Shown here: piece by piece, positions 1-64,000 of the stretch
Layout: every line of letters starts with the position of its first letter
Numbering within the stretch: position 1 is the stretch's first letter
Source: Cornus controversa
Lineage: Eukaryota; Streptophyta; Magnoliopsida; Cornales; Cornaceae
Direction of reading: 5' to 3'
DNA: 64,000 nucleotides
NCBI GenBank assembly: GCA_026545225.1
Contig: CM048847.1
Span: forward strand, 6,014,001 to 6,078,000
Position numbers and translations under genes: made by a program
The notes under the pieces: generated by a model
What the model was told of the DNA's origin: nothing
The model's input: the letters and a program-made list of their open reading frames with translations, nothing else
Database searches by the model: none

Positions 1-1150
1 AAACGACCCAAACTCCGCGTGGGTTGAAGGAAATTCAATTCTGCACAATTTCATATTTCACGAAAATTTCCTAAAACGGACGTTTTCATCAACTTTCTGC
101 CCTATTTGCGCAGCTGCCACTTTTTGGGCGCAAATGCCACTTTGTGAGGAGCAAGTGCCATTTTCTTATGCGCACTTGCCACTTTGGTAAGGCCAGGTGT
201 CCCGTTGGGTTGTTTTCGCAAAGTAAAAACGACGAAATGAAGAAAACTAGGGTATTCTGGAGGGGGGAAGCAGAGAGAGATATACAGAGGCGATTCGTGA
301 CGATACGGGCAAGACGACGACGACTTCATCATCGTTCAAGCTTGGACCTCCGATCATGAACAACTAAACACCATTCCGGGGAAGTGATGTAACCCTAACC
401 TATCTTTCAATGTATTAGCTTGTATATTAATTTGGGAATTATTTATTTTGTGCATTGATTGTATAACCAAGACATAAACAACAGCTGTGCTGTTAGTTTT
501 AATTTGAATGGATTATTTCATTGCATATTTACTTTTGTTCTTGTAGAATGAATGCATGTTTGCAGTGATTAGGGTTTAGTTCTTTTCAACTTCTGTGATT
601 TTGTTAAGACAGGTTATACAATAGTTTTCACAGATCATTCAATTTAGAGTTTTTATAATTCGTACTAAGCGAAGATGGGTTATCATATCATTAGTTAGTC
701 AGATGTATAGGCCATGCTTAGCGAAGACGAGTTATGCTTAATTGTATGTTGAATGAATCCTCTTGATAGAACTGAATTTGGCTTGTAGCCATTCTTTTCT
801 GAATGCATAGATTAAATGTCCCAAATTAGTACAACTTTCATTGTCAAAAGGTTAGTGGTGAAGTCAATTCCCAGGACCCTCTATCTCCAGTATCCATCAT
901 TTATTTATGTTATTTAATTTCAGCAACTTAATTTAAAAACAAAACAAATTCTCTTTCAATTAAATTAGACAAGATCTTGATAGCTTAACAACACAACCAA
1001 TGCAGTCTCTGTGGGTTCGACCCCTACTCACCACTTTACTAATTTTAGTAGAGTATTTGTAGGGTTTTATAAATTCTTTTTTTTTGTCGAGGTGTAAAAC
1101 AACAACGACATTATTCCATATTATTTTATCTGTGTTTTGCACGTCGAACA
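1..1150 (+). repeat. 5' LTR of the Athila-like element (LTR-3), partial
   Basis: Identical by eye to 4252-5401 and ends in CA directly before the primer site. About 370 bp of its left end precede the window. At roughly 108-189 it carries four imperfect copies of a 20-bp unit built on TGCCACTTT, repeated at 4359-4440 in the other LTR. Short ORFs here are duplicated exactly in the 3' LTR and show no protein features. Confidence 0.9.
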
Positions 1151-1153
1151 AAA

Positions 1154-1171
1154 TGGCGCCGTTGCCGGGGA
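1154..1171 (+). promoter_or_regulatory. Primer-binding site, tRNA-Asp type
   Basis: TGGCGCCGTTGCCGGGGA starts 3 nt after the 5' LTR. It is the complement of the acceptor/T-arm 3' end of plant tRNA-Asp, the usual primer of Athila-like elements. Confidence 0.9.
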
Positions 1172-1415
1172 CTGCGATCATGATTGTGTTGTTAAGTTTA
1201 AAGATTAAGTCTATTTTAATTATAATTTAGGACTTGTATATATTCTATTTTTAATTTATTTTAGGTGTTTTGTGTGTTTGAATATAGGTACAAGAGCTAC
1301 TACACAAGTGGAAAGAAGTTGAAATTTCAGGACGTCTTGTGAGTTTTTGTATTTTAATTCATTCACTTATGTTTAGGATTGTTATTTTCTTTTAATTTTG
1401 ATTTTTTTTTTAAAC

Positions 1416-2297
1416 ATGTCATTTCAGTATGAGTATCCTTCAGAGGCATGTTTTGATCAATTTGGTTGTGTTATGGAGAATGTGAGTGAAAATTCAATGG
1501 ATGTGTCTAAAAAATTAGACATATTATCATGGAGATTGGACCAATTTATGCCCTTTAGTAATGCTACTCCTACTCACTCGTCCATACCATATGAGTCATG
1601 TGCATGTTGCTTTAGTCCTTTTCATCATGTGATAAATTGTCCTACTACGGGACAATATTATGATTTTTATCCTGAATACACATATGAAAATTTTTCTATA
1701 CCGAGTGATGATCCATTTTATCATACTTATTCTCCGGGATTTGAGGACAAAGTTTTGGCTGCCCTTGGCAAACTTGATGAACAAATTGGCAAACATGAAG
1801 AACAAACTAAATTGTTAAATTCACATTCACAATCCATAGCTAGGCTAGAAGTTCAAATCGAGGAAATAACCAATGCTTTGAATTGTGAGGATCAAGAGGA
1901 ACTTCCAAGTCAGCCCATGACTAATATTGAACTCACACAACCAATTGAGTTAGACCATGCCCCCTTTGTGGAACCATTACCCATACCGGACTCCAAAACA
2001 TTACATGAAGAACTTAAGTGTGATCACTTAAGTCCTAATGAGAGTCCACCTTTTACCTTTGTTTTTGACTTGAGTAGTGACAAATTAGATATCAATGAGA
2101 AAATTAGTCAAGAACAAGTTAAAGGGTCATGTTTTCCTGAATTAGTTGAATTTTATTCGATTGATTCATTTTTCTTAAAACCTCACATTGACATAGATAA
2201 GAGGTGCCTAAAAATTGTTTGGATTCCGGCACAAGAAAGTGAGGACAAAATAGGGGGGACACTCTTAGATCTCCTCAAGAGATGTGGTATAGGGTGA
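1416..2297 (+). CDS. Gag-like protein of non-autonomous element
   Basis: About 293 residues from an ATG at 1416, taken as the likely start; an in-frame ATG at 1398 would add six hydrophobic residues. Numbered from the 1398 ATG, residues 68-81 fit a CX2CX4HX4C zinc knuckle exactly (C68, C71, H76, C81), which suggests nucleic-acid binding. Residues about 113-165 are charged with heptad-like spacing and could be a coiled coil for multimerisation; the C-terminal part is acidic. There is no major-homology or capsid signature I can recognise and no protease motif. It is the only substantial ORF between the LTRs. The frame is intact, as expected for a young element. Role inferred: RNA binding or particle association in trans. 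Confidence 0.65.
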   Translation: MSFQYEYPSEACFDQFGCVMENVSENSMDVSKKLDILSWRLDQFMPFSNATPTHSSIPYESCACCFSPFHHVINCPTTGQYYDFYPEYTYENFSIPSDDPFYHTYSPGFEDKVLAALGKLDEQIGKHEEQTKLLNSHSQSIARLEVQIEEITNALNCEDQEELPSQPMTNIELTQPIELDHAPFVEPLPIPDSKTLHEELKCDHLSPNESPPFTFVFDLSSDKLDINEKISQEQVKGSCFPELVEFYSIDSFFLKPHIDIDKRCLKIVWIPAQESEDKIGGTLLDLLKRCGIG

Positions 2298-2513
2298 ACC
2301 TTCCATCAAAAGTAGTAGTTAGGAAGTGTGTGTTTTTCTTTTCATTTATTTTTATTTATTTTTGCTTTTGCTAGAGTTGATTTTTCTTCGTTTTAATTTT
2401 TATTTGTGTTTGTTTGTCATTTTGTTGCATTCTTTTTATTTATTTATTATTATTTTTTTCCTTTTAATATGCGTGGTGTGTAGTTGTGTTTTTTATGACA
2501 GGTTTTTGCATCC

Positions 2514-2662
2514 AAGTTTGGGGGGATGGCCAACCCTTATTCATGTGAATGCTTTGCCAAATTTTTACAATTCTACCACTACGGTAATATTGTTCTATCA
2601 CTTACCATACGTTTTATATTTTTGTTACACATTGAGGACAATGTGTGATTCAAGTTTGGGGG
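2514..2662 (+). promoter_or_regulatory. Two extra polypurine-tract-like motifs with a palindrome between
   Basis: AAGTTTGGGGGG (2514-2525) and AAGTTTGGGGG (2652-2662) match the real tract at 3867-3877. Just before the second, ACACATTG and CAATGTGT (2627-2634, 2639-2646) form an 8-bp inverted repeat around AGGA. An ATTGAGGACAAT palindrome followed by AAGTTTGGGGG is a known arrangement near the 3' end of Athila/Tat-type elements. Confidence 0.6.
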
Positions 2663-3063
2663 TAAGGAAGAACACTTTTGTTTGTTTATTTATTTATTTA
2701 TTTTAGGTTGTTTTGTTTTCAGTTTAGATGTTTTAACACCAATCAAGAGTTTAATACTTTATGTAGGTTCTTGACTTGCAATTGTAGAGTATGTGTAAAA
2801 TTTCTAGAAACTATGGTTTGAATGCAGTGGTTTAAGTCGTTATTTGCATTGACATGACTTGGAGTGGTTGACTCTAGTTCTTTTCACAATTCACACGCAC
2901 ACTAGTAGAGTTAGTGGGGTTTGTACTTGGCTTTGAGTATCAATTATGATTGTTGAATATAAGTCGGTATCCCTTGAGAATAAACATTTTAAACATGCTA
3001 TACTTAAAAAAATATATATATAGTAAAATAAAAAAATAAAAAATAAAAATAAAAATAATAATC

Positions 3064-3370
3064 CTATGGTTTGTGGCCGTTTTGGTTCGAGTTATTAGGT
3101 CCCTCGAGGTATCTTGAAACCTGGTGCCCTAAAGCCATTTGGTTTGGGAGTCACAGGCTGAAAGCTCGATACATGGACCAATTCGAAAGCCTAATAAACC
3201 TAGGCATTGCGTTTTTGGTTAGTCTATGGTTTGTGGCCGTTTTGATTCGAGTTATTAGGTCCCTCGAGGTATCTTGAAACCTGGTGCCCTAAAGCCATTT
3301 GGTTTGGGAGTCACAGTCTGAAAGCTCGCTACATGGATCAATTCGAAAGCCTAATAAACCTGGGCATTGC
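3064..3370 (+). repeat. 160-bp tandem duplication inside the Athila-like element
   Basis: A unit starting CTATGGTTTGTGGCCG at 3064 recurs at 3224 with few differences, followed both times by the same run to GGGCATTGC or AGGCATTGC. The first ends with a short extra spacer (GTTTTTGGTTAGT). Open frames across it are by-products. It sits in the non-coding region between the gag-like ORF and the polypurine tract. Confidence 0.85.
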
Positions 3371-3866
3371 ACAACCATATAAAAAAAAAAAAAAATTGCA
3401 TGTGTTCATGTTTTGAGTGATACATTCAATAAGGGGATCCAATAAATTGAAGGGACTTGTAATTGCTCACTCAAGGTCGGGTTAAATCACATTGATGAAT
3501 GCTAGTTCACTTTTCATGAGGGGGCTAGAGTTAGTTTCTTTGAGTTGTGATTGATGTAAATTTTGGGTGAGAACCATTGTTTTGAATTATGGGGTTTAGG
3601 GATTTGAAAGTATTCTTCAATGCAAGTCTTTTAACTGCATTTTGTAATCTTTGTCTTGATTAATGTTTGAAATAGGAATTTTGGTATGTTTGTGGGTAAC
3701 ATCTCTGGAAACCCTCACGAGACTTCACTCGTCCACTAGGGGTAACCTAGGGGTTTAAAGGCTTGTTGCATATGCTAAATGCAATCGGATCTCCCACGAA
3801 AGAGGAAGTAGTTTAGTTGTTTTATTTCATTTTTAGTTGTGTATTACTAAGAGACTAGCAATATAT

Positions 3867-3879
3867 AAGTTTGGGGGTG
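3867..3879 (+). promoter_or_regulatory. Polypurine tract of Athila-like element
   Basis: AAGTTTGGGGGTG lies directly before the LTR start TGATAAGTAAT, where the plus-strand primer is expected. Confidence 0.8.
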
Positions 3880-5401
3880 TGATAAGTAATGAATATTGCA
3901 TATTCAATGCCCTTAAAATTATATGAATTAGTGTCTTAGTAATATTTATTTCATATTTTTATTAATAATTTTAATATTTTTATGATTGTAGGTGATTAAG
4001 GGTAATTCTGATTAGGAATGGTGAAATCGGGCTACAAATGGTGCTCATTTAGTTATCACTAAAGCTTGGCCCATTAGAGATATATTTATATTGAAGATCC
4101 AAACTAAATGGACTAAAGAAATGGGCTGGAAATGAATTTAAATGAAGAAAAGGAGCACGGGCCCATTCGCATAGAAGATTGGGCCAATTCAGGCCTAAAA
4201 AGTCCTGGACCCGTGTTGGTATTCAGACCATAACTCCGTACACGATTGTCAAAACGACCCAAACTCCGCGTGGGTTGAAGGAAATTCAATTCTGCACAAT
4301 TTCATATTTCACGAAAATTTCCTAAAACGGACGTTTTCATCAACTTTCTGCCCTATTTGCGCAGCTGCCACTTTTTGGGCGCAAATGCCACTTTGTGAGG
4401 AGCAAGTGCCATTTTCTTATGCGCACTTGCCACTTTGGTAAGGCCAGGTGTCCCGTTGGGTTGTTTTCGCAAAGTAAAAACGACGAAATGAAGAAAACTA
4501 GGGTATTCTGGAGGGGGGAAGCAGAGAGAGATATACAGAGGCGATTCGTGACGATACGGGCAAGACGACGACGACTTCATCATCGTTCAAGCTTGGACCT
4601 CCGATCATGAACAACTAAACACCATTCCGGGGAAGTGATGTAACCCTAACCTATCTTTCAATGTATTAGCTTGTATATTAATTTGGGAATTATTTATTTT
4701 GTGCATTGATTGTATAACCAAGACATAAACAACAGCTGTGCTGTTAGTTTTAATTTGAATGGATTATTTCATTGCATATTTACTTTTGTTCTTGTAGAAT
4801 GAATGCATGTTTGCAGTGATTAGGGTTTAGTTCTTTTCAACTTCTGTGATTTTGTTAAGACAGGTTATACAATAGTTTTCACAGATCATTCAATTTAGAG
4901 TTTTTATAATTCGTACTAAGCGAAGATGGGTTATCATATCATTAGTTAGTCAGATGTATAGGCCATGCTTAGCGAAGACGAGTTATGCTTAATTGTATGT
5001 TGAATGAATCCTCTTGATAGAACTGAATTTGGCTTGTAGCCATTCTTTTCTGAATGCATAGATTAAATGTCCCAAATTAGTACAACTTTCATTGTCAAAA
5101 GGTTAGTGGTGAAGTCAATTCCCAGGACCCTCTATCTCCAGTATCCATCATTTATTTATGTTATTTAATTTCAGCAACTTAATTTAAAAACAAAACAAAT
5201 TCTCTTTCAATTAAATTAGACAAGATCTTGATAGCTTAACAACACAACCAATGCAGTCTCTGTGGGTTCGACCCCTACTCACCACTTTACTAATTTTAGT
5301 AGAGTATTTGTAGGGTTTTATAAATTCTTTTTTTTTGTCGAGGTGTAAAACAACAACGACATTATTCCATATTATTTTATCTGTGTTTTGCACGTCGAAC
5401 A
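3880..5401 (+). repeat. 3' LTR of the Athila-like element (LTR-3), complete
   Basis: 1522 bp from TGATAAG to ...TCGAACA. The start is supported by the polypurine tract and by a solo copy at 52024-53531 that begins TGATAGG and has its own target duplication. No change from the visible part of the 5' LTR was found. Confidence 0.85.
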
Positions 5402-5985
5402 TCACCTACTCAACAAGATCCATGGAATCATGCATGAATGCACATGCTCATGCATTTTTACCCAAACATCCACATTTCTCAAATCATGCATGATGCTTCA
5501 CATAAGTGCAAATACATACGTATATAACTCACACCAAACTAATTCATAGGGGGCTTTCTCATCACTCCAATAGTAAGGGTCTCTTCGGCACCCAAACTCT
5601 GCTTGTGCTTTATCGGGTTACTAACCCGAAGGGAGCACCTCCTCTTGGCCAAGTTTTGGGTCTTTCACCCTAGGGGCCATCCCCTTATCTTAATTTTCAC
5701 ACTCCTGCCCCAAAATCATATATTTAGTGCATATAAGCACACCCATGCACTTATCCACACCATGAATGCATTTTTGTCAAATCAATGCATTTTCCTTTCA
5801 CCTCAAGATTGTCACAATGTCATCACACTCATATCATGGAAACCATCATGCTTATGCATTTTTCAAGAAAGTCACATCTCACATGCACAAATCTACAAAC
5901 ACCACATCTTCACGTTTTCACCAATGAACACAGTTTTCATGAAAATCATTCATAATCACATTTGCACGTACACAACATATGTATA
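5402..5985 (-). repeat. LTR-1A fragment
   Basis: From about 5427 this is the reverse complement of the middle of the solo LTR at 41527-44371, sharing the block around 5580-5700. That block includes the inverted repeat TCGGGTT-ACT-AACCCGA at about 5616-5632. The Athila-like element is inserted at its left edge. The right limit, where LTR-2 sequence starts, is approximate. No coding potential seen. Confidence 0.7.
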
Positions 5986-5989
5986 TAGA

Positions 5990-6483
5990 TGTCACATCTA
6001 GCATATAATCACATGTATACGTATATTAGCATAAATATAATCATGCTTTCATTCCAATCATGCATTTACTACAAGCATATACAATCACGCAAATATATAT
6101 TTATATGCACATCACGTCACTCATACAGGTAGTAAAAACATACATAATACTTCACATATTTCATGCTTTCCAATGCCCTTCTATGCTATAATCAATCTAG
6201 CATGCATTTATACCACTGTACCACATATATGATCACATATATATTTTTACGTATACTCAACTCATGCATAAGAATCACATATGCATGCAAGGCAACATCT
6301 AGCAAAATATACATATATAATTTAGCATACTTTACATAGCTCAATCCCTAAATATGCATATGACAATGCAATTCGGTATCCGCACTTAACAATGCTCTTA
6401 CCCTCCAAGCCCACACATATATATATATATCTACCCACATATATATATATATCCTCACCTCCCACGCATATACATGTACATCC

Positions 6484-6534
<51 letters not shown>

Positions 6535-6903
6535 TATATATATATGCAAAGACCACATACGATCAAATTAAGCACATATGTAAAATTAATCAGCATAATT
6601 AAAATATACATAGAGATAGAGGCAAGAATCAACTTGCCTTAGGTCCCGCTTTTTCTGTGCCCGCGCCTGCCAAGCGGCCTATTTCCATGCTCGGTCCAGT
6701 CCTGTGCCGAAGTCCACACGAACAATCCCATGAACCACTTTATCTCCTTTTTATCCCCACTCTTGGACCATTTTAATTAGGCCCAAGAATAATCACAACT
6801 ATCTGCAACCCAATCACTTTGGCAAGCCCAATATCAAGGTCCAAATGTTAAGCCCATCTTTAATTTAAAAGTCTAAGTCCACACACTATCCATTATCACA
6901 CAC

Positions 6904-6941
<38 letters not shown>

Positions 6942-8355
6942 CTTCTTTGTGCCAAACTAAGCTGCCACTATTTTTAATCCAAGCTCAAACCAATGTTCAA
7001 GTCAAACCCACCATTGAGCCATCAATCCATAGTAGCCCCAAGTTCTCACCCTTAAAGTCACCATTCTCTACCTCTCTCGCTTGCTACCAAAACACCAACC
7101 AACAATCCGAAGACCCACAACCATCACCATGTTTGGCCAGCATACCCAGCCACAGCCGGCTATCGAAACAACTATTCAAAACCACCAACTTCAGCCAACC
7201 CGAGTCGCGGCTACACCACCACAATCAGTCACAATTCATGAGCAAACCCAGCCGTCGAGGCACCAAGGAGACCCACTATTTAGCCATAACCGAAACCCCC
7301 AAGTTCCACTACCGGCCAGCCTCATCACCAACCAAACTCAGTAGTAAGATCACCACGACCACAGCAAACTCAAACACAAAACCGAAGCTTGCCGGAGCCA
7401 CTCGAAAACCCAGCCATGAAAAGCCATAAATCAGCCATACGCAAGTCAAACCCAGCTCCCACAACACCACCGTGCCCATGGCTGCCGACCTTGGCTGCCT
7501 TCTACCCGAAACAACCAAGAACAAGAAAACCCCAAACGGAACCAACCCACCAGCTCCACCACCGTCGCTACTAGCCACGGCCGCCGAGAACGAACCCAAA
7601 ACTCAGCCAATCAAAACTCCGTCAACACCTTGGTCAACCACCCCCTGTTCGAGCCATTGAGTCACCGTCGGGATCATCGCTGGTCGAACCTTCCACCGAA
7701 CCAGCGAACTCAACCCAGTCGCGAACAGCTCGGCCGAATCGAGCCGCCACGCGACGCCGGGCAACACCACCGTGGGCAACCACGGTCGCCGTCGACGCTC
7801 TTGCCAGAAATGGCCCCCGTCGCCGCTGATCGGGTCACCGGAACCGATCCCCCCTCTCGGCAGCTCTCTCTTTCTCTCTCGGTTCTCTCTCTCTCCCCGA
7901 CTTCCTCTTCTTCTCTTCTTTCTTTTTCTTTTCTTCTTTTTCCTTTTCTCTTTCTTTTCTCTTTTTCTTTCTTTTCTTTTCTTCTTTTTCTCTTTTCTTT
8001 TCTTTTCTTCTTTTTCTCTTTTTCGGCAGATCACTTCTCCTCCTCTCATTTCTTATCTTCTTTTTTTCTACCAAATGAGATCCACTCATTATTTATGTAC
8101 ATATATTCTATATATATATACATACTTAACCCACATTTCTTCATAATTGCATATGAGCCTACCCTACATTTATAATTAAATATAAATATAGGCCCCATAT
8201 ATATATATATGTATATATATATACACATATACATACACCTTCCACTTATATGAAATGTATCCACACCCTTTCCGGGATTTAATTAATCCGAAAAAAAAAA
8301 TTTTAATCCGGTCCGAAATCGCTGGGAACCGGTCAAAAAAATTCCGGTCCTTACA
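5990..8355 (-). mobile_element. Truncated LTR-2 copy
   Basis: Reverse complement of LTR-2: the TATA-rich part (6000-6560), the conserved AGGCAAGAATCAACTTGCC stretch near 6620, a GC-richer part (7080-7850), the pyrimidine tract (7861-8035) and the terminal sequence ending ...CCGGTCCTTACA at 8355. That last position is the LTR 5' end (TGTAAGGACCGG on minus). It is inserted in a gag gene. The other LTR end is missing. Many ORFs here (for example 6947-7429, 7309-7599, 7603-8049) are low-complexity by-products. Confidence 0.75.
6486..6529. repeat. (TA)n microsatellite and similar tracts
   Basis: Long perfect TA run. Others of similar kind lie at about 6904-6938, 28232-28262, 34481-34506, 34830-34861, 42796-42826, 58089-58126, 59637-59662 and 60624-60659, all inside LTRs. 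Confidence 0.9.
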
Positions 8356-9129
8356 TGATCTGCCCTCCCTATTTCTTTTCCTCCCATGACCACTCAAAGA
8401 GGTACCCGTACCCTTAGCTTGCTGTCTAGAGTCCCATAACCTCTGAGTGTCTCTGTCATCCTCCTCAGCCACCAAGGCTCTGTCAACCACCTCACTGTAG
8501 GTTCTCAAACCCAAGATGGACACCCTCTTTTTGATAGAGGTTTTCAGTCCCTTCACAAACTTTTTCACCTTTAGCTCTTCATTAGCTACCATCTCCGGGG
8601 CAAAGCGAGCCAAAGATGTAAATTTGGTCTCGTACCCCATCACATCTAAGTCCCCTTGGACTAAGTCTATGTACTCTTGCCTCATCCGGTCTTTCACTGA
8701 AGTCGGAAAGAACTTGTCAAAGAATAGACCCTTAAAGGTTTCCCAGTCCATAGTCTCGGTGTTGTGGATATTCCCGATGAATTGCCACCACCGATCTGCT
8801 TCTCCTTGTAAGTGAAACGCCGCTACACCCACTTTCAAATCCTCATCGATTGCAAGAGCAACCATGAGTTTGTGAGTTTGGTCAATCCAACTCTCAGCCA
8901 CAAGTGGATCACGCGCGCCATCAAAGGTAGGTGGCTTAAATTTCACATATTCCTTCATTGCCACCATTTGTCGGCTCAAGGCAACCCTAGGCAATGCCTG
9001 AACCTCCTCTTCTCTGGCTTCCCTAGCCATTCTTCTCATAGTATCAGCCATATCACGCATAAACTGCGTTCCATCTGTTGGCTCCTGAGGAGCATCAGCG
9101 CCAATGTCTCGTGCTCTTCTTGGAGGCAT
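8356..9129 (-). pseudogene. gag: Ty3/gypsy Gag, N-terminal 258 codons, cut by LTR-2
   Basis: Starts MPPRRARDIG at 9129 and reads 258 codons without a stop until it runs into the inserted LTR-2 at 8355. Residues about 60-200 form a Retrotrans_gag (PF03732-type) capsid core with the usual pattern PPTFDG...W81...FHLQGEADRWW...F..F...F. The C-terminal basic stretch RKRNREGRS is where the zinc knuckle would follow; that part and all of pol are absent. The leader and primer site of the same element lie upstream at 9130-9388 and its 5' LTR at 9389-12399. The plus-strand gag at 23827-26439 belongs to the same family and supplies the comparison. Gag assembles the cytoplasmic particle that packages the element RNA. 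Confidence 0.85.
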
Positions 9130-9373
9130 TTCTTTCTATATGCACAACAAGAAAAATTTTAAGTCCAAACATTCATACTTAGTCAAATTCCATCATGCTT
9201 ACACATGCCATGTCTATTTAATCCATAAAAGCATGTTATGAAAACGTAAGCATACATAAAGTTCCACATAAGCAATTTATAATCTCAAGCTCAAATCCTT
9301 ATGTTCCGATCCTTACCCTAAAGTGATCACTAAGTGAAGTCTCACCCTTCGTCCCTAGGTATTCCAACCTAGT

Positions 9374-9385
9374 GCTCTGATACCA
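9374..9385 (-). promoter_or_regulatory. Primer-binding site, initiator tRNA-Met type
   Basis: On the minus strand TGGTATCAGAGC follows the LTR by three bases (GAG). It is the standard plant Ty3/gypsy and Copia tRNA-Met primer site. The stretch 9130-9373 between it and gag is untranslated leader. Confidence 0.85.
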
Positions 9386-9899
9386 CTCTATCACGCCCCG
9401 AAACCCGGACCGCCGGGACTTCCCCGGCCCGATCCTGAATCCCGAGTGTGAACCCGTTCACTTAACCCCATGAACAATCTCAATTACACTCAATGCATTA
9501 GTATCAAGGCTTGATACCATGCTATGACGCCCCGATTTCCAACTCTCGGAGAACCGGAGGTTAAACTGTCTATTTAGCCCAATAGACCCTCATTACCCTC
9601 ATTCCCTGCGGAAGCTTAACCTATTTCTTGCATATGAATGCACACAAATCCATCTTAACCAACCCCTATGGGCCCTACATCAAATCACACACCTTAGTGA
9701 ACATTTACACGCCCACACTTTTAAGAATCACTCACTTTCGAGCCTCAAAACTTTCTGTGTTTGGAATCTAGAACTGAGGCTTACACCATTGGATAGAGAA
9801 TAAAAAAAATACTTAAGTTCAAAAAAAACCACGCTCAATTCCGATCTAGAACGAAGAAATTACGTCGAAATGAAGTTTTGGAAAAAGCTGTGCATAGTA

Positions 9900-10165
9900 A
9901 TCTCGATTGATCGAGATGGAATCTCGATTGATCGAGATTAAATCTCGATTAATCGAAATTCAAGCGAGATTTTCACCCTCTCGGGACCCCAGACCTGCAA
10001 TATCTCGATTGATCGAGATAGGGGTCTCGATTGATCGAAATTCCTCCTTCCTGGACTCCAAAAATCACCATAAATCATCACCCTTTCGATCAATCGAAAT
10101 GGGGACTTCGATTGATCGAAATAGGCATCTCGATTGATCGAGATTAAATCTCGATTGATCGAAAT
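9900..10165 (-). repeat. Array of 16-bp palindromes, TCGATYRATCGA type
   Basis: About eight copies of units such as TTTCGATTGATCGAAA and TCTCGATTGATCGAGA with spacers of roughly 0-60 bp. Arms are 7 bp and only the central dinucleotide breaks symmetry. The spacers match those in the LTR at 18656-18910, where the palindrome core is different. Confidence 0.9.
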
Positions 10166-10883
10166 GCACCTCCAGGGACTTCCAACAGCCTCATACATGA
10201 TCCAATTGGAACCCAATCAACATTCTATCATCCTAGAACCCCTCAAACAAGATTAACAACATAAATAGAAGGTTCCAACATCAATCTCACAATCAAGATC
10301 ACATTCATAATCGAATTCATACACCAAAATGAACCATTTCTTTCACAAACACAACCCATTCAAAATGGAAGCATCATCAAACTGAATTAAATGCCGCCAT
10401 GGGCATTACATAAATTAAACCATTGTCTCTCCACACCCAACAAGTTTAAAATCCCATACATACATCCAAATTACATTCGTCCAAAGCACAACCATAACAA
10501 AAAGGAAGTCACATGCCACAAGCCGGCATGGATAGCCACAAAAATGCTCAAAACTCAAAAGATAGCAAAACCACCACTAGTGTTCCACTTGGACACTCAC
10601 GTCCCATCCGTTATCGGCGCTTTATCTGTAAAATATTTAGAATAAAGGGATGAGCACCACTGCGGCTCAGTAAAGGTTCCCCAACCCTTCTAAGTGCCGA
10701 CCCGACACGACCTACATGGAATGCATATGATTACACTACATGACACATCCAATATCTCACAAACACATCAACAAATGCAATTAAAGAGGATTGCATATTT
10801 CACGAATCATGTACAACATGTTCAAAACATAAAAGCATTAAAGTGAGTAAATGCTCTCTCTCTCGGTCCTCATCCAATACCCT

Positions 10884-11207
10884 ACATGATTGGTCCGCTC
10901 CGAGGATCATGTAACCTTGGACAACTCCGATAACCATCCTATGACCGGGACAACTCCGAAGGGTCATTCTACCATAGCAATATATAGGATTGCCATAGGG
11001 TGAGGGGGCAACTCCGAGGCTCACAAATCATGGACATTCTCCGATAAACATCCTATGACCGGGACAACTTTGAGGGGTCATTAGTATTGGACAAACTCCG
11101 ATCCTAGATATTAAGCCTTAGTATGGCGGGTCCGCTCCGAGGGGCATACATGGTGGATAATTTTACCACATTACACAACACGATTGGACCACTCCGAAGT
11201 CCCGTGT
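10884..11207 (-). repeat. Array of stem-loops with a 15-nt loop
   Basis: Stem pairs with exactly 15 nt between arms: ACATGAT/ATCATGT (10884-10912), ATGACC/GGTCAT (10941-10967), GTGAG/CTCAC (11000-11024), ATGACC/GGTCAT (11055-11081), TATGGC/GGCATA with one mismatch (11122-11148). Loops share the core GGNMCNACTCCGAGG. A further CTCCGAAG copy lies near 11190. Confidence 0.85.
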
Positions 11208-12399
11208 ACCTCTTTTGCGTCATTTTTCCCGCAACTTCCCACATATGCAATATGAATGCATAAACACATGATACTTTATTTTCATGCTCAACTCATGTTC
11301 ATTGATACTAAAAAGAAGTAACAAGCATATTTTCCATCACCACACACCACATATAGCACATATATGTATAACACATGCATAAATCATCTTATATGCATAC
11401 AACTTCAAAATTAGCATATTTTACTCATGCTACATTCAATGCATAACTTTAGCACATAGAACTAACATGCATTCAACTACCACATTCTCACATATAATCA
11501 CATATATGACACTTGGTACACATTTTTCCACATATACATCAAATTGAGCATATAAAGCCTATGTATCAATTTCTTACACTCACATGCTTCAAACCCACAT
11601 GCTACCACCAACGCAATATACATAATTGTGAAAAGATAGGACTCTAGAGAAGAAGAAAATACAACTTTTCACACCTCTCATCATCCTAAAGCATGTGAAA
11701 CACAACCTACACCTCTCTTCTTTACCCGAAACCCTAGAATCGACAATTAGAAGAGAAGAAGAACCCCTACCTCGAAAATGAAGGCCTTCCAAGCACTTCA
11801 CCAATTTTCCAGCGGAGTCTACCTTGCCGAATCACCACTTTGTTCGGTTCAAATGGAAGTCCTAGCCGTCCCCTACGTATCTCCCTCCTTTGGCGAGTCT
11901 TGAATCCAAGCCGAACGGGTCCGAAATGTAGAGAGAAGGGAGAGCTTTGAAGAAGGAGAGCTTTAGAGAGAGAAAGAGGTGTGAGATATGGCTGAATATC
12001 TCTGCCACTGATATTTAAAATATCTAGGGCTTGCAAAAAGACTAAAATGCCCCCCGGCCACTTAACGTACCTTTCCGGACTCCTTTTTCGATTCCGAAAA
12101 TTCCTATGGTCTCGAAATCAGTTCCTCTACTCTCTAAACATTTCATCTAAGCCATTTCCAAAAATAAATATTTTTGAAAATTTTCTGAATTACCGGGCCC
12201 ACTTAAGTCGCACCCCGGGCCCCAGTTTGACCAAAAAGTCAAACTTCTTCAATTCTCCCGAAAACTTACCAAAACCTTAAAAACACTTCCCAAACATGTT
12301 TTCCACACTCAAAACATGTTAAACATCACTTGAAATGCATTTATGACAATTATAATGCGAAAAATGCAAAACCGGCCAAAATTGGTCACGGTCTCTACA

Positions 12400-12946
12400 G
12401 ATGTAATGATATATGCAAGCAACATAACGGTATGCATGACTGGTATAAAGGTATGCTTAGACAAAACAACAGTATACATGGGTACTATAACGGTATGTTT
12501 GGACAACATAACAGTATGGTAAAACAGAGGCAAGGTATCCCTTTCCTTTGGTGTCTTAAAAACTCATAGGGAGAAATCTATATATAGGATGAAGTTCATG
12601 GCCGACTAATACATCCTAAAAAGGCTCAGCTCTCGAATCTTCAAACCTCTGGTTACTCCTTCTCTCCCAGAGGATCCAGAGTAACCTTTAACCGGTTGGT
12701 GATTCGAGTGGGGAGAATTCCATCCCAGTGATATAATGTTTTTTGGATAACTGATGGTCCAGTGGGCATGCTAGGTTTTAATATCAAAAGGATCGGTAGT
12801 GTTTGCCTCGGTTTCGTCTCCCAGAAACAGAGGGTGATTAATGTCACCAAGCCACACCTCAAATCACAATCACTCCTGATATCATATTTTGATATCAAGA
12901 CTTCACCTCAATTCTCTCACCAAGGTACCTTACTCTAATACCATGT
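12400..12946. other. Spacer between two LTRs, with a 21-bp minisatellite
   Basis: No gene is supported. At 12429, 12450, 12471, 12492 and 12513 a GGTATG or AGTATA motif recurs every 21 bp exactly. An open frame (12330-12569) reads it as five heptapeptides such as YKGMLRQ and YNGMFGQ. At 12735-12800 the sequence resembles 62365-62440 on the far side of L0. 12800-12946 looks like degenerate leader/LTR-end modules, with a relic primer site TGGTATTAGAGT on minus at 12929-12943. Confidence 0.6.
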
Positions 12947-14240
12947 TGTCAAACCCCAATTTCCATCTCCTAGAAATTGAGGGTGACGTTCACCCATTAC
13001 ACTCTAACGGTGTAAAGATCGTGACCAATTTTGGGCGGTTTGCATTTTTCGCATCATAAATGCATTTTGAGTGATTTTTAACATGTTTTGAGTGTGGAAA
13101 ACATGTTTGGGGAGCATTTTAAGGGTTTTGGAGGGTTTAGAGAAGTTTAACTTTTTGGTTAAATCGGGGCCCGGGATGCGACTTGAGTGGGCCCGGGAAT
13201 CCACAAAATTCTCAAAAATATTTATTTTTGGTAATGGCTTAAGATGAAATTTTTATAGAGTAGAGGAAGTGATTTCAAGGCCGTAGGAGTTTTTGAAATC
13301 GAAAATGGAGCCCGGGAGGGTACTTTAACTGGCCGGGGGCCTTTTAGTCATTTTTTGCACCCTGGATATTTTAAATATCTGTGGTTTAGAATCCCAGCCA
13401 TTTCTTATGCTTCCTTCCCTTTGTAAAACTCTCCATCTTCTCCTCTCTACATTCTCTCTATATTTCAGAGCCGTTTAGGTGCGGTTCGGGTTTCGTTGAA
13501 GAAGGGAGATACGTACGGGACGGCAAGAGCTTCAGTTTAAACCAAACAAATTTGTGATCCAGTAAGGTAGACATCTCTAGAAATTTGGTGAAGTGCTTGG
13601 AAGGCCTTCAAGTTCGAGGTAGGGGTTCTTTTTCTCTTCTAATTGTTGATTCTAGGGTTTCGGGTGAAGATGAGAGGTGTAAGTTATGTATCACATGATT
13701 TAGGAGAGTGAGAGGGGTGGGAAGTTAGATTTTCTTCTTCTCTTGAATCCTATCTTTTCACATTTGGTGTTCCTTGTGTTGGTTTTAGCATGTGGGTTAA
13801 AGTGTGTGAATGGAAGAAATTGGGTATATAAGTGTTACGTGCTCAATTTGGGGTTTTTGTGCAAATGTGTAACCTTGTGTCATATATGTGATTATATATG
13901 GAATATGTGAAGGTTAAATACATGTTAGTTCTATGTGCTAAAATTATGCATTGAGTGTAGCATGAGTAACGTATGCTAATTTTGAAGTTGTATGCATATG
14001 AGAGGTTATATGCATGTGTTATACATATATATGCTATATGTGGTATGTGGTGATGGTAAACATGATTTATACTTCCTTTTAGTATCAATGAGCATGAGTA
14101 GAGCATGAAGATAAAACTCCATGTGTTTATGCATTCATATTGCATATGTGAGAAGTTGCGGGAAAATGACGCAAAAGAGGCACACAGGGCTTTGGAGTGG
14201 TCCAACCTTGTGGTGAAATGTGGTAAAATTATCCATTATG

Positions 14241-14448
14241 TATGGCCCTCGGAGTGGACCCGCCATACTAAGGCTTAATGCCTAGAATCAGAGAATGTCC
14301 AAGATTTGTGAGCCTTGGAGTTGTCCCCTTACTCTATAGCAATCCCATATATTGCTTTGGTAGAATGACCCCTCAGAGTTATCCCGGTCATAGGATGGTT
14401 ATTGGAGGTGTCCAAGGTCACATGATCCTCGGAGCAGGCCAATCATAT
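14241..14448 (+). repeat. Stem-loop array with 15-nt loops
   Basis: TATGGC/GCCATA (14241-14267), GTGAG/CTTAC (14308-14332, one G-T pair), ATGACC/GGTCAT (14365-14391) and ACATGAT/ATCATAT (14420-14448) each enclose exactly 15 nt with core CCTCGGAGTNGNCCC. The TATGGC unit is perfect here but mismatched in the 9389-12399 LTR. Confidence 0.85.
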
Positions 14449-15505
14449 AAGGTATCGAATAAGGGCTGAGAGAGAGAGCATTTACATTTCCTTAATGCTT
14501 ATATGTTGTAAGATGCTAAATATGAGCTATGAAGTATGCAATCCATTTTAATTGCAACTTATTGGTGTATTTGTGAAATTCTTGACCTGGCATATAGTGT
14601 ATGCATATGCATTCAATGTAGGTCAGTGTCGAGTCGGCACTTAGGAGCATTGGGGTATCTCTACTGAGCCGCCGTGGTGCTCACCCCTTTCTTCTAAACT
14701 TTTTTATAGATAAGGCACCGATGATGGATGGAACTTGAGTGTCCAAGAAGAGTTCTAGTTATATTTTGCTACATTTTGGATATTTATACATTTGGCTATC
14801 TATGTCGGCTTGTGGCACGGTAATGATCTAGTTATAATAATGGTAGAATTTGTTGCATTTTGAACTTTATGCATGAATTCTTGTAATGACTATAAACTTG
14901 GAAAAACCATATGGATGATATGTACCTTTTGAGAAAAATGTGTGTGTTGAAGAGGTATGGCACTATAAAACCATTTTCCCCTTGAGTTATGATTTCTTGT
15001 ATGGTTAATCATGAGTAAATGGAGTATGGAATATATGTATGCATGAGTTGTCGAATGAAGATGGTAAGATAAATTGATGAAATTACATTTCAAGTGTGAA
15101 ATGCATGTTATGTGAATACACTTGATGGCCATTGAGGCATTAGAGTAGTCATTGGGGGGACACATGCCCAAATGTGTCCATTTTGAGTTCAAATAGTGAA
15201 TGAAATATATTTATATAGAAGGACAATTGTATTAGCTTCAATTTGATAGGTCATGGGCTTTGTTTGGATTTAAATTGAGAAAGTTATGTATGTTTTAGTG
15301 CGAGTGTTGGTAATCTGACCTACACCCATTGATTTGAGTATAACCCAGGTTTTGGTTGGTATTTCTAGATGATTCAAGTTGGGTTAGAAACAAGCCATGT
15401 TGAGATGATCCATGCCAAATTTCAAATCAAACTAACTAACGGATTGAGAGATATTAGCATTTGAAGTCAGGTCGAAGAATTCTGCAAAGATTCAGATCAG
15501 GTGTA

Positions 15506-15633
15506 GTTTGAGGGGCCTCAAAGTGAAGTTTGACGCGCCTGGAAACTTTGAGGTGCCTCAAAAAGCCTTTTTGAAGGCATCGTTCCTTCTGGAAGTTTGA
15601 GGTGACTTAAAATGATGTTTGAGGTGCCTCAAA
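15506..15633 (+). repeat. Palindrome array, TTTGAGGTGCCTCAAA type
   Basis: Units TTTGAGGGGCCTCAAA (15507-15522) and TTTGAGGTGCCTCAAA (15618-15633) plus about three degenerate copies. They have 16-bp length and 7-bp arms, as in other LTR-1 copies, but an unrelated core. Confidence 0.85.
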
Positions 15634-16055
15634 GTCTTGTAAATGTTAAAAAGGTGAAATTTTATGATTTTTCATGATTTAGGAATGGAAATAGAATGTC
15701 ATAGGATGCATAGACCGATGTGGAGCCCATTGGGATGGATAATGATGAGTATACGCATAGATAATTACATGCGTATGATTAGCTTCCACGGTAATTTGAG
15801 AAAATTGAGGAGGTTCATTGGGGTTTAATGAATAGGTTCACCTTTGGTCCCTGGGGGTCGAGAAATGGGGCGTGACAAATGGACCATTTTAAGACCTCAA
15901 ATACCGCAAAAGTATAATTCATATGCTTGCACATATGCACATGCAATACAAACCTAACCAACTTTGATGGGCCCCACACGTACTCCCATTCATCTGTCTA
16001 TCAGACAACCTTTATCCATGGATTACGATGTCGAAGTTGGGGCAACATAATCCAG

Positions 16056-16185
16056 ATTTTGATGCATCAAACATGTATCAAAATACATTGCTGAGTTGTC
16101 GGGACTTTAACCTCAAATTCTCTTTAGACATTATGATGCATCGTCTTGTGCATTATAATGCATCGCTAAGATGATGCATCATAAC
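16056..16185 (-). repeat. Palindrome array of L0, GATGCATC type
   Basis: Units such as TTTTGATGCATCAAAC and GATGATGCATCAT; the array resumes at 60836-60853 beyond the inserted LTR-5 element. Confidence 0.75.
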
Positions 16186-17614
16186 AGGGATTGTTGTCAC
16201 GCCCTGATTCCCGAGTCCTGGAAACCTAGGGGTGATTGGGTGGTCACTCTACAATTTAAATGACTCAAACCTTGAATATCCATCTCAAATACATAATATC
16301 ACATGCATAATTACAACTGGAGGTATTATCGAACATAAATGTCCAATACATTTAATCCAAAATAAATCCTCTATACAACCTTCTGGACAAAATATAAAAT
16401 CTACGTAAATTCAATCACTGTAGAGACCGTGACCAATTTTGGCCGGTTTTGCATTTTTTGCATTTTATTTACCGTAAATGCATTTTGAGCGGTGCTTAAC
16501 ATGTTTTTAATGTGGGGAACATGTTTATAAAGTGTTTTAAAGGTTTTGAAAAGTTTTCGAGAGGGTTAGAGAAGTTTGACTTTTTGCTCAAACCGGGGCC
16601 CGGGATGCAACTTAAGTGGGCTCGGGAATTCAAAAAATTCTTGAAAATATTTATTTTTGAGAATGGCTGAGATGAAATGTTTAGAGACTAAAGAAAGTGA
16701 TTCCGAGGCCGTGGGAGTTTTCAAAATCAAAAACTGAGTCCAGGAAGGTGCGTTAAGTGGCCGGGGGGTATTTTGGTCTTTTCACGACCTAGGGACCTTA
16801 AATGGTCAAATCTACAGAGATATTTCATATCTCACGGCTGATTCTCTCTCTATATTGCTCCCACTCCTTCTCTATTCCTTCTCTCTAGGTTTTGAAGGTA
16901 TTCGGGTGTGATTCATGTTCCGCCGAAGAAGGGAGATACGTAGGGGACGACTAGGGCTTCCCCTTGAATTGAACAAATTCATGGTTCAGCAAGGTTGACA
17001 TTGCTAGGATTTTGAGAAGTGCTTGGAAGGCCTTCATTTTAAAGGTAGGGGTGTTCTTTCTCATCTACTTGTCGATTCTAAGGTTTCGGGTGAAGTGGTG
17101 AGAGCTACGGGTGTGTATTTTATGTTTTAGAGATGTAAGAGGGGTGGGATAAGGTGTTTTTATTCTTCTCTTGAGTCTCTTGTATGCAATAGAAGTGTAT
17201 CTCCTAGTATGCATGATGTGAGGGACAAATGCATGAAAATGTGAGAGAATGAGAGCATATACGCTTATGTACTTAATGTGGTGTACATGTGTGATTATGT
17301 GCATGTGAGACATATATGTGCTATATGTTGTAAGTGAGTTAAATGCATGCTATCTTTGTATAGAAAATGTGTGCATTGGTGAAACATGACTAAAATGTGC
17401 TTAGGTGAAGTTTTGTGAGCATATGTGGATAGTATGCTATATTTTACATGTATAGGTAAATATATATGTGGTGTTGTGGAGATGAAATGCATGCTGTGTT
17501 TATTCAATTAGCATGCGTACTGTGAAGCATGAATTTCAAGTGCTTGATTCATATATGTCCGAAATGCATATATGGGGCCGTTGTGAGAATGACGGGGAGG
17601 TATAGAAGGGTAAC

Positions 17615-17880
17615 ATTTTTACCTTGGAGTATGTGATGACTCGGTGAAAGACTTAAAATGATTCAACCACCTGGGAGTATGTGATGACTCGGTGATGAAT
17701 TTCAAAACTATCTAGTCACCTTAGAGTATGTGAGGACTCGGTGATAGACAATCTAATTACCTTCGAGTATGCGATTACTCGGTGATAAATCACTTAACCA
17801 CTTTGGAGTAAGTGATGACTCGGTGATGAATTCCAAAACCAACTAATCACCTTGGAGTATGTGAGGACTCGGTGGCCGTG
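17615..17880 (+). repeat. Tandem stem-loop array, TCACC...ACTCGGTGA type
   Basis: About six units of 43-44 bp. Each has TCACCTTGGAGT and ACTCGGTGA, which can pair (TCACC/GGTGA, then GAGT/ACTC across a TTG bulge). The same array recurs in the 3' LTR at about 30620-30885. Confidence 0.85.
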
Positions 17881-17910
17881 TTGGAATTATATGGGGAAAA
17901 TGTGTCGGTG

Positions 17911-17933
17911 ACATGGTTGGTCAAGAACCATGT
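17911..17933 (+). repeat. Hairpin ACATGGTT/AACCATGT
   Basis: Perfect 8-bp arms around a 7-nt loop GGTCAAG; repeated at 30915-30937. In LTR-2 (22055-22077) both arms change together to ACATGATT/AATCATGT, keeping the pairing and loop length. Confidence 0.85.
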
Positions 17934-17939
17934 TGGGAT

Positions 17940-17978
<39 letters not shown>

Positions 17979-18655
17979 TGGATGAAGTTGCTTTCATTTG
18001 ATTTATGAAGCATGATATGTGTTTCATGCATTCATATATATATATATGCATTGTTGTGAATGGATATGATGTGTGTTGAATGATATGTGAAATGTTGTGA
18101 CATGCATTCATGCGTGTCGGGTCGGAACTTAGGTGGGTTGGGGTATCTCTACTGAGCCATAGTGGTGTTCACCCCTTTAGTCTAAATATTTTACAGATAA
18201 AACGTCAACAACGGATGGGACATGAGTGTCCAAGTGGAACTCTAGTAGTGGTTTTGCTATGTTTTTAATGTTGGCATTTTGTGGCTATCCATGCTGGCTT
18301 ATGACATGCGACTTTGTTTTGAGTTATGATTATATTTTGGACAATTGTAACTTTGATATAAGTATTAGACTATAAACTTGTTGGGTGTGAAAAGACAACG
18401 GTTTAGTTTATGTAATGCCCATGGTGGCACTTAGTTTATTTAATGGTGTTTTCATTGTGAATGGATTGTGGTCGTGTAAGAGAATAATTCATTTCGGTGT
18501 TTGATTCATTTATAAATGTGATATTGAATGTGAGATTGATGTCGGAACCTTTCATTTATGTTGTAGACCACGTATGAGGGGTCCTAGGATGATAGAATGT
18601 TGATTGGGTTTCACATGGACCTTGTATAGGGTTATTAGAAGTCCCGGAAGGTGCA

Positions 18656-18910
18656 TTTTAATCGTGCGAAATGTCTATTTTGCACAATCAAAATCCCTAT
18701 TTCGAGTGTGCGAAGGGGTGATGATTTATGATGATTTTTAGGGTCCAGACAGGGGCAATTTCGCACAATCGAAACCCCCATTTTGATCGTACGAAATATT
18801 GCAGGTTCAAGGTCCTGAGAAGGTGAAATCTTTGCATATTCGAGATTTTTTTCGCAAAATCGAGATGCCAGTTTCGCACAATCGAAATCCCATTTTTGCA
18901 CAATTGAAAT
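18656..18910 (+). repeat. Palindrome array, TTTCGCACAATCGAAA type
   Basis: About eight units in both orientations with spacers that match those of 9900-10165, although the unit cores differ (CACAAT versus ATCAAT inside TTTCG...CGAAA). The 3' LTR has the same array at 31486-31742. Confidence 0.9.
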
Positions 18911-19347
18911 TACTATTCACATCATTTTTCAAAACTTCATTTCGACGTAATTTCTTCGTTCTAGATTGGAATTGTAAGGACCGGAATTTATTTTGACCGG
19001 TCCCGGATGAATTTTGACCGGATTTATTTTTTTTCGAATAAATTAAAATTTTTGAAAAGATGTCGTATATATATATATATATATATATGGAATTATATAT
19101 ATATATATATATATGAAGATGAGGATATGGATATATATATATATGTGGGAATATATATATATATATACATATGGTATTATATGTGTAAGTGTATTTAGAA
19201 AAATACACATGTAGAGTTGGATACATATATGCATATGTATTATTTTATATGGATAATATATGTGGCTGAGGGAGAATAAGGAAACATGTGATACAAAGCA
19301 TGTGGACCAAAATAGAGAGAAGGAGGAGACCAAGTGTGGTCTCGGCT

Positions 19348-19459
19348 GGGAAAGAAGAAAAGAGAGAAGAAGAAAAGAAAAAGAAAAGAGAAAAGAAGAA
19401 AAGAAAGAGAAAAAGAAAAAGAAAAGAAAAGAAAAAAAAAGAAGAGAGAGAAGGAGAAG
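19348..19459 (+). repeat. 112-nt uninterrupted purine tract
   Basis: Only A and G from 19348 to 19459. Homologous tracts in other LTR-2 copies: 36121-36212 (92 nt) and 63004-63094 (91 nt), and pyrimidines on plus at about 7920-8025. Confidence 0.95.
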
Positions 19460-21694
19460 TCGGGGAGAGAGAGAGGGGCCGAGATCGTGAAATCGGGGGA
19501 GAGAAACCGAGATGGGGGAGGAGCTCGGCGGCGCTCCGGCGGCTCGTGGGCCCGTTCGGCGGTAGCTGCTCCGGCGTGAGCACCGCTGGGTTCGGCCGTG
19601 ACGTTCGGACGGGTGGTCCGTGGTGGCGTGACTGAAGGAAGATGGTGGGGTTCGGTGGTTGGTTCGTGGGTTCGCTGGCGGCGGGCCGGTGACGGCGGCT
19701 CTCGGTGGTCTGCCGGTGGTGTTGCTCGGTGGTTCGGCTGAGCACGGCTGGGTCGTGTTTGGCTCGGTTGGGTTTGGTTCTTGGTGGTCCCTCGGTTTTC
19801 GGACGGATCTGATGTGGGTTTGGCTCGATTTTGGGTCCGATCATGGTGGTTCGACCGTGAGGGAGCCGAAGATGGTAGCCAGCTTGGTCAGCTAGCTGTG
19901 GGTTTCGATTGATGCATTGTTGGTTGCCATGGGTGGAGATTCGACAGGGGTGATTGGTGCTTGGCTTCGGCTGGTTTGGGTGTTGCAACCGTGAGGTTGC
20001 AGTAGTGGCTAGTGGAGGCTCGGCCTTGGTGATTTGATTTTGGGTAGCCATTCTGATTAAAGTGGCCAGTTCAGCTTTGGGTTGATGGTGGTGACAGGAT
20101 GGCTTATGAGTTTGTTTAATTTTGTTGTGGTGATGGGTTCACAGAAAATGAACCTCTAATGGTGAGTCCTAATATATGTAGGCGGCTTATATGCATAAGG
20201 TGGACATGGGGGCTCGGTTAGCTTGTACAGTGGAGGGTTTGACTGGGTTGGGCAGCCATGATGGACCTTGTTTGGGCAGCCCGTAGCGGTCAAAGGTTGC
20301 GGTTATTTGGGCCAAGAATGGTGGCCTTGTGGTTTTGGGCCCTCATAGATGGTGGGCTTGGACATGGGAAAATAGGTTGAGGTTTGGACTTGGCCAAAGT
20401 TAATTGGGCCGAACACGAAAATTAAAAGGAAATGAGGTGGTCCAGTGGATTTGATCGTATGAGCTTTGACCATAGGTTGGACCAAGCATGGAAACAAAAA
20501 GAGAAGGAACGAAAGCGGGTTCGTGGGTTCTGAAGCAGGACTGGACTGGACCGGACTTGGTGGAGGCCGCTTTGCAAGCGCGGACTTGGCGAAAGCGGGA
20601 CCTAAGGCAAGTTGATTATTGCCTCTATCTCATACAGATATTTTATGTATGTTGAGTAATTTACATATGTCTCAATTTAATCATATGTGGTATGTGTATA
20701 TACATATATATGTAGGCACATATATATATATGTGTATAGGGAATGTGGTACATACATGGGATGTGAGAGGATATACATATGTGTGTGTGTATATATATGT
20801 ATGTGCGGGTTTGGGAAGCGATAACATGTTAGATTTATCGCCTGTTTGCATTGTGATATGCATGCATGTATAGATTAAAGTCTATGAAAAGTATGCTAAA
20901 TAATATCTGTTTAGCTAGGTGTCGTCTTGTATGCATATGTGGTTCTTATGCATGATGTTCAGTATATATATATATATATAGGTGATTATATATATATGGT
21001 TGTAGCGGTAAGAATGCATGCTAAGTTGAGTATAACTTTTGGCGAGCATTTGAAAAGCATGAAAAGTGCTAAGTGTTTTATATGTTCTTGATACATATGT
21101 GGGTGATGTAATAAATATATATGTGTATATATATATATTGTGATTGGAATGCATGTTAGCTACTTGTAGTGAATACATGCATTGAATGAGAGCATGACTG
21201 TACTTATGCTAGTGTACGTGCATATAGGACTTATATGCAAGATTGGACATATATGTGTTTATATGTGGGAATGTGAATGTGAGATGCGTGCTAGCTTCAT
21301 TTATATATATATTGAACGCATGCATTGGTTATAGCATGATAAAAATGTGCTAAGTTGAAGTTGTTTGCATATAAGAGGTATTATGCGGGTTTTAAACATG
21401 TATGTGCTATATGTGTTGGAATGTGATGAAAAGCATGCCAAATACTTCTTTTTAGTATCCCTAAGCATGGGTTGATGCATGAAAATATTATGCTATGTAT
21501 ATATGCATCCATATTGCATATATGGGAGGGAAATGACACATATATGGTTATATGTTGGTTTATGTGGAGATGGAATGCATGCTATGTACTTTTAACTAGC
21601 TTAGGCATTGTGAGACGTGAACATTGAATGTTCGGTCGTTATATGTTCGAAATGAATATATGGTGCCGTTGTGAGAAAACGGGGAAGTGTGGTT

Positions 21695-22020
21695 GAGTCA
21701 CCTAGAGTAGGTCATTACTCGGTCACAGTGTCGAAGTGGTCTCATCACCTGGTAGGACCGATGTTCTCGGTGGTGTATTGTGAAATGATCTCATCACCTG
21801 GTAGGACCGATGTTCTCGGTGGTGCATATCGAGGTAGTCTCACCACTTGGTAGGACCGATGTTCTCAGTGGTATATTCCTAAATTATCTCATCACCTGGT
21901 AGGACCGATGTTCTCGGTGGTGTATTCTAAACTGGTCTCATCACTTGGTAGGACCGATGTTCTCAGTGGTGCATTCCGAAATTATCTCATCACTTGGTAG
22001 GACCGATGTTCTCAGTGATG
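21695..22020 (+). repeat. Tandem stem-loop array of LTR-2
   Basis: Seven to eight units of about 43 bp with CACCTGGTAGG, ACCGATGTTCTCGGT and GGTG. ACCGA/TCGGT pair around a 5-nt loop and CACC/GGTG pair outside. The homologous region of 35745-39927 (38440-38800) has units with GTCACC...GAGTA...TACTCGGTGAC. Confidence 0.85.
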
Positions 22021-23571
22021 TAAATTCTGAAATTTCGTGGGAAGTATCTCGGTCACATGATTGGTTGAGAATCATGTTAGGGTATCGGGTTGAGTCCGAC
22101 AGAGGGACAAGTGGGTGAACTTGCTTACATTATCTATTGTGAAGCATGTTATGTATTTAACGCATTCTTATATATGCGTTGTCTGTGATTGAACATGATA
22201 TATGTTGAATATTTATTGCTTTTGAGCATGTTATATGGTTTAAATGCATCCTTGTTGCATTTGAGATGTGCTACTTGACGAGTAGGAGATGTGGTAGTTG
22301 ATTTACATCGTTTATGTAAATGGGTTGATATATATATGTTCTATATACATATTGATGCCTGATGTTTACTACTTTCAAGCATGTTGAAAATGATTTCTAA
22401 AATCATGTGTTGTGGATTTTGTATGTTCATATGTGCTAGAGTAGCCATATACATCGTTGGTTCATGCATGCTAGGTGGGGCATGGTCTTAAATATAGTGA
22501 TATATTTAAGTGCATGTATATTTTTGAGAATATGTGAGGATCGACCTGCTGCAGCGGTGATAGTATGGTTCTACATACCTTGTTGGGCCTTTGAGCTCAC
22601 CCCCTCCCAGGTTTTGCAGGTATTGCTGATTTCGAAGTCAGTTAGGAGGATCGGTAGTCCCAGTTGCAGAGGTAGTAAGTAGATTCTTTAGAATCCAATG
22701 TATGTCCAGGATAGTGGATAGATAGATGCTTTACATTTGGATTAAATGTATAAAGCGATTATATTGATTCAGCTCATTTAGTTATATTTTATTCATGTGA
22801 TGTATGTATTTAATACGGACATTCAAGGACTGAGGCATGTATATTTATGATTGTATTATGCATGTTGTAGAAATATTGGGGGAACACGGGCCCAGAAGTG
22901 TCCATTTTTATTGTTTAGATATAAATGCTGGGGGGACACGTGCCCAGAAGTGTCCATATAAATTGTAAAGCAGGTATATCATGGCAGGAGCTGATTATTT
23001 AGAATGGGTCATGCCCGATTTTCGTGAAAATAATAGGAAATTGAGGTTACATGATCGGGTGATGGTAATAGCGTGAGGGTGATCTCACGGGGTTCACACC
23101 TCGGTTTCCGGGCCTCGGGAACCGGGGTGTGACAGGAATTGAGTGTGGTTTTTTTTGAACTTGAGGATTTTTAGATCCTCTATCCAATGGTGTAGGTCTC
23201 ACTTTCATATTCCAAATACAGTGAGTTTTGAGGCTTGAAAGTGAGTGGTTCTCAAAGATGTGGGCAAGTAAATTTCCACTAAGGTGTGTGATTTGAAATA
23301 GGGCTCATGGGGATTGGTTAAGATGGAGTTGTGTGCATTTGTATGCAACAATTGAGTTAAGCTTCCGTGGTGAATGAGGGTAATGAGGGTGTATTGGGCT
23401 AAATAGACAGTTTAACCTCCGGTTCTCCGAGAGTTAGAAATCGGGGCGTTATAGCATGGTATCAAACCTTGATACTAATGCATGAGTGTAATTGAGATCG
23501 TTCACGGGGTTGAGCGAATAGGTTCACACTAGGGATTCGGGCTCGGTCCAGGTTCCAGGGCATTGACAGAA

Positions 23572-23583
23572 TGGTATCAGAGC
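23572..23583 (+). promoter_or_regulatory. Primer-binding site, tRNA-Met type
   Basis: TGGTATCAGAGC three bases after the 5' LTR of the 16419-32252 element. The leader 23584-23826 matches the minus-strand element's leader (CTAGGTTGGAATA...GGACGAAGGGTGAGAC). Confidence 0.9.
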
Positions 23584-23913
23584 TCTAGGTTGGAATAACT
23601 AGGGACGAAGGGTGAGACTTGATTTAGTGATCACTTGAGGTTAAGGATCGGAACATAAAGATTTGAACTTTAGATTGTAAATTGCTTATGTGGAACTTGA
23701 TTTATGCTTACGATTTATTAACATGATTTTGTGGATTAAATAGACATGGCATGTGTAAGCATAATGGAATTTGACTAAGTATGAATGCTTGGTTCTAAAA
23801 TTTTCTTGTAGTGCATATAGAAAGAAATGCCTCCAAGAAGAGCGCAAGACATAGGCTGTAACGCCCCACCCTATCCCGACACAATATTGTCCGCTTTTGG
23901 TTCCCCCGGACCA

Positions 23914-23982
23914 GAGACTTCCCAGGAGGTCACCCATCCTGGTACTACTCCCAGCTAAGCACGCTTAACTGTGGAGTTCTGG
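23914..23982 (-). ncRNA. 5S rRNA-derived segment in truncated Cassandra LTR (copy 1)
   Basis: Same boxes; the LTR stops 20 bp beyond, at 24002, where LTR-2-like sequence begins. Confidence 0.85.
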
Positions 23983-24002
23983 TGGGTTCACAACCATCAC
24001 GG

Positions 24003-24678
24003 AAATATATATGTATATGTACATCATGTCACTCATATAGGTAGTAAAAACATACATAATACTTCACATATTTCATGCTTTCCAATGCCCTTCTATGCTA
24101 TAATCAATTTAGCATGCATCTTTACTACTGCACCAAATATATAACCACATATATATACTTACGTATACTCAACTCATGCATAAAAATCATATACGCATGC
24201 AAGGCAACATCTAGCTAAATATATATACAAAATTTAGCATACTTTACGTGGCTCAATCCCTAAACATGCATATAACAATGCGAAAAAGCATTTGAATTTA
24301 ACAATGCTCTAACCCTCCAAGCCCACATATATATATATATATATCTACCCACATATATATGTGTCCTCACATCCCACGTATATATCACATGCCCCTATAC
24401 ACATATATATATAAGCGCCTACATATATATGTATATACACATCACATATGATCAAATTAATAACATATGTAAATTATTCAACGTAAGAAAAGTATTTGTA
24501 AGAGATAGAGGCAAGAATCAACTTGCCTTAGGTCCAGCTTTCGCCAAGTCCGCGCTTGCAAAGCGGTCCTTTTTCCATGTCCGGTCCAGTCCAGTGTCAA
24601 AGCCCACATGACAATCCTTTGAACCATTTCCTTGCCCTTTCTAATTTCCATAATTGGTCCAATTTTATCGGATGTCCC
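24003..24678 (-). repeat. LTR-2 fragment trapped between Cassandra LTRs
   Basis: Reverse complement of LTR-2; it parallels 6095-6780 (TCATGCTTTCCAATGCCC, the AT repeats, AGGCAAGAATCAACTTGCC). No LTR-2 end is present. Confidence 0.8.
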
Positions 24679-24735
24679 CGTAACGTCCCACCCTATCCCG
24701 ACACAATATTGTCCGCTTTTGGTTCCCCCGGACCA

Positions 24736-24804
24736 GAGACTTCCCAGGGGGTCACCCATCCTGGTACTACTCCCAGCTAAGCACGCTTAACTGTGGAGTT
24801 CTGG
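24736..24804 (-). ncRNA. 5S rRNA-derived segment in Cassandra LTR (copy 2)
   Basis: Same boxes as the copy at 25268-25337, in the second complete LTR. Confidence 0.88.
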
Positions 24805-25141
24805 TGGGTTCACAACCATCACGGCTTTAAAACGCGTTGTTTGGGTATCAGAGTGCACACCGCAGCGTAGCAGACCACACCCCCACAATATTGTCCTCTT
24901 TGGGCGCCTGCCAGGACTCGAAACCACGATCTCCTGGCGCCTACCCTCAAGGCTTTGTTCCTGGCTACCAACTTGGCACCAGAACGCGTTGTGTCATAGA
25001 AGGGTGATAATCATACATATAATACTTCCCCATTCCACACCCAGGCGATGTGGGATTGAGCACCCTGTAGCCTGCCAGTGTGGTAGCTCTCCCAGTGTCT
25101 CGCACCCGCCCACATCACACCCGCCCACAAGGGTCATCACA

Positions 25142-25156
25142 ATCCACCCCCCTAGG
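25142..25156 (-). promoter_or_regulatory. Cassandra polypurine tract
   Basis: Minus strand reads CTAGGGGGGTGGAT directly before the LTR start TGTGATGACCC (25141). Confidence 0.75.
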
Positions 25157-25195
25157 AGACCCGACGTCCCCGTCGGCACACTTCCGGCTGGGTCA

Positions 25196-25208
25196 GGCTC
25201 TGATACCA
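25196..25208 (-). promoter_or_regulatory. Cassandra primer-binding site (tRNA-Met)
   Basis: TGGTATCAGAGCC on minus, two bases from the LTR end at 25211. Confidence 0.85.
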
Positions 25209-25267
25209 TTTGTAACGCCCCACCCTATCCCGACACAATATTGTCCGCTTTTGGTTCCCCCGGACCA

Positions 25268-25337
25268 GAGACTTCCTAGGGGGTCACCCATCCTGGTACT
25301 ACTCCCAGCTAAGCACGCTTAACTGTGGAGTTCTGGT
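25268..25337 (-). ncRNA. 5S rRNA-derived segment in Cassandra LTR (copy 3 of 3)
   Basis: Minus strand contains AGTTAAGCGTGCT (box A), GAGTAGTA (intermediate element) and GGATGGGTGACC (box C) in 5S order and spacing, i.e. the internal Pol III promoter of plant 5S genes. The 5' part of 5S is missing, so it is not a 5S gene. Other copies: 24736-24804 and 23914-23982. Confidence 0.9.
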
Positions 25338-26439
25338 GGGTTCACAACCATCACGGCTTTAAAACGCGTTGTTTGGGTATCAGAGTGCACACCGCAGCGT
25401 AGCAGACCACACCCCCACAATATTGTCCTCTTTGGGCGCCTGCCAGGACTCGAAACCACGATCTCCTGGCGCCTACCCTCAAGGCTTTGTTCCTGGCTAC
25501 CAACTTGGCACCAGAACGCGTTGTGTCATAGAAGGGTGATAATCATACATATAATACTTCCCCATTCCACACCCAGGCGATGTGGGATTGAGCACCCTGT
25601 AGCCTGCCAGTGTGGTAGCTCGCCCAGTGTCTCGCACCCGCCCACATCACACCCGCCCACAAGGGTCATCACATAGGCGCTGATGCTCCTCAGGAGCCAA
25701 CTGATGGAACGTAATTTATGCGTGACATGGCTGACACTATGAGAAGAATGGCTAGGGAAGCCAGAGAAGAGGAGGTTCAGGCATTTTCTAGGGTTGCCTT
25801 GAGCCGCCAAATGGTGGTGATAAAGGAATATGTGAAATTTAAGCTGCCTACCTTTGATGGCGCGCGTGATCCACTTGTGGCTAAGGGTGGATTGACCAAA
25901 CTCAGAAACTCATGGTTGCTCTTGCAATCGATGAGGATTTGAAAGTGGGAGTGGCAGTGCTTCACTTACAAGGAGAAGCGGATCGGTGGTGGCAATTCAT
26001 AGGGAACGTCCACAACATCGAGACCATGGACTGGGAAACCTTTAAGGAGTTATTTTTTGATAAATTCTTTCCGACTTCGGTGAGAGAAAGAATGAGGCAA
26101 GAGTTCATAGACTTAGTCCAAGGGGACTTGGATGTGATGGGGTACGAGACCAGATTCACATCGTTGGCTCGTTTTGCCCCGGAGATGGTAATGAATGAGG
26201 AGTTAAAAGTGAAAAGATTCATGAAAGGACTCAAAACCTCTATCAGAAAGAGGGTATCCATTTTAGGTCTTAGGGCCTACAATGAAGTAGTTCAGAGGGC
26301 CTTAGTGGCTGAAGAAGACGATAGAGACACCCAAAGGAAATGGGACTCTAAACAGCAAGTGAAGAGTGTGGGGGCATCTTCGTGTAGTGAGGGAAGGAAG
26401 AGGAACAGGGAGGGCAGGTCAGGGTTTCAAGGGCACTAG

Positions 26440-26963
26440 CAAGTTCGCTCGACAACTTCATTGACCTTGCCGAATGTGTCTTTGCGACCATCTCTGGTGT
26501 GCTACAATTGCCACCAGATGGGCCATTTTAGTAGGGAATGCCCATAGGGACATGCAGTGGCATCAGTGCCAGTTGGGGCAGTGAAAGAAGTGGTGTGCTT
26601 CTATTGCAAGTAATCGGGACACGTTAGGGCTAACTACCCTTAGAGGCAGGGGACGCAGAGTGGTGCAGGGTCTCAGCAGAGGGCTGGGCAAACAACTGCA
26701 GTTCAGTCTGGCTTTAGGGCATTACCACCACCCCAACCAGCACAGTCAGTTTGGGGATTGCGGGTAACGAGGGGTCCCACGCCTACTTCTAGTCGGCACT
26801 CAGGGTTACAGGGGACTGGTCAGTAGTCACGGGGCCGTGTGTTCACACTTGCTCTGGTAGAGCACGTACCTGGACTATCAGTGGTTAGAGGTATTTTCTT
26901 GGTTTCTAGCTCGTGGGCTAGGGTGTTGATAGATTCAGGTGCATCATATTCATTCATATCTGT
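26440..26963 (+). pseudogene. gag-pol: Gag zinc knuckle and start of protease, degenerate
   Basis: CYNCHQMGHFSREC (26500-26541) is a perfect CX2CX4HX4C knuckle followed by a TAG stop. A second, damaged knuckle (CFYC then stop then SGHVRANYP) lies near 26599-26640. The aspartic protease motif LIDSGAS (26926-26946) continues YSFIS and is cut at 26964 by LTR-1A sequence. It is the downstream continuation of the gag at 23827-26439. Confidence 0.85.
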
Positions 26964-28228
26964 TGTAGAGACCGTGCCCAATTTTGGCCGATTTTTCAAA
27001 TTTTGTCATTTATTGATTTAAATGCATTTTAAATGATATTTAACATGTTTTGAATGCGGGGAACATGTTTAGAGGGTTGGAATAGGGTTTTGGGAAGTTT
27101 TGGAAACTTTTGGCAAAATTTGACTTTTTTGAGTTTGGTCAACCTAGGGGCGCGGGCCTTGTGGGCCCAAAAATTTTCTAAGTGTCGGAATGACTTCAAA
27201 ATTTGAGGATAGATTAAATAAAATATTTTACGTGCAACAGAGTTGATTTCGTGTCAATCTGAGTTACAAAACTCCAAAAATGAGCCCGAGAAGGTTTTGC
27301 AAAAAGGTGATGGCAAACTAGTAATTAAAAGGAGGTCACTTAGCTATAAATACCAAGAGAGATCAGCTCTTCTCTCATTTTTCATCCCACCAGCCGAGAG
27401 AGAGAGATATAGACATATATACATACAAGCTTCATCTCCTCCTCTTCTTCACTAGATTTGAGGGCCTTAGAGTGGGATTTTGATTTCACCGAAGAAGGAA
27501 GAAATGATCTTCGCATTGAGGGCTCGAGATTGATCGGTTCAAAAATCATTTCGAAGGAAGTTGGGTTTTGAGAGATTGGGGGAAGTCAATTGGAAGCTCT
27601 TCCAATTTGAGGTAGGGGTGCTAGACTCACTTCTACTTTGATCTTGTGGTCCCTTTCTAAATATCATAAGAGATAGGTTCTAATTTCTTGAACCTAGGTC
27701 TATGTATATATGTATATGTATACCATGGTGATTTTTGCATGTATAAGTGTCCAACATGTTAGTTAGGGCTTATGAATGGTATGTATGTGCAAATGTGACT
27801 ATAATGCTTTTGGTGAAAAAAATGTGTTTGTTTGATGAAAACATGAAAAATATGATTTTCTAGCAAAATCCATGAGCATAGTGATTTTCATGATGTGAGT
27901 GTGATAGCATTGTGACAATCTTGAGTTGGAAGGAAAATGCATTGATTTGATGAAAAATGCATGCATTGTGTGACTATGTGCATTGGTGTGATTATATGCA
28001 CTATATGATGATTTTGGGGCATGAGTGTGAAATTAAGATAAGGGGAAGGCCCCTAGGGTGAAAGACCAAAAACTTGGCCAAGAGGAGGTGCTCCCTTCGG
28101 ATTAGTAAACCGATAAAGCACAAGCAGAGTTTGGGTGCCGAAGAGACCCTTACTATTGGAGTGATGAGAAAGCCCCCTTTGAAGTGATTTAGTGTGAGTT
28201 ATATATATAAGTTGTGACTTGTCCAATT

Positions 28229-28268
<40 letters not shown>

Positions 28269-29209
28269 GTATTTGCACTTTATGCAAAGCATCATGCATG
28301 ATTTGAAAAATGTGGATGTTTAGGTAAAAATGCATGAGCATGTTCATTCATGCATGACTTACGGGTTAGAGTGGGGATGGGTGGATCATTTCTACTGAGC
28401 CATTGAGATGCTCACCCCTTTATACAAAACATTTTCAGATAAGGCAGCAATGGAAGACGAAGCATGATTAGCTCTATGGATATGTTGAGCTTATTTTTGG
28501 ACTTTTGCTCTTTTGAGATGTAGATAAATGTCCATGCCGACTTGTGGCATGTAGACAATGGTTGTGGTGTTGCCTTTACATTTGTATCTTCTTATGTATG
28601 TGAAATCCAAATGTAAGAGCCACACTTGTAGGAAAGTGATTTTTGAGAAATGTATGTATAATGGCTTCCTTCAATTGAGACTTGTTGAATGTGTGCAAAA
28701 AGGGCCATTTGAATTCTTATATGTATGGTTCCATGGACGGTGTATGGATTTGGAATTTAAATGGATGAATGTATTCTTTTGTCTCTTGTATTTTAATTTC
28801 GTGGATATGAATGTTTAGAGTTGTGGATTTATGTTGGAATCATGGTTGTAGGATCTCAAGGTACAAGTCAGATTGTATGGTTGGGTTAATGAAGATCACC
28901 TTTGAATAAAATGAGGATGGGTTGGGTCACTTGAATTTTTTGTGCATTGTGAACTTAGAATGAGTTTTCTATGATTATGCAAGATTTGAGATTCAAATGC
29001 ATAGGTTGATGTGTGAGTATGATTTTATATCAATGGTAGATGAATTATATGAGATATGAATGATCTAAGGTGGTTTGGTTGAGATTTGGGTTCAATTTGA
29101 TCTTATATAGGTGTTTGGGAGAATCTGGGCAGTGCATTTCGATTAATCGAGATGCCCATTTCGATTAATCGAGATGCCTATCTCGATTGATTGAAATGGT
29201 TGCGAGATT
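26964..29209 (+). repeat. LTR-1A, 3'-truncated, replacing protease-to-RT region
   Basis: Starts TGTAGAGACCG like the solo LTR at 41527 and matches it closely (TATAAATA at 27345-27352, the 28040-28160 block, (TA)n at 28232-28262). It stops in the palindrome array about 530 bp short of the LTR end. The join to RNase H sequence lies in GCGAGATT (29202-29209), shared by both sides. ORFs inside are by-products. Confidence 0.85.
27345..27352 (+). promoter_or_regulatory. TATA box of LTR-1A
   Basis: TATAAATA followed within 40 bp by a CT-rich GATCAGCTCTTCTCTC stretch; the same arrangement is at 41909-41916. Position and sequence suit the LTR Pol II promoter. Confidence 0.6.
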
Positions 29210-30102
29210 GACTAGTGCTCCAATATTGATTATGCCCGAGCGCGCTTTGGGTTATTTCATCTACTGTGATGCTTTACAGGATGGTTTGGGATGTGTGTTG
29301 ATGCAGATCGAGAGGGTTGTTGCATATGGTTCCCGGCAGTTGAAGATCCATCAGCAGAATTACCTGACTCATGACTTGGAGTTGGTGGCGGTAACTTTTG
29401 CTTTGAAAATGTGGAGGCATTATCTCTATGGAGAGAAGTTTGAGGTTTTCTCCATTCATAAGAGTTTGAAGTACCTTTTACACAAAATGACTTGAATATG
29501 AGATAGAGGAGATAGGTTGAATACATGGAAGACTACAACTTTGATCTTCAGTATCACCCGGGGACGGCTAATGTGGTTGCTGATGCATTGAGCAGGAAAT
29601 CACATGGCACTTTGGTTAGCATTTCCATTCGTGAATGGAAGATGATGGAAGACATCTCAGAAATGGGATTGTGTTTCAGTGAGAGTGATAGACATGCTAC
29701 TTTTTTCTCACTCATAGCGCAACCAACTCTAGTGAGTAGGGTGGTTGAGGAATAGATGCATGATACAGAGTTAGAGAGCATTCGCACTCGGATTACGGGT
29801 GGTGAAGTAGTAGAGGATTGGGTCATCCATTCAGATGGTGGTATGAGGTTCAAAGGCAGAATGGATGTTCCATTGGCTTGCAGGGATGAGGTCCTGAGGG
29901 AGTTTCATAGCTCCAGACTTGTAATACATCCTGGTGGTACCAAGATGTACCACAACCTTCGTAGACAGTATTGGTGGAGGGGCATAGAAAAGGACGTCGC
30001 ACGATTTGTGGCAAGGTGCCTCACTTGTCAACAAGTGAAGGTCGAGCATCAGAGACCGGTTGGTTTGTTACAGCTTTTACCGGTAGCTATGTCAAAGTGG
30101 GA
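29203..30102 (+). pseudogene. pol: Ty3/gypsy RNase H and integrase N-terminus, broken
   Basis: 29206-29493 reads [54 protein letters not shown], an RNase H domain with the first Asp and Glu kept. The usual TDHKSL is SIHKSL here, so a catalytic Asp is gone. A frameshift/stop follows (29494), then DYNFDLQYHPGTANVVADALSRK (29529-29597). After a TAG at 29753 the integrase zinc-binding region continues: IHPGGTKMYHNLRRQYWW...CLTCQQVK...HQRP. It ends near 30100 at SKWEE, where 3' LTR sequence begins. The integrase catalytic core and chromodomain region are deleted. Confidence 0.9.
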
Positions 30103-32252
30103 AGAGCTATGGGTGTGTATTTCATGTTTTAGAGATGTAAGAGGGGTGGGATAAGGTATTTTTATTCTTCTCTTGAGTCTCTTGTATGCAATAGTAGTGT
30201 ATCTCCTAGTATGCATGATGTGAGGGACAAATGCATGAAAATGTGAGAGAATGAGAGCATATATGCTTATGTGCTTAATGTGGTGTACATGTGTGATTAT
30301 GTGCATGTGAGACATATATGTGCTATATCTTGTAAGTGAGTTAAATGCATACTATCTTTGTATGGAAAATGTGTACATTGGTGAAGCATGACTAAGATGT
30401 GCTTAGGTGAAGTTTTGTGAGCATATGTGGATTGTATGCTATGTTCTACATGTATAGGTAAATATATATGTGGTGTTGTTGAGATGAAATGCATGCTATG
30501 TGTTTATTCAATTAGCATGCGTACTGTGAAGCATGAATTTCAAGTGCTTGATTCATATATGTCTAAAATGCATGTATAGGGCCGTTGTGAGAATGACGGG
30601 GATGTATTGAAGGGTAACATTTTCACCTTGGAGTATGTGATGACTCGATGAAAATCTTAAAATGATTCAACCACCTTGGAGCATTTGATGACTCAGTGAT
30701 GAATTTCAAAATTATATACTCACCTTGGAGTATGTGAGGACTCGATGATAGACAATCTAATTACCTTGGAGTATGCGATTACTCGGTGATAAATTACTTA
30801 ACCACCTTGGAGTATGTGATGACTCGGTGATAAATTCCAAAACCAACTAATCACCTTGGAGTATGTGAGGACTCGGTGACGGTGTTGGAATTATGTGGGG
30901 AAAATGTGTCGGTCACATGGTTGGTCAAGAACCATGTTAGGATATCGGGTTGAGTCCGAGTGAGAGAGAGAGAGAGACATGTGGATGAAGTTGCTCTCAT
31001 TTGATTTATGAAGCATGATATGTGTTTATTGCATTCCTATAAATATATGCATTGTTGTGAATGGACATGATGTGTGTTGAATGATATGTGACAATGTTGT
31101 GACATGCATTGATGTATGTCGTGTCGGGTCGGCACTTAGGTGGGTTGGGATATCTCTACTGAGCTACAGTGGACAAATGTAACTTTGATATAAGTAATGG
31201 ATTATAAACTTGTTGGGTGTGAAAAGACAACGATTTAGTTTATGTAATGCCCATGGTGGCACTTAGTTTATTTAATTATGTTTTTATTGTGAATGGATTA
31301 TGGTCGTGTAAGATAATGATTCATTTCGGTGTATGATTCATTTATAAATGCGATCTTGAGTGTGAGATTGATGTTGGAACCTTTCATTTATGTTATAAAC
31401 CATGTATGAGGGGACCTAGGATGATAGAATGTTGATTGGGCTTCATATGTACCATGTATAGGGTTATTGGAACTCCTGGGAGGTGCATTTCGATCGTGCA
31501 AAATGTCTATTTCGCACAATCGAAACCCCCATTTTGATTGTGCGAATGGGTGTTGATTTATGATAATTTTTAGGGTCCAGACAGGGGCAATTTCGCACAA
31601 TCGAAACCCCCATTTCGATCATGCAAAATATTGTAGGTTCAAGGTCCCGAGAGGGTGAAATCTTCGCACAATCGACATTTTTTTCGCACAATCGGGATGT
31701 CAGTTTCGCACAATCGAAATCCCATTTTCGCACAATTGAAATTACTATTCACAACATTTTTCAAAACTTCATTTCGACGTAATTTCTTCGTTCTAGATCG
31801 GAATTGAGTGTGATTTTTTTTTTGAAATTGAGTATTTTTGGATCCTCTATCCAATGGTGTAGGTCTCACTTTCATATTCCAAACACAGTGAGTTTTGAGG
31901 TTGAAAGTGAGTGATTCTCAAAGGTGTGGGCAAGTAAATTTCCACTAAGGTGTGTGATTTGATATAGGACCCATAGGGATTGGTTAAGATGGAGTTGTGT
32001 GCATTTGTATGCAAGAATTGAGTTTAGCTTCCATGGTGAATGAGGGTAATGAGGTTCTACTAGGCTAAATAGACAGTTTAACCTCCGATTCTCTGAGAGT
32101 TAGAAATCGGGGTGTTATAGCATGGTATCAAACCTTGATACTAATGCATGAGTGTAATTGAGATCGTTCACGGGGTTGAGTGAACAGGTTCACACTCGGG
32201 ATTCGGGGTCGGTCCGGGGGAGTCCTGGCGGTCTGGGTTCTGGGGCGTGACA
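30103..32252 (+). repeat. 3' LTR (LTR-1B), first ~680 bp deleted
   Basis: Matches the 5' LTR from about 17096 onward with about 3% mismatch in the part checked, ends ...GGGGCGTGACA, then target duplication ATCAC. The join to integrase at about 30099-30112 lies in shared GTGGGAAGAGCT-like sequence, suggesting a microhomology deletion that removed the rest of pol, the polypurine tract and the LTR promoter end. Contains arrays at 30620-30885 and 31486-31742. Confidence 0.88.
31486..31742 (+). repeat. Palindrome array, TTTCGCACAATCGAAA type (3' LTR)
   Basis: Same units and spacers as 18656-18910, e.g. TTTCGCACAATCGAAA near 31592 and 31705. Confidence 0.9.
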
Positions 32253-34474
32253 ATCACTATCTCTTCAACTAGAACTATCGGTTGCCAAACTAACTATCCT
32301 CATCAACACCTGCAAGAATCTAGGGGGAGGGGGGGCAGTGAAGTCAAAGCCCAACAAGGTATGCTGAATATACTAGCACTTCTGTAATAAGTCAATTCCT
32401 ACATATTCTCAAAATATATAAGCTTGTGCATCTCGATAAAAATCATGCTCCAAGCATTATACAGAAATCACTAACTCATATTGCCATTTCCGCACATAAT
32501 TACCCACAACTCAGCAGCCATGCATGAAATGTACTTGAAATCTCCCAATATCTACATGCAATGAATTTTTAACTCAAAACAATGAAGTTTTGAAATCATG
32601 TGTGATGTCTCACATTTTAATATATGGTAATTAGGTGAAATCACAATTCACAAGTAAAGAAGTTTATAAGGAATTCACATTTAACATATGAACTTACAGC
32701 TCAAGATTTTTGCAACTCTCATCAACAACATAACATAATCAAGTTGATGCATATCATCCTCAATTGAACACAATTTATCGAATTGCATTCGTAAACCATC
32801 ATCATTCATACACGTATACAATTTCTAACTAGACATATGCAACGACATTCATTCATAGATCATAGTGCAAAACGAACATTAAATTATCATGCTTTCACAT
32901 CCAACATATATTTATATAAACATAAATATTTACCTCACACATATATGGATTCAACATACCAATAATCATCAATAATCACATTTATATGTATACCGCACAT
33001 GTGAAATAACATAAAATTACGTAAATTACCAACATAATAACATATGTACGTAGGAGATAGAGGCAAGAACTTGCCTCGGGTTTATTATCCGGAAACATTG
33101 TATGTTGCCTTCCGAAATTCAAGTCCATAGAAAGCCCAAATTTAAGACTTAAGTATCAAGCCCACTGTTATAGTCCAAACCCAACTCATTTTTGCTAAGT
33201 TCAAGTTTTGGGACAGTCCACATTCTAAGCCCAAACAAAAGTCCACTATTCGTCTCAACCCATTTTGAATATAAACATTATGCCCAATTACTAATTCAAG
33301 ACCGAAACTATACACCTTTATCCCAACCTTATATCAATATAGTCCATGTCATATTCAATCATAACTAAATCCAATCCATGGTAGCCCACTGCCATAGCTA
33401 GAACTAAACAATGAACACCTCAATCCATATTACTACACTCACTGTGAATTCACTTGGCCCAAGTCCAGGCTTCAGCCAAGTTTGATGTTTATGGAGGATT
33501 AACCAAAGCTCATCACAAACCCACCCAAATTGTAGGCAACTACTTCTACCCCGAAGCATTAGCAACAAAGCAAACAAACCACCATCTTTGGCCCCAACCA
33601 AAACAAAGGAAACCCAATTCCGAAGCCATCATCATAACCAAAACAGCCATCAATGTCCAGCAACCAAACAGGCCAAAACCTAACCTCCATAGCCACACTT
33701 GAGACCATCCAAATAGGGCATTTCTGGCCACGACACAACCAAATCAAACAACCATAATAGGCTGACAAAACAGCCATGAAAACCCAGCTCTACCGCTAAA
33801 AAACCACCACTAGCCTTTTACTCCAATCATCGTCTCCAACTACAAACCAAGACCACCATAGTCAATACCCACTGTCGGACATCACCACCGCCACAATAGC
33901 CACGACCGTGAGCTCCACCACACACCACCGTCACCTGCTGAACCAGCCACGAGGTCACCATCTGAAATCTAGTCATGAAACCCAGTCAAGCTCAACCCAA
34001 AACCATCGTGGTAGCCGTCTCTGGCCAACCTCAGCCTAACCAAACACGGCTCAGTTGTGTATCCACCACCGAACCCACATAGAAGGACTCAACCGAGAGA
34101 GCCAACCCCAACCATCACCATGATCGGACCACCAACATAGACCAACACACCAAAACTCATCGCAAACCAACCGAGTTCACCATTCCTCACATAGTTCATA
34201 CACCCACTGTCGTGGCTGCCTTTAAGCCCACCTCCGGTCACCACATTCTGCTAGAGCACCCATTGAAGCCTAGCCAAGCCTCTCTCTCTACTTCTCTCAT
34301 GGTTTCCCTTTCTCTTTGTACTGGTTCCCTTTATCTCTTCCCTTTTTCTCTTTTCTTTCTTTTCTCTTTTCTCCTCTAATTATCAGCCGACCACACGGTC
34401 TCTCTTCTTATTCTCTTTTATTCTTTTCCTTTACACCACATGATACAATACTTACTCCCAGCCATATGTTATAT

Positions 34475-34508
<34 letters not shown>

Positions 34509-34821
34509 ATGCTATACAATACATGTATCCCCATGTATTTTATTCCACATATATCCATTATATACGCATAATGTATGTATATACACACTCTCCCATATAT
34601 AAAAAATTACATATATGTACCCCTTATATTTCTAATTAATATAAATATATCCAATATATATATATATACATATGTATATATCGATTTACAGATACATATA
34701 GAGAAAGATGAAGAAAGTATTTGTATGTGTGATTATTATATGGATGGAGGATGCATTTATATATATATGGAGATCACACATACAAATACTTTCTCCATCT
34801 CTCTATATATATCTATAAATC

Positions 34822-34864
<43 letters not shown>

Positions 34865-34931
34865 TCATTTCCTTTCAAAATTTATTAATTCGGAGAAAGA
34901 AAATCAATCCAAAAATAATTTGGGCATTACA

Positions 34932-34949
34932 ATCTCCCCTCCTTCAAGG
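34932..34949 (-). promoter_or_regulatory. Polypurine tract of LTR-5 element
   Basis: Minus strand CTTGAAGGAGGGGAGAT directly before TGTAATGCCC; a GAGGACAAAATTCC stretch precedes it, as in many chromovirus-type elements. Confidence 0.75.
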
Positions 34950-35744
34950 AATTTTGTCCTCAAAATTAGCATAGCCAAGGTCTTTCCAAAACCAATCTAT
35001 ACAGAATGTCATTCTCAGCAATAATTGTCACTTTTTCTTTCCGTATACCCTAGGCGCTACACCTGCAACCCCTATCTCATAACACTCAAGTCTAGTACAA
35101 TCAGTGCGTCTCAATTGCTCAAACGCAATATAACCATAGAATTGTCTAGCTAATGTGAGCGAACAGCTCCGACGGTCACAAGTTGCGTAGACAATTCCGA
35201 ACGACCATACTCTAGTGGATAATTAGCCACTCTCATGACATGGTTGGGCAACTTCAAAGCCCATGTACGGTTCACTGTCACAGTCCTCTAAAGCACTTGT
35301 TTTGCCACCTCAAGGTCTATCTAACCCTTCCCTATCCATAGTATAAGGGAACATCCTCGAGTACCCCATCAATCAGCCACAGTGATACATCCCTATTATC
35401 TAAGATCATCAACACTCATAATTGTTCCATTGTTGTCAAACATGACTTTCCAAATGGCATACCACTTCAGGTGTAGTCCGAAACCCCGGGTATCGTTACA
35501 ACCCAAATTAATCCCATGCACTTAACATAACAAGCACACTAACTAAAAGAAAGCACATAAAGGGTGCACTTACCGAAACAAACCATGTAATCTTGTCCAA
35601 TTCCACATACCACAATCCGTTGGAGTCCAATGCCAAATTTAGGGTCTTACATCCCCCTAACTTCACAGTCTCCTTTCTCAAAGAATGAATCTCACTTACC
35701 CATCCATTAACCCTAACGAGTCTTTTTGAACTCTCGAGTATCTA
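34950..35744 (-). other. LTR-5 element interior, piece 1
   Basis: No ORF of note. The part 35040-35700 is a diverged copy of 44860-45540 (shared GTATACCCTAGGCGCTACACC, TTGTCAAACATGACT, GTCCAATGCCAA). Near 35155-35290 are CTCCGA-type stem-loops related to those in LTR-1, e.g. TGTGA/TCACA and ACATGG/CCATGT. Confidence 0.6.
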
Positions 35745-38700
35745 TGTAAGGACCGGAATAATTTTGACCGGTTCCGGGTGAATTTTGACCGGAATTAAAT
35801 TTTTTTTTTCGGATTAATTAAAATTCCGGAAAGGGTATGGACATTTATGTTTTCATACAAGTGGAAGGTGTGTGTATATGTATATATATATACATATATA
35901 TATATATACGTAGTACCTATATTTATATTTAATTATAAATATATGGTGGGCTTTTACGCAATTATGAGGAAGTGTGGGTGCCTATACATGATTGTAGGTA
36001 TAGATGTGGGGAAAATACATTGAATACATGTATTTTGTGTAAGGTGTAGAATATTATATATGTATATAATATATAGGTAATATGTGTGGACCAAAAAGAG
36101 GACCAAGAGTGTGGTCAGCCGAAGAGAAGAAAGAAAAGAGAAAAGAAGAAAAGAGGAAAGAAAGAAAAGGAAAAAAGAAGAGAAAAGAAAAAAAAAGAAG
36201 AAAGAGAGGAGATCGGGGAGAGAGAAAACCGAGAAGAGAGAGAGAGAGAGAGAAGCCGAAGGTGAGATCGGCTGGTTCGCGGGTTCGCTGGCGGTGGGCC
36301 GGTGACGGCGGCTCGCGGTGGTTGCCGGTGACGCGGGGGGGGCTCGGTCGGCTGGGTCGCTGGTGGGTCTTACGAGGGACGTGGTTCGCTGGTTCGGCCG
36401 AAGCTTCGAACGGCGACGGTGAGGACGGTGCTTCGACGGCGGCTGGAATAGCGGCTGATGGTGGCTGAAGGCGGTCGTGACGGCGGGAGGAGGCCGGGGC
36501 TGGTTCAGTTTTGGACTGAACTCGGCTGGGTTCTACTTGGCTCGGCCGTAGTGGTCTGGTTGGGCAACGATGGGCACGACAATGGCTGTCCCGGTGTGGT
36601 TGTGGCTGGGAACGGCTGGGTCTGTTCACGGCGGTAGCGGCTGGCCGTGGTGGTGCTGATGGGACTGATTGGCTTGGATCGTTGGGTCTATTGAGGTGAG
36701 TCGATTGGGTCCAATTGTGTTGAGATTCTTTTTGGTGGTCATGAAAGATGGGTTTGGTTCCATTTGTTTTTGAGACGGTTGAGGCTTCGGATGGCGTCTC
36801 GGCCCGACCATGGTGGTGGCCGGAGTTGGGTTCTTGTCTTGTTTGGGCTGATTTTGATCCGGCCTTCTTGTAGTAGTGATACATAGGTACATATGTATGG
36901 ATGGTGAGTTGTGTTTGGTGTGACTTGAGAATGGTTATTCCTGGTGGATTTGGGTTTCTTCTCTGGTGATTGGAGGTTCACGGTTGGTGGTGGTTTTCGG
37001 CGGTGGTCGTGGAATTGATTGAGGTGTTTGGTTTGTGGATTCCCTTTGATTCGGGTGCTAGTGGCTTCGGCTAAGTAGCGAGTGGTGTGTGGGTTGCACA
37101 TGGGGTTCATTTGTGACTGATCAAGGGGGGTTCAGTTTGCGGTTGTTTAGGCCAAGAATGGCGGCCTTGTGGTTTTGGGCCCTCATAGATGGCGGGCTTG
37201 TACATGGAAAAATAGGTTTGAGGTTTGGAGTTGGCCAAATTAAATGGGGCTGAACACGGAAATTAAAAGGAAACGAGGTGGTCCAGTGGATTTGTTCGGG
37301 TGGGCTTCGACACAGGACTGGACCGGACCGGACTTGGTAGAGGCCGATTTGCAGGCACGGGCCGGTTGAGAGCTGGACCTAAGGCAAGTTGATTCTTGCC
37401 TCTATCTCTTATGTACATTTTATTTACGTTGAGTAATTTACATATGTTATTAATTTGATCATATGTGGTATGTGTATATACATGTATATGTAGGCGCTTA
37501 TATATATGTGTGTATAGGGAATGTGGTACATACATGGGATGTGAGAGGATATACATGTTCGTGTGTATATATATATGTATGTGCGGGTTGGGAAGCGATA
37601 ACATGTTAAATTCATCGCCTGTTTGCATTGTGATATGCATGTATGTATAGATCAAAGTCTATGAAAAGTATGCTAAATAATATCTGTTTAGCTAGGTGTC
37701 GTCTTGTATGCATATGTGGCTCTTATGCATGAGGTTCAGTATATATATATAGGTGAATATATATATGGTTGCAGCGGTAGAAATGCATGCTAAGTATGAA
37801 TTTAACTTTTGGCAAGTATTTGAAAAGCATAAAATGTGCTAAGTGCTTTATATGTTCTTGATACATATGTGGGTGACGTAATATACATATGTGTGTATAT
37901 GTGTTGTGATTGGAATGCATGTTAGCTACTTGTAGTGAATACATGTATTGAATGAGAGCATGACTATATTTATGCTAGTGTAAGTGCATATGTGATTTAT
38001 ATGCATTATTTGACATGTACGTGTTTACATGTAGGGTTACGTGAATGAAATGCATGCTATCTGTTTATAGAAAATGTATGCATTGGTTATAGCATGATAA
38101 AAATATGCTAAGTTGAAGTGTTTGCATATATGAGGTATTATGCAGGTTTTGAACATGTATGTGCTATACGTGTTGGAATGTGATGAAAAACATGCTAAAT
38201 ACTTCCTTTTAGTATTCATAAGCATGGGTTGATGCATGAAAATATTATGCTATGTATATATGCACCCATATTGCATATATGGGAGGGAAATGACACGTAT
38301 ATGGTTATATGTGGGTTTATGTGGAGATGGAATGCATGCTATGTACTTTTAACTAGCTTAGGCATTGTAAGGCGTGAACATTGAAATGTTTAGTATTTAT
38401 ATGTTCGAAATGCATATATGGTGCCGTTGTGAGGAAACGGGGAAGTGCGGTTGAATCACCCAGAGTAGGTCAATACTCGGTCACGGTGAGGGCGTTGGAG
38501 CGGTTATGTCACCTTGGAGTAGGTAAATACTCGGTGACAGTGGTCTATCCACCTTGGAGTAGGTAAATACTCGGTGGCGGTGCTGATATGGTCTAACCAC
38601 CCTGAACCATCTAAGACTCGGTGACGGTGCTGATATGGTCTAATCATCTTGAGTCAAAATAAGCTCAGTGGCGGTGCTGATATGGTCTAACCACTTCGAG

Positions 38701-39927
38701 TTACCCAATACTCGGTGACGGTGCTGATATGGTCTAATCACCTTGAGTAGACAATTAATTGGTGACGGTGCTGATATGGTCTAATCACCAATGGGCAAAC
38801 CAAAATATTGCCCCGGAAGTATGACGTTGGCGGAGTAGGTCAAGGTCACAGGATGGTTATCGGAGTTGTCCTAGGTCACATGATCCTCGGAGCGGGCCAA
38901 TCATGTGGGGTATCGGATGAGGACCGAGAGTGAGAGTATGTGCAAGCTTTGATGCTTGTCTTATGTATCGGATTATGACCGTGGAAGGTGAAAAATACCT
39001 TTATGCTTATGTGGTTATCTGTTAAGTATGTTTTCCTGTTTAAATGCATCTTCATTGCATTTGGGATTGCTACTTGTCGAGTAGGAAATGTGGTAGATGA
39101 TTTACATTGGTCATGTAAATGCTTTGACATGTATGTTCTATATACATATTGGTGCGGAATGGTTACTGCTTTCAAGCATGTTGCAAATGATTTCAAAAAT
39201 CATGTGTTGTGGATTTTGTATGTTCATATGTGCTAGAGTAGCCATATACATCATTGGTTCATGCATGCTAGGTGGGGCATGGTCTTAAATATTGTGATAT
39301 ATTTGAGTGCATGTATATTTTTGAGAATATGTGAGGATCGACCTGCTGCAGCGGTGATAGTATGGTTCTATATACCTTGTTGGGCCTTTGAGCTCACCCC
39401 CTCCCAGGTTTTGCAGGTATTGCTGGTTTTGGAGTTAGTTAGGGGACTGACAGCACCGGTTGCAGAGGTAGTACCTAGATTCCTTATAATCTAGTGTATA
39501 TCCAGGATAGTGGATAGATAGATGCTTTACATTTGGATTAAATGTATAAAGCGATTTATATTGATTCAGTTCCTTCAATTGTATTTATTCATGTGATGTA
39601 TGTATTTAATACGGATATTCAAGGACTGAGGCATGTATATTTATGATTGTTTATGCATGTTGTAGAAATATTGGGGGGACACGGGCCCAGAAGTGTCCAT
39701 ATTTATTGTTAGATATAAATGCTGGGGGGACACGTGCCCAGAAGTGTCCATATGAATTGTAAAGCAGGTGTAATATGCCAGGAGCTGATTATTTAGAATG
39801 GGTCATGCCCGATTTTCGTAAAAATAATAAGAAATTGAATTGTATGATCAGGTGGAGGTTATGTCGTGAGGGTGATCTCACGGGGTTCACACCTCGGTTT
39901 TCGGGCCTCGGGAATCGGGGCGTGACA
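35745..39927 (+). mobile_element. Solo LTR-2 (4183 bp)
   Basis: TGTAAGGACCGG to ...CGGGGCGTGACA, with perfect target duplication ATCTA (35740-35744, 39928-39932). Same internal order as 18973-23134: purine run 36121-36212, GC-rich block, conserved GGCAAGTTGATTCTTGCC near 37383, stem-loop array 38440-38800, and a 15-nt-loop stem-loop ACATGAT/ATCATGT at 38878-38906. The ORF 36054-36884 (minus) is low-complexity and not conserved as protein. Confidence 0.92.
38440..38800 (+). repeat. Tandem stem-loop array of LTR-2, second type
   Basis: Eight or so units of about 45 bp: GTCACC, GAGTA, TACTCGGTGAC pairing, followed by GGTGCTGATATGGTCTAA in the later units. The position is homologous to 21695-22020 but the unit sequence is largely different. 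Confidence 0.8.
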
Positions 39928-41020
39928 ATCTATCCATTCTTTTCCAGCATCTCCCTGGGAACCCCAAGATCCTGACTGCTTTGCCAAGGGCCTCTCAAAC
40001 CTTCTCATATATCATCCTATAACAAATCAGTATTCTTTGCATTTCGATGCATTGAAATACTGATTTTAATGCATCACACAAGTATTGTAATAAATATTGA
40101 GAATCACTAGATTTTGTATGGACACTTGGCCTCAAATCTATGATGCATCATCCTACGCATTACGATGCATAACTGGATTTCGATACATCGTAACAGGTGT
40201 TTCGATGCATCAAAATTCCCCTATTGCTAATTCTACAGAATTTCTACATATGGTCCTTTGGCCTCATGTGATCTTAAGTCATCATACAATGGCCAATTCA
40301 ACAACATTTAATCATCATAATGAGGTCTCTACCATCATTCATAGGTCTTAAATCATACAGTCTCTCAAAATCAACCCTCAAGCCAAATATTCTCATCATT
40401 TTTACATCTCAATTCATTTCACATAATCAAAACATCTAATTCGTAGACATATAAGTCATCACATGTCCATGACTCCAAGAATTAGATCAATTCTGAATCC
40501 TCATCCGACTATCTCAATAACCCTTTTTAGACATACTCTGTCTAGAATCATGGTAGCACAATACCACCAATAATCTTAGTCAATTAAGTGACTCCTAGTC
40601 CTTAATGGTTGTGCAAGATTGTAACACAAATCTAAATCGCCAAACTCTCAGTTTAGAAACCTCTAAGGCGAATCATACCCTTTTCATCAACACTAGACTC
40701 TTACTCTTAAGTCTATCACAACATGTCTATTTCAACATCACAGTCCGTTTGATTTCAAACCTCTACCTGGGTTTCCAAATCCTTCTCAAACCAACCACCA
40801 TGCTCACACAATTTTAGTTTTTGAAATCATAAATTACAATCCTTCTTGTGTGCCATAAGTCACACTCTAACTGTCTCGTCACACATCACAATAACACTAT
40901 CTCCCATATCAGTTCTGAGAATAATCACATCAGAACTAGTCATGTCTCAAACCAAACCAAGTCTTATATGACAATCAAAAACTCAATCCCTCAGGGTCAC
41001 ACTACCCATAATGGTACATC
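39928..41020 (-). other. LTR-5 element interior, piece 2, with GATGCAT palindromes
   Basis: Palindromes TTTCGATGCATTGAAA (40042-40057) to TTTCGATGCATCAAAA (40200-40215), with TTTCGATACATCGTAA between. 40410-40790 is a diverged copy of 48900-49290 (shared ATTTTAGTC-like and AATACCACC...ATCTTAGTCA blocks). No gene seen. Confidence 0.6.
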
Positions 41021-41908
41021 CATAGACCAAATTGTCCCCCGTGATGGAAATCCCACCTCAACAAGTGTGTCAATGGACAAAGTTGCGTCTCAATGACAAC
41101 AAGTACACCCTCAGGTGTCCCAAATGGCTAAACCACCCCTCAATGGAAATCACAAAATCTAGGGTTGTGTCCATAGACAAAACTGCGCTTATAGTGATGA
41201 TAACCAACAATAATAGATGGGCTAATAGATAAAACTGTGTCTCCCACCACTGATGTGCCAATAGACAAATCTGCGTCTAAGTCACAACATCACTAAAATG
41301 TGACAATGGACAAAATTGTGCCCAAATAGACAAAATTGCGTCTAAATAACAATGATTGGGTGATAGACAAAACTGCGTTCATGCAACTCCGATCCTCCAA
41401 CTAATGTGCCAATAGACAAAATTGTGTCTAAGTGACAACACTATAATGGTTGTGACAATAGACAAAACTGCGCCCAGAATCACCTCCACCTTGCCAATAG
41501 ACAAAACTGCATCTAAATGACAAGGGTGTAGAGACCGTGTCCAATTTTGGCCGGTTTTTCAATTTTTGTCATTTATTGCTTTAAATGCATTTTAAATGAT
41601 GTTTAACATGTTTTGAATGCGGGGAACATGTTTAGAGGGCTGGTATAGGGTTTTGGAATGTTTTGGGGACCTTTGGCAAAAGTTGACTTTTTTTTAGTTT
41701 GGTCAACCTAGAGGCGTGGGCCTTGTGGGCCCAAAAATTTTAAAAGTGTCGGAATGACTTCAAAATTTGAGGATACCTTAAATAAAATATTTGACGCGCA
41801 ACGGAGTTGATTTCGTGTCAATCTGAGTTACGAAACTCCAAAAATGAGCCCGAGAAGGTTTTACAAAAAGGTGATGGCAAACTAGTAATTAAGAGGAGGT
41901 CACTTAGC

Positions 41909-41916
41909 TATAAATA
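41909..41916 (+). promoter_or_regulatory. TATA box of solo LTR-1A
   Basis: TATAAATA in the context AGCTATAAATACTAAGAGAG, about 380 bp from the LTR start, where an LTR promoter is expected. Confidence 0.6.
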
Positions 41917-42792
41917 CTAAGAGAGATCAGCTCTTCTCTCATTTTCATCCCAGCAGCCGAGAGAGAAAGATATATACGTATATACATACAAGCTTCATCT
42001 CCTCTTCTTCTTCACTAGATTTGAGGGCCTTAGAGTGGGATTTTGATTTCACCAAAGAAGGAAGAAATGATCTACGCATCGAGGGCTCGAGATAGATCGG
42101 TTCAAAAATCATTTCGAGGAAGCTGGGTTTTGAGAGATTGGGGGAAATCAATTGGAAGCTCTTCCAATTTGAGGTAGGGGTGCTAGACTCACTTCTACTT
42201 TGATCTTGTGATCCCTTTCTAAATATCATAAGAGATAGCTTTTGATTTCTTGAACCTAGGTCTATGTATATACATATATATATGTATACCATGGTGATTT
42301 ATGCATGTATAAGTGTCCAACATGTTAGTTAGGGCTTATGCATGGTATCTATGTGCAAATGTGACTATAATGCTTTTGGTGAAAAATGTGTTTGTTTGAT
42401 GAAAACATGAAAATATGATTTTCTAGCAAAATCCATGAGCATAGTGATTTTCATGATGTGAGTGTGATAGCATTGTGACAATCTTGAGTTGGAAGGAAAA
42501 TGCATTGATTTGATGAAAAATGCATGCATTGTGTGACTATGTGCATTGGTGTGATTATATGCACTATATGATGATTTTGGGGCATGAGTGTGAAATTAAG
42601 ATAAGGGGAAGGCCCCTAGGGTGAAAGACCCAAAACTTGGCCAAGAGGAGGTGCTCCCTTCGGGTTAGTAACCCGATAAAGCACAAGCAGAGTTTGGGTG
42701 CCGAAGAGACCTTTACTATTGGAGTGATGAGAAAGTCCATTTGGATTGATTTGGTGTGAGTTATATATATATAAGTTGTGACTTGTCCAATT

Positions 42793-42830
<38 letters not shown>

Positions 42831-43696
42831 GTATTTGCACTTTATGTGAAGCATCATGCATGATTTGAAAAACGTGAATGTTTGGGTAAAAATGCATGAG
42901 CATGTGCATTCATGCATGGCTTGCGGGTTAGAGTGGGGATGGGTGGATCATTTCTACTAAGCCGTTGAGATGCTCACCCCTTTATACAAAACATTTTCAG
43001 ATAAGGCGCCAATGGAAGACGAAGCATGATTAGCTCTATGGATATGTTGAGCTTATTTTTGGACTTTTACTCTTTTGAGATGTAGATAAATGTCCATGGC
43101 GGCTTGTGGCATGTGGACAATGGTTGTGGTGTTGCCTTTACATTTGTAACCTCTTATGTATGTGAAATTCAAATGTAAGTGCCACACTTGTAGGAAAGTG
43201 ATTTTTGAGAAGTGTATGTATAATGGCTTCCTTCATTTGAGACTTGTTGAATGTATGCAAAAAGGGCCATTCAAATTCTTATATGTATGGTTCCATGGAT
43301 TATGTATGGATTTGGGATTTAAATGGATGAATGTATTCTTTTGTCTCTTGTATTTAAATTTCATGGATATGAATGTTTAGAGTTGTGGATTTATGTTGGA
43401 ATCATGGTTGTAGGGTCTCAATGTATAAGTTAGATTGCGTGGTTGGATTAATGAAGATCACCTTTGAAAATAATAAGGATGTTAGGTTCACTTGAATTTT
43501 ATGGGCATGGTGGACTTTGGATAAATTTTCTATGATTATACAAGATTTGAGATTCAAATGTATAGGTTGATGTGTGAGTGTGATTTTATATCAGTGGTAG
43601 ATGATTTGTATGAGATATGAATGATCTAAGGTGGTTTGGTTGAGATTTGGGTCCAAATTGATCTTGTATAGGTGTTTGAGATGTTCTGGGCAGTGC

Positions 43697-43990
43697 ATTT
43701 CGATTAATCGAGATGCCCATCTCAATTGATCGAAATGGTTGCGAGGTTTTAAGGATTTTCAGGCTTTATTTCGATTAATCGAAGCCCCATTTCGATTAAT
43801 CGAGATGCCCATCTCGATTGATCGAAATGGTTGCGAGATTTTATGATTTTTCAGGCTTAATTTCGATCAATCGAAGTCCCAATCTCGATTAATCGAAATA
43901 TTGCAGATCCAAGTTACCGAGAGGCTGTTTTCTTCGATTAAAGGGGTCAAAATCTCGATTGATCGAGATCCAATCTCGATTGATCGAGAT
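43697..43990 (+). repeat. Palindrome array, TCGATTRATCGA type
   Basis: About ten units such as TTTCGATTAATCGAAG and TCTCGATTGATCGAGA; followed by ATTACTATTCACATC, which also borders the arrays at 18910 and 31742. Confidence 0.9.
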
Positions 43991-44565
43991 TACTATTCAC
44001 ATCAAGGTTCAAAAATTGTCCGAACTTCGTTTCGATGTAATTTCTTCGTTTCAAATCGGAATTGAGCATGGTTTTTTTTTAAATTGAGTATTTTTGAAAG
44101 CTCTATCCAATGGAATAGGTTTCATAATCAAATTACATCTGTGTGAAAAGTTGTGGTCCAGAACTTAGTGGTTTATAAGTATGGAACCAAAGATGAAAAT
44201 CATTTGCAAGGGCCATTGATGATCTAATGCCACCTTAAGGGTGTGCATATAGAATGCTTCCACAATAGAATAGACTATAATGAGATTAAGGTGTGGGAAC
44301 TTGAGGTGAAATTACGGATTCACCCCCGCTTCCTTCGCTCCTAACCGGGTGTCAGAAACCGGGGCGTGACAAAGGGTCTCAACAATGGATGGGTCAATAG
44401 ACAAAGCTGCATCCATAATACACCAATCCTCCAACTGATGTGTCAATAGACAAAACTGCGTCTAAATGACAACACCACATGAGTGTGATAATGGACAAAA
44501 CTGCATCTAGAATCATCACTACTATGTCAATAGACAAAACTCCTTCTAAATGACAGCACCACAAT

Positions 44566-46214
44566 GATCATCCCAAAGTCTGTAACCTTCCAAGAATCTC
44601 ACATGTTCCCCTCAAGTACTCTATCGTGTATAGGAACTCACAACCTTAAGAGTCGTTTAAACTAACAAACTCTTGTTATCACAATCACAATCATACACTC
44701 ATTTATGAGCAAAACCTGTTATACTCATAATACTCAAATACCCTAGGCGCTAATACACTCATTTATGCTATTCTTACCAATACTGTTATACTCATAATAC
44801 TCAATAATTCACTCATTTATGCTATTCTTACCAATAATCGTAACTTTCTCCTTCCACATACCCTAGGCGCTACACCTGCAACACCTAACTCATGACACTC
44901 AAGTCTGGCATAATCAATGCATCTCAACTACTCTAAAGCAATAAAACCACAGAATGATCTAACTAATGTGAGTGGATAACTCCGAGATAGTCACAATTTG
45001 AATAGACAATTCTGGATGACCAACCTTAGTGGATAATTAACCACTTTCGTGATATGGCTGAGTGACTCCTAAGCCCATGTATGGTTCATTTTTATAATCC
45101 TCTGAAGCACTTGCTTCCTAGAGTCCACGGTCTCTACCTCAAGACCTATCCACTTCACCTCTATCTTTAGTCTAAGGCAATATCCTCAACTAGTCATATC
45201 CAACACTCACAGTGATGCTTCCCTATAATTTGGGATTATCAATACTCTGTATTGTTCCATCATTGTCAAACATGACTCTCAATCTGGCATACCATCCCCG
45301 AGCTTAGTCTAATATCCTGGGCATCATCACAACACAAACCATATCAATCCAGTGCACATCACAAGCGCACTCACCAGTGAGGCACATGATAGTGTACTCA
45401 CCGATACAAACCACATATACGGTGTACTTGCCACAGGAAGCCATATAATGCTGCCCAGTCTCATAGACTACAACCCACTAGAATCCAATGCCAAGTCCAG
45501 GATCTTATATCCCATTGATTTCATAATCTCATTACTTAAGAGGAGAATTATTTCCCATTTTCATCCTTAACACCAAAGAACCAGTTGACAGTTAGAGAGA
45601 ATTCCTTTCATATTAGCACTTCACTTTAGATAACCCTTACCAATGAGAGTTTGAGGTCACCTACAGTAGCCAAATAGCAGACATACAGTAGCTGCAACCC
45701 ACAGCGTCTACACGTCCACCTCTTCCCTTTCACGGTAAGAAACTTTCCTCACTTCAGATACCATATGTCAGGATCCTTGTCCACTATTAACTCATCCTTC
45801 TCTTAACATCATATCCACACTATGATCCAACTACATCAAACATGTGCACATCACAACACACCACTGAGCTCAAGGCACATAAAGAGTGCTCTTGTCAAAA
45901 AAAATCTTCCAGTTCTGTCCATCTTGTGGACTACGATCCATTAGCATTTAATGCCAAGATTAGGATTTTACGTGCCCTTAACTTCATAATCTCATCCCAT
46001 CCTTTCAGTCCAAGGAATTAGCTAACAGTTAGAAAGAATTCCTTCCATATAGAGCTTCACCTCAGACAACCTCTTCCAATGAGAGTTCAAGGCCACCTGC
46101 AGTCACATACACCAACCCAGCATATATCCTGGACTACGTCCATTGCGTCCACCCTTCCCTCTCATGGAAAGAAATCATCCTTGCTTCAGATACTACATGT
46201 CAGGGTTCTAACCG
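44566..46214 (-). other. LTR-5 element interior, piece 3, diverged tandem repeats
   Basis: A ~100-bp duplication (CTCATTTATGCTATTCTTACC twice, 44755-44835). A longer duplication has about 430-bp period: 45580-45780 matches 46011-46205 (CAGTTAGARAGAATTCCTT, CCAATGAGAGTT). The second half of 44860-45540 also recurs at 45830-46000. No ORF of note. Confidence 0.6.
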
Positions 46215-48855
46215 TGTCACGCCCCAGAATCCGGACCGCCGAGACTTCCCCGGACCGACCTCGAATCCCGAGTGTGAACTTGGTCACTCAACCCCATAAA
46301 CTATCAAAAGCACCCTCATACGATAGTATCTATCCTTGATACCATGCCATAATGCCCCAATTTCCCCACTCTCGGAAGACCGGAGGTTAACTGTCCATTT
46401 AAATCCAGTGAACCCTCATTACACTCATTTTCAGCGGAAGCTTAACTTAGTTGTTGCATATAAATTCACACAACACTACCTCAACCAATCCCTAAGGGCC
46501 CTACATCGAATCACACACTTTAGAGAACATTTACATGTCCACACCTTTGAAAATCACTCACTTTCGAGCCTCAAAACTTTCTGTGTTTGGAATCTGAAAC
46601 TGAGGCTTATATCATTGGATAGAGAATCCAAAAATACTCAAGTTCAAAAAAAACCACACTCAATTCCGATCTAGAACGAAGAAATTACGTCGAAATGAAG
46701 TTTTGGAAAAAGCTGTGAATAGTAATCTCGATCAATCGAGATTCATCTCGATCAATCGAGATTTTGACCCCATTAATCGAAGAAAATAGCCCCTCGGTAA
46801 CTTGGACCTGCAATATTTCGATTAATCGAAGTTGGGACTTCGATTGATCGAAATAAAGCTTAAAAATTCATAAAAATTCGCCACCATTTCGATCAATCGA
46901 AATGGGAGTTTCGATCAATCGAAATGGACATTTCGATTGATCGAAATGCACTTCCCAGCAGCTCTAAAACACCTATACAAGATCTATTTGAACTCAAATC
47001 TCAACCAAACCACCTTGGATCATTCATAAAACATATAATTCATCCCCCAATGATATAATATTATACTCACACCTCAACCTACACATTTGAATCTCAAATC
47101 TTGTATAATCATAGAAAACTCATCCTAAATTCTCAATGCACATAAAATTCAAGTGCATAAACCATCCTCATTTTCCAAAGATCATATTCATCAACTCATA
47201 CATACAACCTAACTCACACATCAAAATCCTACAACCGTGATTCCAATATAAATCCACTCTTCAAAACCTTCATATCCAAGAGTTCAAGATATAAAGAATA
47301 AAAAGGATACATATATCCATTTAAGCTCCACATTCATATAAAATCCATGAGACCATACACATAAGGATTCAAATGAATATACAAGTTACATACACCGTGA
47401 ATGTAACTATAAATCAACATAATCCACATGCCACATGCCGGCATGGATAGCCAAAAACATAGTCCATACATATATCTCAAAAGATCCCCAAAATGCACCA
47501 AAATGCTCCAAGTAAGGAAGCAAGCTCTTTTCATCCATTCTCGGCTTCTTACCTGAAAAAAATGTTTGGGGGAGCGGGGTGAGCAACACTGCGGCTCAGT
47601 AGGAATGCCCCTCCCCTCCTAGGTGCCGACCCGACACCGACCTACATGTCCCTCACTACATGGCATGTAAAATGCTTTCATGCACACGACAACATACAAT
47701 CCAAGTATGAATGCACTCATTCATATATCATGTTTTTCAATGCATATCAATGCTATAACAAGCCTAGCATGCATTCTAACATTCAAAACAACACATGGTC
47801 ACATATATGTCATAAGGCATGCATATCACTCTCATATGCCTACAAACCATAACCTAGCATATTTTGATCATGCTTCAACAATGCACACACTTGCTATAAA
47901 ATAACCTAGCATGCATTCAACATTTTTACACACACCCAACCAACATATAATCATATGATTGCACCCCAAAATACACATAACCTACATATGCATATAATAC
48001 ACAATATAGCTAATCATGCTCTTATTTTGCACACTTTGCACATATTCAGCCCACACATCATATATTCATCAAGATGGATCTATCAAGCATGCATAATCAC
48101 AAGGGAAGAGGAAATATAAAAATTCAGCCCCTTGCCCATCTCTCTCACATACAAACTCAACCGAAAACCTCTCCTAACCACCCAAAACCCTAGAATCGAC
48201 AACTAGAAGAGAAGAAACACCCCTACCTCGAATTTGGAAGCTATCCAAGCAATCTCCAAAATTTCCAGCGATGTCCACCTTGCCGGAAGTCGAGTTTGTT
48301 CGGTTCAAACCGAAGCCCTAGCCGTCCCCTACACACTTTCCTTCTTCGGCGAATCACGAATCCAAGCCGAATGCACCCGAAATGTAGAGAGAAGGTGGAG
48401 GGATGAAGTGGGAGAGATTTAGAGAGAGAGAGAGCCGTAAGAAATGGCTGAGATATCTCAGCCCTAGATATTTATAATATCTGGGGTGCCAAAAGACTAA
48501 AACGCCCCCAAGTCACTTAACGTACCTTCCCGGGCTCCTTTTTCGATTTTGAAAACTCCTACGGCCTCAAAATCGCTTCCTTAACTCATTAAACATTTCG
48601 TTACACTCAAAATCAAAAATAATTATTTTTCGGAAATTTTCCAGATTTCTGGGCCCACGTGGACCGCATCCCGGGCCCCTGTTTGACCAAAAAGTCAAAC
48701 TTCTCTAAATTTTCCGAAAACTTCCAAAAACCTCATAACATGTTTCCAAACATGTTTTCCACTCTCAAAACATCCAAAACATCATTCGAAATGCATTTAT
48801 AGCAAAAATGATGAAAATTTTTGAAAACCGGTCAAATTTGGTTCCGGTCTCTACA
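46215..48855 (-). mobile_element. Solo LTR-1 (2641 bp), minus strand
   Basis: Perfect target duplication AACCG (46210-46214, 48856-48860). On minus it runs TGTAGAGACCGG to ...GGGGCGTGACA. Palindrome array at 46724-46947 (TTTCGATCAATCGAAA). The last ~136 bp (46215-46350) are a module ending in a relic primer site (CTTGATACCATGCC), inside the LTR bounds. A TATA-like ATTATAAATA lies on minus near 48466-48477. Confidence 0.92.
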
Positions 48856-50171
48856 AACCGACTATCAACTTATCCTTTACTTAACCATCATATTCAACCT
48901 ATGATACAACTTCTCAATTCTTTTCACGTAATCCCAATATCTTATTTTCAGACATAAAAATCATCGAATGTTCATTGACTCCAGGAATTTTGTCATTTCT
49001 GAGTCCACATTCGACCATATCAATAATCACCCGTTAGACACACCCTGTCTTGAATCCCGGTATTACAATACCACCTATTATCTTAGTCATTTGGCTAAAT
49101 CCCATCCTCAATAATCGTGCAATCAATGCAAAAAAATTTTTAAATCAACAAACTATCTTTTTGGAATCTCTAAGTTAATTCATACCCTATTTCCATCAAC
49201 TCTAGACTTGTGTTTTTGAAGTCCATTTTCACGTGTCTATTTCGACATCACAATCCACTAAACTCCAAACCTCCACCTAGGTTTTTCCAATACTCAGAGT
49301 GTAGGATTTCTAAACAGTGACTACATATCACTATTGACCACATGATGCATAATGCAACACTAATGCTAATGCACAATCACAAGAGTCATATATTTCACAT
49401 AACACATAACGCATAACATGTTAAATCAAATAAGTACGTAGGATGTATGATATGACATGTAATGCATCTTAACAACTCAATATCCTAGCCGTCAGGCTAA
49501 CACTAGATAACTACCCTTGACCACGCATAGTCCCAGCACATCCTCTGCCTGAGCAAACGTGATAACACGACCCAGATTTCCCTAGTATACTGACACATAC
49601 TAGAATTGAACATCAAGAGTGGTTTATACCAACCTACTCTCATCCACTATAGTCATTGGTAAACACCTACCAATCTATCCATATCTCATAAGCCCCTAAG
49701 TATTTGTAAGGACTCAAACACTCGCAACATCCCTTGCGTTATCTCTTCAATACTCACTAGCAAGAATTAATCGCCAAGTCAAGGATCTAACTCAACCAAC
49801 TTTGGGAGTTTTACCAACTGAATTTAATTTCATACCAACACTTTGATCCTTCATTAGGATTGCTCAAACTAAGCAAATCATTCAACTATCGTCTATAGGC
49901 AATCAAACCTATTGTCTAGACAACTACCAATCTCTACATATCTCTGAATCAACATGTGATTTGACCCTCCATCCTTAGGTATTCGATCCTATGACTTTGA
50001 TACCCTAGGTTTTCAAACCTAATACTTTAACAGTAATCCAAAAATCCTCAAATCCTCAACCTTTACACGTCGCCCCTAGGTATTCCAACCTAGTGCTCTG
50101 ATACAATTCTGGTATCAGGTACATAATCCAACCTTCTCAACCATACACGCGATATGTCCGTTCCCCATCAT
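48856..50171 (-). other. LTR-5 element interior, piece 4
   Basis: 48900-49290 is a diverged copy of 40410-40790. Near 49930-50130, leader-like fragments recur (CTAGGTATTCCAACCTAGTGCTCTGATAC). No ORF or domain recognised. Confidence 0.5.
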
Positions 50172-50471
50172 CCCAAGGTATTCTAACCTAGAGCTCTAAT
50201 ACCATTCTGTCATGCCCCAGAACCCGGACTATCGGGACTCCATCAGACTGACCCAAATCCCGAGTTGCGAACCCATTCACTCAACCCCGTGAAAGACCTT
50301 AACCTCACTCATGCGACAATATCAAGCTCTGATACCATTTTGTCACGCCCGAAACTCAGATCGCTGGGACTCCCCCGAATTGACCCAAATCCTGAGTGTG
50401 AACCCGTTCACTCAACCCCGTGAATGACCTTAACCACACCCAAGCGATAGTATCAAGCTCTAATACCATTC
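50172..50471 (-). repeat. Two tandem ~132-bp modules: LTR end plus primer site plus leader
   Basis: TGTCATGCCCC at 50208 and TGTCACGCCC at 50341 each look like an LTR-end edge and are each preceded on plus by a primer-site complement (GCTCTAATACCA or GCTCTGATACCA). A third primer-site relic lies at 50460-50471 next to the LTR-4 insertion. Between them are matching leader segments (AACCCCGTGAA...GACCTTAACC). Confidence 0.8.
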
Positions 50472-50833
50472 TATCATGTCCCGATTTCTGACTCCTGAAA
50501 ACCAAGGGTAACCTGTCCATTAACTCCAATGAACCCACCTTTTCTCCTTAATTATCGCAGAAGCTTAAATATAACCTTGCATATAGATATACATCATTTA
50601 ACCTTAATCAACCACCATAGGCCCCAAACCATGCCTCGGTTGTATAGCCAACTAGTTGTGGCCTACATATTTTCACACATACGAACCTGTGTGACCATAA
50701 ATTGAGGCTAAAATCTACCCCATTGGATAGAGGATTTAAAAACACTCAATTTCAAAAAAACTAGCACTCAAATTCGATCTAAAACAAAGAAATTACATCC
50801 GTTTGAAGTTTAGATGCAAATGGAGCTACCCAC

Positions 50834-50950
50834 GTTTCCTTCGGTCAGCTGATGGGTAGTTTTGGTTGATCGAAAGAGGACTTTCAGTCGACTGAAACCT
50901 GTTCCCAGCTATTCTAACTATCAGGATCACCCACTTTCGGTCGACCGATG
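50834..50950 (-). repeat. Palindrome array, GTCGAC type
   Basis: TTTCAGTCGACTGAAA (50882-50897) is a perfect 16-bp palindrome; TTTCGGTCGACCGATG (50935-50950), TTTTGGTTGATCGAAA and TTCGGTCAGCTGATGG are variants. Confidence 0.8.
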
Positions 50951-51617
50951 CAGAGGGCACTCGTCCAAAAATGCCTCCAAACCTGATTTTTCAATCCCGA
51001 AACACTACACCACCATACCAAATCATGATCAAACTTAAAATATGATCAAAACTACATAAAATCAATGAATTTGGGTCTCAGAGAATCAAAAATCCATGAA
51101 CCCCTCAAGTTTGCTTCAAAGCTACTTTATCTTTGATATCAAAATAACCATAATTGATCTATAGTATTCATAGTATGGTAAGAATGCACAATTCTAATCT
51201 CCAACACTCATTCTCTCAATATCATACATAAAAACATAAAAATTCCATCATTCATTCCATTCCCACAATGTGATACATAATGGGAGTTCAAACCACATCC
51301 TTCCATTCATACACCAATAGTCACATGTAACCAATATATAGTCATTACATATGAACTAAAACATACCAATCATACTTAAAACATAAATGCAATGTTTCCC
51401 ATCTAGTTCACATTCCACAAGCCAGCATGGATAGCTACCATTACATGGTTTAAACATAAACCTTCAAAATTTATCCAAATAACCACCATGCTGCAATTAA
51501 ATTCCAAAACCTCCACAAGTGACTATGAAGTCCCTTTTTCATCCAATCTTGGTGCACAACCTGAAAAATGTTGGGGGAGCGGGGTGAGCACCACTGCGGC
51601 TCAGTTGAGATACCCCA

Positions 51618-54600
51618 TGTCACGCCCTAATTTTTGACACCTGGTTGAGAGTGAGGGAAATGGGGGTGAACGGTGAATCTAATCAAAACAACCATTTTGA
51701 AAAAATCTAACATCCAACCCAATTATCTTAACTGCGGAAGCAACTCAATATGCATATAATTAAGTGAATATGCAAACTAACCATGGTCTTCATTTTTGAA
51801 ATCATTTAGAACAATTTTAAAATAAAAGTGATTTTTGGCCCCGTGAATAGTAACTTTTCGTAAAAAGTTCCAGAAAATTTTTTGGACCATTGTCTTATCC
51901 TACTATAGTCCCAAGAATCTTAAAAACATAATTTAGACCTTTTGAAGAGGTCTGAAACTGTGATTTCTCATCACCGGGCAGTAGCTAAAAAGCTATAGTA
52001 ACTCCAAAATGAACAGTGCACTGTGATAGGCGTTGAATGTTACGCATTCTAGCCTCTTAACTTATGTATTTTATTCTCTTAGTGATAGATTATTTTATTA
52101 TTTTACTTCATTTTAGTGTTTTCTGTATTTTCAGGACCTTAATGATTATTTCAGTTAAAACCAAGCTTTTGGGCTTTTAAAGAAGACATCCAAGATGGTT
52201 AGATGAAGCCTACATCAAGGAGATTCATTCAACCATTTATTTCAACTCAAATCAGCCCAAGGAAGAGATCCAAGAGAATTACAGCTGCTTAAGAAGGTTT
52301 CGGGCCTGAAGCCCAAATCAGCGCATAATACAGTCTTAATCCCATTTTGGAAAATGGACCAGAAGTCTTATTTCTAAGCCTCAAATCGACATAATTTTTT
52401 ACAAGGTTGAACGAAATTTGATTCTGCAATCTTTTTTATTTCACGAAAATTCTGTAAATCGGACTTCTAGTGGGTCAAAAGTTGGGCCGAAGTCAGCAGG
52501 AAAAACCCACTTGATTAGTGCTGCGGGAAACCATAATTTATTCCTAATTGGATTAGGACTTTGGTGTATTCACTTGGGGAATGAAGTGAAGAATAAGAGG
52601 CTGGAGTTGAGGGAGATAATAGAGAGATTGGAGAGTCTGAGAGCGCTGAGAAGAGAACAGAAACATATCTGCAGAGCCATTGCAGAACGAAGTCATACGC
52701 ATAATTCATGAAGATGATGCCTTCTTCCTCAACAGTTGAAGCTTCTTCTTCTACCATGAGCGGCTAGTTCATCCACTAGGGTTTTGATGTAGCCCTAACA
52801 AAGCATCAATGGTTTGATTGTTTTAATTATTGGGGACCTTTATATACATGCATAGATTGTGTAATTTAGAGGATTTTTATTATAGGATTGAGCAATAAAA
52901 GTCTTATAAATTCAGTTTTAATGATTTCTTATCTTGTCATAGATATTTAGTTGTTATTATTGAACTCAATCTCTTTTATTTTCTGTGATCATGAGAGCGA
53001 TTATTACACAATGGTAATCACTTAATATATTGGTAGGAGCTTTAATGGATTATGCCTAGAGAAGATGAACCATACTGCACCCTAGATTAGAGTAATTAGG
53101 CAGATGGCCCTTGCCAATCAAAGATAGTCCATGGCTTAGCCTTAATCATATGTTATCTTCTTGATGGATGAAGGTGAGCTTGTAGCCACCGACACCACTT
53201 ATGCATGATGTAATTCCCCTATAGTTGATTCAATTGACCATTGATCGTGGAGTTAGTGGTGAAGTCAAACACCCTAGATTTTTCTCTTATTATCTTCACT
53301 ATCTATTTACCTTTGATTTATTTTATTTTATCTTTTTAATTAATTAGTTTAAAAATCAGATTCTTTTCTTAAATTTAATTATAATTAATTTAGTATTCCA
53401 ACTCATCAGACCATAATCCCTGAGGTACGATACCCCTTTCGATAGCCCTATTCTACAAGGAATTGGTTCTATTGCGAAGTGTGAAAATTTTTAATTGATA
53501 TACTTTTTGAGTCACACTCACACACGAATCACACTGCTAGAGTGCAATCTGTGCAGCAATCTAAAAAAATTCGTAGAAAATTCATTTCAACTCGGAATGA
53601 GGCAAACTAAAATTCTATAGAAACTAGACTAAACTTAGAAGAAGCTTGAGCTAACCTTAATGGCTAGATGTTAGCCAAATAAAACAGTTTTGACAATCAA
53701 TTTGGTGCCCAACAGAAATTGTAAAATCTGGTGGCAGAACATTCACGGATTTTTCTAAAATTCTGTAGTTGTCCAAACTTCACCAAATTAAATATGGCAA
53801 CACTAGACATCTAGGGGAAGATGTGGTAAAAATTACAGATTATTTGGAGTTGTGTAGACCCCTCAAAAAAATTCGCCAAAATTCGGACAGAATGTATTCA
53901 TTTGACCGGTAATACTTTCATCTCCAAAACAAAATCTTACACCCAACAGTCCAAGGATCTACAAATGGTACATCTCCATACACATACCCTAATTCACACA
54001 TTTATATCACCATAATCTCACAAATTCCCATACGTTTCTATTGAAAGCATACAAATCATTTCATATGTCATCCACACCTTAAATTCAAAATTGACACTTC
54101 TGGGCACGTGTCCCCCCTAATGGCTATACAATTATGTTCAAAGTCTTCCATACATGTCCAACGTGGATTATACATATGAAATTCAAATATAAATATGTTG
54201 TCCAACTTTAAGAATAACATTTCCCGAAAGAGTCCATATGCCACAAAACGGCATGGACATCTACATACATATCAAAAGATCCAAAAGTCCAAAAGAAACT
54301 CAATAAGGTCTATTGAGCTAATCATGGCTCGTCTTCCATTGATGCCTTATCTGGAAAAAAAAAGTTGTATATAGGGGGTGAGCACCACTGTGGCTTAGTA
54401 GGAATGATCCACCCAACTCCACTCTAACTCAGGCGGCCATGCATGGATGCATATGAAATCATTAAAATCTATATGACAATTATCCATACTTTTTACCCAT
54501 AAACAATTACATTTTATAAATCATGTGTGATGCTTCACATTCCAATGTATACATACATGAAGCAAAATGAGTAAGTCACAATTAAAATATATACTCACGC

Positions 54601-55873
54601 CACATAAGTCCGAAAATCAATTCAATGGGGACTAGCTTATCAAACCACCTCATAGTAAGGGTCTCTTCGGCACCCAAACTCTACTTACGCTTCTCGGTTC
54701 ACTATTCCGACGGATACGCCATCCGCTTGGCCAAGTCTTCGGTCTTTCACCCTAGGGGTCATCCCCTTATCTTAATTTTCAATGTTGTCACACCCCAAAA
54801 ACCTCGCTTTTCATATAGTGCACATAATCACATCAATGCACTCAATCAACACAATGCAATGCATTTTATCAAATCAATGCATTTTTTTTCACTTCAAAAT
54901 TTTCACAATGTCATCACACTCACATCATAGAAATCATCATGCTTATGCATTTTTCAAGAAAGTCATATCTTTCATGCATAAATCTACAAACACCCACATT
55001 TTCATGTTTTCACCAAATGAACACATTTTTAACAATTAGCATATATAGTCTCAATATCACATATACAACACATATGAGCCCTAACTAGCATGTTAGACCT
55101 ATACATGTGCATAAATCATATTTATATATATATACACATACATATACATAAAACCCTAAACTCAAAAAATCTCAACTTATCTTTCATGTCACAAATATGT
55201 GACATATAGAATCAAAGTAAAGATGAGTCTAGCACCCCCTACCTCAATTCCCAAGCTTTGAATCCCTCTTTTGAAAATCCCAGCCGTTCCAACTTTATGA
55301 AACACGGACTTTGATCGGTTCAAACCGAAGCCCTCAATGCCCTCTACACACTTTTCTTCTTCGGAATCTTACAAATCACGCCCCAAGTGACCTAAAATCT
55401 AGAGAGAAGGGATAGAGATGAAGTGGTGACTTTTGGAGAGAGATTGAGATCTGTAAATATGAAATATCCCAGACCTTGGGATATTTATTTCACTCCTAGG
55501 GGCGTCAAAAAACCGTTTTGCCCCTAGGCCACTTAACATACCCTCCCGACCTTCGAATAAATTCTCAAAAATTCCGTTGGACTCGAAATCACTTCCTTAA
55601 CACTCTAAAAATTTTATTTAAGCCATTTCACAAAAAAAATATTTTTGAAATTTTTTTTAAATTTTCGGGCCCACTTAAGTCGCATCCCGAGCCCTGGTTT
55701 GACCAAAAAGTCAAACTTTTTCAAAAGTTTCCAAAACTTCCCAAAACCATATTCCAACCTTCTAAACATGTTCCCCACATTCAAAACATGTTAAATATTA
55801 TTTAAAATGAATTTAAAGCAATAAATGATGAAAAATTCAAAAAAAATAGCCAAAATTGGGCAGGGTCTCTACA
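51618..55873 (-). mobile_element. Solo LTR-1, minus strand, with an LTR-3 inside
   Basis: On minus TGTAGAGACCC (55873) to ...GGGCGTGACA (51618), perfect target duplication CCCCA (51613-51617, 55874-55878). About 2743 bp without the nested LTR-3. The 54620-54780 block matches LTR-1A. Where other copies have palindromes, after the anchor GTGAATAGTAA (51844-51854), this one has AACTTTT-CGTA-AAAAGTT (51852-51869). Confidence 0.9.
52024..53531 (+). mobile_element. Solo LTR-3 (Athila-like, 1508 bp)
   Basis: TGATAGGCGTTGAATG to ...CACACGAATCA with perfect target duplication CACTG (52019-52023, 53532-53536). Diverged relative of the 1522-bp LTR at 3880-5401: same start pattern, GTTAGTGGTGAAGTCAA near 53250, similar length. 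Fifth and innermost nesting level. Confidence 0.88.
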
Positions 55874-58088
55874 CCCCAACCCCATCTAAGTGCCAACTTG
55901 ACACCGACCTATATGAATGCAAGTCATAGCATCCCTATCGGCTACATGACATATGCTAGAGCAATTACACATACATATCATATTCAACACATGAGCAACA
56001 TTCTCAAATGAATACTTTCAAGCAATGCATGTTTACACACACACAAATGGTTCTTGATTTTTCAAAACTCTAACAAAAACACATGGGTGGGCATACTCTG
56101 AAGCTCCACGTCACATTTTTAAAGAAAAACCCTCTTTGGGATGTTTTATCAAACACCATGTATGCAACATGTTCATGGATGATGTCAACACCACAAGTAT
56201 CACCAAATAATGAAATTTAGCATACATTTACATGGCTCTACACTTTGGCATCAAATTACATGCTCAAAAAACACTAAATCATGCTTTTCACATAGCATTT
56301 ATCACAAACCTCATATATGTCATACATATATCAACTTTATAACATGTAATATATAAATCACCTCTTTAACATGCAATCATATAACAAGTGCATAAGAAGA
56401 GGGAAACCCAACCTCCTAACTTTACCTAGCATGTTAACCCCCCAAGAAACACACAATTCAACCTATAGAATTGACACTTAGGGAAGAAAAGATACCCCTA
56501 CCTCAAATCCAAGCTTGGTTGTTGAAGACCCAATTTCCACCAAGATTCAAACTCCTCCAACGATAACTTTCCACCAATCAAATCGAAGAGGAGAGTGAGG
56601 GGAGCAACTTTAATTCTTTGCTCCACCCTCAAATCTCACTTCTAGGCCCTCAAAACTTAGAGAGGATGTGAGAAGAGAAACTTGTATAGAGAGAGTGTGA
56701 GATCTGACCAAGAGAGAGAAAGATGCCTCAAAAAATCTAATTTTTCTCTCTTACTACACGCACATATCATATATATATAATTCATATATTCCACTTTGTA
56801 ACTAAACCCTCAATCTCTCCTCTTTTTGCTCCTTGTTATGGTCACTTTGCATCTAATTGCAAACCATCATTTCCTCTCTTTCCAAAACTTCACTTTTGCC
56901 CTTAAACTTACACCCACACCCCTACGCCACTCTCAAGTGTCCGTAGTTACCTCCCAATTTACCCGGATCCATTCCGATCCCAAACCCGTAATCGAAAACA
57001 TGAAAAGGATTATTTATCCACTAAGCATGTCATTAAGTGACTAATCATGCTTAAAAGTTGCGGACCCATAATTATAATTCAAAAAAATTTTTGGGTCGTC
57101 ACATTATCACACCCCGATTCTTGAGTCCTAGAAACTGAGGGGTGACTGGATTGTCACTCCACAATTTGAATAAATCAAACCCTGACTATCCATCTCAAAT
57201 ACATAATATAACATGCAAAATAACAACTAGAGGAATTATCTAACATAAATGTCTAATCCATTTAATCCATAATAAATCATCTATATTACCTTCTGGACAA
57301 AATATAAATTCTACGTAAATTCAATCACTATCTCTTCAACCAGTACAATCAGTTCCCAAGCTAACTCCGTATCCTCAGCAACACCTGCAAGCATCTAAGG
57401 GGGGCGGTGGGTGGGTGGGTGAGCTCAAAGCCTAACAAGGTATGCTGAACATACAATCACTACTGTAGCAAGTCAATTCCCACATTTTCTTAAAATATAT
57501 AAGCTAATGCATCTTGATAAAAATTATGCTCCAACCATTATATAGAAATCACTAACTCATACTGCCATTTTAGCTCATAATTACCCACAACCTAGCAGCC
57601 ATGCATGAAATGTACACGAAATCTCCCCCAATATCTATATGTCATGCCTCAATAAAATTTTAACTCAAAATAATGAAGTTTTGAAATCACGTGTGATATG
57701 TCATGTTTCAATATATGGCAATTAAGTGAAATCACAATTCACAAGTAAACCAGTTTATAAGGAATTCACATTTCACATATAAACTCACAGCTCAAGATTT
57801 TGACAACTCTCATCAACTACATAACATAATCAAGTTGATGCATATCATCCTCAATTTAACATAATTTATCGAATTACATTCATAAACCACCATCATTCAT
57901 ATGCATATACAATTTCTAACTAGATATATGCAACATACATTCATTTACAGATTATAGTGTAAAACGAACATTAAATTATCATGCTTTCACATCTAACATA
58001 TATTTATATAAACATAAATATTTACCTCACATATATATGCATTCAGCATACCAATAAATACCAATAATACACACACACACACACACAA

Positions 58089-58124
<36 letters not shown>

Positions 58125-59635
58125 GCCACACAAGTGAAATAACATAAAATTACGTAAATCAACGACGTAATAACATATGTACGTAGGACAAAGAGGCAAG
58201 AATTAACTTACCTTAGGTTTATTATCCGAAAATACTGTCCATTGCCTTCTGAAATTTAAGTCCATAGGACGCCCAAATTGAAGTCTAAAGTATCAAGCCC
58301 ACTGTTATAGTTCAAACCAATTCATTTTTGCTAACTTTAACTCTTGGGCATATCCACATTCTAAGCCCAAACAAAATTCCACCATTCGTCTCAACCCATT
58401 TTGAATCCAAACATCAAGCCCAATTACCAATTGAAGACCAATGTTATACACCTTCAGCCCAACCTCATATTAATATAATCCATGTTATATTCAATCATAA
58501 CTAAATCCAATCCATGGCAGCCCACTGCCATAGCAAAAACTAAACAATGAACACCTCAATCCACATTACTACACCCACTGTAAATTCACTTGGCCCAAGT
58601 CCAAGCTTCAGCCAAGTTTGATCACCACTAGCCCAACTGAACCTCCACCTTCCTTGACGAACAGCCCTCCAACTTCATGAGCATACCGGCTACACCATCA
58701 TTTATGGAGGATCAACCAAAGTTCATCACAAACCCACCAAAACTGTAGGCAACTACTTCTACCCCGAAGCACCAGCAGCAAACCAAACAAGCCACCATCT
58801 TCAGCCTCAATCGAAACAAAGGAAACCCAATTTTGAAGCGGCCATCGTAACAAAAATAGCAATCAATGTCCACCAACCAAATTGGTCGAAGCACAACCGC
58901 CATAGCTACACCCGAGATCATCCAAATAAGCCATTTTCAACCACCACACAGCCAAGTCAAACAACCATAATAGGTTACCAAAACAACTATGAAAACCCAG
59001 CTCTACCGCTAGAAAACCACCACCAGCCCTATACTCCAATCATCTCATCCAGCCACGAACTGAGACCACCATAGTCCAGACCCACCATTGGACATCACCA
59101 CCCCCACGACAACCACTGTCGTGAGCTTCACCACACACCACTGTCACCTGCTGAACCAGCCAAGAGGCCACCATTTGAAACCCAATGGAGCTCAACCCAA
59201 AACCACTATGGTGTGCATCTCCAACCACCCTCAGCCTAATCAACAAGGCTCAATCGTGTATCCACCACCTAACCCACATGGAAGGACCCAACCGAGAGAG
59301 ACAACCACAACCATCACCATGATCGGACCACCGACATAGACCCACATGCTGGAACTCATCACAAACCAACTCAGTTCAACATTCCTCATGCAGTCCGTAC
59401 ACCCACTGCCGTGGCCGCCTTCAAGCCCACCTCCGGCCACCACCATTGAAGCCTAGTCGAGCCTCTCTCTCTCTCTCTAATTCTCTCACGGTTTCCTTTT
59501 CTCTCTGTATTAGTTCCCTTTCTTTCTCCCCCCCCCTTTTTTTTTCTATTTTCTCCTCTTCTCAGCCAACCAAATGGTCTCTCTTCTTATTCACTTTCCT
59601 TTACTATGATATATTACTCACTCCCAGTCACATGT

Positions 59636-59664
<29 letters not shown>

Positions 59665-59666
<2 letters not shown>

Positions 59667-60582
59667 CAATTTAACGGTTAAAAGTGATTAAAAACTAATT
59701 TTGTAATCTAAAATGTCTTTTGTTATCTACAGTCTAAAATCATTTTATCTAACAATCACAAATGCGATTGCATGATAGTGCCATAGGCACATATATACAC
59801 TAGTATATACATATAGTATCTCAATTTTTTTTATAGTGATCGATATATTTTCTTAAGCTCCTGTTCTGAGTGGCTTTTAAAACAATTACTTTTGTCTTTT
59901 AGAACTAAAAAGTCAATTTTGGGACTGTTTGCTTTATCTCTCTCTCTAACTCCGTCTTCCTCACTTTCTACACAACCCTTGTCTCTCGACAAGAAAATGA
60001 GGTCAATGGAATCTACGGTCACACAGTTGTGTGTACAATACGCAATGAGTTCAATCAATACGAGTCCCATCCTTGTTCTAATCAATACAATATGTTGTTT
60101 TCTCTCTCTCTAGGATTCACTCCTTCATCGACCATGGTGAGAGTAGAGAGAGAAAGAGCTTCATCACACAAATGGGTTTTTCTGCAGAGAAGCATTTGAG
60201 GTATAATTACACTGTAACGTGATATCTGTATACCATTGTGGACCGGTTAGTATCACATGCTCAGACCCTCTTGTTATGCTCATGGGTGTTTATGTATTTG
60301 TGAATTGTATATTATTTGATGGGTTTATAATTCTTTTGAAGCATTGATTACTTCTGATTTATGGTTAATGAGGTTAATGTATACGTGTGTAGTATAGTAT
60401 ATGATAGGTTAATTCATACAATGGGTCTAAGATTTATTTTGAAGCAAGGATTAGTTTTGATTTGTGGTTAATGAGAATTAATGAGAATAATAATGGGTGT
60501 CTATGTATGTGTCTGTTGTAATGTTGTCTAAAATCACGAGTGCGGGTAAATGATAGTGCCGTAGGCACAGGTATACACTAGT
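59665..60582 (+). mobile_element. Helitron-like insert, possibly two in tandem
   Basis: Absent from the 3' LTR-5 copy, where the (TA)n at about 34500 runs straight into GTAATGCTATACAATACATG. The insert ends with the hairpin GTGCC-GTA-GGCAC (60556-60568), then CTAGT ten bases later (60578-60582), the Helitron 3' signature (hairpin plus CTRRT). A second such end, GTGCC-ATA-GGCAC and CTAGT, lies at 59778-59804. The insert starts TCC at 59665; TCTC at about 59818 could start the second unit. No Rep/helicase, so non-autonomous. The flanking bases do not clearly show the A/T target. Confidence 0.55.
60114..60200 (+). other. Possible captured host exon in the Helitron-like insert
   Basis: A TCTCTCTCTCTAG acceptor ends at 60113, a GAG/GTATAATT donor at 60200, and ACCATGGTG (ATG at 60134) lies between; the frame from it closes at a TGA (60197) after 21 codons. 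It looks like a 5' exon with a start codon, but I cannot name a source gene. Confidence 0.25.
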
Positions 60583-60618
60583 ATTTATAATACTACACAA
60601 TACATATATCCCACATAT

Positions 60619-60662
<44 letters not shown>

Positions 60663-60835
60663 TCCTCCGTCCATATAATAATCCCACATACAAATACTTT
60701 CTCTATCTCTCTCTCTCTATATAAATCCATATATATATATATATATATATATATATTCTCACGTCCTTCCAAAATTAATTAATTCAGAAAAAGAAAATCT
60801 GTCCAAAAATAATCCGGACATTACAATTATGATGC

Positions 60836-62296
60836 ATTGTAACCCCTCGACTGATGCTTTTGCAGAAATGTTGTAGCTTCACATTTAGCTCACTTTGAGC
60901 TCAATTCTTATTCTATTGACCTAGAATTTTCTATGCAACATTTAAATCATCTACTAATGCTATATCATCATACATATAGTTCAAATCACACATTTTAGTC
61001 ACCATGAACCCACAACCCTCATACATTTCCAAAAAAATCAACATAGCCTTACATAAATCCACAATGTACATACGCCAAACTCATTGCCTATATATATAAG
61101 GCCCAAATGAAATATACAAGTTCTATATATGAAAATAGAACTACAAGGTCCACATGTCCACATGCCACATGCCAACATGGATAGCCAAAAGTGCATAGTT
61201 CATTCATAGACCTCAAAACAACTCAAAACATGCTCCTATGAACTCCAAGTGACTAATCAAGTCCTTCTCATCCATCCTCAATGCCTTACTTACAAAATAT
61301 TTGGGGGGAGAGGGGTTAACAACTCAACGGCTTAGTAGGAATGCCCCAAACCACCTAGGCAACGACCCAACACGTACTTACATGTCGCTATACTACATGG
61401 CATTCTAATGCCCACATGCCAACTAACTCAATGCAACCCATGAATGAATGCATTTAACACGTATATCATGCTTAATAGATTAATCACATAGGAACAAGAT
61501 ATAAACACCCTCTCTATCTCTCTCGACCCTAATTTGATACTTATACATAATTGGCCAACTCCAAAGATTATGTGACCTTGGGCCCCTCAGATGACGACCA
61601 TATGATTGGGACAACTCCAAAAATCATATTACCTTAGCAATGTATTAGTTTTGAGGGGACAACTCCGACACTCAAAACCTATGAACATACTTCGATTCTA
61701 GGCTTTGGTCTTGGTGTGACAGGACCACCCCAAGGGTCATACCTAGTGGATGATTACGTCACTTTCGCAATGTAGTTGGACCACTCCGAAGTCCCATGCA
61801 CTTTCCCCTTGCACCTTATTCCACAACCACTCATATATACAAATTAGACATATATATACAAGACATAACATTTTCATGCTCATTAATGCTAAGGTGATAT
61901 TTAGCATGGATTTTAACTATACTACCACATAGATCCACATACATGTTCTATTTCTTACATGTGAGTCACATATAGAGCATAGAAATAAATCATGCTCTCA
62001 AATTTCACACAATACACATATACACTCACATCATCATATACATCTCACATGAAACATTCTAATATGTGGAAAACATAAAAGAATGAGAGAAACAAAACCC
62101 TACAGCCCTCCCCCTCACTTTATCACATATCAACACAACCTATACCTAACCATTTCCCCCGAAACCCTAGAATTGATACATAGAAGAGAAGGAGAACCCT
62201 TACCTCAATTTTGGGAACTTTCCAAACAATTTTCAAGAATTCTATCGAGGTCTATCTTTCCAAAACACTAGTTTGTTCGGTTCAAGCCGAAGCCAT
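60836..62296 (-). repeat. Right part of L0 (LTR-1 type)
   Basis: Contains 15-nt-loop stem-loops ACATAAT/ATTATGT (61545-61573) and TTTTGAG/CTCAAAA (61649-61677), an LTR-1-like GAAACCCTAGAATTGA stretch at 62160, and GTTCGGTTCAAGCCGAAGCC at about 62275. It then stops matching, so the first ~500 bp of the LTR are missing. Confidence 0.7.
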
Positions 62297-62598
62297 GACA
62301 CCCTATAATTTCCATGCATAAGTTGGCCAGGCTTATACACAAAAATTAAGAAATACCGCCACATGATAACTAATGGTCCAAAAAATCCATGAACATGTTT
62401 GCCCAAGTTTTAATGTCAAAAGGATCTATAAAGGTATTAGTGTCATTTTATTTTGAATGATAAATTTTGGGTTTGCTATTCATGATTTATTTCATTATCT
62501 TATTATTATTGTACTTACATTAACCGAAATTACAGGGGCAATTCTATCTTTTTATTTTAAAGAATGTCATTTTGTCAATGTATCAAATGGGGCAGCAC
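62297..62598. other. Unassigned spacer
   Basis: AT-rich, no ORF of note. 62365-62440 (GATAACTAATGGTCCA, TTTTAATGTCAAAAGGATC) resembles 12735-12800 left of L0; both could be copies of one dispersed repeat or remains of the DNA around L0. Confidence 0.5.
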
Positions 62599-64000
62599 TG
62601 TAAGGACCGAAATTATTTTGACCGGTCCCGGTTGAATTTTGACCGGATTAAAATTTTTTTGAATTAATTAAATTCCGGAAAGGGTGTGGATATATTTCCA
62701 TACAAGTGGAAGGCGTATGTATATGTATATGTATATCTAAATATATATATATATACATAGTACCTATATTTATATTCAATTATAAATATATGGGGGCTTT
62801 ATGCAATTATGGAGAAATAGAGGTGCACATTCCTAATTTTGTGCATGTGGAGTGGCAAGAGTATGTGGTGATGTATATACATATGTGTATATATAATAAT
62901 ATGCCCATGTGATAAATATATATATATATATATGTATTATATACATGTGGTGTATAAAGAAAGAAAAGAGGATAAGAAATGAAAGGAGGAGAGGAGATCA
63001 GCCGAGAAAAGAAGAAGAAAAGAAAAGAAAAGGAAAAGAAAAGAAAAAGAAAAGGAAAAAGAAAGAAAAAGAAAAGAAGAGGGAGAAGGAGAAGTCGGGG
63101 AGAGAGAGAGGAGCCGAGATCGGGAAGGAGAGAAGCTCGACGGCGGCGGATGGGGTCGGTCCCGGCGGCACCAGCAGCGGTGGAGGGAGCCATTCCCGGC
63201 AGAGGCGTCGCCGACGGGTCCCTCCGGCAGCGGAGCTCGCGGGGTGGCTCGGTTCGGCCGAGCCATTCGCGAAGGGGGTTCTCGCGGCTGGGTCTTCAGT
63301 TGGTTCTGGCGAATCTAGCGACGGCGATGGAGGGTCTTCGGCAGGTGGGTTCCGGCCATGGCAGTGGTCGGCGGTGGGTCGTGTTGGGTTGGCTTCGGAT
63401 GGCCCGACGATGGTGCGCACAGCTTGTTTGGGTTGTGTTTGGTCCAATTTTTCTTGGGGTTGTTCCAGTTGGATTTTGGGTGGTTGTTTAATGATAGAGA
63501 TGGTGCCGACGACGGTTCTCGGCGGGTTGTTGAATGGTCATGGCAAGGTGGCCGGAACTAGTGACTCACATTTGTGGGTTCACGGTGAGGTTGGGGTGTT
63601 CACGGGTTCAAGTTTTAAATCCTTTTGGTGGCCTCGACAGGTTGTATTGGGCTATTTGTGAACGACTTCAGGCGGCTTCCGGTGGGTTTTCCATAGGGGT
63701 TGCGATTGATGTTTGGTCTCGGCTTGGGTTCGATTGTGGCCGGCTGTGGGTTTGGTCCTTGTAGTTGTTGGTTTCGGCGGAGTTTCGGAATTGGGTTTTG
63801 AGTTGTGGCTGGTTATTAGTTTAGTTTGGTGGCTCGGTTAGGGGCTGTTCGGCTCACATTTGATCATGATTTGGTTGGGACTCCATGGGTGTAGTTCGTG
63901 ATTGGGATTCGGGGTAAGGTTCGGCTGCTTATAGTGGTACCGAAAAAGGGGCTGGAAATGGTGGCTTTGTGTTGATAGAGTCACAGTTTGGTTCAGCCAG
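62599..64000 (+). mobile_element. LTR-2, 5' part (runs off the window)
   Basis: TGTAAGGACCG start, purine run 63004-63094, and GC-rich block as in the other LTR-2 copies. The left flank is AGCAC. Overlapping open frames 62909-63661, 62979-63491 and their minus-strand partners are low-complexity (Lys/Glu/Arg, then Gly/Ser/Arg) and not credible genes. Confidence 0.85.

Follow-up and report, generated by a model that had tools for sequence, protein, structure and literature searches.

Shared arrays of 16-bp units in unrelated gypsy LTR families of Cornus controversa as candidate sites for a common dimeric DNA-binding factor

Family W, a chromovirus-like Ty3/gypsy family of Cornus controversa, has long LTRs that carry arrays of 16-bp units. 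Judged by sequence, the unit types are common to unrelated families, and two families, W and a second gypsy family, X, bear the same two whole-array versions (A and B), which suggests that both have followed a common DNA-reading protein. We consider it probable (roughly 0.6) that a dimeric sequence-specific factor lying outside single element families reads the arrays as clustered sites on duplex DNA; the most likely candidates for this putative factor are host proteins, one or a few in number.

Unit arrays in the LTRs of family W

The window is the whole stretch analysed, 64,000 nucleotides of contig CM048847.1. Its W arrays use five unit sequences (A to E), and it contains the following features.

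8179..9135, minus strand: truncated gag ORF of element a (Pfam Retrotrans_gag, 2.2e-17; Ty3_capsid, 8.3e-13)
9374-9385: PBS-like TGGTATCAGAGC of LTR copy a
9389..12399, minus strand: 5' LTR, copy a (W), from boundaries, PBS and alignments, with gag downstream
9901..10164, minus strand: A-type array of copy a, 9 units, intervals 21, 22, 22, 59, 22, 60, 21, 21
13011..15877, plus strand: solo LTR g (W-related), near-perfect TSD AACGG/AATGG, downstream-HMM match (1.5e-14) at 15655-15877
15507..15633, plus strand: C-type array TTTGAGGYGCCTCAAA, 5 units, 2 decayed, intervals 22, 18, 49, 22
16057..16184, minus strand: E-type array, copy E1, core GATGCATC
16419..18972, plus strand: LTR copy b (W), main part up to the insertion of a solo LTR after 18972; PBS-like site at 23572
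18656..18909, plus strand: B-type array of copy b, 9 units, intervals 22, 22, 59, 22, 49, 20, 22, 22
18973..23134, plus strand: solo LTR of a different family, 4.2 kb, nested 63 bp past array b, TSD GGAAT
23135..23453, plus strand: 3' part of LTR copy b
26964..29193, plus strand: LTR copy c, ending inside its own A-type array and fused to a pol fragment
29137..29196, plus strand: A-type array remnant of copy c, 3 units, intervals 22, 22
29169..30151, plus strand: disrupted pol fragment, with RNase H in one ORF and the integrase zinc finger in another
30095..32252, plus strand: LTR copy d, truncated at its 5' end
31488..31741, plus strand: B-type array of copy d, each of its 9 units heterotypic at positions 6-7 (one half AT, the other CA)
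40042..40215, minus strand: E-type array, copy E2, intervals 22, 18, 22, 74, 22
41527..44371, plus strand: solo LTR e (W), TSD AAGGG
43698..43989, plus strand: A-type array of copy e, 10 units, intervals 22, 49, 21, 22, 49, 22, 49, 21, 21; unit 43932 decayed
46215..48855, minus strand: solo LTR f (W), TSD AACCG, mosaic
46726..46946, minus strand: A-type array of copy f, 8 units, intervals 22, 22, 49, 22, 49, 21, 20; unit 46767 decayed
50839..50950, minus strand: D-type array TTTCRGTCGACYGAAA, 4 units, 2 degenerate, intervals 53, 22, 21

The 5-bp TSDs and gypsy pol show that the W elements are not MULE DNA transposons. In one 5-kb W internal stretch (L163), in which three minus-strand ORFs were scanned, protease and RT are followed on one strand by RNase H, integrase, SH3_Tf2-1 and a weak chromodomain match (Chromo, E 0.0096, below the cut-off, residues 555-598); a chromodomain at this C-terminal position of integrase would mark Tekay/Del-like chromoviruses. 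Palindrome and unit scans revealed no A-E type array in the nested solo LTR within copy b.

Every array of palindromic units that the original prediction had placed in these LTRs was found, and near-palindromes cluster there beyond chance, with up to 8 per 250 bp, whereas each of 10 Markov-resampled windows peaked at 3. That prediction had omitted the arrays at 29137-29196 (A, cut by a rearrangement) and 40042-40215 (E), as well as the conserved unit spacing. It had also given all arrays the same anchors and the same LTR position. Copies a, b, d, e, f and D have the first anchor, and only b, d, e and f have the second in exact form. As for position, the segment downstream of the C array matches the LTR 3' profile (1.5e-14); E1 matches at 9.9e-8 once its downstream part (15989-15878, then 13010-12947) is joined across solo LTR g, which splits it, and at 9.5e-4 unjoined; and E2 has no LTR 3' profile match downstream. 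The 3' segment of the D LTR (50827-50472) matches the W profile, D being among the profile's training copies, and BLAST matches 50326-50811 of the same LTR to LTR a.

Adjacent units in the window are mostly 20 to 22 bp apart, with longer gaps of 49 bp in e, f, b, d and C and of 59 to 60 bp in a. A TATA-like ATAAATA (4 of 7 LTR starts) or TTAAATA (2 of 7) lies about 0.4 kb into the W LTR, and the array (2236-2499 of LTR a) some 1.8 kb downstream of it, an odd placement for promoter-proximal sites.

Half-sites of the B unit and RNA folding

Units of types A, C, D and E are two-fold symmetric. The B unit, TTTCGCACAATCGAAA, had likewise been taken for a palindrome, but its halves differ, one being CGCA and the other CGAT, with the distinction at positions 6-7, and B arrays are heterotypic with mixed unit orientation. 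All nine units of copy d are heterotypic, as are 6/9 in copy b, the other three being one letter off; an extra tenth match in copy d, at 31645, is spacer sequence and spurious. Among 266 B units sampled from the genome, 214 were heterotypic, 10 AT/AT, 2 CA/CA and 40 other, the last including spacer matched by the loose frame (seen for L035, L047 and L060). CA/CA units, matched exactly but with the centre left free, were found at no fewer than 74 places, versus at least 1654 for exact B units with one centre.

Strict covariation of arms inside units, one of the checks suggested with the original prediction, was rejected: within a class no covariation was found (A positions 2/15, Fisher p = 0.28), and shuffles matched or beat the data in 1843/2000 cases within class and 0/2000 across classes.

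Transcribed arrays might instead form long hairpins, acting in RNA dimerisation, packaging or siRNA attack, with unit-unit pairing preserving palindromicity. The position of the arrays downstream of the TATA-like box would suit this explanation, as would the fact that maize Sirevirus palindromes are small-RNA hotspots in the cited passages (PMC10760457, PMC5311732), and predicted folds are stable in a (z -8.3), e (-9.4), f (-8.2), d (-5.2), C (-5.5), E2 (-3.7) and E1 (-2.7). Folds are, however, weak in D (z -0.4) and b (z -2.7), and self-complementarity is lost in the middle of B units. Moreover, of the 512 orientation patterns, 434 in d and 433 in b are no less stable than the one observed, which disfavours RNA pairing as what is kept in B arrays, and unit-order permutations at least as stable are unremarkable in number (69/300 for d, 200/300 for b). 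We therefore regard RNA folding as an unlikely basis for the arrays.

Unit types are shared between unrelated families

In the 772-Mb genome of C. controversa, exact-unit matches number at least 1292 for the A-pair pattern, 1654 for B and 523 for C, and exact units of D and E occupy at least 122 and 147 places (all lower bounds); reversed-pattern controls for B, C, D and E gave 0 to 1 matches, and one invented palindrome of the same format gave none. We fetched 158 array loci and kept 147 for half-site and family counts, dropping 11 (L036, L038, L040, L042, L046, L048, L050, L056, L059, L061 and L101) whose array was the same as, or neighboured, that of another locus. The sampled loci were the first places in the match list, with all A, B and C loci, 13/20 D loci and 15/20 E loci on contig 1; because an exact unit or unit pair was the entry criterion, every array is bound by selection to have one or more units of its assigned type.

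The RT of family X is 39% identical to that of W, and the flanks of its arrays are unrelated; its domain order on the minus strand, through L032 and then L031, is protease, RT/RNase H and integrase. X bears A and B arrays, as W does. The 47 sampled A arrays divide into 23 in W and 24 in X, and the 40 B arrays into 10 in W, 8 in X and 22 in neither. W linkage was found for 9/20 D and 12/20 E arrays. By 240-bp profiles, 0/20 C arrays belong to W or X; in ten the flank is that of the C LTR in the window, and the remaining ten match neither that LTR nor W nor X. The original prediction had assigned a different palindrome to each subfamily; with types shared across families, and W and X each bearing both A and B, unit sequence is not a subfamily badge.

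These family counts come from a separate profile-based assignment; flank clusterings that put W and X in one group were not used. One such clustering joined them through single profile matches (e.g., L098_L, 4.1e-6), which we read as nested neighbours and low-complexity chaining; at L024, an X array adjoins a W array. X loci also share 69 to 76 bp, at 83 to 87% identity, with window positions 3821-3894, outside the W LTRs.

Among sampled intervals of 30 bp or less, those of 20 to 22 bp made up 173/219 in A, 128/174 in B, 84/106 in C, 38/42 in D and 46/72 in E, and spacings of 16 to 19 bp were frequent too (16 bp in X, for instance). Within a family, the A and B versions have homologous spacers and the same, family-specific spacing pattern.

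Whole arrays differ between the A and B versions

The array of copy a has eight units homologous to units of b and d and one extra, and the sixth b/d unit is missing; as predicted, eight units align with eight of nine in b across homologous spacers and have changed in concert. Comparison of units with spacers, another suggested check, held for arrays of the same type, in which units are the more conserved: 18/128 versus 34/94 positions differ for a-e (p = 1.9e-4) and 18/128 versus 36/93 for a-f (p = 3.3e-5), with p = 0.04 for e-f. Between types, in the closest pairs, unit positions are more divergent than all other alignment positions taken together (a-b, 41/135 versus 83/473, p = 0.0016; a-d, 36/135 versus 80/472, p = 0.013), but not clearly more than spacers alone (p = 0.19 and 0.46), so the excess is clear only with flanks pooled. 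No excess was seen for B versus e or f (p 0.48-1.0), nor in X, where A and B units differ by 33% versus 37% for the rest in a comparison of 11 A rows with 3 B rows (two of these B rows from the same place).

On the upstream-flank tree of W (W5), type A needs two changes, both forced by starred branches, and A and B have thus switched at least twice in W; this is a "quick" tree of about 250 columns, and the support for one of the two clades comes from two B copies (L035 and L075). On the X tree A and B form one split, so repeated change is seen only in W; X would have switched once if its two versions share an ancestor. The window had suggested that B derived from A, because a, e and f share A, but this polarity was rejected: the genome tree has A inside B in both W clades. 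As the W tree is midpoint-rooted, the direction of change is something we infer.

Could arrays or units have moved between families by template switching or conversion, with neutral homogenisation then making units alike? Recombination is active in these LTRs. LTR f is mosaic, resembling e up to the array and a beyond it, with the breakpoint at the array's 3' edge (hence its difference from a downstream of the array, only 6.5%, is below their unit difference), and copy c is broken inside its array; flipped conversion could also yield units in both orientations. However, the persistence of family-specific spacing and homologous spacers across A and B versions means that whole-array transfer did not cause the switch, and conversion would have needed spacer-free 16-bp tracts in all eight comparable units. 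A flip also predicts the exact reverse complement of the F unit, yet U1 and U5 of b and d differ at the centre. Transfer is accordingly, in our judgement, rather improbable.

Comparison with known systems

The nearest precedent, by analogy, appears to be the palindromic RM boxes of Sireviruses (Ty1/copia), high-copy LTR palindromes (Bousios et al. 2010, PMC2829016), which the original prediction had omitted, ahead of the VANC motifs that it had invoked. In the cited passages, RM boxes are clustered LTR palindromes with dyad symmetry and a short centre whose sequence varies by element; the arrays described here are likewise of high-copy palindromic LTR units, with B only half-symmetric. The Vitis RM CGGTCGACCG is the core of type D, and the Osr9 RM TTTTCGGACWTRTCCGAAAA shares the TTTCG..CGAAA frame (PMC2829016). 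The systems nevertheless differ. Sireviruses are copia elements, with integrase before RT, whereas W and X are gypsy, with RT before integrase; the RM core CGG-CCG (except in Tnd-1, in the passages cited) is present only in D and absent from A, B, C and E; and RM boxes are placed directly upstream of the TATA box (PMC2829016), whereas the W array would be downstream of one if the TATA-like box is a true promoter element. The cited Sirevirus passages do not mention a spacing of 20-22 bp, a half-site switch or types shared among unrelated families of a single genome.

In maize, the LTR cis-region of Sireviruses is described as having fast-evolving palindromes (PMC10760457, PMC5311732), and the commonest motif of Helitron structured regions is the same palindrome (PMC10760457), a precedent, in the passages cited, for one motif in unrelated elements. 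There, one dominant motif is discussed as hairpins or siRNA targets, whereas our B arrays show no sign of fold maintenance. Two einkorn families, RLG_Cereba and RLG_Quinta, similarly share conserved regulatory regions in one genome and are thought to be co-transcribed, the explanation given being cross-mobilisation of a non-autonomous partner; the cited passages report neither palindrome arrays nor parallel switching (PMC11302176). No title among the literature matches listed concerned such arrays in gypsy LTRs.

An element-encoded, VANC-like anti-silencing protein could also read the arrays, with types shifting as the protein does and other families exploiting it in trans. In the passages cited, the non-coding motif arrays of VANC targets diverge in concert and related VANDAL elements have different motifs (PMC5735166), much as units within an array diverge together between related W elements, and in X elements an additional ORF next to pol matches PF20167. 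Both PF20167 matches (30.7 and 23.5), though, fall below the gathering score of 45 bits, and the one 5-kb W stretch yielded neither an extra ORF with a Pfam match nor an element-encoded factor co-varying with palindrome type. VANDALs, moreover, are DNA transposons with a known TE-encoded reader, and their motifs as printed are 8-9 bp long, in one orientation and non-palindromic (PMC5735166). The analogy is thus weak, and a VANC-like reader seems improbable. A viral-contig scan gave no match, and a gag homologue search gave one uninformative match.

Conclusions

Three observations fit the predicted sites for a dimeric factor: the helical-period spacing, the indifference of B units to orientation and the sharing of types between unrelated families. 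In this respect the original interpretation is partly supported. Each 16-bp unit would comprise two 7-bp half-sites around a 2-bp spacer, and with units mostly 20-22 bp, or about two helical turns, apart, several dimers could bind one face of the DNA. If the preferred half-sites shifted between CGCA+CGAT (type B) and CGAT+CGAT (type A), all units of an array would follow, by selection or very short conversion tracts, and spacers would not; whole arrays being forced to follow, unrelated families would bear the same types and change between them. Binding might bring activation or anti-silencing.

More tentatively, the few dimer site types shared by unrelated LTR families may have been moved between in parallel, at least twice in W, with the same two states in X. 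They would then be a fossil record of a change in a host factor's specificity (possibly from heterodimer to homodimer, or between two successive factors) that forced dependent or evading families to rewrite 4 to 10 sites per element.

Retrotransposon cis-regions are usually viewed as diverging privately. Here, independent families act as replicate experiments in which site types, spacing and half-site states recur, and a trans-acting factor can therefore be inferred from sequence alone. The findings extend Sirevirus-type palindromic boxes to Ty3/gypsy elements, with a rule of 16-bp units and a mostly 20-22 bp period. Since A and B differ by two bases per unit, they offer defined bait pairs for the factor, which would reveal a protein on which retrotransposons depend and whether host-element conflict changes its DNA-binding specificity.

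Arrays of 16-bp units in W LTRs

The window (G000:C3:6014001-6078000, within a 772-Mb genome) is densely packed with nested plant LTR retrotransposons. A 16-bp scan of the arrays carried by their LTRs found as many as 8 near-palindromes per 250 bp, against a maximum of 3 in each of 10 Markov-resampled control windows. The arrays listed in the original prediction are real, but the list had overlooked two, at 29137-29196 and 40042-40215. Read from the window arrays, the units consist of two 7-bp halves separated by 2 bp and fall into five types.

Unit types, with genome occurrences (lower bounds), 20-22 bp spacings among adjacent intervals of up to 30 bp, and flank assignment of sampled arrays to gypsy families W and X
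Type A: TYTCGAT-NN-ATCGARA; 1292 (A-pair pattern); 173/219; W 23, X 24
Type B: TTTCGCA-CA-ATCGAAA; 1654 (exact); 128/174; W 10, X 8, neither 22
Type C: TTTGAGG-YG-CCTCAAA; 523; 84/106; neither 20 (240-bp profiles)
Type D: TTTCRGT-CG-ACYGAAA; 122 places; 38/42; W-linked 9, not 11
Type E: TTTCGAT-GC-ATCGAAA; 147 places; 46/72; W-linked 12, not 8

Neighboring units lie mostly 20-22 bp apart in all classes of the window, and a 49-bp gap recurs in LTR copies e, f, b and d and in the C array. Profile comparison showed that the segment immediately 3' of the array is homologous among A, B and D copies; matches were weaker for the C array (1.5e-14) and for one E array, E1 (9.9e-8 on joined sequence), and the other, E2, gave no profile match to this segment.

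LTRs of family W are about 2.6 to 3.0 kb long in the window, start with TGTAGAGACCG and end with GGGGCGTGACA (or near variants), and in some copies are followed by a PBS-like TGGTATCAGAGC, which we take to be the complement of initiator Met tRNA. W copies in the window are solo or broken, with 5-bp target duplications that are perfect at solo LTRs e and f and carry a single mismatch at g. At 29190-30110, copy c breaks off within its own array and is joined to a pol fragment, with another LTR piece beyond; at 9389-9533 and 50208-50470 the LTR end together with the PBS-like site (variants of GGGGCGTGACA...TGGTATCAGAGC) is present in tandem copies behind the LTR. Elsewhere, positions 1-1150 and 4252-5401 form a direct repeat of 1150 bp with 100% identity, enclosing a stop-free frame of 306 aa (1377-2294) with no Pfam match; the arrangement resembles a small LTR element of very recent origin.

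Gag ORFs in the window match Retrotrans_gag and Ty3_capsid in Pfam, while RNase H and Integrase_H2C2 are recognised in a broken piece of pol. In W, the internal sequence flanked by two LTRs with A arrays has matches to RVP_2, RVT_1, RNase H, H2C2, rve and SH3_Tf2-1, with a Chromo match below cut-off; these domains place W in Ty3/gypsy, where it is probably a chromovirus. From LTR length we would guess at the Tekay/Del kind, long LTRs being common to W and Retrosat-2, which excerpts of the literature place under Del/Tekay (PMC6317226) with LTRs of >3.2 kb (PMC3485330).

Position of the array within the LTR

About 0.4 kb into seven LTR starts lies a TATA-like stretch (ATAAATA in four, TTAAATA in two, weaker in b), followed in most by a CT-rich patch. 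A donor-like site, GGTAGGGG, is present in 7/7, and a later CAG/TAG acceptor-like site is common to five aligned copies. In LTR a the array begins at position 2236 and would be transcribed if the predicted TATA is in use. Palindromic repeated-motif boxes of Sirevirus LTRs, in contrast, precede the TATA.

LTRs in the window also carry a second array, made of longer inverted repeats, which in W falls inside the intron-like stretch:
10827-11130, minus strand
17619-17874
30623-30879
21730-22030
38480-38790
Its arms are TCACCTTGGAGT...ACTCGGTGA in b and d and ATGACC...GGTCAT in a; two nested 4.2-kb LTRs have further variants, so the arms again vary between LTRs.

Units change jointly between types A and B

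Between copies of the same type (a-e and a-f), units differ by 14% and spacers by 36-39% (p=1.9e-4 and 3.3e-5), upstream flanks differ by 41-45%, and downstream flanks differ by 30% in a-e and by just 6.5% in a-f. When a (type A) is compared with b or d (type B) the pattern is reversed, with units differing by 27-30%, spacers by 22% and flanks by 14-18%. The unit excess over pooled spacers and flanks is significant (p=0.0016 for a-b, 0.013 for a-d), but over spacers alone it is not (p=0.19 and 0.46), and B copies compared with e or f show no unit excess. Given this reversal, copy a has a backbone near b and d and units near e and f. LTR f (46215-48855) is a mosaic, e-like as far as the array and a-like immediately beyond, with its recombination breakpoint at the array edge.

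At 17% divergence, a single unit would gain a given two-base change in one or other half with a probability of about 0.0064; for the same change in all 8 comparable units, with sites independent, the probability is about 3e-18. The units are therefore not independent, and selection or conversion acts on them jointly.

Type B is a two-half site

The B unit had been described as a palindrome, but this is not borne out: of its two halves, one has CA and the other AT at positions 6-7. Such units make up 9/9 in copy d and 6/9 in b, where the other three are one letter off, and they occur in mixed orientation in both. Among 266 B units sampled from the genome, 214 were CA/AT, 10 AT/AT, 2 CA/CA and 40 other, the last being a mixture of units with mutated halves and stretches of spacer that the loose frame picked up. 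Of the A units, 311/323 were AT/AT. Across the genome, exact CA/CA units were located at 74 places whatever their centre, versus 1654 exact B units counted with a single centre.

Unit types are shared with a second gypsy family

Reversed-pattern controls gave 0-1 matches genome-wide, and a single invented palindrome built to the unit format gave none. After removal of 11 duplicate loci, 147 arrays were assigned by flank profiles. Half of the C arrays (10/20) have a flank in common with the C LTR in the window, six of them also matching a longer W downstream profile; the remaining 10 match neither this flank nor W or X. A further family, apart from W and X, has long C-type arrays, in which as many as 11 units follow one another, mostly at 21-22 bp (L123, L126, L127, L128, L130, L133, L138, L139, L141 and L142).

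X LTRs start with TGATAAG..., carry the array about 0.2-0.3 kb in, and have flanks that do not match those of W. X has coding matches to gag, protease, RT, RNase H and integrase, and its RT is 39% identical to that of W. A sub-threshold PF20167 (Transposase_32) ORF adjoins pol in X elements (L029:4339-5001 and L031:654-1301); we assume that it may be an Athila-type extra ORF. Both A and B versions of X are present, with alignable flanks and spacers, and the eight X-B loci match the X profiles upstream (2.1e-18 to 4.3e-10) and downstream (5e-10 to 4.7e-8).

History of the type changes

In a W upstream-flank tree of 40 rows (26 A, 10 B and 4 E; quick method, SH-aLRT only), label A requires two changes, starred branches forcing each, and all labels together require 3 (shuffled mean 12.7; 0/200 as low). 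In both deep clades A copies are nested within B copies, one clade having only two B, which under the midpoint root suggests that B changed to A twice. A tree of the downstream side, with 55 rows, has D (100, starred) and E (92) as one group each, and there A requires 2 changes and B 4; recombination, as in mosaic LTR f, may add noise here. In X, A versus B is a single split, and units differ by 33%, not above the 37% of the rest. X thus shares the types and a whole-array difference, but shows no repeated switching and no faster change of the units.

A candidate dimeric reader of the arrays

Predicted RNA folding is strong for A arrays (z about -8 to -9), as expected of any array of mutual complements. 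The D array does not fold strongly (z -0.4). For B, in which orientation matters, 434/512 (d) and 433/512 (b) orientation patterns fold no worse than the one observed, and the order of the units is unremarkable too. The predominant 20-22 bp spacing corresponds to about two turns of B-DNA, a distance that would let dimers sit next to each other on the duplex; the second frequent spacing is 16-19 bp, which in X is 16 bp, with units abutting.

Palindromic arrays whose sequence differs between elements are known from Sirevirus LTRs (PMC2829016), and maize offers a precedent for one palindrome in unrelated elements (PMC10760457); the W and X arrays are therefore no new category. Among the titles and abstract openings listed by our literature search, there were no Ty3/gypsy LTR arrays with a unit and spacing rule, no types common to unrelated families with parallel A and B versions, and no two-half site like B.

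To read the arrays, a private factor encoded by the transposable elements would need to act in trans across families. Because the same two site types occur in two families with unrelated flanks, and B, C, D or E also on further flank groups, we favor a dimeric DNA-binding factor from outside the families as the putative reader, whose effect may be activation, chromatin opening or silencing. For such a factor, the heterotypic B unit suggests binding by a heterodimer or asymmetric dimer, and type A would correspond to a uniform state.
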